Shown here piece after piece: positions 1-64,000 of a stretch of DNA of 64,000 bases; position 1 is the stretch's first letter, and every line of letters starts with the position of its first letter. Where the stretch lies: NCBI RefSeq assembly GCF_048128805.1, contig NC_136016.1:4850001-4914000 (forward strand). The letters are read 5' to 3'. This stretch comes from Centroberyx gerrardi. Its lineage: Eukaryota > Chordata > Actinopteri > Beryciformes > Berycidae. The position numbers and the translations under genes are program-made. The notes beneath the pieces were generated by a model, which made no database searches, was not told the origin of the DNA, and was given only the letters and a program-made list of their open reading frames with translations.

Positions 1-357
1 TGTGCTATAGGGGTCAGTGCAAGTGATAGGAGGCGGCAGACAGCGCAGCATGGGTTACATGACATGTTGAGGTGTGTGTGTGCGTGTCCATGATATGTGT
101 AACTATCCAGTGGCACATTCCGGGGGAAAAAAAGGATGAGGCCGGAAGAAAGGAATGCGTGTGACTCAGCCGCTCCGGTTCAAACTGCTGTGAAAAACCT
201 GTGTAATGGTATTAATGGTATTGTTGGTGGACAATGCAGGCTGAGACACAAAGAGGGTAGATTTCACTGAAATGGGACGACTGGTAATGCCTCGAAACTT
301 TGCCTTTGGCGAAAGAGGTGTCTATATCCGTGTGTGTGTGTATGTGTGTGTACCCAC

Positions 358-503
358 CACCTCGTAGTGTCCGTACTGAGCCGAGAGATGCAGCGGGATC
401 TGTCCGTCATGGGAGGGGGAGTTGACCGAGGCGCCGGCCCTCAGGAGCAATAAGACGGAGTCGGCTTTACCCTGCCATGCCGCATAGTGGAGGGGACGCA
501 TAC
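358..503 (-). CDS. caskin2: caskin2-like coding exon 4 (ankyrin repeats)
   Basis: A 146-nt exon with a CTCTCCAG acceptor; it ends GAG-GTG before a GTGGGT donor. It encodes [20 protein letters not shown], then [20 protein letters not shown] and SAQYGHYEV: one full ankyrin repeat and the start of the next. A (GT)n tract follows the donor directly. Confidence 0.87.
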
Positions 504-1534
504 CTGGAGAGAGAGAGAGACGCATGAGTGAGGGATGGAGGCAGGAAAATACAGTTAGTGTCTCACGTCAGCAGAATCAGCCGTCCCTTCAGCCTATAAA
601 TGTTGATGCAATTCAGTTTCTGAACTGCTGAGAGACTGTCAGCCGTCCCATTGGCCTGTTGCTGCTGTCAAAATCAATAGCAAGTTTAGAAATTATTGAG
701 TAATGTTGGGAACTAGGGAACTATGGTGCTGCCTGTCTGATGGTCTTGTAGATTTATGACAGTGTAGCCTGATGTCCTTTATAGTCACCATTTGTAGGTT
801 AGTACATCATTTTTTTGACACCTGAATTGAGCTTCTGTATGAATGGATTATGGCACAAAGGATTGCAGCAACAATTCCTGTGTACTAGTAAATGTTAGTT
901 AATCGCTGAGGTGGAAAAATGCATGTTGCTATATGACCGTCAGCACTGTTTCTACAAAGGCAACGTTAAAAAAAGATAAGTTGTTGCTTCAACTGTTGCA
1001 GCACAATGTAAGTACAGCCTATTTTAACGGGACATTTCTCCTCTGTGTAGCTGCTGCAATATTGCTGTCACTGTTGCAGACGAACCTCAGAACAAATCAT
1101 ATTTATTTATATGGGTCAAACTTTTTTTTTGGGTGCTGGGATGCCGTTCCCAATTTAACCCCTGGCGTTTTTTTTTATCCCAGCATTAAACGTGACGCTT
1201 CCCGGACACGGACGTTTTTGTCTAAGTTGTTTGTTCTGACTGGTGACACTGGTTTAGCTGGTAAAGCTGTTCTGCCATCCTGATACCGTTGATGTCCTTG
1301 ATGTCCACCGTGGCCTGGGCCTCCAGCAGCAGGGACAGCAGCTCCGTGGTGCCTGTCAGAGCCGCATGGTGCAGCGCCGAGAACCTGAGGGCGAGAGAGC
1401 GAGAGAGAGGGAGAGGGAGGGAGGGAGAGAGGGAGAGGGAGATATCAAGAGAAGAGACAAGGAGATGAGAGGGGTTATAAATCTTGTTGATGACTTTACA
1501 GGAGGTGAGCCCTTTTCAAAACTCCAGACTGATT

Positions 1535-1577
<43 letters not shown>

Positions 1578-2900
1578 TGCGTGCGTCTGAGCATGTCTGT
1601 CTGTATTCTCCCGTCAAAACTTCAGACTGAGACTGTGAGCGCGTGTGTGTGGGTGTATGTGAGTGTGCGAGTGCGCAAGTGTGTGTGTGTGCTCCCTTCA
1701 AAACTTCAGACTGAGATGAAGAGAGGGTGTGTGTGTGTGTGCACCCATTAAAACTATAGGGTAAGATATGGAGCATGTGTATGTGTGCGTGGTGTGTGTG
1801 CGCTCCCATCAAAACTGCAAACTGAAATAAGGACCGTCTCTGTGTGTGTGTGTGTGTGCATGCGTGCGCTCATCAAAACTTCAGAGATGAGATGTGTGTG
1901 TGTTTGTCTCTGGGTGTCTGTCAGGTCGTAGTATATTCCACAGAGGAACAAATTAAAGACATAAATTCTTGGCTATGAGTTTTGCTGTTGCTGCAGGCCG
2001 GAGACGCACGGTGCTGTTCCAGAGGCGCTGACCCCAACTGAGGCACGACATGAGCTGAGTTACAGCCAGGACAGCCTCTCCTCATATGGGGAGAAAATGA
2101 CAACTAAAGAACGGAGGGCATTCACGTGCCGTAACACCCCCTCTGGAGGCCGTGCTGCGAGCAGCTGATTGCATTTCTAAATGTACCGCTAGGCTCAGGC
2201 TGTCACAACAGAATTTAATTGACATTGTTAATTTCTGGGATGTGTTTGAGTTGGAACTGATCATTTCATCACTGATACATCTCATTTATTTTGTTTAGAT
2301 AATGTTAGCTTGTTAGCTAGGAAATCATAGTACCTGGTTAGCTAACTATCACTACTGTCTGGTTGTTAATACATCTGATTTGCACACTAGCTAATGTATC
2401 TAGTTCTCTAGTAGTTGCAAGTTTAAGGAAAAATCCACCCTTAAACACTTCAACTACAGTAGTATCTCTAACTTTTACTTGACCTAAAGCTACACCACAG
2501 CAGATGTTTCCCTTTTTCTTGCCCGTTGGTTATGTATTTATTCATTATTTTTGCCCTGCTAATCCTCCAATGGCCTCCATGATGGCACCAGCCGTGGTTG
2601 ATAGGTGATTTGTGATGCAGCTGTCTTATAACTTATATATGTTATGAACTGTCAATATACATTTTAGAGTAGTAAATTACATAAATGTATGAAAAAGTGA
2701 TATAATTAAATTGTTGCCTGTTGGGCCAGTGATTAAAATAGATAAAAATAAGTCGAACTCAGGCCAGCTGGCCCGACCAGGCAAGTGGAAAAAAATGAAA
2801 CATTGAACACTCTGTTTAGTGTCATGCTTCTTTTCTAATGCAAAGCTTGCATGTACATTTGGGTAGCCTTAAGCAGTAACTTTCTATTCCCTTTCTCTCT

Positions 2901-2939
<39 letters not shown>

Positions 2940-3762
2940 CTTCCCAGGAGGAGTTCAGCACTAGTTTGTTGACAGCCTGTAGCATCTCAAACAGATACAG
3001 TGGCATGTTCTACGTTCTTCTTCCGGCTTTTCCGCATGTACACAAAATGATGTTACAGTCAAAAAAAATATTAATTCAGTTATTCATTAGACAATTTTCA
3101 TTTTTTAGCCTATCATGCTGCGTTCACATGCTGGTGGGAAAATACGACGTCAAGGTCATTCAGCCAAGTTGGAGAATTGTTCAGTATTGGCAGAGGTTTG
3201 CGCTCCACCAAATATATGAACAGTAAAGTCTAAATCCAAAACAGTCTGGAGATTACAGAGATTATGGATCGCAGACTTCAGACTGTGTTAACATGTGTGG
3301 AAACATGAGGGCTTCAGTCATCAGGATGAGTCTGAATCTGTTTCTCTTCAGCTATCAGACTGAGGCCATCTCCAGACAGTGAAGTGGCTTATCTTATCTG
3401 GCTCATTGTTTAGGCCTCCCTGCTCCCCAGTCACACACTCATCTATCCATCCATTTCCATCCATTCATTCATTTATCCATCCATCTCTCTCTACCAGACC
3501 GTGCCTCATCAATCTCACTCGTCTGTTAAAGCCACTTTCCTTTTTCTTCTAAATTCTGTCAATCTTTACTCTACAATCCTCTGTCTCTCATGTTTGCAAA
3601 ACTAACGAATGAACACACGCGCGCACACACACGCAATCTGCCGTAAGTTCTCTCTCTGAGATAGTGTTGACTCAGTGACTAGTGACTGTTTGCTAACCTT
3701 CCCCTCTTGTCTTCCGTCCCTCTGCACTCCTCTCATATATCACAGGTTACCCCCTCCTCTGT

Positions 3763-3812
<50 letters not shown>

Positions 3813-4388
3813 TGGACACTTCAAATTCAACACCCCTATTGTGTATCACCTCCCACACGCTAGATTGACCCTGCATGTAGACACATGCAGCAGGTCTATG
3901 TCAACACGCACACACATTGCACGTAGGCCAGCCCACACTCACTCACTCGCACGCGCGCACACACACACACACAGTGGCTTGCAGAAGGGGATTCTTTGTA
4001 TGTCCGATGGCCTACTTTGATAGATTTAACAAAAATTTAAGCTGAATGGATGAGAGGTCGTTCAAAAGGGGAAAGGGAGACTAAACACCTTGAATTGTGT
4101 GTATGTGTCTGTGTGTTTGTGTGTGTTACTATGGAAAACACCACAACTAATTACCTAGGTGGGTCCTACTTGAAGCAGTTATAGTGAATCTAGCTGAAAC
4201 TTTACCATACAATAAATTCAAGGAGAACTTTATCACATATTGCAAATAATTGCCTCTAATTAAACACATGTAATATCTATAATTTTGTGAGCGCAGAATG
4301 GAACTTGTTTTTTCACGCTGTACATTTTTTGAAGCCTCTGTGAGTCTTCTGAGGACGAAACAATAACTGGAGGGCACTATATGTCAGT

Positions 4389-4431
<43 letters not shown>

Positions 4432-7400
4432 GGTTATGAGTCAGCCTGTAAAGACACAAGATAAACAGGAGACAAGCACATCAGGTAGGGGTGAAGCAGC
4501 ATGTCAATCAGAGCACAGTATCATGGAGTGACTCTTCCATTGCATTCCTCTGACTAAACTTCATGTTACCTTTGGCTATGCAAACATGAGCTCACAAGCT
4601 TATCTCGCGGGCTGTCACACACGCACACGCACACACACACACAAACACAAACACACGTGCTCTTACCCATCTGAGTCTTGGTAGTTGATGTTCAGTCTCT
4701 TGGTGGAGCCCAGCAACTCTGGAAACAAAGGAGGGGGAGCGGAGGAAGAGAGGGAGGGGGGGAATGGAAAAAGACCATTAGTATTTGGTGACATATTTGT
4801 CTTTTCATCAGAGCGCTCCAGAAATCCCTCCATCCCCGCAGGACCCCGCTTGTGTGTTTTCTCAGCAGGAACTCCGCTCGTTCCTCCCCTCCCCCCCCCC
4901 CCCCCCACCCCCCCACCCCCCCCACCCCCCCACCCCCCCCACCTCTCCCACCTCTCTCCTTCCCGTCATCACTCCTTCCTTCAAACAACCTGACGGCCCC
5001 CGACGGGACGGAGGGTTTTCTTCACCTCCTCCCGCCTCTCCCTTCCCGCTCGACGTGTCTGACACCTCCACGGCGGCCAAATGATTCATAAACAAACGCT
5101 TTTTGCCTTGCGGAGATTGTGCCATTCCAGCTCGTTTACGCCGCTATCTCATCGCAGCTGTTTGGAATTGAGAGCGACAACCATAAAGTACAAGCATTCC
5201 AGGATAAAATATAGATTTTTTTTTTCCCAAAGCAGCGCTACTGTGCAAAATAAATAGCCTGAATCATACTGGTTAGCATGACTGAACAAGTTGTTTTGTC
5301 ACTCACCTTGCAACAGACAGACTGCTACTTGTCCCATGTCTTATTCATTCATTCTTCACTCCTTCAGGGAAATTACTGTATGCTACATCGAGTGACTCAT
5401 CCACGCTCTTTCACTAGTCCTACTTCTACTTTGTCACAATAACCAAAATGCCAATACTTTGAGACTGTTGCAAAAAATTTAATACTTTCTGCAAGCTAAA
5501 ATTCCATTTCAACATCAGCTCCAGAGGGCATAGACATGCGGATTGGAATAGTTAAAAAAAAAAGGAGAAGAAGAAGAAGAAGAAGAAGAAGAAGAAGAAG
5601 GAGGATTGGAATATACAGAGCTGGAGTCAAACATGGCAACAGCGTCGAACACTTCACTATCTTGACCTGGATCCCAATTCCCTATACCGGTTTACAAAGT
5701 GGTACCAGGAGCCAAATATGCAACTATTTCCCTTCCAGAGCCAACAAAAACGGAGCAATCAACCAAGTTCAACATCAAAACTCCCTGTACGCTAGCTTCC
5801 TCTGGTTCTACATGCGCAACCCTCTCTTCTCCAAGCACCGACCATTGAAATCACAAAGTCCCGATGCCCTGCTGAACCCTAAAAGCCTCATTCTGAATTA
5901 TATCAAACTAGACTTCCACGGGCTGCATCTTCAAATACCATGCATCCATTTCCATCTCTAATGTCCCTCTCCAGCCGCTAATGAGGACAGCGGGCTCTCC
6001 TCACGCAACCAAATATCCCGGGACGTCCTACAGCGGGCCAGTCTACTGTATAGGCACCACTGTCCGCCAAGGCCCACATAGAAAACCGATCTGCCAAGGC
6101 CTCTGAATACAGAGCCATTCATCGCCGTCAATCTCCCTCGCTGTTTTCTCCCACTTGGGTGAGGAAAATCACAGATGTGTGTGCGGGGAGGGGGATAGAG
6201 AGAAAGAGGGAGAAAGAGAGGTAGAGAGATAGCAGTGTAGTAGAAACAGTAGAAGAGGCTGAATAACAGGTGCTTGGCTTTAATATCACCAATAACCATA
6301 GAGATAATTGAATGAAAGCCAATACTGTTAAAACACCTGTTCCAGAAAGGACCATCATTGGCCAAAAGGTAGGCGAATAATCTGTGGCATTCTGGGAAAT
6401 GTCGTTCTGCAGCTAAATGGGTAGAGCAAGACACTAATACAGCCAAGAATAAAGTAGAGATGTATGAATAAAAAGTATGGATTACAGCATTAAAAGGCTA
6501 TGCCAAACAGCAGCAGTAGTAGTAGAACTTCCTAAGAAAAAGAAGCAAAGAATGGAACAATATGTAGGAAAAAATGCAGCATGAAATACTGAAAAAATAT
6601 AAAACTATCAACATATGTTCCATATAACAAAGGAGAAGAATATGAAAATATGACGAAAAGCAATTTATAGCATAGATCTGGGTTCCCACTGTGGCCCTGA
6701 TGAAATATTCCATGTCTTTCCCATGACTTTCCATAACTAAGTTGATGTGCTTCCATGACCTACAAATTGTCTTTCTTCCTGCTTTATTCATGTTGTTTTT
6801 CAGCTCAGAAAAGTTGTAAAGGGGGTAAACAGTCCAACGGTTCATTCATGAATATTCCTGACTTCCCCCAGAGAATTGATCAAATCCACTGACTTTCCCT
6901 GTCAGGAATACACCACTGAAACATTCCATGATATTCCAGGAACTCCATGACCAGTGGGAACCCTGATATAGATGCACAGTGTGTTCTATTCTGTGTGTAG
7001 CTCAATGGGTAGAGCAGGGAATTAACACAGCCGTGGCTCGGGGTTCAAATCCCTCTGGAGCCACCCATGCTAGAAGCGCATGCATTCACAGTACTGTAAG
7101 GCTGTAAGTAGAAAAGACGAATACAAAAAAAAACAAGAGCCTGAGGACACAAAAAGGCACATTGATAATGAGACAGATAGAGGGCTGGGCGTTGGGCGCT
7201 TTGCCAAACTGGGGTCTAAACTGTCCCAGTGACGGTATGGAGAGAACAGCGCCTTTCAGGAGTTCTAGTTACAACATGAGCCGGCATTCCTCACATAGCG
7301 CACCCACCATGCTACCCCACTCTCTCTCCCTCTCTCCAAATATCTCTATCTGAACTCCCTTTTCTCTCCTCTGCTCTCTATTCCTTCCCTCTCTCCTCCT

Positions 7401-7783
7401 CCTCCTCTCTGGGCGAAAACACAAAAGATGGTAGGGGGCTTAGTCTGACATCAGGATCAATTAAATTACCAGCATGTTGACTCTGTGTGTGTGTGTGTGT
7501 GTGCGCGTGTTCCCCTGTCCCCAACAGTGCCCCCGCCCCCTGCCCGCCCGCATGCCACACACACACACACACACCAACATGATAATTTGCAATGCAATAA
7601 GCTTGCCTGCAAAAAACACAAAACCATTCATTTGCCATGTCCTATGGGTGTGTTTTTTCGACGAGTCAAACAAAACAGATATATACAGATATATTTTTCA
7701 GATATACACCAAGCCAGTTGATAAATGGCACCAGGTAGAAAATTAGTCGGCTTGGATAAGATCAACTCAGTCAAAGGTGGTGT

Positions 7784-7834
<51 letters not shown>

Positions 7835-10815
7835 AGTTGATGCTAACAGATGTGTAGTAAATCTCAAGCATTGGGTTTTGTTACAGAGACAGGGAAATTA
7901 CAGGGTTTGCTCCTCGTTAAAAACACAGCTGACGTCCGCTGAAGCAAAATATTGAACGCGAAGAGCCGCGGCGCCTTCAGTGTGGAAGGAAGAACCTCTA
8001 TTGTTTTCACAGCTTTCAACAAACAAACTGAAGGAACATTTTGTGCTGTGTTTTGATACCCTTATCCGACGCGCAGGCTACGGAATAATTTCACCTAAGC
8101 GGCGCTCCGAACCGCTCTTGTTATGCTCCCTCCGCACCTTCTCCATAGCGGCTGAGGCATCCTGGACAGAAGAAAGGGGTGCCGGCGCTTTGATGTGGAG
8201 AACACAGTTCAACAGAGCAAAGTAACACTCGGAAGAGGAGGGGAAATAAAGCGAGGCGGAGGAGAAGGAGGGGAGGGGCGGCGGACAGGGGGGGTATGAA
8301 TGCATCTTTTCTCCTCCGTTCAGGTGAGATGAAGGGGAATGTTTTCAGAGTCAGGTGAGTAAACAAGGCAACGGGCAAAGGGCTTTTTAAAAGGCTCGCC
8401 GCAAGATCAGACGAGTGTGCGAAACCCCTTCGATGTGAATGTGAGATCAGAACGAGAGCAGAAAAAAATTAAAAAACAAACAAACCTCCTACTTCTTTTG
8501 ATGGCGAGCTTGAGTTATTTACAGTAATTTCCAGGTTCAAGCCCCCTGTGTTAGCAAGTCCTGTTGAAGTGTCCTTGAGCAAGACCCTGAATCTCTATCA
8601 GCTCCATAAGTGCTGTTCTGTAGCTGAGCCTGACCTCTGACCTCCCTGTGGAGGGGGGCAAGAGAGAGGAGGATTTCCCTACAGAGAGCAACAAAGTATT
8701 TCATTAAGTAATCATGTTCATTTCATTTTAGCAAAAAAATACACTAGCCTATGCCTAAGCTTAAAGCTGCACTAGGCAAGTTCGCATGTTGCCAGCTCTA
8801 AATGGGAACGAGAGGTAACTGCTTGAAATTTAAGGACTTCAATAGCCAGAAATCATGTAAAGTGACGTCAGTAAACTGCACACCCGGTCGATCTGTGATG
8901 CTTTATACCAAAGGAAACCCAAGAAACGAGAGAGGAAAAGATCTAATGTTGGTGAGTTCAGCTTTCTCTGGACGGAGCGCTGCTCACTGCTGTTTAGGAA
9001 AGGGATTTTGCTCTAAAGTTTTGATGCATCGCTTCCTGTGGGTGGAGAAGCGTCCATACCTCACACCAGAACTTAATTTGGGCAAACAGGGTGAATCTAC
9101 AGCATCTCAATTAGTGTGGATGGGACACTCTTTTCCACTGCAGCCCCACTTTGTGATTTAGGCTGATAAGATGGGTGTATTTTTACATCAAAATCTTGCC
9201 TAGTGCCGCTTTAATGTAGCTTTGAACTAAATGCTTCTCAACTAGGTGCAGAGTGGTGAGTCTAGCCAACTGTGGTTGAGTGTGACTTGTCGACATTTGC
9301 CCTTTTCTTATACTATCCGAGCATATCTGAGATGCCTTGTCTTCTAGCATCTTTTTCTCGCCCCGGTTTGACGTCGCACGTCGCCTGGCGAGAGCAATAC
9401 GCATGTGTGTCGAGCTTAGTTTCTCTATTTTAACGTTTTAGGAAAAGACAGGAGAGGCTTTCTTTGGATAATACTTAAGTCTGTCAGTTCTGCCCTTTAA
9501 CAATCGCAACTGCTGCCTTGACAAAGACAGGGAAAACACTGAAATAACAGTGGTTACTGTATGCGAGATAGACTATCAGCTTGAGTAGATTTGACTGGAG
9601 AGGACAGTGGAGGGAAGAGGGCGGTTACGGAGAAAGGACGCAGTTTGCAGGCCAGCCTCATTGGAGTTGTGCTGAAGATTTCTCTCTATGTCTGGAAAAT
9701 GTTCCTTGGAGTTACACTGCAGGGAATTCAAACCACCCACACAGGCCTCTCATTAACAAAAAGCAGAAACACTTAACTCAGGAGCTACGGTTTGGGATGC
9801 ACCCCCACCCCCCCACCCCGCCATTCCCCCCGCCCCCACCCCATTCCCCCCGCCCCCACCCACCACCACGATGAGCTGAAGGTATCCGGCATACAAACAG
9901 CGAAGCCACACATGCGGCCCGGGGCGAGACCAAAATACAGAGGAGCAAAGAGAGGGGGTAATTTAAGGCCATCGTCTGTCTCTGGAGATAAACGGTTTGT
10001 GGTCAGGTAAGGACCTCATCAAGGGAAACACTTATCTGAGGAACACATCCATCTAACTGCGCTGATTACTGAGAGGGTAAACACAGTCCCTCGCACCGAA
10101 CCGCCGAGGCAGAGCGGGGGCCTGGCTTCACTCCCAGTGTGTCCCACAGAATTCCTAATAATACACAAAAAGCATGATTAGGAATGTGTTTGTTTCCTCG
10201 CGCTGCAGACTGATGTTGTTTATTATGACCAGGAATCTAGGGTGACATTTTCCCCCTAGGAGCATATGTTATTTCCCGTAAATTCTACTTAAAGAAAAAC
10301 AGGAAAACACAAACAAAATACAGGTGTAAGATCTGTGAAAGTAATTGGAAATGTCCATCTCTATCTTGAAACAATTTCCTTGGCAGCATAAATTCAGCAT
10401 ACCACTGTTCGTGGGAAACCTCATAACCCCGATTTTGGTGATCTTCATGTTTTCACTTCAGTTCAGAATGATTACATGATTCCTCAATGGGTTAGGACAA
10501 ATTGTACGACCTGTGGGCTGATGAAACGCTTTCAAAACCATTTGGATAAACTCAAGAATGCATAGTGGTCACGTTGAAAATCAAGGCTAGTTTTTAGTTT
10601 GTGAAAAGTTGACATTTTACAGAGACTTTATTCTCACCCTTAGTATCCTACAGGCCTGTAGCATACAGTAAACCTAGGCTCAATAAATCCCTTATTAACA
10701 GCTACAGTGTCTTGTGCCTAGTGTTATCCTGTTTGGTTTCAGCAGTGCCAATGTCCTTGGCAGGTGGTGAGGTGCTGACCAAATCCCTGTAGGAGTGTGT
10801 GCGTGTGTGTGTGTA

Positions 10816-10852
<37 letters not shown>

Positions 10853-12559
10853 TGTCAAACAATGTGATTAAACTGGGACGTTAAGTCTCTCACAAAGTGT
10901 GAGCCATCATCCAGCTCACTGTCTAGTGAGGAAGAGAGAGAGAGCTTGCCGATTTTAGCTTGCACAGCTCCAGCCACGGCTTTCCTTAAAAAGACAGAGA
11001 GGAGTCACTGCAGCTTCAAAAGACAGCTATAGCTCAGTGCTGGTACTTATGGAAAGAGGGTGATGTTCAGGTATCTGCAAGTTTCAGAACCAAAATAAAG
11101 AAACAGCTGATAAATCTAGCCTGTTTCCAATTGAAGATGGCAAATGAAAGTTGTGTAAATGGGCAGTTTAAGAAAACGGACAACAGAAAATTAATTGTTA
11201 AGAGACATGAAGTCCAATTGTGTTTAATAAAGCAGATATAATGCAGATTGTACCACCAAACCTGTTCTGTAGCCATCAAAGTGTGGTCATGCAGCTCAAA
11301 GAAACCTGGTGGTGAACATGGTGAAAAACTAAGACCTGTGATAACTGGATTTAAGACATTTTATCATTTTAGGAACTTAGAGGACTTACTTTAGATAATT
11401 TATTTTAAGACTTTTGCAGACTCTTTAAGGACCTACGGATAGCCTAGATACAGAGGCTGAAAATGACAGACATGAGAGAAGCTCAGACAGAGGAAAAAAA
11501 GAGTAAGAAAAATTGAATAAATGACTGGAAAGATTCAACTTGTTAAACCCTAGTTGGGCCAAAGCCTAATTGCCACATTGGGCCATTAGCCTCAATTGAT
11601 TTGTAGGCCAAATTCATCACAATTTAAAGCCTGCACACATCAATACCGGTGTGGCTGAATGGCAACGACATGGTAACAAATCACAAAAAAGAGCAAACCA
11701 AGAGGGGAGAGGAGGACGTGTTTTAGCAGCAACACGTTTAACCTTTTAAAAAGGTTTAGCTCAAAGGCCAAATTACATTTCTCGTACTTTATCTTCTTCT
11801 GGCACTAACCTGTATCCTGGGATATCAGATTGTAATCACATGAAGAAAAAATGCATCAAATCTAGGTGTAAATGCACCCATGACACACTGAAGACCCCAT
11901 CCAACCAGCTCTGGAGGTGATCAGAGACGCATTTGGCCCTATTATAGATGGGCAATATCTTTCTGATATCAGTTCAAAACAGTTTCCAAAGTTGGCTTAA
12001 TTTGCATTCTACCCTGTCATAATATTATACTTTGAAAATGTTGTTCTCGTTTGGTTTGACATTTAACTTGACCACCTTGCTGCACGTCGCCGTCTGTAAA
12101 ACGGTTGCTGGGGGAGACACATTTTAATGTCAGGTGTAAATGTAATCCGATGAAATCACAGACACAATCCTGATACGAGATGCATGTTAATGCCAGGTGA
12201 AAAGAGGCCCGTAAAGGCGCCTGCAGGGACAAACAAGCCCTAAGGCGAGATCAGCACCCATCATCAAATACATGAGTGAGCAAAGCCCAATGGGGTTTCC
12301 TGACAGAGGTACATGTTACCTGCAACGAAACATCGATTTTTTTTATCTCTGGTTATAAAAGGAGTCTATCGCTATGTGCTGCATGTGGACCATAAAGCTA
12401 GAGAACTGGTTTGCGTGTGTGTGTGTGTGTTTGTGTGTTTATGTCAGTGTCAAAGTAAACAGCAAGTCATAAGAGAGATGGCGTGAGCCGTGTGCATGAT
12501 CTGTTGATGCAGCTGGAGTTTACTGACAGAGTTTCCCAACACTGGGTGCGAGGAAGGAC

Positions 12560-12605
<46 letters not shown>

Positions 12606-15372
12606 AGGGCATACACCAAATTTGCAAATTGACACACTTTAACTTCATCAATTGTTCATCAATTACTCCATCACTGTGTCTTTTGATAAGAATAAAAACT
12701 GGAACTGGGTCTTGAGAAAAAAAAAACGCCTTCAGCACAAAACAGATAAGAAAACCCTAAACATCAAAACAGGCCCGGGCCACATTATCCAACAGATTCG
12801 CTCCATTGTTAAAAAATGCAGGGAGTAATCTCCCGTGGTGCCGTCGGCAACTAGGTCAGACACATTCAATATTCGTTGACAATGAGCCAGTGTGGAAACG
12901 AAATGGATCATCTGTAGTGTTGTGTTGCGCTGTGCATCAAGCGTGCGCATGTGTACCGTCATTGCTACATGTGTGTACTTCCTCCAAAACAACAGCAGAT
13001 TAGCACGGGGTAAACACACCTGCAGGTTTGGAATTACATAACATGTCTCAGCCCTTCACCTTAGGGACAAAACACTTTGCATACCATTCAAATCATCTCT
13101 GTTTACTCTCAAACTCGCTTCAGAGCCCCTCCTTTAGGCAACGTAGTAAACTTTCCATGTACTATTTCTACAACTTAGAGACACTAGGCTGACGGTTAGA
13201 CCAATATTGACCTTTTAATAAAAAACGGATATTACATATTTATTGTAGAATTGATCAATACACTGGTTGTCTGTGGGAAGTTCATAACCTGACTTCTCAT
13301 GCAACATTTTGATCAGATTCTACATATATGAGTATGCATAGTATGTGTTATTATTGCTATCAATATTGATATTATACTGGGTTTCAATGGTGAGTTTTAA
13401 ATGCTGTTTAAGAGACTTTTCCACCCTGCCAAGAAGAACATTTTGAGGGAAACACTGAATACTTACAATTTCTTGTGGCATGAAAATGGCCAAATTGAAT
13501 GATATTGAATATCGGCACAAAACGTCTGCTATCATCAGCTTTAAACCAAAAATATAAGCATCTGTCTTCAAAAACCCATATTAGTCGTGTGTTCAGGGTG
13601 TGTTGAAATCTTGCGGCATGAAATAAGTAGCAGAACATTGTAACCAAAGTGCTAAATAGTGCTGGCAGGACACATGAAATCAATATGCGGCAGTCATCAC
13701 TTGAGGATTATTATCTGTTAAGGCTTTTATCCACATGCTGAATGCGTAAGCGCATTTCCATTCCCTTATGAGCAGTAGATCACAACACTTCAACCAAGTA
13801 TGTTTGGCTGCCTACATGGGTGGAGGAAAAAAAAACATTTCCTATACTGGGCAACTATGCAAAGTCTTTTGAAAGAGGCTGCATGCGTCCTGCAAATGAC
13901 CTTGATGGCTATACAAATCTCCGCAGCCGGAGAGCTGAGCGGAAAACACAGGATCACGTTTGAACATGCTTTGGAAGAGAGACGCACAACTCTACTAGAG
14001 GACTGGAAGAATGCACGATTACTCTCAACCAAGTACAAATGCACGAAGCAACAACGCTCTGTCCCTGTCCATATTAGTCTAATGAGACGTCCTCTTTCCT
14101 TTGCTCTGTCTTCCCTGTGTGTGTAGTGGCGAGGCAGCCGGGGATTGACAGAAAGCCATCCCTAGCCCAGAGCCACAGCTCTTACTGGGGAAGATTTGGG
14201 TCTAATGAGAGAAATATGACACAGGTTCACAAAGAGTTCACCTGCCTGCAAAACTTTTGTGTGTTTGTTGTGCAGCGTATGCTGGCTCATCACTGTCCTC
14301 TCTTTGATGCTGTAGGGTTGTATTGTATACAACCCTGTCTGCGACATTTTACCACATCAATTTCTTTTTTTTTTTTTTTTTAAACAAAGCCAAGATCTTT
14401 CCATCTCAGTAATGATGTTGTTTCCAATCCAAGTGACTTAATAGTACACTAGTATTAATAATGTGATATTGTTTTGCTCCCTGTAGAGAAATCCTCTTTT
14501 CTCTTGCCTCCCTCCACAGCGAGGTCAGAGGTCAGGCTCAACTACAGAGCAAAAGAGCGGAAAAATCCTCTGCTCCACAGAAAGTAATGTGATGAAGTGA
14601 TGCCAAAACTACAGTAAACTTCGCCATGGCCTTTCCAAGATGAAAAGCTCTCCAGGATGAGAAGGGACCATGAGGAACGATGCAGATGTGGCTCTTTGTT
14701 TTCGACTGGTAGGTTTTGCTATCGTTCATTAGCTGCAGCTTACACTGAGTGATATTATGTTGGACCGGTGCTGACATCGAGTGCAAAACACCAAACCAAT
14801 GACCGCTTATCACCAACGGTGTCGCAGACATCTAGAAAAACAAGAATCTTGTGGATTATTGATTTAGGCTGATAAGATGTAAAATCTTAACTAGTGCAGA
14901 ACTCATAAACCTGAATCAACTGTTAGCTCATTCCTATATTTAAAAAGTCAGGTTGACGAAGCCTTGAGGCTATTTCCGATTATGCTGCCGAGGTCAAAAA
15001 ACGGAACAAAAAAAATCTATTGAGCTTAGGCTACCATCCTCACTGGACCCCCCCAGCTAGTTAGTTAACTGCCATGTGATTATTGGAATTTAGCCAAACA
15101 CCAGCATGAGGTCACACACTCCGACAAGGATGGAAAAGTCATTACATTTCTCATTTAGCCTAAAAGGTAAGAATCAATACGCTCTTGTCCCTACTTAATG
15201 TGGAAATTTTGGTGAATGAGAAGCCAATTCATGCTACTTGGATACTGGTCATTTAGGCCTACGGCTGCAGCTGCTACACGCATACGGGCCGTATTAGGCT
15301 AATCAAATATTAAACCAACAGTGTGCAGGGGGGTAAAAGCCGGACCAACTCCAACCCATCCAACCCCCTTAC

Positions 15373-15403
<31 letters not shown>

Positions 15404-17277
15404 ACACACCATCTGTAGTGAACGGATATAATGGAAGAGATGTGTTAGGGTTAGTAAGAGTAAGAAGAGAAGAGTAAGAAGTTTTGTTTTAAGCTGGGCA
15501 CTGTCTAAGGCAAACTTGCCTAAAACTTTTTGACATGGGTAAAGACTAAATAATATGTGCAGTAGGCTGTAACCCCAAAAATATCATTGGATCAAATCTG
15601 ATATTTTATCTCTCTACGTACCTCTTTGGAGGGCCAAAATTTGACCTCGATAGGGTTATTATAGGTTTATGCAGGTTAAATTTAAGAAATTTTAAGACTT
15701 TTTTAATGCCAATTTAAATCAAATTTAAGACAAATTTCACCCCAAAATAAGCCTGAAGATGAAAAAAACAACAGTATCAGAGTATATGTGAATGAGACCA
15801 GTGAGAAAGGTAGTGCACCGAGAACAAGGTACATTTTTAAAACCTCGAAGATATTTATGACTCAAAGGCAACAACTTGAATTAAGATAATCCAACTCAAA
15901 ACACTTTAAGACTTCTTAAAAACCTGCTTCGTCTATGAGGAAGACAGACAATGAAAAAAGGGACTGCAAAAAAGTTTCGTAGCAATCGCTTCCTCCTCCA
16001 GTGTTCATCCACTCGTCCTTCCCATGTCACGGCTCTGCCTGACACAGATGTACGCTCATCTCTTAACTTACATATCACCCAGCCGCAGACTCTATTATCC
16101 GCACACTTCTCATCACAATGAGTGGCTTCTTTTCGAAGGTACAGTGTCACACAGCTTTTCAAATAACTACAAAGCGGGCAGATCCGTACAGCGACCGTAG
16201 GCGGTGATTTCTATTTGCTTCCAATTCAGCGTAAGAGGAGAGAAGAATCAGGGGATGAAATGAAGTAAAAAAAAAACGGTAGGAGGGCATAGAAGATCAA
16301 AGCCAGAACAGCAACCACTACAAAAGCAGCATCCTGCTGATTCTCATTACCACTACCAGATACTGATATAGCCCAATTCCCATCGGGGACACGCGCGCCT
16401 ACACACACACAAACACGCACACACACGCAAAAAACACACATAGACTAGAGAGACATCTTACCAAAGCAACCTCCTTGTCAGACAATCACATTATCCTTGT
16501 CTGTACAAGCACAAAAACAATTCCGCAAACACAGAACACCCCGCCTACAGATATATGTCTTTTCTTTCTTTCCTTTTTCTGTCTTTTTTAACATCTTATC
16601 AAAGACCCAAATTCAAACACATGAATACAGTTGCAGGGCATGTACAGGCAGGGCAGAAACCGGTGACTCGATGGCTTACATTCTGAATGCTACGCTCATG
16701 CGCCTGTCTGAATGACGGCTTGTCTTCAGTAACAGGAGAAAAGAATCGGCCTAAATGAGGATGAGTGCCAGCCTAACTATGTGCAGCCCAGAGCTACTAA
16801 TAAAAGGCCAGTTATGGTAGATTAGATGACACTGTCTATTACACAGACACACACACACCACTTAATTCCTTCGGTAAATTCCTCGGCAATCCCAGACAGG
16901 CTACCCCATCTGTCAGGGGAAGAAAGGGGTCAGGATTAATGTGTGTGTGTCCGTGTGTGTGTGTGCATATCTGATACAGTGCAAGAGCAGGTGAACTCGA
17001 AAGCCGTTCGCACACAAGTTGGCTGCAACCCAACTGTCTGGCTGATAGAGTAGAGGACTGATTAGTCCAGTTAGCTAATGGGCTAACTACTGTAACCTGC
17101 TGCTTCTGATACAAAAGACTAGAGACAAAGGCTTCCATAGTGTTGGTGCAGAAAGAGAATGGCTGGGTGTCTTTGTTGTAAGAGAAAGGAATACAGGACC
17201 GTGCACGTGCTTGGAATGGACACACACACACGTATAATCACTTATACATGCATGCATTAATGCACACACACATACTT

Positions 17278-17315
<38 letters not shown>

Positions 17316-20300
17316 GTCTTCTTACACTTAAGTCTAACAGATTTCTAATCTGACCCTAAGGCAGATGGGCTATCCCTGATCCAAGGTAAGGGAATGAATT
17401 AAGGAGGAGGGAGTGTAAGTGTGTGTGTGTGTGTGGGGGGGGGGGGGGGACAAAATAAAAGGAAGGAAGATAAAAGGAGGGAAGAGTACTTAGAATCTAA
17501 GGAGATTGAGAACACACAGGTGATGATGAACTGAAGGTTGCAGAAAGAAATGATATCCTGGAGCATAAAAGCGGAGGTAATTTCAAGATGAGGAGATCTC
17601 GTCACCGGCGGAACTTCAAATGAGCCGTAACATCACAGGGATACTCTGCTCGCGTAGCAGCAAAGATGTGGTTGGAGCTATGCATGGAAAGAACAGAGCT
17701 CAAGTTCTTTTAAGAAACCTGGTGCAAGTATCTTATATTGTAGAGAGGGCATTAATAATTAATGAACAAGAAAAGTTACCAGTATGGATTCTGAATTTCT
17801 GTTTTTTGGAGTGCGGGTAGCATTCTCAAGCAAGTGCCCGATGGGAACCCACTGATTTTTTCTTTTTTTAATTTACCGCAATGTATCCATTGGTGTTGTG
17901 GCTAATGCGAGTTTGTCTGAGCTCTTTCCTTTAAAGGGGAAATAAGAAGATTTTTACTGCCCCTGTAGCACAAAATGACCATAATATATCTGCAGGGGGT
18001 TGATAGGGTTGGTGATCAAGACGAGTGACTCAACGATTACTTCACAAGGTGCTGAGGCACTTTGCATTCCCTACAAAAACTGCCTGCCAATTGTAGCTTC
18101 AAGACACAGAGGACCTGATTCACTAAGGTTGCACTGCGGGAGCAAATAGCTTGAGCAAATTGCTCATGTTATATCAAGTGGAAATCAAGAAATCAAGTGA
18201 TCGTGCAAGAAACACCCACAATATATGTCTCTGCGCCCGCATATTGGACAACACCTACGCCTACATGCGCACACTAATGTAAATAACCAATACTGCAATT
18301 AAGGCAATAGTCTGATTAAGCCGTTTACGTGATTGCATAAACTGACAACTCCCTATAATAATCCCGTTTACGTGATTGAAGTATTTATTTCAATTATCCA
18401 GAGAGAATTGCGGAAATGGGATTTTTTTTATAATTATTTGTTTCCTGTCCCGCCACTATCGAATTTAACCAAAACAATTATAGGCCTTGATTCTGCACCA
18501 CATCATGTTGGATGTCGCAGCCTAACGCGATCCTTCAGAAGCTACTTTTGGGAGACCTGCTGGAAAGGAGACGACCCATGCAGATGTTGCACCCTGGCAA
18601 CCCGGCATTTCTGTATGAGGATATGGAGTGAGGAGGTGGGAACAGGCAGTTCTGAAGGAGTTCAGTGATGCAGAGTGGAGAGAGAACTTTAGAGTGGAGC
18701 TGTGTGAACTACTGTCACTTACTGTACTTACACTCTTACGCTCTGATTTGCACTGTATAAACTTGGAAGCTGTCCGGAATAGCCACCCAGTGCTTTTGTA
18801 ACAGCCTGGTGCTGGTTGCGTAAGATTTAAACAAACTACCATTGGATGAGGCGTGCGTAATTGTGCAGCACTTGGAAAAGGCACATGGCATCCCTCAAAT
18901 TAGAGGCTGCAGATGGAACGCACATACCTGTCCTGCCGCCTTCAAATGGATATATTTTATCAACCAAAATATATCCTACAAGCAGCTGTGGATGGGGCGT
19001 CCTGGTGCCTCAGTGGGCTAAGGTGCATAACATGTAAACGAGACGTCCTGAGTCTGACCAGGACTTTTGTGGCAAGTCATTCCCTCTCTCCACCCCAATC
19101 TTTCCTGTCTCTCTTCACTTTGATCTGTGTAATAAATGCAAAAAAAATCCCCCAAAATAAGCAGATGTGGATGACAGACATTAGTAAGAATCACCCCATA
19201 CTCTAGCCCAGTAGACTACAGTTACCTTCTACCTCCACATGGACACATGCGCAACTTGGTCACAGTTCAAGAAATGCGACTAAGGTGTACACATGTCCGA
19301 ACAATACTTGGAGTTGAATCGGATCTCTGGGTCCTTGGTTTTACGTCTTCTTTTATATCATTAAAAAGACCTAATAGTGACTGAGTATTACGACAGTATC
19401 TCTAATAATTCATGCTTTTGAAGTACAAGAAAAGAAATTCTCTGACGGAAAATCGTCTCTCTTCTAGGTTGTAATAAATCAGTTTGTTCTCAATACATTT
19501 GAGTCACAGGACATTTGCACCCGGTTTGCAGCATCATTAAGTGTGATCCCAGTGTCTCCAATACATTATGCGCGGATCAAATGGCCCACACAATAAATGT
19601 TCAAATATGATCTTTTGCCTTTGTGTTATTGCTGTTTGTCCATCTGTCCTTTGTGAAGGCTGTGTATTTACCATGACAGAAGAGAGGGCTGGGCCGTGGG
19701 TCAAGATGAAAGCAAACATGTGTTGCAACAAAAAGACATTGTAATCATGAAGGCCTTTGAAGAACCTCTAGCCTCTAATGCTCTTCATTTAGGGAGGGGC
19801 AAGCAACACCCATTTCAGAGTCCCAGTCAAGTGTGTGTGTGAGAGATGGGGGGCGGGGGGGACTTTGGGCTAGATTGCTTTACAAGTCAAGCTGTCACCC
19901 TACTGTGTAACCATTAGGTGTATAGATGTGCCCACCTCACTTGTCAGCTTCCAAAAAGAGAGAGAAGGGATAGCAGAGGGTGAGAGAGTGTGATAAATTG
20001 ACTGAGCACCGAACCGCATGTCAGCAGATGGTCAATCGGAGAAGAAACCTCCCATCTCAGCTGCCTGTCCGTCGGCCAGCCTGGGTGCCACTGCTAATCC
20101 CCTTGGGACGTTACAAGCTTCCTCTGCCACCTCCCAACCACATCAGGTCCCTTCTCCCAGCATCACGCTAGTCACTACTGGGATTACTCTGAAAGCCGAT
20201 ACTGATTTTTTTGTGTTGAAGCTGTCGATAGCCATCATTTTGTGCTGATATTCAGTGGTTCCCCTAGAACTTTATTCTTGTCAGGGTGGAAAAGCCTCTG

Positions 20301-20818
20301 AAATAGCATTTAGACCATGGGACACTAAAACTCTCCACTGAAACCAATACAAATCTTCGGTGGGTTAGCAGGTCTTTAAAGGAATAGGACTGTTCTGCTG
20401 CACTACCAGACACAACTGTTACAACCTTGACTGGAACATCTCTTCGGCTTTGAACAGTTGCAGTATGTCTATGTATGGTCTAATTCCACCATTACCATTC
20501 GGTAAATCTTGTCTGCACTGTATGTGAGGTCTTGTTTACATGTTATCCTGCACCTAGTGCGTCAATCCTGTGTTGTGTAACTGTCGCGTAATGCGTCAGC
20601 GCCAATTAACAAAGTCAAATTCCTTGTGCAGCTGTGCACTTGGCAAATTCTGATAACTCTCTTTCTGTCTGCACTCCTCTTTCATTGTCTCCTCACTGAA
20701 CCTCATCATCTCAAGGCCAAACGTACATGCTCTGACTTAGTTTCGCCCCTCTTCAGTCTCCAGATCAGCCTCCATCCAGGCTCCTATCACTCCCAGGCTT
20801 CACATTCCCAGCAACCCA

Positions 20819-20853
<35 letters not shown>

Positions 20854-23647
20854 CTGCCCCCTCTGGCTGAGTCCTGCGTCCAGCCAGGCCAGCTGACCAG
20901 ACGCCCCCCCCCCACCAATACTTAGTGTTCTTCTGTTAACCACATGCCTGGTCACTCTCTGACCCCTAACTCCCCCCACCTCTCCCTGCAGCCGTAGGGT
21001 TCAGGGCCCTGCCTCCTCCATCTGCAGCCACCCTGGCCCGAGGCTTAGCCGGGAGGCTCGGGAATGTCCAGCATGTCAGCCTGACACCACAAAAACAGCT
21101 TAGAAACCACCTGACCTCCCAAGAGGCAAAACACTCCGCACTAAGTTTGGATAGCTTCTGCTTGTCGTCACTATAACATTTAGGCTAAATCACGTCTTGC
21201 TTCCGTAACTTGATGTATTTCTGGTTGAAACGGGATGATAGGGCGGGACATAAAGTGGGGAGGGACTGTTCAAAAGTGGGTTGGGTTGGACCAGAACAAA
21301 CGTGGACAGTGAAATTCTTTGTGCATAATGTTGAGCTCTCATATATTTTGGATTCTTGAATAATGAATAAATTCGAGCCGACAGGATGCAACCATGAAAA
21401 GAAAAGTTTTCAGGAGTGAACACCCAAAAATACATCACCATACCATGTAGCCACTGTCACTTTGAAAGTTATGAAGTTGCAGGTTTTATATGATGGGAGG
21501 GGCGGAGGAGGGAATTGTTCAAAATCTGTGATGGTATTACCGGTTGGATTTTTTATGTACGCCTACTGGTGCAGCATGAAGTAACCACTAATGGTCCAGG
21601 ACGTAAAAGTAATGGGATTTTGATATAAAATATGAGAAAAATAAAAAATGTTGGGCATTTATTGTTAAACAGGTGTCTGTTATGATATGAAGAATTAGCT
21701 AACAAGGTGAAAAGTCAGTTTTTATTTCAATGTGACTTAATGTAACCAATTCAGAGCTTGGAATTTTGAAAAAAATAAAATAATTATTGAGTGGTACACT
21801 TGCACAACACTATTTGTGTGTGTATGTGTGTGTGGAGGGGGGGTTCAAGGCTTTCAAAGCGAGCCACTACCAAACAATCAATCAGCCTTTATTGACAAGG
21901 CTGTTCTGTAAATGGGCGACAGTGTAGGTCATATGCAAAGCCCTCGCTGCCAGCTGCAGCATCTGCTGTATTGCTGTCAGACACTGGAGGCTCTGACTGA
22001 AGTGACAAATGACTACACCATTGACCATGTTCTACAAGGGCCCTCGGGGATCAACGGTGCTGAAAGAAGTGTGCGCGTGCACGTGCGTGGGTAAAGCATA
22101 TGGGAAAAGCATATTATATTCACAGTCAAACACGTTTTCTGTCCATTTGGGCCATTTTGCAGTCCTGCAATGTGCATGCCTACTGCATATCATCTGCTGA
22201 GACTTGTAAGCACACACTTACACCCATGGCAGATAAATGCTAAGGCAAGGACATCGAAATGAAAAAACACTATTCTTATTTATTCACTTTCGGTGTAGTC
22301 GATCCTTCGTCAGGCAAACACATGACTACCAAAACGCAAGTAAATAAATGGAAATAGTATTGCAACAGCAGTGTGCGGGATCTTTTTTCATATTGATACT
22401 TTCATGCCTCGTTTCATGCCTCACTGATACTTTCATGCCTCAAGGTTTGGATGTGCTCTGTGTTTTCCTGTCACTCTAAGTACATATCCAAATATATCCT
22501 GTTTTACCTTTATTTATCCAAGGAAAGCCAACTGAGCAAAGGATGTTATCTGCCAGCAACATTCACACAGTTCCTCACTTTCATGCCTGGGAGCTTCCCA
22601 GTACAACCACAGTCTTCTACTTGGCGACTGAGTAGGTCCACTGGAGCAGATGGGGGGGGGGCTAAGTGCCTTGCTCAAGGGTTCTGAGGCAGCGGAGAGC
22701 ATTTATCATTCACTTTCCCCAGCCAGTTTGGTAGTCGCCGCTTGTAGCAGCGCACAAAAAGAAGCACGCAGCAGTACAAAGACACAAACAATATCACTTT
22801 TAATATTCTATACCAAGCAGCAGTTGCTGTCAGCGTCGTGTGTAACAGGCTTTTTTTTTCCCTGACAGGCAGAGCTTTGTTCCCGGAGCTTGCCACCGCG
22901 CAGCCAGCCCTGCTGATGAAAGCCCGGAGCAGATAACGCCACAAAGGGAGGCTTCAACTTCAGAGCGCTGCCTGGCCTTAACTTTCCCCGGGCCTGGATA
23001 AGGAGAACCCTGTCATTTGCAACAATGCTACTGTAAAGCGAGCTCGCTTGTCGCCTGACTTGAAATCTGCGTAGATAAGAAAACTCTGAAAGGAGAAAAA
23101 AAAAACAGAAAGCCCCTGAACCCACACAGCAAGACAAGCAGGCTGCGGGGGGGCTGCGTTTAAGAGATTAGCTCATGTTGTACCGCGGTTTGAATCCACT
23201 TAGCTTCAAACTGTCCCCGACCCGACTGCTGGAGGGGTCGCACTCTGTGGTCCGCCGCTGAACCCGATTTGCACTTGGGCTCGAGGTAATGACAACATCG
23301 CCGCCGGCAAGCGGCTGCGGCTCTGTTATCTCGGCTCTATTTCGTGGCTGAAACAAGTGCACTCGCGCGGCCGTGCATAGGACACCGAATTACTCAAGAA
23401 ATAAGCCTACGCACACACTAGGAGAAGAGGAACACACGCAAACACACACTAAACAATTTGAAACTGCGGGGGATCTGAAGCCATCAGCAAGCATCAGCAG
23501 AGAAAACAAATCACTGATCCTATCTCCTCCGCCTCTGTTAGGGCCATACTCACTTGTCTTGTTGCACTTGACTTTGGAGAGGAGTTTGTGCGCCAAGAGA
23601 AGATCTCCGTTCTTCACGGCCACCAGCAGGTCCTGCTCCTTCCCCAT
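358..23647 (-). CDS. caskin2: caskin2-like ankyrin-repeat scaffold, first four coding exons (partial)
   Basis: Four exons on the minus strand join in phase: 23647-23554, 4718-4667, 1384-1287 and 503-358 (94+52+98+146 nt, 130 codons). The product starts [15 protein letters not shown] and continues with [47 protein letters not shown] and [16 protein letters not shown]. From memory this matches the CASKIN N-terminus, CASKIN2 better than CASKIN1 ([22 protein letters not shown]). CASKINs are cytoplasmic scaffolds with N-terminal ankyrin repeats, an SH3 domain and tandem SAM domains; only the first two to three ankyrin repeats lie here. The ATG follows a T-A-rich UTR, and no better upstream start is seen. 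Intron 1 (4719-23553) is very long and holds only repeats. The rest of the gene lies beyond position 1. CASKIN1 is the main alternative. Confidence 0.85.
504..1286 (-). other. caskin2 intron 3, no other feature
   Basis: About 780 bp between caskin2 exons 4 and 3. It holds AT-rich unique-looking sequence with short T-runs near 1123 and 1170. I see no exon, RNA gene or recognisable mobile element. Confidence 0.6.
1287..1384 (-). CDS. caskin2: caskin2-like coding exon 3 (ankyrin repeat)
   Basis: A 98-nt exon with a CCCTCAG acceptor and a GTATCA donor. It encodes [20 protein letters not shown] and then [12 protein letters not shown], one ankyrin repeat. The split glycine codon joins exon 4 in phase. 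Confidence 0.85.
1380..1445. repeat. GA-rich simple repeat
   Basis: A purine tract of GAGA/GGGA units immediately upstream (in gene sense) of the caskin2 exon 3 acceptor. It gives that acceptor a long CT-rich polypyrimidine tract. Confidence 0.8.
1508..1905. repeat. compound minisatellite, about six units
   Basis: Six diverged units of roughly 55-80 bp. Each pairs a conserved module like YCCCRTCAAAACTTCAGACT with a variable (GT)n run. The modules start near 1511, 1608, 1688, 1744, 1804 and 1870. They lie in caskin2 intron 2. Confidence 0.75.
1906..4660. other. caskin2 intron 2 remainder with microsatellites
   Basis: No gene seen. It contains (GT)n at about 2905-2937, (AC)n at 3769-3811, a shorter AC-rich tract at 3955-3974, and (GT)n at 4391-4428. 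AC-rich sequence leads into the exon 2 donor at 4620-4660. Confidence 0.7.
4667..4718 (-). CDS. caskin2: caskin2-like coding exon 2
   Basis: A 52-nt exon bounded by a TTTCCAG acceptor and a GTAAGA donor. It encodes [18 protein letters not shown], the highly conserved CASKIN segment before the first ankyrin repeat. It lies beside a C-rich tract and a purine tract. Confidence 0.85.
4888..4942. repeat. C-homopolymer / CCCCCCA repeat
   Basis: Poly-C broken by single A residues every 6-8 bases (G-rich on the minus strand, with runs of seven or more G). On the caskin2 sense strand it lies about 170-220 bp upstream of exon 2, so it could form a G-quadruplex in the pre-mRNA. Confidence 0.8.
5556..5604. 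repeat. (AGA)n/(AAG)n microsatellite
   Basis: Roughly 15 AGA units inside caskin2 intron 1. An open frame through it encodes poly-Arg and shows no family resemblance, so it is not called as a gene. Confidence 0.85.
6400..6445 (+). repeat. SINE fragment (tRNA-like A-box region)
   Basis: CAGCTAAATGGGTAGAGCAA followed by GACACTAATACAGCC resembles the 5' part of the tRNA-derived SINE at 6991-7110. The B-box half is missing here. Confidence 0.5.
6678..6965. mobile_element. hAT-type MITE, about 288 bp
   Basis: The ends are inverted: CTGGGTTCCCACTG on the left and CAGTGGGAACCCTG on the right. The flanks gcatagat and atatagat look like an imperfect 8-bp target-site duplication, the size expected for hAT elements. 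The interior carries CCATGACTTTCC-like motifs and no transposase. Confidence 0.65.
6991..7110 (+). mobile_element. tRNA-derived SINE
   Basis: An A-box-like TAGCTCAATGGG (about 6998) and a B-box-like GGGTTCAAATCC (about 7041) stand at tRNA spacing. They are followed by GGAGCCACCC and a short tail with GCATGCATTCA. The acceptor stem and anticodon arm do not fold as a functional tRNA. Confidence 0.65.
7111..8519. other. caskin2 intron 1 segment, microsatellites only
   Basis: No gene seen. (GT)n lies at 7484-7505 and 7781-7832, and (AC)n at 7556-7574. The GC/CpG content rises at 7950-8400, without an ORF or splice structure I can support. Confidence 0.5.
8520..8735 (+). repeat. dispersed SINE-like repeat (copy 1)
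   Basis: It contains GGTTCAAGCCCCC and GTGTCCTTGAGCAAGACCCT, phrases typical of fish SINE bodies, followed by CTGAGCCTGACCTCTGACCT. The last block recurs in reverse orientation at 14479-14551. Confidence 0.55.
8765..9210. mobile_element. TTAA-flanked MITE (piggyBac-like), 446 bp
   Basis: The ends AGCTGCACTAGGCAAG and CTTGCCTAGTGCCGCT are inverted repeats with one mismatch. Both flanks are TTAA (8761-8764 and 9211-9214), the target duplication of piggyBac elements. A 119-codon open frame inside has no recognisable similarity to a transposase and is probably chance. Confidence 0.75.
9215..10790. other. caskin2 intron 1 segment, C-rich tandem at 9796-9870
   Basis: No gene seen. At 9796-9870 a C-rich block duplicates the module ATTCCCCCCGCCCCCACCC. 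The rest is unremarkable intron. Confidence 0.5.
10796..10853. repeat. (GT)n microsatellite
   Basis: Nearly continuous GT dinucleotides, interrupted by a few C and A substitutions. Confidence 0.9.
11340..11455. repeat. AT-rich dispersed repeat fragment (TTTAAGACTTTT type)
   Basis: It carries GATTTAAGACATTTTA and TTTAAGACTTTTGCAGACTC, phrases that recur in altered form at 15660-15730. I take these as remnants of one interspersed family without defined ends. Confidence 0.35.
11456..14478. other. caskin2 intron 1 segment
   Basis: No gene seen. (GT)n lies at 12413-12430 and (AC)n at 12563-12597. The remaining open frames are short, lack splice context and show no known domain. Confidence 0.5.
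14479..14551 (-). repeat. dispersed SINE-like repeat (copy 2, inverted)
   Basis: The reverse complement of this block closely matches 8625-8700 (the GAGCCTGACCTCTGACCT core and a GGCAAGAGA/GGATTT follow-on). It is a second, truncated copy in the opposite orientation. Confidence 0.6.
14862..14904 (+). repeat. MITE remnant matching the right end of 8765-9210
   Basis: GATTTAGGCTGATAAGATG followed by AAAATCTTAACTAGTGCAG matches the right end of the TTAA MITE at about 9157-9208. The left end was not found. Confidence 0.55.
15650..15930. repeat. AT-rich dispersed repeat (TTTAAGAC type)
   Basis: Repeated TTTAAGA motifs (TTTAAGAAATTTTAAGACTT and AAATTTAAGACAAATTTCA) resemble interspersed fish repeats and the block at 11340. 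The ends are not defined. Confidence 0.4.
15931..18480. other. caskin2 intron 1 segment
   Basis: No gene seen. Short AC/GT tracts lie at 16400-16440, 16845-16858 and 16940-16965. (AC)n lies at 17281-17309, and GT followed by a G-run of about 13 at 17419-17450. Confidence 0.5.
18500..19215 (+). pseudogene. PIF/Harbinger transposase remnant, split by a SINE
   Basis: In separate frames I read [18 protein letters not shown] (about 18660-18715) and [15 protein letters not shown] (about 18908-18953). The second contains the DGTHIPV motif around the first catalytic Asp of Harbinger nucleases. Frames shift and stops intervene, so it is inactive. The coding trace ends at AAVDG, where a SINE is inserted, and may resume briefly after 19174. 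No terminal repeats were found. Confidence 0.65.
18995..19158 (+). mobile_element. tRNA-derived SINE inserted in the Harbinger remnant
   Basis: The body begins GGGCGTCCTGGTGCCTCAGT, has a tRNA-like promoter segment, continues GCAAGTCATTCCCTCTCTCC and ends in AATAAATGCAAAAAAAA. It is flanked by a near-perfect 15-bp duplication, AAGCAG(C/A)TGTGGATG (18980-18994 and 19159-19173), typical of LINE-driven retroposition. Confidence 0.85.
19216..22480. other. caskin2 intron 1 segment
   Basis: No gene seen. (AC)n lies at 20820-20850, a C-run at 20904-20912 and a G-run near 19850-19862. Nothing else is supported. Confidence 0.5.
22500..22720 (+). repeat. dispersed repeat with GTGCCTTGCTCAAGGG core
   Basis: AAGTGCCTTGCTCAAGGGTT, preceded by ACTGAGTAGGTCCACTGGAG, is a phrase I recognise from fish SINE tails. 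A terminal (G)9 run sits at 22652-22660. Boundaries are approximate. Confidence 0.45.
23554..23647 (-). CDS. caskin2: caskin2-like coding exon 1
   Basis: This is the initiator exon: ATG at 23647-23645, 31 codons plus one base, ending ACA-A before the donor GTGAGT. It encodes [20 protein letters not shown] and continues to CNKT. The trailing A joins the AG that opens the next exon to make Lys, giving [12 protein letters not shown] as in CASKIN2. Confidence 0.85.
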
Positions 23648-25770
23648 TACTACAGCCTTAACCACAGACACACACGCTACTTACGGTGGTCAACCACAGA
23701 GCAAGTGGTTTGTTTTTGTCCTTTCGACGCCCCTTCAGGCAGAGATTTTCCACATACTTAAAGTATATTCCCTGTACGTACGTAAGTCTCTAGAAACGTC
23801 CGATTCTTTTGACACAATGATGAATTCAGCGTTCAGACAACATCTACATGTGTCAGTCAGTTAACACGTAGCTATCGTATCCCAATCGTGACACGACATC
23901 GGCAGACACAGGCCTCAGCATCATCTAGAGAGGAGTCTTAGGTAAACCGGTCCGAGAAGTCTTCTTCCCCTTGTTGTCGGAGTCTGGGTCCATTTCCCGT
24001 GCTGGACGCCTGGCTGTTTGACGATGACGAAGGCCTGGATCTGGAGTCGGGGCAGGCCTAGTTGAGGTTTAGACGCCTGCGGGGCTGAGTGTGTGTCCAT
24101 AGTCCGTCTCAGCCAAGCTGGAGGCTGCAGCAGCCCAACCTGCCATAACAGCGCAGAGACGGAATGCTAGAGAGACAGAGAGAGGGAGAGAGAGATGTCA
24201 CTTTGTAGCATTTCCATTTCTGTGACACTGCAAGTTGGCATATTTTTCACCCTATTATACTATAGCCATATAATTCTGGGGCTTTGAAAATGTAAGCCCT
24301 CCAACACTAGGCCCGTGTTAATTCCCCCATGCCACAGCACAAAGTCAAAGTGAGTTAATGTTGATAATTCCATTAATAAGAGTAAAATAATGCTGTTTTT
24401 TTTTTATGATGCACGTACAGGTTGGGCACGTGTCTTTCAATTGACCCAACTTTTGTTTGCTTACTCTAATACAGGAAGCCCAGTCCCTTAAGGAATGTGA
24501 ACCTAATCTGTTGCTCTTTCCATACAGGAATAAGGTCTCGGTCCATCCGTAGCATTCCCGTAACTTTAAGGAAGCATCTTTTCAGGCGAGCGGCGTCTGG
24601 CTTTCTGCCAGCTTAAGTCTTTGGAAAAAGCAGCAGCGGTTCCTTATTTTTCTCTCCAAGAAGGAAAGCGAGGCAGTGCTGACCGCGGCTTCAAAACCAA
24701 TTCGCCTGAAATCCCTATCGCAGAAACAGCACTAAAACAGCACTAAAGGGACACAAAATAACCAGGAGAAATGTTCTCAAGCAGGGGGAGTAAAGACAGT
24801 CCCCCTGGGTTTGTCTTGTTTCTACCACTGAGGCACATGCAACATCAAACAAGCTGTTCCGGCGAGCCACGCAGCCCCCCAATTAAAACAGGAGCTGATT
24901 CTGGGCGCAAAACAAAACCACAATTAGGAGTCCCGACGAAAGCTCAGAGGCAATCTAAGGGGGCTACAGAGCACCAGACTCTACCTGGTCTCCGAATCTG
25001 TCGCTACTATGAAAGCGATGGAGGAATTAAGCAGCATAGAGAAGTGAGATTGAGGGGAAAAAAAGTCAGCAGATTTTTTATTTGTAGACCTAACAAGCAT
25101 CAGGACAGCGAGACACGGTTTGTGTCTGACAGGCTCTGGGCTATATAGGGCAGAATATGTATTCTCCTTGTCATCCTCACAGACATGAAAAGCCCACTCA
25201 AGTTAGGGACTTTAAGGACAAATTTTCTATTTCAGCAGCAAGCTATTTTATTCTATCCCATTCTCTTTCCTTTGGTAGAGCCTGAATTCATATCTGGAGC
25301 CTAGGCTCCACTTTGCATGTCAAAAACAAATGTAGCCCAACTTGTCTGCCAGTGAGAAACATAGTTCAGCTATTCCTCCTTACTAATAGGGGATCCTGCA
25401 GCAGTGTAGCCCAGCAGCAGATGCCAATGTCTTTCCAATGACACATGATCTAAAACTAGCTAGGCACCTTGCCAGGCAGTAAACAACTGCACAGCACTTC
25501 GCTGACATGAGCCAGAATGTAAACAAGGAGTCCAAAAAGGGTGTCAACACTAGCCATAGAGACTGAGCTGTGAGCCTGAATCTCAATGGCTAGAGTAGTA
25601 ATCAGCTGGGCAGGGGTCCTGTAAACAAGTCTGTGCCCATGGACAGACAAGTGTCACTCATGCTATCATAAGAAAGCCCATAATGAATTCAGACTTGAGT
25701 AAATACCACACTTAAAAATAAAGCACGTTAACAAGTCCTTCAATCTCATATTCAGCCTCAAAATCTTATT
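23648..25770 (-). other. caskin2 5' flank / untranslated region, no protein gene
   Basis: Upstream of the caskin2 ATG the sequence is moderately GC-rich to about 24150, where a non-coding first exon or promoter could lie. No TATA box, CpG island core or splice pair could be fixed by eye. 24150-25770 is unremarkable. Confidence 0.35.
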
Positions 25771-25774
25771 TTTC

Positions 25775-26010
25775 TTTCAAAAAGTTATGCCAAAATTCTC
25801 CCAAAGATTTCACTGGTTTTCAAAGCAGTTTCACTTGTTTCAGGAATTTTCTAAACACAAGAGTCAGTATCTTGAAACAAATCACTCCGATCGTATCAAG
25901 AAAATAACACTTAATTCAAGAAAAATCTTAAAACAAGGCGATTTGCGATGAAAACAAGTGCATTTATCTCACCCAAATGGCATTTTCACTTGTTTTTTCA
26001 GGATTTGAAA
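25775..26010 (-). repeat. dispersed repeat (CTTGTTTTCA/AAAACAAGTG type)
   Basis: It contains CACTGGTTTTCAAAGCAGTT, GAGTCAGTATCTTGAAACAA and AAAACAAGTGCATTTATCTC, an arrangement I recognise from interspersed repeats of percomorph fish. It is read here on the minus strand. Confidence 0.45.
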
Positions 26011-26090
26011 CGCTCAATAACTAATTAAAAGACTAGATGAACATATTTACAAGGCACCTTTCCTCCGCCCCGTTATGTTCCGTTCTCTCG

Positions 26091-26506
26091 TATGGAGAAC
26101 TTTACGCCAAACTCCATTCAGGACTGTGGAAATTTAATGCTGCCTTAGTTATTAGCAAAAGTACACATCAATTAAAACATGACTTAAGACCTTTTACAAA
26201 CCATTACTGTCCACTTGTAAATTCGGCATCAATCTGATCCACCAAGCAGCACGTTATTTCAATAACATTTCAACTTTTATAATTGGTACACCTGTTATTC
26301 CCACAATCTTCTTCCAACAAAATACAGCGTGGATGACGGTAAGGTGCTGCTTGGTGCATTATATATATGCCGATTTTACCAGAAGACGCTAACGATTCGC
26401 ATAAGCTTATAAGTCATGTTCTACCAGGTGTGCACGTTTGCCAATTATCAAGGGAACAGTAAATGACGGATTTTTGACCGGAGTTTGGCGTGACTTTCCC
26501 TCCATA
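26091..26506. mobile_element. foldback (long inverted-repeat) MITE, copy 1
   Basis: The ends TATGGAGAACTTTACGCCAA and TTGGCGTGACTTTCCCTCCATA are inverted. The whole left half (GACTTAAGACCTTTTACAAA; AAATTCGGCAT; CCACCAAGCAGCACGTTATT) is mirrored by the right half (GCTGCTTGGTGCATTATATA; TGCCGATTTTACCAGAAGA). It codes for nothing. It lies upstream of caskin2. Confidence 0.75.
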
Positions 26507-26966
26507 CAAGATAAGAAGGTGTCGGAGCTAAGGGAATCCCTAGGCACACAAACTCAGCTTGCAGCCGGAGGAGAGACTGTTTGCAAAAGAAAACGTTAGC
26601 AGTGCCAGGCTGCCTCTTTGAACACATTTATACAAAGTTTGTCAAGAGCTATTGTCCTGTTCTCGTTTAAATCCTCCTTAAGTCAAGTCTTTCCTCTTTA
26701 ACTTGCCTGTCTCAACTGTCAAGGTGTTCCGACTGCCAGTCATGCAAAGTCCAAAACACACGCGTTTATCCGTCTATAACGTTATTCAGCTTATATGTTA
26801 AATTCGTCTAAGTTTGCCCTTTATGAACAAGTTTACAAAGAGAGGTCCAGTCTCACCTGTTGTAGACACTGTTCGTGAAGGTGACAGATGCACGTATGGT
26901 AGCTGCGGGAAATCTGCAGACAGCACCGACACCGAAGGGACTGACCAGTGTCAAGTCAAACACAAT

Positions 26967-27392
26967 TAATAAAACTTCCGGTCATACCTTTCAAAATAAA
27001 ACCCTTCTTGATGAAAGCGTTCTAGTGTGAAAATGAACAATGCATTTTAAGGAGGAATCTGTACTGAATAAAACCATTGGTATCAGTGCTCCTGCTTGAG
27101 GCACATGGGCTGGTATCATCTTTTAAATCACTTCTTAAAACCCACTTTTATAGATTTGCTATATCTAATGAATTTGTTTTTGTCATCTCGTTTATGGTTC
27201 ACCTTTATGTTTCCTGCTTTTGCTTTTTCTTACATTTATTTTATTGCTTTTGCTGTCAATTTTATATTTTGTTTTTTTTACTCCTTTGTAAAGTGCTTTT
27301 TGCTGTTTTGAAAAGTGCTACACAGAGAAGAAAAGAAGAAAAATGCAATTGTTTTCTCCAAAAAAGCACTTTGCACAGCATGTATTCATACC

Positions 27393-27490
<98 letters not shown>

Positions 27491-28770
27491 ACATATACAT
27501 GTATATAAAATCATAAATATGTCATGATACTACTGAGCATTTAGATATGTTTTTTTGTAGATCTGCACAGGCCAGTTACTTATTTACGCGTTTATTTTGA
27601 AGGGGAATTGACCAACTTCCGGTATTAGCGTGTTTAACTCTGACTAACTTGAGACTAGAGTCGGGTGTTTAGTTTCAGGTGGCGGGGGAAAGCTGCAAAC
27701 CGACAACTGATTTAGCAAAGAATTGAGAAATTGTACTCAGTGTTTTAACTCGGCTTCCGCGAACAAAAAAACACATTGAGTGTCACTAATCACGATGCAA
27801 AAATGCGCTCGTTTCCTTCGCTGTAGCATCAGAGAGGACATCTCTGTCAAGCTAGCCAGAATAAACAGTAGAACTTCCGATCGTACATTTCAAAATAAGG
27901 CCCTTATTAGCTTCATATTCTGTTTCAAGTATTTTCATGTGAATCATGAGGTATCCATTTGTAAAAGCTGAATGGAAACAGCAAATTTTGATAAAATATT
28001 CCATATATCGCAAAAAAGTTTTAAAACTTCCTTGAGTTGGAAAAGTTATTTGTTGATAGAGAAATTATGCAATAAACAGTGATGGAAAAGCATTTGTTGA
28101 ATACATAACATAGTGGTCTAGTTCAGTCTCATTGCACAACAATTGAAAAGTGGCTTTGGATGTTCTGAAATGTTCTTTCTTTGTTTAAGTCTTCAGACAG
28201 CATAAAATATGACCAATATTATCTGACAAGAATGATAACAACTTTATCAATATTAACCAATTCTTAAAACATTCTTTCCATTTTTCTCATGGATTTTATT
28301 TAATTTTTTTTATTTTGCTTTTGACATAGTTATAGGCTACACTCATGAAGCCTATTTTTCACTTCAACCCCGCTGGTGGAAACATACACAAATCACATTT
28401 TATTAAACAGGTTGCAACATTTGGTTCATTTTGGCTGTTGTTCTATAGCCTTTAGAAATAAATGTGCAACTGCTGTGGTTTAAAATTTTCTTTTTCTTTT
28501 TTTTAGATTGTAAACATCCTTCTAAGTTTCCTGGCATGTTTTTGTGTTTCAGTTATCAAATATTAAATTTTAACCTGTTGATCAGGAATACCAGGTCATA
28601 CATTATAACCCCATATAATCTTTTTAGTTTCTATTTTACAGCTACAGTTTCACTCCGTATTTAATGTAATGATTCCACTAAGTGTTTTGATATGACTTTC
28701 TTGCTGTTTAGAAGAATCAAATTTTGCGCTTTTATTTTGAAGGAAACATCGCCCAATTTCCGATCTTCTC
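26967..28770. repeat. four copies of an ETS-like box with TTATTTTGAA
   Basis: Pairs of AACTTCCGGT/AACTTCCGAT and CAAAATAA lie at 26973-27010 and 27871-27910. The complementary order TTTATTTTGAAGG then CTTCCGG or TTTCCGAT lies at 27589-27630 and 28726-28765. The alternating orientation suggests ends of two related elements or a duplication. Confidence 0.5.
27389..27500. repeat. (AT)n microsatellite, about 100 bp
   Basis: Almost pure AT/TA dinucleotides with rare G or C substitutions. Open frames through it are artefacts. Confidence 0.95.
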
Positions 28771-28929
28771 CTTGCTAACACAGCTAACTTGACGAATTGA
28801 AAAGCGTTTGACAGCTCCAACAGGCATCATAACCCGGTTCTCGCAGTCCAAATTCCCAGCACAGTGTAAATAATTCAAATAGAAATTAATTAGTAATTTC
28901 TAATTAAATTCAAACAGTAGGCTAGGCTA

Positions 28930-29112
28930 GTTGATGCGTTAGGTTCTCAAACATTTTCATATTATAGATCCCCATAGACACACGTTAAACCGTGGACCCT
29001 CGTTTGGGATAATTTCTAATGAATTAAAATATACAGAAATGAAAGTATTCCTAATTTCGCTGCATGGGGGGCCCGCTGGAGGTCCCCGGACCCCACTTGA
29101 AACACCATGGAG
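28930..29112 (-). repeat. dispersed repeat fragment (GGTTCTCAAACATTTTC)
   Basis: GTTAGGTTCTCAAACATTTT and, inverted at the far side, GGTCCCCGGACCCCACTTGA resemble the ends of a common fish hAT-like repeat, also seen in part at 41262. The boundaries are uncertain. Confidence 0.45.
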
Positions 29113-29374
29113 ACAGAGCGGTGGTTTACTGGCGACATCTGCTGGTTTGGAATTGGTATTAGTCAACAGGGAGAAGGGTTTTTATTACAAAGCAAATTGA
29201 AGGCAATCTAATCTAATCTAAAACAGGTGTAAACTGAGTCATTTATATAGAAATACATAGACAATGGCTAGTTTAAAGTGTTCTAATTTAAAGTGACACT
29301 ATATCAAATAGGCTACATAGATAATATTCAGCTGTTTATACATGTGAAAAGAATCCAACGACCTCCACAGAACC

Positions 29375-29775
29375 CAGCTTTTCAAAACTTTTAATCTGGA
29401 TCAGAATTATAGAGATTTTCTAATCCCCCACATTTTTTTTTTTTGGCAATCCAGGATCAGACTGATCTTGCTCATTTTGAGTCAGTTTCTTAAACAAATT
29501 GTCAGGTAGGATCATTCTGATCCAGATACCACAAGATGAAAATTGCAGAATCCAGATTTGCAGTCTATAAATACACCTCTGTCTTGCCTTTACAACATGT
29601 TGTTAGGCCAAAAGACATGAGGGAAATAGAAAAAAGTCTCTGCATTTGAGTTTTGAAAAATGCAGAAACAGCATCTAAACTTGATAAAAGGTAGGATTGG
29701 ATTTCCGAATCCCAATCTGGATGATCTGAATCTCATTTATCTGTTTTGAAAAACCCAATTTTCTGATTTTAACCC
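29375..29775. repeat. dispersed repeat rich in CTGGATCAGA motifs
   Basis: Imperfect inverted ends (CTTTTCAAAAC on the left, GTTTTGAAAAACCC on the right) enclose repeated variants of AATCTGGATCAGAATT and its complement. I take it as a non-autonomous DNA element. No target duplication was found. Confidence 0.5.
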
Positions 29776-30363
29776 ACTCCATTTACTGAAATCCTATGAG
29801 AAAAGTATGGAAAAACTGGACCCAGGTTTCTCAGTGATTAGCAATGTTAGTTCTACTCAGCATCACTCTGCAAATATTGTCATAAACACTCAAAAACTCG
29901 AAAACTCTCAGGAGCACGGATGAAAATCCGACACCAAATTCCTAAACCTTACAGTACATTCTCTGACGTTTGAGAAAATTATTACGATTGTCAATCTTTT
30001 TGCCTTGTGAAGCTTTTGAAGATGCTTCAAAGCGTTGGAAGGAAGACATCTTGAGAAACTCGTAAGTGGGACTCCATGGTGAAACTTCATATTTGGGTTC
30101 ATGGAGGAACATCAGACAGCATTATGTTCTGAACATTATTCATAGGTTTCTTTTAACACTCTGTTCTCTACCATGTCCTTGTTTATCATGAGGTTTCTTT
30201 TCTCCCGTTATTCCCCTCTGAAACAGCCGAACTGTGACAAGCGCAACAGTAAAATTTGAGCAGCACATTTTTTTTCAGTCACAAAGTTTTCTAGTGACAG
30301 TGGAAAAAAATAAACAAAAAATGAATGCATCTTATTCTAGGCAATAGTTCCACTCTTTTTCCT

Positions 30364-30401
30364 CATGTCCCCATTTTTCATTAAAAAAAAATGGGGACAT
30401 G
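30364..30401. other. perfect 15-bp inverted repeat (hairpin)
   Basis: CATGTCCCCATTTTT (30364-30378) pairs perfectly with AAAAATGGGGACATG (30387-30401) across an 8-base AT-rich loop. It has no T-run or gene 3' end to suggest a function. Confidence 0.7.
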
Positions 30402-30813
30402 GATGTGAGAATCTATATCTTGTCATTCATATTATTTCAGTCCACCATCGACCAGAAGACACATTTTATGGGTCATCAAAGTGGACCAAATGGAAGCACA
30501 AAGCAGAGGCTGCAGTTATGTAATGCAAACTGTCTGCCCATATGAAATATTATGGTGGCTCAAAATAGGCAATTCAATAACAAGGAATGGGCATCTGACG
30601 TCTTGCAGAAGCTGTTTTTCTCCAGCAAAGAGCCAGAACAGACATATTTGAGGGAATGCCACCTTAGAAAAGGTCTCAGCAAAACACTTTTAGAATGAAA
30701 GTGGGAACATAGTGGGAGGGTCAATAGAGCCTTTCCTAAGAGCAGCAACATCAATATTTGTTTGCTTTTGAGTTTCCATTTTCAGAGCTTATAAAAGCCT
30801 AGGAAATGCTTTA

Positions 30814-30863
<50 letters not shown>

Positions 30864-31031
30864 CGTTCATATTACTGTCTTGAAACTGTTGTAGTTCTGG
30901 AAGTGAAAGTGTGAGTCTCTTGCAGTCAAAGGCAAACAGTTGCAGTATAGGCTATGTTATAATTATATTGTCGTGTATGCATCAGTGGGGTGTTATCTGT
31001 CTTTTAATTAACTTACTATATAGTGGCACAT

Positions 31032-31069
<38 letters not shown>

Positions 31070-32030
31070 GCTGCAGCAAGCCAATCGCCCTCTAACAAAA
31101 GCCTAACTGAAATTAACCAAATTTAAATGGAATGAACTGAACATTGCAGAACTCTTAAAAGGATGCAAAGAATCAAAAAGGATCACTTTGACTGTTTGGT
31201 TTGTCTGCACACTCAGACACAATCACCTACTGATTTACCCTCAGACATAACTGAACTGAAGGGAAAATAGCAGAATAGTTCAAGGATAACCTGCTTTGCA
31301 TTGTGCTCTTCTTCCCACTCCAATTACGTTTCAGAAATCTCTCGTTCTGACATGAAATAGTTGTTCTAGGACTGTACTGATAGGTATATCTCAAGGAAAT
31401 CTCCAGAGGAGTCCTTAAAGGCATTCAAGGGCTTAGGTTGTCCCAATAAAAAAGTTTAATTTCATGAAAACTTTCATTTCCAAATATGCAAAATCAAGTC
31501 TAAAAGAATTGTGATTTCCTCATATCCTTGGACAAAATTCAATCGGGTGTATTTGGGAGTTATTGGTGTGGAACATGTTCTATTTGTTTGATGGAAAAAG
31601 GGTTACTGATATAGTATTGCTTCATAACATGAGGTAGTTGATTAAAAAAATAGGGTATTCTAGAGACATGAGCAGTAGTGGTAGATGGAGACCCAAAGCA
31701 TTATAAATTTACAGTATCTTAGTTTAATTTGGCTCTGCAATAGTGCTGGACCTACTTTCTCATCCTCAGGGACGAGGCGTCGATCGCTTAACCAAGTGTT
31801 CCTTCCTTTGCTGATGGCTGAAAAAACCCTTGAGGTATTTGTCGTGGAGCGGGTTCTAACTGCAGTCCGGTTCATTCAGGTTGAGATCCCTCAGGTTAAA
31901 CCACATGCATGACTCATGTGGTGTACAACTATGACCATTTCTAAAAAAGTGCTCCCCAATGTTGAAATGAACAGACTCACATATGTAGGATCAAAAGGCA
32001 AATGATAGCTTCTACAACATATGTACATAG
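30402..32030. other. intergenic region downstream of gene A
   Basis: AT-rich, with (AT)n at 30817-30858 and TA/T-runs at 31036-31068. No gene seen. It lies between caskin2 and the 3' end of gene A. Confidence 0.6.
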
Positions 32031-32034
32031 GTAC

Positions 32035-32040
32035 TTTATT
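32035..32040 (-). terminator. polyadenylation signal of gene A
   Basis: AATAAA on the minus strand, 75 bp past the gene A stop codon. It implies a very short 3' UTR. Confidence 0.65.
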
Positions 32041-32114
32041 GATACTGCAACGCATTTGTTTCCTTAACAATCAAAGGAAAATATATACATTTACAATGAA
32101 AGAATTGCTCAAAT

Positions 32115-35068
32115 TTAGTGGGATTTCCTCACATGTGCTTTCACAAGCTCTGGCCGACTGAAGGCCATTTCACAGACGGAACATTTATGGGGTTTCTCTC
32201 CCGTGTGGGTCATCTGGTGTCTTTTCAAAATCCCTGCGCTTTTGAAGTTTTTGTCACAGGTAGGGCACTTGTACGGCTTTTCCCCTGTGTGCATCCTCAT
32301 GTGTGCAGTGAGGTAATACGATTGGACGAACCCCTTCCCGCACTCCTGACACTTGAACGGCCTCTCCCCGGTGTGATAGCGAGTGTGTATCTTCAGCTCC
32401 GACGACGACCTGAACCGGTTGCCACACTCGCTGCAGGAGTAAGGCCTTTCCTGCGTGTGAGTCAAATCGTGTCTTGTCAACGAGCTCGCGCTTCGGAACA
32501 ATTTGCCACAGTGCGAGCACGGGTAGCGCACGCCCGTGTGGAGTTTAGCCACATGGAGGTCTAAGCTTCTTTTAAGCGCGTAAGCTTTCCCACAGTGTTC
32601 GCAGCAAAAGCGCTTCTCTTCGGCGCTGCTGTGACAACAAAGCCTGTGAATTTTCAGCGCCGCGTTGGACTTGCAGCCTTTTCCGCAGTCCCAGCAGAGG
32701 AACGGAGCCTCTTTTGTGTGAGTTCTGTCATGGAGCTTCAGAGCAGACGCATAGCTGAACGCTTTTGGACACTTGGGGCATTTAAACGGGAGGTCGCCGG
32801 TGTGGAACCTCTCGTGCCGGATCAGACCTCGCAAGTCCGTGTAACTCCGTTCGCAAAAAGCGCAAGGAAAAGGTCCGCTGAAGTTGTGTACAGCCACATA
32901 GTGCTGGTTGAGGTCTATAAAGCCTTTGAAGCTTTCATCACACATTGTGCACGGACGAGGCTTGTGTCTCAGATTGTGAGTTTTAAGTCTTGCCACGTCT
33001 GGGAATGACCGATTACATTCTGCACAATACAGTGGATGATCGGCGAGTTTGTGTTTTCCGAGTTTCTTTGTGGACTTGAAACTCTTCCTACATTCACCTT
33101 GCTTTACGCTTTTGCCCGCCTGATGAATACCATCAGACTCGCCACCATTAGTTTTCTTTACCTTGCATGCCGTTACCATGTGCCTCTTCAAGCCTTTTTT
33201 GAACTTGAACTTTAACTCACAATTAGGACAGGAATGGGATTCATCTGAACGTGATCGCATGTGACGTTTTATGGTTCCTGTTACCGCTGCTTCACAAAGG
33301 TGACGCACGTTTGAGCCGCCCGTTTCATTTGTCTCTGTGTTTTCTGGTATATGAGGGTTCTCGTGTGAACACTGATTACTGTCCTCTGATGTGGATTCAA
33401 CAAGCTCATCTAGACTTGTATTTTTGCTTTTTCTTTCAGAAGATTTCTGGATTAATTTGCTCATTGTCTCTTGGCCTTCAACATCATCGCCATGCACCGA
33501 GGAACCCTCGCATCTGCCTGAATGCCTCTTCAAACTTGCAATGCTCTTGTAACTCTTGTTGCAAACAGTACAATGATGAGGGCGCTCTTCTGAGTGCATC
33601 TCCATATGTCTTTCCAGGAGAGAGGGGAAAGCAAGGGTCTTGCCACAAACTGTACATTCCTGAGGTCCCTTGCAAGTTTCCCCATGAGTTTTCCTGACAG
33701 CAACCTCTGATTCCTCTCCTTCGCCTGCGTTTTCCTGGTGTATCGTTGCATTACTGTCATTCTCCAAAAGTGATTGGTTCTGCTGTTCTGTGTCTGCCAA
33801 CTGGACTGTGCTGCTGAGTGGCTGGGGATCATTTTGCTCGGTGGATGGAGGAACTCCCTCTCCAGAAGGTGCCCCCACTTGTTGCGAATTTGGCAGACAC
33901 GCCTTTTCATGCGTCCTAAACTGTTGTACGCATTGGAAAGTACTGTCACAGTTACTGCAGTGATAGGGTGCGATGACAGGAGCCACAATATGGCTCTTCA
34001 CGTGAATACCCCTCTCCGAAGGTTGAGCTGCGAGTTGGTCAGAAACTTCACAGTGGCTAGGGTCTTGAGTGTCTTTTTCCTCGGGTATCTTGGATGATAT
34101 CGTCCTAGGTTGTGGCACAGTGATTCGACACACGTTTAATTCGTGTCTCTTCAGGTCGTACTGGAACTGAAAGAGTTTCTTGCACTGCGAGCACTGGAAC
34201 GGTCGCTCCCCCGTGTGGCTCCTCTGATGCCGCCGCATATCTGCCGCGCGACTGTACGTTTTACCACACGTGGGACAAGTCTTGCTTGTTGACGAACCTC
34301 GGGGTCCGCTCTTGGACTGCTCGTTTTTGGATGTTATCATTAAAAATGTTTTCATCTTCAGGCCCCGGTTTTGCCTGACCGGTCTTGGGGACGCAGTCGC
34401 GACTGGCTCAAGCCTCAGCACTTGCACGGCTGGTGTATAAAGTATGGGTGACAGTATCACATTAGACACACCGATGTTTTTCATTTGTTCATCAGTTAGT
34501 GCGCTGTCACTGGCCTCCTCACTCTCCTTTTTAATGCACTTTTCAATCTCAGGAGGGCTTTTTACATCGTTAGCTATGGTTCTGTCTGAGAGTTGAACCT
34601 GCCCATCCTCTCCTGTAGCCATCACTGAGTTAACATCCCCAACAGAGGGCTTGTTCTCTGTGGGTCCTATCTCTTCAGCAGGTATTTCAACATTATAACC
34701 AACCTGAACCTCAACGGCACAAGAGCCTAAACCCACGTTATGTCCATGTAAAGACACAACATGTTGTATAGTGCAAGGAAACTCGTCCTCGACTCCCTCA
34801 TCACTATTAACAAAGGACTGGTTCTCAACACAGCTGCTGTCTGTCTCTCTCCTCTTCTGTGTTTCTTCACTCTCCGTGCTTGAAATGCTTGAATCTTCTG
34901 TGCCTTTTTTCAGCATTGCAGTCTCCACTATCAATTCTTTGCTAAACGAGTCCATGTAATCAGTTAACACATTTGCTTCCAATACCGTCTCTCCTTGATC
35001 TGTCATGACAGTTTCCGTAGGTGGGAGACAGAGCGCTGCACAAATGCTGTCGCCAATTGACGGATTAT
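32115..35068 (-). CDS. Gene A exon 7: linker plus about 18 zinc fingers
   Basis: A single 2954-nt exon that opens after a TTTTTCAG acceptor with AT, completing a GAT codon. It begins DNPSIGDSICAALCLPP, a short segment shared with gene B (DSESPSCGECILRALSLPP). The first six fingers are spaced by long linkers and often end in Cys instead of His. The last eleven form a nearly contiguous array starting LYCAEC. Confidence 0.95.
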
Positions 35069-37331
35069 CTGAAAAATCAAAATACATGCAGTTAACCACA
35101 GATAGGCACAGATTGTCATCAAAGTTGTCTATCGAATTGATCTAACGGTGGTGCTGTGAATTTGTAACACCGCCATGTAAAATTTCCAGTCAGCCCACTT
35201 ATAATTGATCACTTCAAAATTATCATCATCACCAACAGCCTATAGTCTAGGATATCAACCACAAAAATCTTAACAGTCAAATATACTACATTACCATTAT
35301 CATTGGGTTGGCTGAGGTCTTTTTGATATTCCAGGAGGGATTTAAGCTCCTGAGGGTCAGAAAAAGACTCCACATATTCTGCCAGAACCGAAGGAACATC
35401 GCTGAGCATACAGGCAACCTGGTCACGAGAACAAAGATATTTAGTTTCAGTGCTATAAATGCCTTAAGTCCAAGACCTCTTCAATGCATAATGCACCAAT
35501 ATTGTAGGTTACCTGTTGAAGATTTGGTACAATGAGTAACTTCTCAAGCTGCAACAGGAATTTCTCCACAAGCATCTGTATATCTTTGTTATACTTGGGT
35601 CCAAATTTCACTGGGTAAACATCCTGAAATTGAGCAGTTGATCTGGGTCAACACAGTTTAAAAAGTCTTCAATAGAGTAGGAGAGAAAATATCTACGATT
35701 TCAAAGTTACAAAGCCAGACACACTGACCTGGAAGAAGTGCTGCCTCTCATCTTGATCTTTAATTAGGGTTTGAATAAAAGCCAGGATGTTTGATCCAGA
35801 TGATCCATCCCCTGTATCACTTGTCTGTGATACATCATATTACAAAAGTTAGAAAAAAAAGTTAGAAGTTAGTTCTGATTGCCATTGCATTATAGTAATC
35901 ATACAGTGCATGAAATTAAGAGAAACTCACCTCTGTGTTCCATGATGACGTGACTGTTTGCATTATGTCCAGGTGCGGCTGAATGGCCTTGAGGTCTATC
36001 GTCTGCTCTGGGCGACACAACTCCAGTATCAGCTACAACCAGAGGAAACTAGTGATAAACTCACAAAAAGTCAACCTTATGAAGAGCTGACACACTGAGC
36101 TCTAATGTCTCAATACTTTCTCATACAGTACCTGTGCCCGAAGGCCAAGACTCAGCAAAGACCTCTGTCTGTGATTAAGGAGTTCTGGGACAAGTTCAGT
36201 GACAGTTGTAACAAAGTCGTCCAGTAGCCCATAGTCGGCCACAACTCTCTGCTGGGCAGTCTGCCAGATCGCTGCAGAGACCAGCCGAAGTGGTGGGACC
36301 AGGAGGCGCAGACAGGAGAGAGGAAGAGGGGGGTCTAGAAAACGAAACATGAATGACTTGAATCATTTAGGGAATGGGCCAGGTATTGATTTGGACACTA
36401 CAGAATTAAATGACTAGAAAATGTCAAGAAAAACAAGTCATGATAGATGAGCAAGAATGGGAATACAGTGATATTAAATGTGCCAGTGAGAAAGACAGAA
36501 AGTGAGGGGAGAGAGGGAGAAGTTGGGGTAGCCCCATCTCCCTTGTATGCAGAGAACATGCCACCAATATCCATTCAAAATCTGGTAGTTTGATGTGACC
36601 TTGATTATTGCAGAATAGGTATATAGCAGAGCATAAATTAAGACCTTTTACAAACAGTTAGGATCTTCTGTTAAATTCGGCATATGTGCTCTATCAAGCT
36701 GCACTTTATTTCAATCAACTCTCAACTTTTAGAACCGACATACCTGCTCCCACCGCCCTCCATGGTGCATTTTGGTGGAAGAAGGTCGTGGGAATAACAA
36801 GCGAACCAATTAGAAAAGTTTAAATTGTATCAAAATAAGCACTGCTCGGTGTATTGTGTGTATGCCGGATTGAGGAATGGCTCCTAACGATTCAGAAAAG
36901 GTCTTGAGCTATATTTTATTAGATATGTAGGCTATGTTTGCCGATAAGCAAAGAAGGAACCGTTAATTTTCCAGATTTTAATGTAGTTGAGAGAGCGACA
37001 CTTTTCGGGGCTACGTTGGGGGTAAACCATGTCACTGCCAGGCAACAGGCCTGCGCAAAACACTAAACAAAGCGAATATTAAAAACTCGTACATGCACAC
37101 ACACATCATAATTTATGGATAACTATTTCGAATATACATTTTAGTTGAATACGTGTCACTTTACGGATATATAACTAAAAAAAAACATTTCGCCATCGTC
37201 AACACCGTTTACTGTCTGCAGGTTATTTTAGAGGTTATGGAACGAGGCCACGGCGGTTCTCACGTCACATCGAGAGAATAAAATGTCTCCGAAACATGGA
37301 TGCTACCTTTCCTCTCGGAAATATGATGCAT
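32115..37331 (-). CDS. Gene A: TINF2_N-like domain / C2H2 zinc-finger fusion protein
   Basis: Seven exons on the minus strand: 37331-37307, 36334-36132, 36032-35931, 35824-35729, 35623-35513, 35418-35295 and 35068-32115, giving 1204 residues in one continuous phase. Residues 9-220 (exons 2-6) resemble the TRFH-like N-domain of TIN2: LRLLVPPLRLVSAAIWQT, LSLGLRAQ-LILELC, KFGPKYNKD and LEKLLIVPNLQQ. Residues about 222-480 are a low-complexity linker with RPVRQNRGLKMK at 449-460. About 18 C2H2 or C2HC fingers follow from 485 to the C-terminus (last finger CSVCEMAF...HVRKSH), with canonical TGE(R/K)P linkers in the last block. Nuclear DNA binding is inferred. Exon 1 was placed by phase and similarity to gene D (ISE motif), and its donor GTAGCA is weak. 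Genes B, C and D are paralogues. Confidence 0.85.
35295..36334 (-). CDS. Gene A exons 2-6: TIN2 TRFH-like domain
   Basis: The exons are 203, 102, 96, 111 and 124 nt. Recalled human TIN2 has LRFAAAASWQVV, LCMGLKAKVVVELIL and LLFEYLCQLEKALP. The corresponding segments here are LRLVSAAIWQTA, LSLGLRAQ-LILEL and KFLLQLEKLLIVP, in the same order and spacing. In TIN2 this domain contacts TPP1 and TRF2; whether that is kept here is unknown. Confidence 0.75.
36546..37003. mobile_element. foldback MITE, copy 3 (gene A intron 1)
   Basis: The left end TATGCAGAGAACATGCC and then CCATTCAAAATCTGG match the family consensus. The internal halves AAGACCTTTTACAAACAGTT and TTCAGAAAAGGTCTTGAGCT, and TTAAATTCGGCATATG and TATGCCGGATT, mirror each other. 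The right end is eroded. It sits in the first intron of gene A. Confidence 0.7.
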
Positions 37332-37836
37332 ATTTCGGCTTCGGCAGGGTTATATTCTGTTCCCGGCAAAAAAAAAGAGCGATAAAATGACGAAGCTGTA
37401 GTACTTGTCAAAGAGCGGAGAATTGACGGTTAGTTCCGGACACATTTAGCGGTAACACAGGAAGTGCAGAATGTACGCGGAAGTGATTTAGTTGTGAAAA
37501 GTTGAGTTGTCAGAGTCGGCAGAAGACCTGTGAAATATGCGATAGATAATTTACTCAACGGATTAAGATGTCGAGTAAATAGCACCTGGATTTCTAAAAT
37601 CCACCGCACCCTCAGGTTTGTTTATTTGTTGTATTTGGAACAAGAGACATGCCCTGGCGTGTTGGTTTACAATTGGATGCCATTACCTTTATCGTCTAAT
37701 ATTACACCTCACTTCTCTGCCTGTCTATCCACTGGCCAGGCAGTCAGTCGGCTTCCTCGACGGCAACCAGAGTCCGTCACCTTTTCCCACACAGACACGG
37801 CAGACGGGTATCTATTCAACTGAGTTGTTGTCCATT
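37332..37836. promoter_or_regulatory. shared head-to-head promoter region of gene A and mettl9
   Basis: The start codons of gene A (minus, 37331) and mettl9 (plus, 37837) are 505 bp apart. Between them lie several ETS-like sites (TTCCGGA, CAGGAAGTG, CGGAAGTG at 37433-37490) and no TATA box. A bidirectional promoter is inferred. Confidence 0.6.
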
Positions 37837-40422
<2,586 letters not shown>

Positions 40423-41143
40423 GGCGTCTCTCTTTGATTTTATCTTTAACGAATACCAAATGAACTGAGGGACGCTCAGAGGTTTGCCTAACTTAAATGT
40501 GTCTTGGGCTGTGGCTGCTGGAAGGCTCATAGTGCAATTTCGAGAGGTTTCATTCATAACTACTGTAATTCTTTTTTTTTTTTGGTTTTGAACAAACAGT
40601 TCAGTCAGGTTTGCAGCTCAGGTAGCTCCTACATTTACCAGCCATCTTGTGTGACAGCGATACCTCTACTTTGTACGCAAAAAAAATATCCGAATGGCAG
40701 TTTGCCTACCTTGAAATGCCACATTAACTTATCGCAAAACTATAAGGAAGATCAAATCTTCTAAGACATATCACCGTGGAACTGGTGTCTGTTCTGTAAA
40801 GTGTGTTATTTGTAGCAAGTGTTTACTGTCAGTGATGTGGTTCATCATTCCTTCAACTCTACATACTGTACTACCGATGGAGAGAATCTCATAATTTGTA
40901 CTTTAATTATTTCTGTGTCTCATTCATAGGGCCAATGCACACACACTATTGCTGACTTAAGCAAACTAGGCCCATTATATGTAATGTTGTAAATGGTTAC
41001 TTGATATTAATGACGACAAAAGCAATATGAAGCCTTTTAAGTCAGTGCCATGTATCTAGGATGTCACAGCACAAAGGTCTATTTAAAATGTGCCACATTT
41101 GGTGAAATGTTTGTATTGAAAGAGTACAACGAATTCAAGAACA

Positions 41144-41149
41144 AATAAA
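41144..41149 (+). terminator. mettl9: mettl9 polyadenylation signal
   Basis: AATAAA about 720 bp past the stop codon, followed by T-rich sequence. No earlier canonical AATAAA was noticed after the stop. Confidence 0.6.
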
Positions 41150-41261
41150 CATTATTTTCTGTGTTTCTTAGTTCTTGTTTTCTCATGTCATCGAGTGAAC
41201 TTGAGGTGTAATCAGTCGACATGGTTTGAGATTTGTCCATTTGAATTACTGTCAGTTAGAG

Positions 41262-41345
41262 CAGTGGTTCCCAAACTGTGGTCCAGGGACCCCCAGGGGC
41301 CCTTTAAGGATTTTTGTTTATTTTCAGTATTATTTCATTCACTAT
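41262..41345 (+). repeat. dispersed repeat (CAGTGGTTCCCAAACTGTGG)
   Basis: CAGTGGTTCCCAAACTGTGG, then GGGACCCCCAGGGGCCCTTT, is a common 5' end of fish hAT-like repeats. The matching far end was not located. Confidence 0.5.
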
Positions 41346-42115
41346 AAGTTAGTCCTAGTCTAGAGAGATGACAAAAGTCTCTTTTCAAGAGTTAGAACCA
41401 AACTGAAGCCATCAAGACATTATGATTTACGTTTTCTGTAGAGGCTGGCTGTTCCAGCTGTTTCACACTTAATGCACATGCACTTTGAGTTCCTGTTTTA
41501 CAGCAAAACAAATTTTACACATAAACCACAATCAAAAATCCTGCAAGTAGCATCCTGCCATGACATTTTGACCTGTGATATGAAATATTAAATCATTAAT
41601 TTTGTTTGTTTTAAAGGAAATCTTCACTACTACTTTAAATGCCTTTACATTTGACTGCAAGTATTTCCTTCTTGATTACATCAGAATTTAGAAGATGAAA
41701 CTGGGTCTATCGCCGAATCTAGAGTAAGTTGAAAGCTGAGGTGAACTGTATTTTCCAACAGTATTTACCATCTGGAAGATGAGGTGAACGATATTTTAAA
41801 GTAGGAAGCTCAAAACCTTCGTTCCTCAACATAGCATGAAGTGTGCATAGTTTATGTTAATAAGAGCTCCTCTTTTCTGATTGGCTGAGCCGTGCAGCGT
41901 TTCCCGACTTGCATTGGGTGCTGCTATCTTGGCCACGTCCCCAGGCCACGTCGCGCTTTACTCGCCATTTTCCCGTCTTCTATAGCCAGAATTCGCCTAT
42001 TCTGGTGTCAGTGTCACTCAGCACCGTTAGACCATAAATTATTCTTTACCGGGTAACAACCGGAGCTCTTTTTAGAGACTGAACTCGGGTTGCCTCTGCT
42101 AAGGCTCGCGGAAAC
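41346..42115. other. intergenic region and kdelr2 5' flank
   Basis: No gene up to the kdelr2 start. The last 250 bp become GC/CpG-richer (TTGGCCACGTCCCCAGGCCA, GCCATTTTCCCGTC) and probably hold the kdelr2 promoter and 5' UTR. The GCCATTTT motif resembles a YY1 site. Confidence 0.5.
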
Positions 42116-45100
42116 ATGAACATTTTCAGACTAACCGGCGATCTCTCCCATCTAGCAGCCATCATCATCCTGCTGCTAAAAATATGGAAAACCAGGTCTT
42201 GTGCCGGTGAGTAGCCGTATACTTTAACTTGCTTTTTGCATGACCTTCTATCCTGTCACGGATACAGCGTATCATTTACCGTGAAGTTTAACCAGCCAGA
42301 TAACGGTAGCTACAGTGTAATCCGTTTGTAATGATAGTTAACGTTAGCTAGCTAACTCCCGGCTAGCTGGGCAGAAACGTTAGCTACCCAGCCAGCTTGC
42401 CCTGTCATCAAATCATAAGGTTAATTGCTGGCACTATCATTGTCACTGTTGCTAACATGGCCTACTGCAGCGTGAACAAGACTAATCATCTCATAGGAAG
42501 AGAGTTTCTCCAGAAGCAACAGTGAAGTCAGACTTGCATGGCTAGCAGCAGCAGTCTTGCTAGCGGCGGCCGTGCAGCGGGCCCTGTCCTAGTCTGTCCA
42601 CACTAGATAGGGACAGGGTGACCAGAGGGCCACAACACTTCTCGGTTTAGTTTGGCATGTTGCGCCTCATCATCTCTAGTGTGGGGGAAAAGTAAGCTAG
42701 TTTCACCCTGCGTTCGTGCATTTGGCCCGGTGTGACCTCTGACGTGGCAGCAAATAGCTGTCACTAGTTGACTGTTGCAGATCTAAGACCATACATACCA
42801 TATGCATGCATGCGCTGTTGCAAGGAAGGACTTGATTGTTTGTTGTTTTTGTCTTTTACTGTGAGGGTCAAAGGGTAAAGCGGTATCTTTGCTAGATAAG
42901 CAGTCACCTGAACTGGGTCTTTACTGGTGTTTACTGTAGGCTAAACCAGATAGCCTTGTGCAGCATATCTGCATGCAAGTCTGTAATTCAGCCTTCACTA
43001 CCCTAAATATTTGCATATTGGCCAATGTAGTTATCTGTACCAGAATTGCACAAACTAGACAGTGTCGTTATCTCTGAAAGCATGAGGTTTGGCTACAACT
43101 ATTGTAATGATGACATCCCCTTGTCTGACAGTGGGTGTGACTAAACAAAAGCATGCTGTCACTTGCCAGTGTTTGCAGGCCAGATAGACAGAGGCTTTCT
43201 GCAGGGCAGCTGTGTGTCTGTGCTTGCGATTATATATAATAAAGCTGCAGGTGTAGATGCAAACTGTGGAGCAGCACAGAACAGGCACTCTCAAACCCCT
43301 TTTACATCTGCAGTGGCAATTACTGATCAGTGCTACAGTGCAACTATTTTAGTATCGTGCTCCTAAAAATAAATGAATGCTAGTGAAACCGAATAAGGAG
43401 CACGTGCAGCTTGAGATTATTGTAACACATTGTATTTTTTCCACATATTTTCATAAATCCTGCTCATACGTTTCAGTGTAGTTGTACATGTAATCTTGGG
43501 AGGGGGGGTGATTGAGGTATAAAGGCAGCTAGATTTGTTGTCATAGTAATCGCTTGAATCACATTGTCATCTCCTTTGCAATCTTAGTCTTGGCTGTGGT
43601 ATTTAACATTATTTGCCAAAAGGTGAACAAAGTACTGCAGAACTAATCGGACATCTTGGCTACTATACATGGGCTGTCTGCAGGAAGTGGACATTTATCA
43701 AAATAGGATGATTGAATGAATGAAAATAGATGAATAAATGGCCAGAGGTTTGAAACAACAAGGTCAGAAGATTCGTCCGACTAATGCGCCCTACTGTCTG
43801 TGTCTTCACAGGTATTTCTGGGAAGAGTCAGATCCTGTTTGCCTTGGTATTCACCACTCGCTACCTGGACCTGCTCACTTCCTTCATTTCTCTGTACAAC
43901 ACCACCATGAAGGTGAGACACGCACACATTTCTTCTCACCGGCACATCCCGAAGCATTTCCTTTAAGAACCCCATCCCCCTGTTTATCCAAGCACTAAAC
44001 ACACAATGTCAAGGGTTAACTGGTACTCCAAGTTGACACACCTTTGTTGAGCAAAGGATAAAGTGGTGCAGCAAGGTGTAACAGGCTTGTGTGTCATAAT
44101 TGCTGCTTCATTATGTTTGTGTCAGACCAATACACATAGGGGCCAGTGAATTTTCACCAAGCGTGGATGGTGGTTTTGCTAACGGCGGTGGATGTCTTGC
44201 GTTTCAGGTCATCTACATCGGATGTGCGTATGCCACAGTGTACCTGATCTATGTGAAGTTCAAGGCTACTTATGATGGGAACCATGACACGTTCAGAGTG
44301 GAGTTCCTGGTCGTCCCTGTTGGAGGCCTGGCATTCCTGGTTAACCATGACTTCTCTCCACTGGAGGTAAGAAATTCAGCACAACGGCACACTGATTCTG
44401 CATACTTGTCTCTCAAATACCTCACATCATTTTTCCCCAAACACCCCCAACACTCCCGTCTCTCCGTTCCCTTTCTTTTCGCCCAGATCCTGTGGACGTT
44501 CTCCATCTACTTGGAGTCAGTGTCCATCTTGCCCCAGCTTTTCATGATCAGCAAGACCGGCGAGGCCGAGACCATCACCACCCACTACCTGTTCTTCCTG
44601 GGACTCTACAGAGCCCTCTACCTCATCAACTGGATATGGCGCTTCTACTTTGAGGGATTCTTCGACATGATTGCCATCGTTGCCGGGGTGGTGCAGACCA
44701 TCCTCTACTGCGACTTCTTCTATTTGTATGTAACAAAAGGTGAGTTGTGCTGCAATTTCTTTTACTCTCACAAAACACAGTGGCAGTGGAATCTGTTTTG
44801 TTTTACTGCAACAAGAAGTTCTGTTAGTTGGTTACCTATCAAATATAGCATCGTTCATGCATGCATGCAAGTATGTATATTCATGTATACTTGTAAAGTG
44901 GATCTTAGATGTGCTCAGAATAGGCTTTGCATCACATGAGATCTGACCTTTAGTACAGCCATCCCCACTGTCTGGACTTCCCTCCAACAACATAATACCC
45001 TTATATCTCAATTATACATTTTTTTTATTGCTAGTTCCTCCCAATTATTTTAGTCTCTTTTCATACAGTTTTTGGATATTTCTAAAGCTTCTTTAGTAAC

Positions 45101-45620
45101 AACAATTCATTATTATGACTGCACTTGGAGAGCAGGCAAACTTGGATCAGAGGACAGAAACTGAGAGAACTCGTTGGCAGACAATAAAAATATAAAATAG
45201 AAAGTTAAAAAATGTACTGTATGGTTTCAATTCCTTCCATGTAGCTGAATGCCTTTTTGTCTTGTTCGCCTGAGACAGTACATAGGTTAATTCACATGCT
45301 TTCACTTTTGTTTTAGTTTGCTTGGAATTAAGGTGCAGAACAAATGTCTGTTTCAAATGCGTCATTGAAACTATAAGAAGTTTGGCCCAATGTGGCGTCT
45401 GAGTGCATATCGCAGCATTTACAGCAGTTCAGTGTTATCTTCTTACCTAATCTGTATTAACTTGGAACTGTACAATACATGTTTCACTGCTGCACATTTG
45501 ATGACAAACTATTTCTCGGTTTTGTGAACGTCCTCGTATGGTTTCTGTGTTGTGTTAAACATAAACTTGTCCTCTCCTGTTTCAGTACTGAAAGGAAAGA
45601 AGCTGAGCCTGCCAGCCTAA
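42116..45620 (+). CDS. kdelr2: ER lumen protein-retaining receptor (KDEL receptor 2)
   Basis: Five exons: 42116-42206, 43812-43912, 44208-44366, 44487-44739 and 45586-45620, coding 212 residues, the exact family length. The product retrieves KDEL-tailed ER proteins from the cis-Golgi. It is a seven-helix membrane protein with a SWEET-like fold. It starts [73 protein letters not shown] and [19 protein letters not shown] are diagnostic. It ends [12 protein letters not shown], the cytosolic tail with the lysines used for COPI retrieval. MNIFRLTG and PVGGLAFL favour KDELR2 over KDELR1. It could be either teleost copy (kdelr2a or kdelr2b). Confidence 0.96.
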
Positions 45621-46092
45621 GTGCCAAAGAGGAGTGTTTTGGCAGACTCAAAGAGGGGGAACGGGGGGGGTTGGTTGGGGACACCACTGCCCCCCCACCT
45701 CCCACGACCACTTCCCCCTCTTCCCCTCCCGCCAGCGTAAGATGCCTGAGACAGAGAGCGAAAGGGAGCTGCTGACTATAGGTCCTGCACCTTCTTCTGA
45801 TCCAGAATAGGTGGAATCAGAGCACATCTGCAGAGGCCAGTCCCTGGCCTTCGGATTTCTGTTTGATGCATCTTGCCTTAACTTTTTTTATTACTCTGTA
45901 TAAAGGAAGAAAAAAAAAAGTGAGAAAAGTTTTCTACATAAAAATGTGTACTCTTAAGATTTGACACATCAGTGAATGAATAAGAGCTGAAAATGTAAAA
46001 TTGCCTATGATTTGGCATTGTATGATATTGAAGCGGACTTCTTGTGGTGGGATATTATTGACTCAACCGTTTGTAATGGTATTTGCAATCTA

Positions 46093-46098
46093 AATAAA
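46093..46098 (+). terminator. kdelr2: kdelr2 polyadenylation signal (proximal)
   Basis: AATAAA about 475 bp past the stop. A second AATAAA at 46956-46961 could end a longer transcript. Confidence 0.5.
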
Positions 46099-46955
46099 TG
46101 TGCATTGTTTTTTCTGAATTGATTTGGGGGGAGTTTGTTGAATCCCCGTAGCTTTGCCGGCCAAATTTTTCTATTTTTTCCCTCAATTTGACCTTGTTTA
46201 CATTCCTGTGTATAAAGGCCATCTCTTTTAGTTTTTCCATGCCCTTGTTAGAGCATAAATTTGATATAGATGACATTACTTCAAGTTCTTTTGTCAAAAA
46301 TTGAACTTAACTGTAACTCTGGAGTTAAATATATTTTTGTGCTGATGCCTCCAAAGAAATGTTCATTCACCAGTGTGGGTTGCTTTTGCTTGTTATTTTA
46401 CGTCCACGTATGAATTGGAACAGAGCGCTTATTAGGAAGGAGCCAAGCTGCAACACAAGGTGAAAGCAAAGGATTGAAAAGTGACCCATGCATTCTCATC
46501 GCTGTAAATGGCTTTGTTCATTTGAATACCACACTCATTACCCCAAGGTTGGTGGTATATCACCTGTAATTATACTTCATTGCCTGGCCCATTCATTTCA
46601 AATTGCTCCTTTTAAATGTTTGAAATGAGTAAATTCACCGGTAATGTACTATATGTGGATTATCACTACAGAATTGAAGTCTTTTTTTTATTATAGGTGC
46701 TGTGTTATTTATTTTTTTCCCAATTTCCAGTAAACAATGTCCGTAGAATTGTCTACATGATGTGCATAATTTTAAACTCAGAAAATAATCTCCCTGTTGG
46801 TGTTGGAGATGAGCACAATCCTATGGACACTGTTACATCGGAGTCAAAAGTAGTTAGCCAGACATACCTGCCTTTTGTTTTATTTTTCATGCAGATCATT
46901 CCAATTTTCCTTTTTTTTTTTCTTAGCGGAGCTTTTGCATGATGTTGCCACCACA

Positions 46956-46961
46956 AATAAA
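46956..46961 (+). terminator. kdelr2: possible distal kdelr2 polyadenylation signal
   Basis: AATAAA followed downstream by T/GT-rich sequence. It lies only about 110 bp from a minus-strand AATAAA (47072-47077) that could serve gene B. Confidence 0.4.
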
Positions 46962-47666
46962 GATTTTATGGGAAACATTTGTCTCAATGCCGTGGTTAAA
47001 ATTAGGTGATGGGAATCATTACAGTTGTATAAATGAGATCTTGAACAATCATTTGGTGTTCAGAGAACAGCTTTATTGACATCTTGGTACATATGGCCAG
47101 AAAAGAATGAATGAAGCAGTGCAGTGTATAGAAAGACAGTTTGAAGTTCCTCCATTAACACAAATATTAAGTTTCACATTGTGTGAGCAGGGAGATGCAA
47201 CTTCACACACCAGTATTGGTGCCTAAAAATGCAAAATACAGTGAAAAGTGGTGTTAGGTATGTGCCAGCTACTGTACGCTACTGTCTCAAATGTCATCTG
47301 TGAATCAACACTATTACAGTGTAGGTGTAGGGAAGTGTGTGCTTGTAGAGACTCACAGGGAACTTACTAAATTTGAGGAACAAATAGGTAAAGCAAGGTA
47401 GGATACCTTATGACCTGAGCCTAATCTTTGTTAATGTATTTTCACATTTTATGATGCATATTGGAAGATGTTCTTTCATAGGATTTCATTCCACATATCT
47501 TGTCACACTAGTATGCTACTCAGAAGCCTGACAATAGCCGTATGATACAGCATGTAAGTGAAATCCCTCTTAAATGTTCAAAATGTACCAAAAACTACCA
47601 TCAATGTGCCCCTACGATCTTTCCAAGCAAACCTACATCCTTGTTGACAAATGTTCATTACACAAC

Positions 47667-47672
47667 TTTATT
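47667..47672 (-). terminator. gene B polyadenylation signal
   Basis: AATAAA on the minus strand only 29 bp past the gene B stop codon. A more distal minus-strand AATAAA is at 47072-47077. Confidence 0.55.
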
Positions 47673-47700
47673 GCCAGTTATACATACCTTGATGCTTCAA

Positions 47701-50510
47701 TCATTTGTGATATTTGTCCTTATGAGTTTTCAGACGGTGTCTGCGATTGAACCCTTCATCACAGACCTCACACCTAAAGGGCTTCTCCCCGGTGTGGACT
47801 AGCTTGTGTCTGTTCAGCAGGTTGCCTGAGGTGAATCGCCTCTCGCAGTTTGGACAGGCATAGGGCCTCTCCTGTGTGTGACTCCTCAGGTGGATGGTTA
47901 GATAGTTTGCTTGAACAAAGCCCTTCTCACAGATCTGGCACTTGAACGGCCTTTCCCCAGTGTGATATCTGACATGTATCCTCAGCTCGGCATTTGACCG
48001 GAAACTCTTTGTACATCCTTTGAAGGCGCATGTAAAAGGCTTTTCCCCGGTGTGGATCAGGTCGTGCCTACCCAACGCAGACCGACTCAGAAACAGCTTG
48101 CCGCAGTATGAGCAAGGGAATCGCATCCCCTTGTGGTGTATCTGAAAGTGGGCATTCACTGCCCTTTTTGCCCGGAAGGTTCTCTTACATAGGGGGCATG
48201 AGAAGCGTTTCTGCTGGCCTGAGTGGCGTTCCATGTGCTTTTTCAGTAGTTCATTGGTGGTGAAAGTCCTGCCGCACTCCCAGCAAAGGAAACGCTTCTC
48301 TCCTGTGTGCGTTCTCTCATGGGACACGAGATCTATGTGCCGGTTGAATCTCTTGGGACACTTAGTACAATGGAACGGGAGATCCCCTGTATGTGTCCGC
48401 TCGTGTCTGATGAGAGCGCCTAGCTCGCTGTAACTTTTGCAGCAGTGTGTGCAGACAAATGGTCCACTGAAGTCATGGGCATCGAGATAGTGTTTGATGA
48501 GAAAGCGGACCACGTTGAAACTCTTATCACACATGGTGCACCTGACCGGCCTGTGCATGACATTGTGGACAGCCAGCGTTTCAGCATCTGGGCAAACCTT
48601 CCCACACTCGGCGCAGTAAAGTGGGTTGTGGGTGAGTTTGTGAGCTCTCAGTGTTGATCTGAGCCCAAATTCTTTCCCGCATTCGTCACACTTGCGGCTT
48701 TTCTTTATCCCAACCTGCCTCAGTGACTCACTGGGTTTGACTGATTGCACCTTGCAGATCTGTGTTATGTGATGCAGCCATCCATTTCTGGTCTCAAAGT
48801 TGATACCACAGCGGGGACAAGACAGCGGGTTCACTTTCGAAAGGTGCCTTGTGTGACTTGTCTTGCCATCCATCACATTGTTCCCGCGGCTGCTTTCCAG
48901 TTCGGTCCCACTTGGGTGTAACTGGTTTGAGGATGTCTTCACACTGCTGTCAACGTGTGATGTCTCAATGGCGACACCACTGACACTTTCTCCTCTTTCT
49001 GCTGACAGTTCCTGGATTATTTCATTGGAAGCCTCCGGTTCATTTTCATCCCGATTTTGGTTGGTACCTTTCTTACATAACTCTTTGTGTTTCTGGAAGT
49101 TTTTTAAGTACTTGTAAGTCTTCTGACAGTTGGTGCAGTTATAGATAACATCACTTGAGGGAGTCATCCTGTGCTGTATCATTTCCTTAGATCTCTGTAT
49201 TGTCTTGCTACATGTTGAGTGTGTGAGAGAATGAAGGGATGTCACAGCGTTCTGTTCCTGCTGTTCATCACTTGTTTTAGGCTCTGGCAAAACCTGGAAT
49301 GTGCTGCTAAAAGGGTCAAAGATTTCTGCGTCATGCTGTAGAGTCTTGGCCGGTGATGGGGCTTGTTTGACATTATGTAACAATTCAGAGGTTTCTCCAG
49401 GTGATGTTTGATGTGGAAAGCTTTCGAGTGGCCCAAAGTTATTCTCCCCCATTGCTGTAGTGCTGCCACTTTCTCCAGAAGAAACCTCCCTGCGTTGCTG
49501 GCTTGCAAATAAACATGCTTCTTCATGAGCCTTCATGCTACCTACATGCTTAAAAGACCTCTCACAATTGCTGCACTGATAGGGACGCTCGTTGGAGTGC
49601 GATATCATGTGGCACTTTACCCCCGCGGCGCTGAGAAAGGTCTTTCCACACGCAGTGCATTTGAATTCTCTGATTGTTTTATCCGCTCCGGTGCAAGCCC
49701 TGTGCATGTGTCTCTTCAAATTCAAATTACTTTGCAAACATTTCCCACATCTAAGGCACTGGTACTTCTGCTGCTTTGTGCCAACCTGTTGATGTTGCCC
49801 AACGTCTGAATCAAGACTGGGAGGTTGATTATTGTTGCTCTCAGGAAGTTGCATTTTCACTGGTTTTCTCTCTTGAGCTAGAAATGTCTTCATCTTCAGA
49901 CCCCTGTTTGGTCTTTCTGATCTGGGTAGCAATAATGTGGGCATACTTCTTAAGTCCTGGGTCTTCCGCTGCTGTTTGGCCTGGTTTAAGGGACTCTTCA
50001 GTATGACATTGCCCTTTTCAATACTTGCCATCACTCCAAGAGCTTCTGCTGTCCTGTCCTCCCCAATCCTCACTATCAGTGTTTCACACATTTCCGGAGA
50101 ATCTTCACTTTTAATGTCTTTGGACCAAATGTCTCCATTAGAATTTATAGTACACGTGTCCCTTTCCTTTAGAGTCACTTGCTCTCCGCTCACGGGTTCT
50201 GTGTCCTCAAGATATTCTGCAGTGTCACCATCATTCTCAGTCAGGTCAACAATATGGACAGGGCACTGCTTGTTGTTTCCCCCATAGTCTTCTGTTCCGC
50301 TCTGCTGCATTTGCACTATTTCGCCTATACATGAACTTAGTCCCATCTCAGTACTTGCTTTCACTGCTGCATTTCCCACCTTCAAGTCTTCACTGGTGGA
50401 TTCCACCTGTGTTCCAGTTGCTGTCTGCTCATTTAAATTCACAACTTTCTCCACAGGTGGAAGACTGAGGGCTCTTAGGATGCACTCGCCACAAGAGGGA
50501 GACTCTGAGT
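47701..50510 (-). CDS. Gene B exon 7: linker plus about 17 zinc fingers
   Basis: A 2810-nt exon after a TTTCTTTAG acceptor, opening with AC to complete a GAC codon, and coding DSESPSCGECILRALSLPPV. It has no internal stop. Fingers six to seventeen keep the same order and spacing as the last block of genes A and C (LYCAEC start, a CTMCDKSF finger, SGPF linker, CWEC finger). Confidence 0.95.
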
Positions 50511-52950
50511 CTAAAGAAAAGAGGAAATGGAAATCAAAAATGTTATCGTGCTGAACAGAGTTGCATTCTCTTATACAATAATTTGGATAACTCAGAGGAG
50601 CCTACCATTGTCATCTAATTGGCTGAGGTTTTTTTGATACTCCAACAGGGATTTAAGCTCCTGAACATCAGAGACAGACCCAACACATTCCTCCAGAACA
50701 GAGGGAGCATCACCGAGAAGGGAGGCAACCTGACGATGAGAAGTATAAGAATAACCATCAAGGAGGCTGACCAAGCAATGAGTCTACCGAGGCGAAGTCT
50801 TCTCACAAGCAAGATTGGTCTTACAACCCTGGTTAGGACTAGAGTGGACACAATAGGTCAGTCAATCTATATTCTGGAAGATGAGGCCTCATCCTACAAC
50901 TGGCAAAAGTTATAGAAGAAGAAAACACTTTTTGTAAGACTTTCAGATGTGAATGGGTCTCAGTAATATGGGTTTTCAGGAGAGGCCTATTTACAGAGAA
51001 TAAGTTAAGAGTGTTGTTAAATTCCGCTGGTCAAATTAATTAAAAGTATGGATGAAAACAAAACATAGATTTATAGAGCTGTAATTGTTATGTAGTGTCA
51101 TTCTGAGACCAGTGTGACTCTTGAGTTTGTGGCAAAGAATCTTAGTGCAGCACTTCTGACAACTTCACGAATCTGGGCCACGATTATAAAGAATACATAC
51201 TGCATTGCTATTTTTACCTCCTGGAGTTTAGGTACTGGAAGCAACTTCTCAAGTCGTGATAAGAACTGCCACACGAGGGTCTGTATTGCTCTGTCATATT
51301 TTAGTCCAAACTCCAGAGGAAAAACATCCTAGAAAAGAATAATATCATGGAGTGGGGAAAAAAAAAGAAGAATCCACTATAAATATGAGAAAATATAAAT
51401 GGTAAATAAAGGCAGGAAAATTGACTGCAGCTCCAAATCCAGAGCTGTGCATGTGTAGCTCTTACGCACTAACCTGAAAGAAGCATTGTCTCTCATCCGG
51501 GTCTTTCAACAGAGTCAGAATCAAACCCAGGAAATTTGATCTGGACAATCCCTCCTCTGCATTTGTGGCCTGCAACACAGAAATGCCCGCAACACATAAG
51601 CCTTCAATGGACCGACTGACATAATGGTAACCAAAGTAGGTATTTTGTCCCTATCAGAACAGACCTCTTTTCTGCAGATTGCCATGAGGATCTGCATCCT
51701 GTCCAGATGTGGCTGAATTGTTTGCAGGTCTGCCGGCTCTGACTGACAGTGCTCCAGAATAAGCTGGGAACAGTCAGAACAAGTTGGTGAGGAGTGATGC
51801 TAACAACCACAAGTATGATAATGTTACGGATTACTACTGTTGCAGCTGGAAGCATAATTCCATATACTGTACCTTGTTCATGTCCTAAGCACCCCCTCTC
51901 GCTACTGACAGAATGTAGGCTTACTAACCAGCCAAATTTGTTTGTGTATGTCTGACAGTGGGAAGGTATTAATCATGTGTAAGTCCAACACCCGCTGCCC
52001 CACCTCTACCAATATATTCACACACCCAAAAGCAGGCAAAAACATTTCAGGGGCAAAGAGCATGTAATTACCCTCGAAATCCCCCATAATCAAGGAGGAA
52101 ACCGGAGCATTACACTCCCCTCATATATGAAGGGATGATCCAAACTCTTTTGGTGTCCTACCCATTTACATCAGTCGCTCACCCTTGCTCGAAGGCCCAA
52201 AAGAAGTTGAGCTCTCTGGTTGGGATTCAGAAGCTCTGGAACGATGTCTGTGGTCATGCTGATGAACTCTTCAAGTAACCCGTAATCTGCCACAACTTTC
52301 TGCTGGATGGTCTGCCAGATCGCTGCAGAGACCAGCCGGAGTGGCGGGACCAGGAGGCGCAAAGATGGAAGAAGAAGTCGGGGATCTAGGAAAAAACAGA
52401 AAGAGAAACAATCTCAGTTGTACTGTAGTCTGCTGCTTGGTTTGTATTGAGTTTTCCAATCTGTGGAAAATCATCAAACTCATTGGATCAAGAGAAACTC
52501 TAGAAGAGTAGAGCAATTATATTGGTGTTATAGTATAGCCTAAACTAGCTTCACATGGGGCATGTTCAATTGCCCCAAAACGTAGCAAACAGGAAGTAAC
52601 GTTTTCCGGTTTGTTCTCCTTGGTATGCACTGGGTGAGCAGCTTGCGTTCAAATGAATGGGCGGCCATTTTTTCCGTTCATCCTCCAGTTAATATAGAAC
52701 CTCCTTGATAAAACCTCGTTGCGTTCAACGCACTACCGTTTCCTTCCGTTACTTTGTTTGCTACGTTTTGGGGCCATTGAACATGCCCATGGTACCAGCT
52801 GTTCTTAAAGGGCAATAGCAAAACACCCCCTCCAACCAACTATCCATTTCTTGCCAATACAATTAAACTCTAACTTTTCTAAAAGCAAAGGCTGCTTGTT
52901 TGTTAATCAATGCAATTCTTACCTCCCCCCTCGTAATAGTGCTCATGCAT
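47701..52950 (-). CDS. Gene B: TINF2_N-like domain / C2H2 zinc-finger fusion protein
   Basis: Seven exons on the minus strand: 52950-52923, 52385-52183, 51763-51665, 51569-51474, 51328-51218, 50729-50606 and 50510-47701, coding 1156 residues. Exon sizes 28/203/99/96/111/124 match genes A, C and D. Residues 1-10 are MHEHYYEGGD. Residues 10-220 form the TIN2 TRFH-like domain (LRLLVPPLRLVSAAIWQT; LLLGLRAR-LILEHC; FLSRLEKLLPVPKLQE). The linker has RPNRGLKMK at 420-428. About 17 fingers start near 472, the first few with C2HC ends (KRHMHRAC, KAHEEAC, QKHKELC) and the last block ending KTHKDKYHK. One finger has a two-residue longer CAFKGC knuckle. It is convergent with kdelr2 and head-to-head with gene C. 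Its fingers differ strongly from those of A and C, so different DNA targets are likely. Confidence 0.88.
50606..52385 (-). CDS. Gene B exons 2-6: TIN2 TRFH-like domain
   Basis: The exons are 203, 99, 96, 111 and 124 nt, all with GT-AG borders. Key segments are VVADYGLLEEFISM, DIVPELLNPNQRAQLLLGLR, LQTIQPHLDRMQ, KDPDERQCFFQ, DVFPLEFGLKYD and LEECVGSVSDVQELKSLLEY. The order is the same as in gene A. Confidence 0.8.
52558..52788. mobile_element. 231-bp MITE in gene B intron 1
   Basis: Inverted ends of about 40 bp: GGGCATGTTCAATTGCCCCA and then AAACGTAGCAAACA at the left; TTTGCTACGTTTTGGGGCCA and then TTGAACATGCCC at the right. It has no coding potential. The target duplication is unclear (ATG flanks both sides). 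Confidence 0.75.
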
Positions 52951-53425
52951 GTTGCTTCACTGCGTAAACCGTTAACGTTAAGTCTCAATTTATACGCGGC
53001 ACTAAAGGTGTGTACATTTTTGTAATTCAACAAGTTGAGACTTCCTGCGTGGTCTGACCCTAAACTCGTCTCGTCTTGGAATCGATGTCACATGCTTATA
53101 GTTCCGTGATTGAAGAGCATTTCCCATAATTGTGGAAAGGCAGATAAAAATTGCTTAACTACAATATAAGATGATCTCTTTGTGAGTAGGCGATGAAGTG
53201 AACGTGTCAGGATAGGAATATACAAGTTAGATTTGAGTCGGAACCATCGACCCAAGCATACCGGCTGAAAAACACAGTCGGACGAAACATCAATTTTTTT
53301 TTCCTCGGTGAAAGAATACACGAGCTACACTAGTAGAGTTAAGTTAACTTCCTCAAATAATACGAAGATGTTCTCGTAACCAGCCCTTATAAACACATCG
53401 TAGCTGACTGCAGTGGATACACAAG
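52951..53425. promoter_or_regulatory. shared head-to-head promoter region of genes B and C
   Basis: The start codons of B (minus, 52950) and C (plus, 53426) are 475 bp apart. No TATA box is seen. The spacing resembles that of the gene A and mettl9 pair. Bidirectional activity is inferred. Confidence 0.55.
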
Positions 53426-56234
53426 ATGGAAGCTCATATTTCAAGGGGAAATTGTGAGTAACAGACGCTCTGGTGATGGCCTTACACACGCAACGCGTTA
53501 CTCGTTTAATGTGGTCTTGCTATCGGCAGGCGTACAGACCTCTTAGAACTTGACTTAAGACCTGTTGTGAATCGTTAGGATCCACTTTTCGTTCCGGCAT
53601 ACATCTAATACACCAAGCAGCACCTATTTCAATACAATTCCTGTTCATACAGTCGTCTTTCAGTAGAATGTACCTTGGTGGGCGGTAGCGAGCAGTGTAA
53701 ACCAGTTACAAAAGTTAACGTTTTCTCGAAATATTGCCCTCCTTGGTGGATCATTTGTATGCCGAATTTAACAGAACATGTACCCTAACGATTCGCAAAA
53801 GGTCTTAAGTCATGTTATGTGACGTGTGTACATTTGCCAATAACCTAGGCCATTTTAAATAGCCAAATTTGAATGGACTTTGGTGTGACGTTCTAGCCAT
53901 ATTCATTCATTAACCTTTTTGTATAAATTGGCTGCTGTATGCATTAGCTAGCTATCCTGCTAGCTTTATATTCATTAATATTCTATTTATCTATCTATAT
54001 CAATATTTTATTCTATTTTAGACAGCTGTACGCTGCTCTGGTCTGCAGACAATGGTTTAAGTAGACTGGAATAGGATGTGAACTGTCAACATAACACAGT
54101 ACAGCATCTTAGCTTGTACTGAGACATTTATGTTAAAGGTTCATGAAGAGGGACGGAAGGAGACGGGACCATACTACCTAACTAAAAATGCAACCTAAAT
54201 ACAATACAGTTGGTATAATGTATATTTTACAACTAGAGTTTCACTTGTATGTGATTCCTACTGCTCTGTACACCACAATAGGCTACTTAACAATTTTTTT
54301 TTTTTTTTAACTTACTTATTTTAAGAGACAAAGTCAAGATTTTGCAACCCCTTAGAGTAAGATCAAGATAATCCTGGATTTAAGATACATCTATTTGCAT
54401 TCAGGTCCCCCTCTTCCTCTCTCCTGTCTGCGCCTCCTGGTCCCACCGCTTCGGTTGGTCTCTGCAGCGATCTGGCAGACCATCCAGCAGAGAGTTGTAG
54501 CCGACTATGGGATGCTTGAGGAGTTTGTTTCCATGGTTACAGACATTGTCCCGGAGCTACTCACCAGTAGACAGAGGGCCCAACTCATCCTAGGCCTCCG
54601 AGCGCGGGTGAGGAAGAGTAACGGCAAGTGATTGCATCACATCATGATTTGGTGGAATTTCATAGCACTCTGCTGTATTTCTGTCTTTGTCAGAGTCAAG
54701 AGAGTCTTCTCTTTGGCTTTGATCTTAACAAGCGCTGTTAATTACTATAACAACCAGTGCATAAGCCTGCAGAGCAATGCTTTGGGAAGAAAAATGAGAC
54801 TTATCATAGTTCAGAAGTGCTTATTTTGCCATATTACACTGGTGGCAAAGTTAATTTTAAAGTCCAGCATATGACACTGGTTTCACAAATGATGAATAAA
54901 TGTACTGATGCTTGGCTATGGAGCTTATAGATCTAACTTCCAAGTGTATCTTTACAATAAGATGACATAACATTTTAAAAAGTACTGTTTCCACACTATA
55001 GCAGCTAACTATGTTTTTCAAAATTAAGGAGGGAGCACATTTTTTCGGCCACTCTGCTTATGCAAGACTGTTGTGTTATGGTTTCAGCTGATCTTGGAGT
55101 TATGTCGGTTTGAGGCAACTGCTGACTTTGACATTATTCAGCCACACCTGGACAGGATGCACACCCTCTCCACAGCATGGGTGACGGAGGTGACTTTAAA
55201 GCTTCTTTTTTTTGTCAAATCGGCATGAAAATTAGATGAATGCCCCTTTAAAACGGACCATAGACTGCACAATGATCACCATGGTCTGCTTATTTCCTTC
55301 TGTGTGAAGTGTTATGATTTTTGTGTGTTATTTTCTTGCAGGCTGGTGCTACAAATACAAACTCAAACTTTGCGGATCTTGTTCAAAATTTGCTGAAAGA
55401 TCCTGAAGAGAGAGAGCACTTCTTCCAGGTCAGCACTTTGCATATGCTGTGCTTATCAATAATACAGGGCCTGGACAATGTATTAGTGCAACGAATTGGA
55501 TCAGACAACAGTTTCCGCAAACAGACAACCCTGCAAAAATGAATGGAGTAGTTTCAATTTGTATTGGCAGGTTTTCATGCTGTTTTGGTCTGCTTTTTAC
55601 AGCTTGTATCCACTGTGGAGCAACTTTAATGCCATCAGCTTTGTTTGTTTTGGCTAACGACTATCGCTGACAGATTAATTATTCAGATGAACTGGAGTGG
55701 GCCCTGCTTTGAGTGTGTGTTACTGTCAGTGCATGGCTTGGTACCTGTATTCTGTCTCACTCTGCTAATTGGCTTGTAATCAGGGTTGTAGTACTTAAGT
55801 CTGGAGTCTAGGGCTGCAGCTATCGATTATTTTAGTAATCGAGTATTCTACCGATTATTCCATCGATTAATCGAGTAATCGGATAAGAAATACTTTTGCT
55901 TTATTAAAGAGCAATAGTAAATATACAAAAGAGAAGAGCTGTCCGCACGAAGCTGTCCATACGACACTGTGATTTACTGAAAACGAGGTGAAATAATAAT
56001 TATTATTGATATTTATTACTAGGCCTAAATATCATACAAGTTCATAAGACTGGCTAATGTACATTTATTTGCTATGTTGAAGGGTTGCCCTACACCTGCT
56101 GACCCTACTCACTGCAATCAAACTAAACTGAATATACCTGCTGTATTGGACTGGTGCATTTTAGGCTCCAATTGCTACTTACACCACCTGATATTTTGCT
56201 TTCTGGGGTATTTTATGCATCACTGTGAGGGGAG

Positions 56235-56285
<51 letters not shown>

Positions 56286-59200
56286 GTGTGTGACTATCAT
56301 AATAATAACATGAATGAAGCTCAGGCTTTCACAAATTGACTGCAGCATTTTATTTTCTGTGGTTATTTTCTTGAGCAAAACTTAGCTAACTTAGGGACAT
56401 CATAACTAGCCACCATATTGATTTACGTTCTTAACTAGCCATTACATATAGCCATAATTAACGTGCATTCTTTACTAGCCTTCATCTCATCCCGTTTTAA
56501 TATTAAGTGCTGACTCCGCCCACCCGGCCAGTTTCGGCGTACGCCGGTAGCAATTACAAGTGGACCCTATCCTACAGTCCCTGCTCTCAGTGGAGGGAGG
56601 GAGCTACGCTGTGTGTGGCAAGCGCTGTGACCGTCAGACCTCTCTGGATTAGACAAGCAAGTAGAGAAAACCGGCATCAGCCGAACCAATTTATTGCCAA
56701 ATGCTTTGGGATTCAACACATTAACATTGCTTCCCATGGTCAGAAAAAGTCGGCAGATTTGTCGCTAGTCGCTTTTGAGAAATAAAGTCGCCAGGGGGGT
56801 CTGAAAAGTCGCTAAGTCTAGCGACAAAGTCGCCAAGTTGGCAACACTGGATCCGAAACTTTGGACACTTTCTGTCGTTTTCTCTGGCCTGTCTCTTCTC
56901 TTCGCCCCTCGCTATTTTCTCTCTCTTTCTCCAGCGCGTTGTGCAACAGTAATAATCATCCGTGCGAAACACTGAGCGTGTATATAGTTATATGGATTAA
57001 ACGAAGCTTCGATGCAAAGAATTTGCATCGATGATTTTTAGTAATCGAGTTACTCGAGTTTCTCGAGGAATCGTTTCAGCCCTACTGGAGTCCATACCAC
57101 TTTTCTGACATCTTGGACTTGCCTCGGTCTCCTGCCTATTTTGTCTCGGACTTGTCTTGGTCTCGGTCACTATTGGATGCTGACCCGACTTCTTCCTGCC
57201 TATCTTTACAATGTACCTGTGTATAGTATGTAATGGTCCTCAAACTTCTATCCATTGATTAGTCAAAATCCTATGCATTCATTAATTGGATGTTTAAAGA
57301 GTATAGGACAGATCTCCTGCAGATAGATCTACATCTCTGTTGATGCTTAAGAAACTCCTTAAGCATTATTTTTGACATTTAGAAAGAAATATGCACTGTT
57401 TATTGCCTTTTTTGGTCTTGAGTGGGACTCGATTTGCTCTTGTCCCGGTCTTGACTTGGTCTCGACCCCCTAAAACAACCCCATCGTTGCACACTATTTG
57501 TCTGTTTTTAAAGTTTTGCTAAAAATTAATCCAAATATATTTCCTGTCCTTCAGAATGTTTTCCCTGAAGAATTTGGTCCGACGTATGATGAAGCACTGC
57601 ATACCTTGATGTGTCTGTTTCTTTCCAGACTTGAAAAGTTTCTTCCCCTTCAAACTCTCCAACAGGTAGATAAACAAGACATAAAACACCATAAGGACAT
57701 TGTGTGTGACACTGATATCCATTTAAATGATGTATGAATTTGCTATTTTTTGTGGACGAGCTGCATTTATTTTGCCTTTTTAAAATCAAGTTTATTTTGT
57801 CTCTTTCATTTAGGTTGCCTCCATGTTTAGCGATGTGTCCTCTTTTCTGGAGGAATGTATGGAGTCTGTGTCTCACTGTCAGGAGCTTAAAACCCTGCTT
57901 CAGTATCAGAAAGACCTCAGCCAGTTGGATCACAACGGCAAGCATTTTTTGATAAGAAATCCATATAACAACTCATGGATTTGTTTGATTTGTCATCCTT
58001 TTTTCTAAGTTTTTCCTCATCATTTTACTAAAATCTATTGTTTTTTGTTTCAGATGATTCTTTGGATGGTGCCTGCATTATTTCAGCTCTTAAACTCTCC
58101 TCTGTAGAAAGAATGCCAGAAAAGGCACAATCAGAAGCCCATGTCTTCCATGACATGCTTTCATTTAGAACAGGAATGGAGAAGGAATCTGCAACATTAC
58201 TACATATAAAACAGGTGAAAATGGAGACGACCAGAAAAGAACATGATACGATTGTTGGAAAAGATGGAACAGTGGTGCATTTGAGAGAAATGGCAAGAAA
58301 TGAAGAAAATGTGGAGATTTTTCCAACTCAAGTTGAGGAGTCTCAACTTAAAAAAGAATGCAGAGTCCTGCTAAAAAGACTTGGCACGCCGGTGTCTTTG
58401 CAGTCTCGACCTGTGAGACAAAACAGAGGCCTGAAGATGAAAATGATTCTGTTGCAAGAGAAAAGACGACTTTATAAAGAGGAAAGCCCTGCCTGCAAAA
58501 CTGTGCCTACAAGGAAAGCAGCTGCCTCAGAGTCTTGTACCCAGACGAAAACGACACAATCCAGCACTAAGTCCATTTCACCATTAGTTCGTGAAACAAC
58601 GCCATCCAGTGGGGCTGAATCTGACGTCTCTGATGATGATGATTCAATCAGCATGTACCAGGATCCTTCTTTTGTGGCCCCTGTTTGTAATTCCAGTGAG
58701 GACGATTCATTGTCTAACTGCTCAGATGAGGACCCTTCCTTCATGGAACCCATTGATGACGAGGATTTGTCAGTCATCGACGAAGTGCAGGACACTTCGC
58801 GCATCAAACCCTCCACTGCAATAGAGACTCATTCCACAACACGGAGACGCCGATGCTTAATTTGCAGGGAGCAAGTGAAGGGACTCATGAACACTCACAT
58901 TAAAACCCACTTTCCAACTGATGATTACACCTGTCCTCGATGCGGCACAAAGTTCATGCGTTTACCATCTTTGAAGTTGCACTTAAGGAGAACTTGCTAT
59001 GATCAACAGCAGGTAGGTCCAGAGGAGGCAGAGGAACCCCAACATATTTTTACATGCGACGAATGTGACAAAGCATTTAGGTATCAGCTATCGCTGGAGG
59101 AGCACAAACGGACCCACAACCAACTCTACTGCGAGGTGTGTAGGAAAGTGCTCCGAGATTCAGAAACGTTGGCGAGGCACAAGGCGTCGCACACATCGTT

Positions 59201-59987
59201 TCAGTGCACTCTGTGCGAGGAGAACTTCCGTCTTTATAAGCCCCTGGCGAGGCATTACGAGAACGTACACCAACTCAGCAGACCGTTCAAATGCAACCAT
59301 TGTCCAAAAAGTTACTCCAAGCTGCGTCATTTTATTGCGCACGAGTGGAAACATACCGGCCAACGTCCATTCCAGTGCCCTCAGTGCTCCATGAGATTCA
59401 AAATCGACTCGGATCTCGTTACCCACCTGAGAGTCCACACGAGAGAGAAACCATTCCTTTGCGCGGATTGCGGCAAGGCGTTCTCCTGCAGATCGAACCT
59501 CACGCGGCACTTGAATATGATCCACAGCCAGGCGCGGAACGAGAGGCAGCATTCCTGCTCCCTGTGCGAGAAATCCTACAAAGAGAAAGGAGCCCTGAAA
59601 AAACACGAGAGGAGCAAGCACTTACACGAGTTGTTCCGCTACCCGTGCTTGGACTGCGGGAAGATGTTCTCCTCGTCGGCGATGAGCAGACACAGACTGA
59701 TCCACACCGGAGAGAAACCTTTCAAGTGCAGAATTCCCGAATGCGACGAGCACTTCAGGTCCACTACTGAAGTGAAGAGGCACATCATGCAAAAGCACAC
59801 TGGAGAGCGACCGTTTAAGTGCGATGTCTGCGGGAAGGGTTTTATAAGAAATAGCATACTTAAATCACATATGCGAATACACACAGGAGAGAAGCCATTT
59901 TCTTGCTCTGTCTGTGGCAGAGCTTTTCCACTACTCCATAGCATGCAAAGACACATGAAGCTTATTCATACATTTGTAGCAGAGTAG
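53426..59987 (+). CDS. Gene C: TINF2_N-like domain / C2H2 zinc-finger fusion protein
   Basis: Seven exons: 53426-53453, 54405-54607, 55088-55189, 55342-55428, 57555-57665, 57814-57937 and 58054-59987, coding 862 residues. Residues 10-218 form the TIN2 TRFH-like domain (LRLLVPPLRLVSAAIWQT; LILGLRAR-LILELC; EFGPTYDEALHTL; FLPLQTLQQ). The linker has RPVRQNRGLKMK at 337-348 and an acidic stretch with two DPSF(V/M)-P units (about 422-450). Thirteen fingers run from about 486 to the end. One finger (CLDCGKMFSSSAMSRH) has 11 instead of 12 residues between the second Cys and the first His. The intron after exon 6 starts with GC (GCAAGC), supported by the 124-nt length and phase shared with A and B. 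A hAT-like element lies in intron 4. Confidence 0.87.
53480..53901. mobile_element. foldback MITE, copy 4 (gene C intron 1)
   Basis: GACTTAAGACCTGTTGTGAA and CTAATACACCAAGCAGCACC at the left mirror GCAAAAGGTCTTAAGTCATG and CTCCTTGGTGGATCATTTGT at the right. The right end GGACTTTGGTGTGACGTTCT then AGCCATA is intact. The left end is diverged. Confidence 0.75.
54405..57937 (+). CDS. Gene C exons 2-6: TIN2 TRFH-like domain
   Basis: Exons of 203, 102, 87, 111 and 124 nt code the same segments as in genes A and B. Exon 4 is three codons shorter (AGATNTNSNFADLVQNLL). Exon 2 is nearly identical in nucleotides to exon 2 of gene D. Confidence 0.8.
55783..57490. repeat. outer dispersed repeat (TTGTAGTACTTAAGTCTGGAGTC ... 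CTCGACCCC), split by a hAT element
   Basis: The left part ends GTACTTAAGTCTGGAGTC at 55808. After the hAT element the sequence resumes with TCTCGGACTTGTCTTGGTCT-type near-tandem motifs and ends near GTCTCGACCCCCTAAAACAA. These are typical of a fish repeat built of TCTTGGTCTCGG units. Boundaries are approximate. Confidence 0.5.
55809..57084. mobile_element. non-autonomous hAT-like transposon, 1276 bp
   Basis: The inverted ends are TAGGGCTGCAGCTATCGATT and the complement of AATCGTTTCAGCCCTA. The perfect 8-bp target duplication CTGGAGTC lies at 55801-55808 and 57085-57092. Subterminal clusters of AATCGAGT-like motifs occur at both ends. No transposase frame is seen. It contains a (GT)n tract at 56239-56290. 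It lies in intron 4 of gene C. Confidence 0.88.
58054..59987 (+). CDS. Gene C exon 7: linker plus 13 zinc fingers
   Basis: A 1934-nt exon after TTTGTTTCAG, opening with AT to complete a GAT codon (DDSLDGACIISALKL). The last ten fingers correspond to the conserved block of A and B (LYCEVC start; ...SRPFKCNHC; CADCGKAF; C-terminal CSVCGRAF...MKLIH). The sequence ends TFVAE. Confidence 0.95.
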
Positions 59988-60153
59988 TCCTGCTTGTGAG
60001 GAATCCTTGGCTAAATGGAGTTGATGTTCAGTTTCCTCTCACATGAGGCCAGGTTCTGAATCTGGCTTATATTATATTTAATTATCGGATCGTAACATGA
60101 GGTAGAAGTTCACAAATAATGCTTGGTAAATGCCTTACCGAGAAATTATTTGT

Positions 60154-60159
60154 AATAAA
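60154..60159 (+). terminator. gene C polyadenylation signal
   Basis: AATAAA 167 bp past the stop codon, followed by GT/T-rich sequence. Confidence 0.65.
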
Positions 60160-61080
60160 GTTGATTTTGTTCTGGATGCAAGATTGCACCATGCTTGACC
60201 ATTAACCCGCGCCGGGTTAAGTATGAGAACAGTCTGCTCTATGTTTACAGTAGGCTGAGATTCCTGAGCTCTACTGGACTTCAAGTTTATCTTGTCCCAG
60301 AATGTGTCTTCATGTATGCATAAAGCAGTGTGCTCAATCCTTACTGTTTTTGTTGTCATATTCATTGAGATATGTGAAAATAGATGAGGAGGTGGGGTGA
60401 CAGAATTTTCCCTTCCACGTTGACAGGTATCATTGCGGTATACATGATTTACCTTTTCTCTTGTCGATAAATAATGCCAGCTGTGTTTAAATGCCATATG
60501 ATGATAATTCCTAACATACAGTAGGTTCCGTTGTTTGAAAATGCTGTCTTCCAAATTTGTGTTACATAATAGAAATATAATGATAATGATAACTGTGAAA
60601 ACAGTGATAACCACCATAAACAGTAATCTGTAAAAAAAAAAAAAAAATGTATATTTTTGGTGGAGGTCTATGAACAGGGCAGTAAATATCAAGGAGGTTG
60701 TACATATACCTTCCATGTGGAGTGGTTGATGCAGATGATGACGCAAGGCTGTACACTTCACAGAAGGGTTACTCATAATTTGGGTAATTTAGAGTGGTCA
60801 TACAACATATAAAAATCAAGTTATATTTTTGTCCATTTTTGGGTGATGTAATTATATATATCAACTTATGACACATAACTGATCTTGAGGATGGCTTTCC
60901 TATGGTGTCCTCATAATGTCCCAACCTTTTCACACAGTATAGTTAAAAATTATGTGAATATGCAGTATTAATTTCACTGTTTATGTGATTGATACGTGTT
61001 TATGGACAAAAGATCATTTATTACGCATTGAAACTGTGTGTAATTGGTCCTGTTACATCAAACGCCTGTATGTCTTACGC
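60160..61080. other. intergenic region between genes C and D
   Basis: AT-rich and without a supported gene. It has an A-run at 60631-60646. Confidence 0.6.
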
Positions 61081-61081
61081 C

Positions 61082-61175
61082 GTCAAATGTTATGAAGTGT
61101 GTACTTTTTTTTTTGTCGATATTAAGGCCACATTAAATTGCCATATTATTGAATGTCGTTTGGCCTGACGTATCG
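61082..61175. repeat. foldback MITE fragment, copy 5 (gene D upstream)
   Basis: GAAGTGTGTACTTTT and then AAGGCCACATTAAATTGCCA, TATTATTGAATGTCGTTTGG and CCTGACGT match the right quarter of the foldback family. It lies about 220 bp upstream of the gene D start. Confidence 0.65.
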
Positions 61176-61388
61176 GTGGTGGGGAGCGGAACGGACATAC
61201 GCTGCGCCGCGTTTCACCCGACTGCTATACCGGGCGGAACAGGCAACAGGACAAGATACGCACAACGGTCGTCCGTGTTCTTTCCTCTTGGATATAAACA
61301 CCATAGGACTGTTTACTTTGGCGTTTTGTTTGATCGCACATTGCATGTTATTTTTCTAACTGTAATGTAACTGCAGCGAATACACAGG

Positions 61389-64000
61389 ATGGACGGAGAT
61401 ATTTCCGAGTTATCTGGTGAGTGATAATCGTTTCGGATATTGTTTGGCTAGGCCGCGCCACAGCCCGCGCGCGGGAGTAGCACTGCTAGCTAACTAACCA
61501 ACTTCGTATTTTTTAATGTTGACGGGGAGATATTTGTCTGACTTAACGTACTTCACGACAGCTTTAAATATGAGTGATAACTCCCAGAGGCATCAGTTGG
61601 TTCTTTTATCATTAAAATACTCAGGGTCATATCAGTGAGCTCATTAAGACGCAGTTTCGGGACACGGGCTAAAGCTAGCATTGTTTCTAGCTGAATGCGC
61701 ATAGGCCGGCCCGAGATCAATTATCGGACATGTCCCCGTCTGACGTTCTTAGTAAAGCTTTTCTCAAGTAAACTGGACAACGCCCCCTTCAACACTACTT
61801 CCACTATATTTTACCAGGTTTACCAATGCATGTGCCAGTTTGGTGAATAACGCTAACAAATTCGACAAGCGCATCCAACCAAATTAGAGCTGGGCGGTTT
61901 CTTGTGTTTTCCGAGCTCCCAACGTAAACCCTTACATTATGGAAACGTTATAGCCCAGACCCCATCTTATCAACGAGTTATGATCTTACAAAATGTGTAA
62001 GTGTCCTGCGAGGAAGCTTTAACGGGAGCAGGCGTTACTACCAGGCTTATCTACGTGTCCGATAATGGCCCTAGGGACAGGACTCCGAGGTTTGTGTTGC
62101 ATCAGCAATCGTCCGTCACTTGAAAAACAAACGCAGGTTACATGACCGAACAAGAAACTACATCATTGTACAATTACTTTGATATTATTAGTCAGTGGTT
62201 TGTTGGACTTACTGGAAGGGCTGGAATCTCGCCACAACTAATAGCTAATAATAAGAGCTAATAATGGGCCTCCGCGCTATTTGTACGTTACCTCCGTGTT
62301 ATTTGTATGAAATTGGGAAAATCTGTTTCAATTAGTCATTGCATTAGGAGCTGATGCACGCATGAGAAAAATCCCTTTTGTAGATGCAGTGAAACTGTGG
62401 GTTATGTTTAGACAATAGATTTACTGTCAAGTTATCTGGCAATCTCTCTTGTACGTAGAGAAGGTCATGCCAAATTCTGCTAAAAAATCTGGCAGTTTAA
62501 TGGTGCTTTGCTTATTGGCAGCCACCTATTGGATGTATGCCGAAGTTAAGAGCGGCTTTACTTAAAGGTTTTATTATATCATATATCAGGCTAGTCATTC
62601 TAGATAAGCTCATCACTAGGATACATCCCCAATAGCAGTTGGGTGATACTGTATCACATAATGTGTAAATGTGGTTTAAAAAACCTTGCATCCTTCATTG
62701 CAGACATAGTCATGTTTTAAATTTGTGTGTCCAGGTCCCTCTCTTCCTCTCTCCTGTCTGCGCCTGCTGGTCCCACCGCTTCGGCTGGTGTCAGCAGCGA
62801 TCTGGCAGACCATCCAGCAGAGAGTTGTGGCCGACTATGGGATGCTTGAGGAGTTTGTGTTCATGGTCACAGAGATTGTTCCTGAGCTTCTCACCATGAG
62901 ACAGAGGGCTGAACTCATTTTGGGTCTCAGAGCACGGGTGAGGAAGAGGCTGCAAAGGAAAAGTTGCAGTTCATGTTTTTCAATACCATTGTAAAGGTTA
63001 AATAAGATGAAAATGATCACAGGTCTTTGCAGCAGGAAAATATAAATATAACAAAACCAATAACACTAGAATGTATTGAGTCGAAATATGTGAATTCAAA
63101 GTTTGGTAAAATATGAATTGGACATTATGAGGGTGTTGGAAAATAACTGCAGTAGAACATGTTGAGACAAAGTACAAATGAATGTAGAATATGTACAATT
63201 TGACAGTATACAGAAAATATAAAATGTATGCAGTACAAAATAAGTGAAAAGAAAAAAAAAATTGTCAAGGTCTGTGCAATATATAACAAATGTGAATATG
63301 AAAGAAAAAATGTATTTGCAGCACATGCAAGATGTGTAAATGTGCATCATATTCACATTAATGGGTCTATAGAAGATCACATCTGTACAGAAAGTATACT
63401 AAGCAGAATGTTTGTGGCAGAAGACATGCATTTGGTGCTTGGCAGATGTGAAATTTGGGCCCTGGGTGAATGGGAACAATACACAGATGAGCTCTGTGCT
63501 TCCTTTTCTCATAATTAATTGTTACTTATCACTGTTGCCCTCTGTAGCTGATCCTGGAGTTGTGTCGCTCCGATGCGACTGCTGACCTCCAGATTATTCA
63601 GCCGCATCTGGACCGAATGCAGAGCCTCAGGTCTCTGTGGAACGTAGAGGTGGGTCTAAACCTGAACTGTAGCTTAAGTAACTAGTGTGTGTGTGATCAG
63701 GCATGTGAAGGAAGGTTTTCTTGTTTTTTAAAATGTTATATTTTTTGACATTCCCGTTAATTTCCAGTGGAGATCCCATTTTTCTGTTTTATTTTTTTGT
63801 CTCCCTCCCATTATTTCCCTTTGTGTTGGGTTGATCACATCCCTGCTATAGTCAATATAAAAGATGTAACTAAAAACACAAGTGCAATGACACAGATGCT
63901 GGCTTTGCAACACACCAAAGTAACATCTGCCATTTTAAACCATCCTTTGTTGCAGACTGATCATGCAGATCTAGAAGTGTCCGATTCACATTTCCTGGGC
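61389..64000 (+). CDS. Gene D: TINF2_N-like paralogue, first exons (cut by window end)
   Basis: Exons 61389-61416, 62735-62937, 63548-63649 and the start of an exon at 63956 (open to 64000). Sizes 28/203/102 match genes B and C. It encodes MDGDISELSGPSLPLSCLRL and continues LLVPPLRLVSAAIWQT, EEFVFMVTEIVPELL, LILGLRAR-LILELCRSD and LQIIQPHLDRMQSL. Exon 2 differs from that of gene C at only a few bases. Whether a zinc-finger exon follows cannot be seen here but is expected from the three paralogues. Confidence 0.8.
61417..62455. other. gene D intron 1, CpG-rich start
   Basis: Just after the exon 1 donor lies a short CpG-dense stretch (GCCGCGCCACAGCCCGCGCG) that may belong to the gene D promoter region. 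Nothing else is seen. Confidence 0.5.
62456..62560. repeat. foldback MITE fragment, copy 6 (gene D intron 1)
   Basis: CATGCCAAATTCTGCTAAAA and AATCTGGCAGTTTAATGGTG, then GCTTATTGGCAGCCACC and TGTATGCCGAAGTTA, match the left quarter of the family, with the middle deleted. Confidence 0.65.

Follow-up and report, generated by a model that had tools for sequence, protein, structure and literature searches.

Four genes in the 64,000-nucleotide window analysed here, A and B on the reverse strand and C and D on the forward strand, probably encode regulators of the zinc-finger type that use a TRFH domain derived from TIN2 as their N-terminal module, and most likely they are not shelterin genes. The sequence gives good support both to the predicted identity of the N-terminal domain as TIN2 TRFH-like and to its fusion to fingers.

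Gene structure and domain identity

Exons 2 to 7 of A, B and C join at AG/GT splice sites to give one open frame per gene (1195, 1146 and 852 codons, each with one terminal stop), and all five splices of each gene keep one frame from the TINF2_N exons (2 to 6) into the long C2H2 exon; the exception to AG/GT is the GC donor after exon 6 of gene C (Table 1). The window ends inside exon 4 of gene D, and its remainder (exons 5 to 7) was taken from the flanking locus L025. The seven-exon plan described in the first-pass annotation stands for the domain exons and the in-frame finger exon, and its first exon is supported for C and D only, through their mutual resemblance; B has a lone tentative candidate, and a search for exon 1 of gene A found none. 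The unrelated METTL9/DREV and KDEL receptor genes are situated between A and B.

Table 1. Exons of genes A to D, in positions of the window
Feature	Position	Strand	Content
A exon 7	32115..35068	-	head motif GDSICAALCLPP, then RPVRQNRGLKMK motif, then 17 C2H2/C2HC fingers
A exon 6	35295..35418	-	
A exon 5	35513..35623	-	TINF2_N
A exon 4	35729..35824	-	TINF2_N
A exon 3	35931..36032	-	TINF2_N
A exon 2	36132..36334	-	TINF2_N start
B exon 7	47701..50510	-	head motif GECILRALSLPP, NRGLKMK motif, 17 C2H2/C2HC fingers
B exon 6	50606..50729	-	
B exon 5	51218..51328	-	TINF2_N
B exon 4	51474..51569	-	TINF2_N
B exon 3	51665..51763	-	TINF2_N
B exon 2	52183..52385	-	TINF2_N start
B exon 1	52923..52950	-	tentative, lone candidate; MHEHYYEGG, strong donor, right phase, without homology support
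C exon 1	53426..53453	+	MEAHISRGN, resembles D exon 1
C exon 2	54405..54607	+	TINF2_N start
C exon 3	55088..55189	+	TINF2_N
C exon 4	55342..55428	+	TINF2_N
C exon 5	57555..57665	+	TINF2_N
C exon 6	57814..57937	+	GC donor
C exon 7	58054..59987	+	head GACIISALKLSS, RPVRQNRGLKMK motif, 10-13 fingers depending on pattern
D exon 1	61389..61416	+	MDGDISELS, resembles C exon 1
D exon 2	62735..62937	+	TINF2_N start
D exon 3	63548..63649	+	TINF2_N
D exon 4	63956..64000	+	partial at window end; exons 5-7 and 13 fingers continue in L025

The likeness of exons 2 to 6 to the TRFH-like N terminus of TIN2, proposed earlier together with a check of the spliced proteins against Pfam TINF2_N (PF14973), is borne out by that profile. 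A, B and C match it in full at E-values of 4.1e-39, 6.7e-45 and 1e-46 (134.7, 153.5 and 159.4 bits; curated cut-off 29.4), values that come from hand-joined exons with a few wrong border residues and that become 2.8e-49 for the corrected C. TINF2_N is the sole Pfam family matched by the spliced domains of A, B and C (E 0.01), and a scan of A to C gave no KRAB, SCAN or BTB, the only models above cut-off being TINF2_N and those of zinc-finger type. A profile built from 13 of 20 paralogs found human TIN2 in the PDB (5xyf chain A) at 1.1e-20, and the N-terminal domains of A to D are 23-26% identical to the TRFH domain in that chain, the likeness lying in the N-terminal TRFH-like domain of about 165 residues.

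A dispersed family under constraint

The description of these genes as a local family was too narrow. A to D form a single clade (support 100/98) of a family with at least 21 TINF2_N loci over several contigs, and every one of the 20 spliced domains in the initial genome-wide collection matches TINF2_N (E 0.001 or better). With the phases of A to C imposed, all five domain exons have candidates in each of these 20 loci, the weakest being exon 3 of L015, and also in the 21st. Eighteen loci have a downstream finger frame, one (L012) joins TINF2_N to Myb/SANT-like Myb_DNA-bind_4 repeats, which fits a portable module, and two have neither: L021, on contig C23, and L036, on C4 about 180 kb from acd/TPP1. 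Frames with at least three fingers were found in 18 of 20 family loci and in none of 13 controls, each 10 kb long, which are not all independent (L027-L034 come from a single 80-kb block, and L035 is next to L012). Further weak PF14973 matches lie at C24:12620878 and C4:11078023.

Comparison of the paralogous sequences indicates that the TINF2_N domain of the family is under purifying selection: omega was 0.18-0.32 in the nine pairs computed out of 190 possible, values that are only rough because dS was at least 0.76 in eight of the nine. For exon 7, dS could be estimated in just two of the nine pairs, and the resulting omega values (0.21 and 0.13) likewise point to constraint.

Each of A, B and C has the long finger exon that the first-pass annotation had credited with 13-18 fingers, but the counts depend on the pattern (13-17 for A and B, 10-13 for C): a C2H2-only pattern gives 13, 13 and 10, admitting C2HC gives 17, 17 and 11, and a loose pattern gives 17, 17 and 13. 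The motif at the head of exon 7 (CILSSLSLPP-like, scored by eye as a loose match) shares a frame with the fingers in 11 of the 18 finger loci, lies in a separate upstream frame in five and was not seen in two; the join of domain to fingers is therefore assumed in the seven loci where motif and finger frame are not co-framed. The same motif occurs in the finger-less L021 and in L012. Across 61 aligned pairs of fingers from A to D, contact positions differ in 61-75%, other free positions in 51-70% and structural positions in 28-30%, and because the excess at contact positions is small, adaptive diversification of the fingers is not demonstrated.

Candidates for TIN2 itself

The domain of L021 has the best score against human TIN2 (72.0 bits), closely followed by L012 (70.1) and L010 (69.7), and its last exon reads KTKHGTYVPTLREF, which we take to resemble the C terminus of human TIN2. 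In the tree, L036 and human TIN2 fall together, apart from the remaining 20 domains (96/81), at a point where long branches meet, and a grouping of human TIN2 with L021 is not rejected (p-AU 0.143). The acd/TPP1 gene is on C4 and genes A to D are on C20; a search of 80 kb around acd gave weak matches to family exons only (best E 0.1), L036 lying further off. We rejected L021 as the only TIN2, given the close scores of L012 and L010 and the linkage of L036 to acd and its grouping with human TIN2, and keep L021 and L036 both as candidates that are likelier than A to D. Two short strings in L021 were set aside: FNLRPP lies outside any validated exon, and the SRPIRENR match is taken as chance because its frame differs from that of exon 7.

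Proposed function

We suggest that A to D are intact protein-coding genes whose products, once expressed, would bind DNA sequence-specifically in the nucleus. Binding would be the task of the C-terminal C2H2 array, probably at a different target in each paralog, and the N-terminal TRFH domain would serve as a protein-protein interaction module for cofactor docking, oligomerisation or both, taking the place held by KRAB, SCAN, BTB or FiNZ in other finger families. The family would have arisen when a TIN2-like gene gained fingers at its 3′ end and would have spread afterwards by tandem and dispersed duplication, its members most likely acting as transcriptional or chromatin regulators. To our knowledge, TRFH domains have no described effector function except in telomere proteins. 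A broader and more doubtful proposal is that the domain is a general recruitment or oligomerisation domain of a fish transcription factor family with C2H2 or Myb/SANT arrays and a cofactor network of its own, within which some members that keep TPP1-contact residues might draw parts of shelterin to non-telomeric sites.

Alternative explanations

The first-pass annotation had raised recruitment of TPP1- or TRF-like partners and a role at telomeres or subtelomeres. We regard it as quite improbable that the domain acts as in TIN2 and draws TPP1 or TRF2 to sites chosen by the fingers, or that it takes the fingers to telomeres. In its favour, the homology of the domain to TIN2 is genuine, and the position of human TIN2 E153, which is required for TPP1/TRF2 binding (PMC8262337), is glutamate in 11 of 20 paralogs, including L021. 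The residues at the F152/E153 positions are EK in A, WQ in B, CL in C, WL in D and WE in L021, so that A to D have lost E153 (K, Q, L and L); this loss does not discriminate, because the candidate TIN2 L036, read by eye, has LY there. Human TIN2 lacks fingers and has a TRF1-binding motif, whereas A to D have finger arrays and no F/YxLxP between these and the domain exons. This absence does not discriminate either, because the exon-7 frames of L021 and L036 also lack F/YxLxP. We accordingly rejected both residue and motif tests as decisive against shelterin, since candidate TIN2 genes fail one or both. The telomeric reading is unsupported on other grounds: A to D belong to a paralogous branch, there are two better, finger-less TIN2 candidates, the loci lie megabases away from contig ends, and only one of three zebrafish TIN2-like N-terminal domains co-precipitated with TPP1, the other two not binding it (PMC3032778). 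A to D differ from shelterin TIN2 in their finger arrays and are without acd linkage or TIN2 orthology. Two of the zebrafish proteins, zfTIN2-2 and zfTIN2-3, resemble the family in having a TIN2-like N-terminal domain with other C termini; the reverse primer for zfTIN2-2 translates as DMKSLLEHHT, similar to exon 6 of the family (e.g., DLKSLLQHH in L019), and the main text of that paper contains no match to 'zinc finger' (PMC3032778).

It is extremely improbable that the genes are decaying relics or TIN2-like exons that happen to lie beside unrelated finger frames, a reading that could draw on the reverse-transcriptase-like frames seen by eye among the Myb repeats of L012/L035, but that is opposed by the long open frames of A, B and C, the domain omega near 0.2 and the co-framing of head motif and fingers in most finger loci. 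An arms-race family that silences transposons, like the KRAB- and FiNZ-ZNF genes, would be a special case of the explanation we prefer and is unlikely on present evidence. Tandem clusters, contact residues that vary as much as other free positions, and the pair L013 and L014, whose fronts including introns are 82-90% alike and whose finger exons are about 70% alike, are consistent with such a family, and zebrafish FiNZ-ZNF knockdown derepresses LTR elements (PMC10547256). The same study counts 684 zebrafish FiNZ genes, as against the 18 finger loci found here, and the high dS values, the lack of a clear excess of change at contact residues and the recurrence of an [ST]xE[ILV] contact set among the last five fingers of 10 of the 18 finger genes, located on C20, C24 and C13, argue against this reading.

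Comparison with other zinc-finger families

As finger-type regulators with a TIN2-derived module, A to D would join a known class. KRAB-, SCAN-, BTB-, FiNZ- and KRAB-like ZNF proteins have an N-terminal interaction module, a last-exon C2H2 array and clustered duplicates; A to D resemble them in having an N-terminal domain, presumably for interaction, and a multi-finger last exon, but the N-terminal domains differ. FiNZ comprises 28 residues in one exon (PMC10547256), compared with about 210 residues in five exons for the domain of A to D. The literature searched yielded no description of a TINF2_N zinc-finger family. The TRFH domain of TIN2 appears not to be confined to shelterin but to have become the leading module of a family of zinc-finger proteins in fish, and this opens a direct route to learning what such domains bind beyond telomere proteins. 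The domain name TINF2_N alone gives no ground for labelling a fish gene of this kind a telomere factor. Proteins of the ZSCAN20/ZSCAN29 type combine a helical N-terminal domain with Myb_DNA-bind_4 repeats; in L012, where as in L035 a search saw no fingers, the same repeats are paired with TINF2_N in the place of SCAN.

Domain identity and gene structure

The four window genes A–D encode a front domain homologous to the TRFH-like N-terminal domain of TIN2 (Pfam TINF2_N, PF14973), and sequence comparison rejects chance resemblance. The hand-spliced domains of A, B, and C match TINF2_N at 4.1e-39, 6.7e-45, and 1e-46, respectively, on a model against which the human TIN2 segment scores 191 bits. 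Because the Pfam model may itself include fish paralogs, the PDB served as an independent test: C alone retrieved human TIN2 (5xyf_A; E = 1.7e-7) as its sole match at E ≤ 1, and a profile of 13 of 20 paralogs retrieved it at 1.1e-20, with the next match at 0.72. The domain assignment made in the first-pass annotation is thus borne out.

So is the proposed fusion of this domain to a finger exon, in that exons 2 to 7 of each of A, B, and C join into one open frame (1195, 1146, and 852 codons, respectively) ending in a single stop, with AG/GT splice sites except for one GC donor in C. D leaves the window within exon 4, and its remainder was taken from the flank, L025. Support for the first exon, which is short and coding, comes from mutual similarity and is confined to C and D. 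GC replaces GT as splice donor in the best-scoring exon models at window position 57938 (after C exon 6) and in exon 2 of L009 and exon 4 of L019, two other members of the family. The count of 13 to 18 fingers first given for A, B, and C holds for A and B (13 each as C2H2 only, 17 each with C2HC allowed) and is lower for C, at 10 and 11 by the same patterns and 13 by a loose one; D has 13, in an exon 7 beyond the window.

Exon 7 begins with a short head motif (GDSICAALCLPP in A, GECILRALSLPP in B, DSCILSSLCLPP in D), also present in the finger-less locus L021 (GDSILTSLSLPP) and in L012. Scored by eye with a loose match, the motif lies in the same open frame as the fingers at 11 of the 18 finger loci and in a separate frame upstream of them at five; none was seen in L015 and L019. 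The shared frame ties the fingers to a TIN2-type front in those 11 loci, the tie being less firm in the other seven. Control stretches of 10 kb contained no frame with three or more fingers (0 of 13: nine loci, L027–L035, and four from the window), although these are not independent, L027–L034 being one 80-kb block and L035 adjoining L012. Upstream of the fingers, A–D carry all or part of RPxRxNRGLKMK, with a weaker form in L018; this basic motif may possibly serve nuclear import. Among the neighboring features, the ankyrin-repeat exons resemble the start of a caskin gene. The METTL9/DREV, KDEL receptor, and caskin-like genes, together with the family itself, point to a probable ray-finned fish.

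Features of the window and of related loci elsewhere in the genome
Feature	Location	Strand	Description
Exon plan common to A, B, C, D			E2 203, E3 99–102, E4 87–96, E5 111, E6 124 bases, then long exon 7
Ankyrin-repeat exons	window 322–23680	-	Pfam Ank matches
METTL9/DREV methyltransferase gene	window 39089–40422	+	between A and B
KDEL receptor gene (ER_lumen_recept)	window 44100–44939	+	between A and B
L012 + L035	C24:12599500–12619499	-	TINF2_N gene, then ~6 Myb/SANT-like domains in place of fingers
L021, finger-less TINF2_N gene	C23:8993200–9003199	+	last exon reads LFLKRYYKTKHGTYVPTLREFWKP
L036, finger-less fast-evolving TINF2_N gene	C4:29246500–29253499	-	687-codon last-exon frame

A genome-wide family

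The family had been described as local, which does not hold. The window spans 4850001–4914000 of the 25.9-Mb contig C20 in a 779-Mb genome, and a whole-genome PF14973 search (E ≤ 0.001) gave at least 41 exon matches, grouped into at least 20 loci: at least four on C20 (those in the window), 12 on C24, three on C13, and one on C23. A 21st, on C4, appears at E up to 10, its single exons falling under the cut-off and scoring 74 bits when spliced. A search that imposed the A–C phases, so that phase agreement is not an independent finding, gave candidates for the five domain exons at all 20 loci, with L015 exon 3 scoring lowest; all 20 spliced domains match TINF2_N. Downstream C2H2 frames of 8 to 21 fingers occur in 18 of the 20. 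Of the Myb/SANT-like domains at L012/L035, five are confirmed as Myb_DNA-bind_4 and the sixth is a candidate; reverse-transcriptase-like frames lie among them by eye. Neither fingers nor Myb/SANT-like domains were seen at L021 or L036.

A–D belong to a real, little-noticed family that follows the known plan of an N-terminal module plus C2H2 array, with a shelterin domain as the module. Combinations of TINF2_N with fingers may well be auto-listed in Pfam/InterPro. Among the matches listed for openly licensed PMC papers, judged by title and abstract start, none describes a TIN2-domain zinc-finger family, and TINF2 is unmentioned in the main text of two papers on fish zinc-finger families (PMC10547256 and PMC11603059).

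Relationship to TIN2 and shelterin

Two finger-less genes compete as the TIN2 orthologue. L021 narrowly scores highest against human TIN2 (72.0 bits vs 70.1 and 69.7), and its C-terminal exon resembles the human C-terminus, making it a second candidate. Its rival, L036, is a candidate shelterin TIN2 orthologue by position and sequence: it lies ~180 kb from acd/TPP1 (one match, on C4), has candidate exons in the family plan, and matches 5xyf_A at 7.5e-11. In a tree, L036 and human TIN2 fall together, apart from the remaining 20 family members (support 96/81), at a point where, as the program warned, two long branches meet. Zebrafish zfTIN2-1, which binds TPP1, is also near TPP1 (PMC3032778). 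A–D themselves are ruled out as the orthologue on sequence grounds; they form one clade in two trees (100/98 and 100/99), adjoined with moderate support by L018 (89/83 and 88/79), and score below L021 and most paralogs against human TIN2.

We consider A–D probable DNA-binding regulators that would carry a TRFH-type interaction module. Shelterin recruitment, of TPP1/TRF-like partners as first hypothesized, is improbable given the paralogous branch, the finger arrays, and the zebrafish data. A 2011 study cloned three TIN2-like cDNAs from zebrafish that have the N-domain in common; of these, zfTIN2-1 alone has a TRFH-binding motif, and its N-domain was the only one to co-precipitate with TPP1 in 293T cells (PMC3032778). 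A zfTIN2-2 primer printed there translates to DMKSLLEHHT, similar to family exon 6, so zfTIN2-2 is probably a member of this family. Neither of two residue-level markers tells A–D apart from the TIN2 candidates, and the argument against a shelterin role therefore depends on the paralogous branch, the finger arrays, and the zebrafish co-precipitation. Human TIN2 F152 and E153 are required for TPP1/TRF2 binding (PMC8262337); at the E153 position, 11 of 20 paralogs have E, A–D have lost it, and L036 has Y. F/YxLxP is absent from all 18 finger-frame heads covered (many of them short), from the heads that occupy a frame of their own in L010, L011, L013, L014, L016, and L020, and from the exon-7 frames of L012, L021, and L036.

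Divergence of domain and fingers

Domain omega (Nei-Gojobori), computed for nine of the 190 possible pairs, ranges from 0.18 to 0.32, indicating that selection constrains the domain; eight of the nine pairs have a dS of at least 0.76. Exon-7 dS was estimable in two pairs only, with omega of 0.21 (C/D) and 0.13 (L022/L023). Across 61 aligned A–D finger pairs, which come from six gene pairs and are not independent, contact residues differ in 61 to 75%, other free positions in 51 to 70%, and structural positions in 28 to 30%. The fingers have probably come to bind different targets, and the contact residues give no clear indication of added selection relative to other free positions. The tandem neighbors L013/L014 (C24:12627500–12644299) have a domain-coding dS of 0.06 and near-identical introns, and their finger exons are far more diverged than their domain halves; one exon is more alike than the rest in L022/L023 (exon 5, 95%) and C/D (exon 2, 89%). 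This patchwork similarity suggests gene conversion or patchwork duplication in all three pairs.
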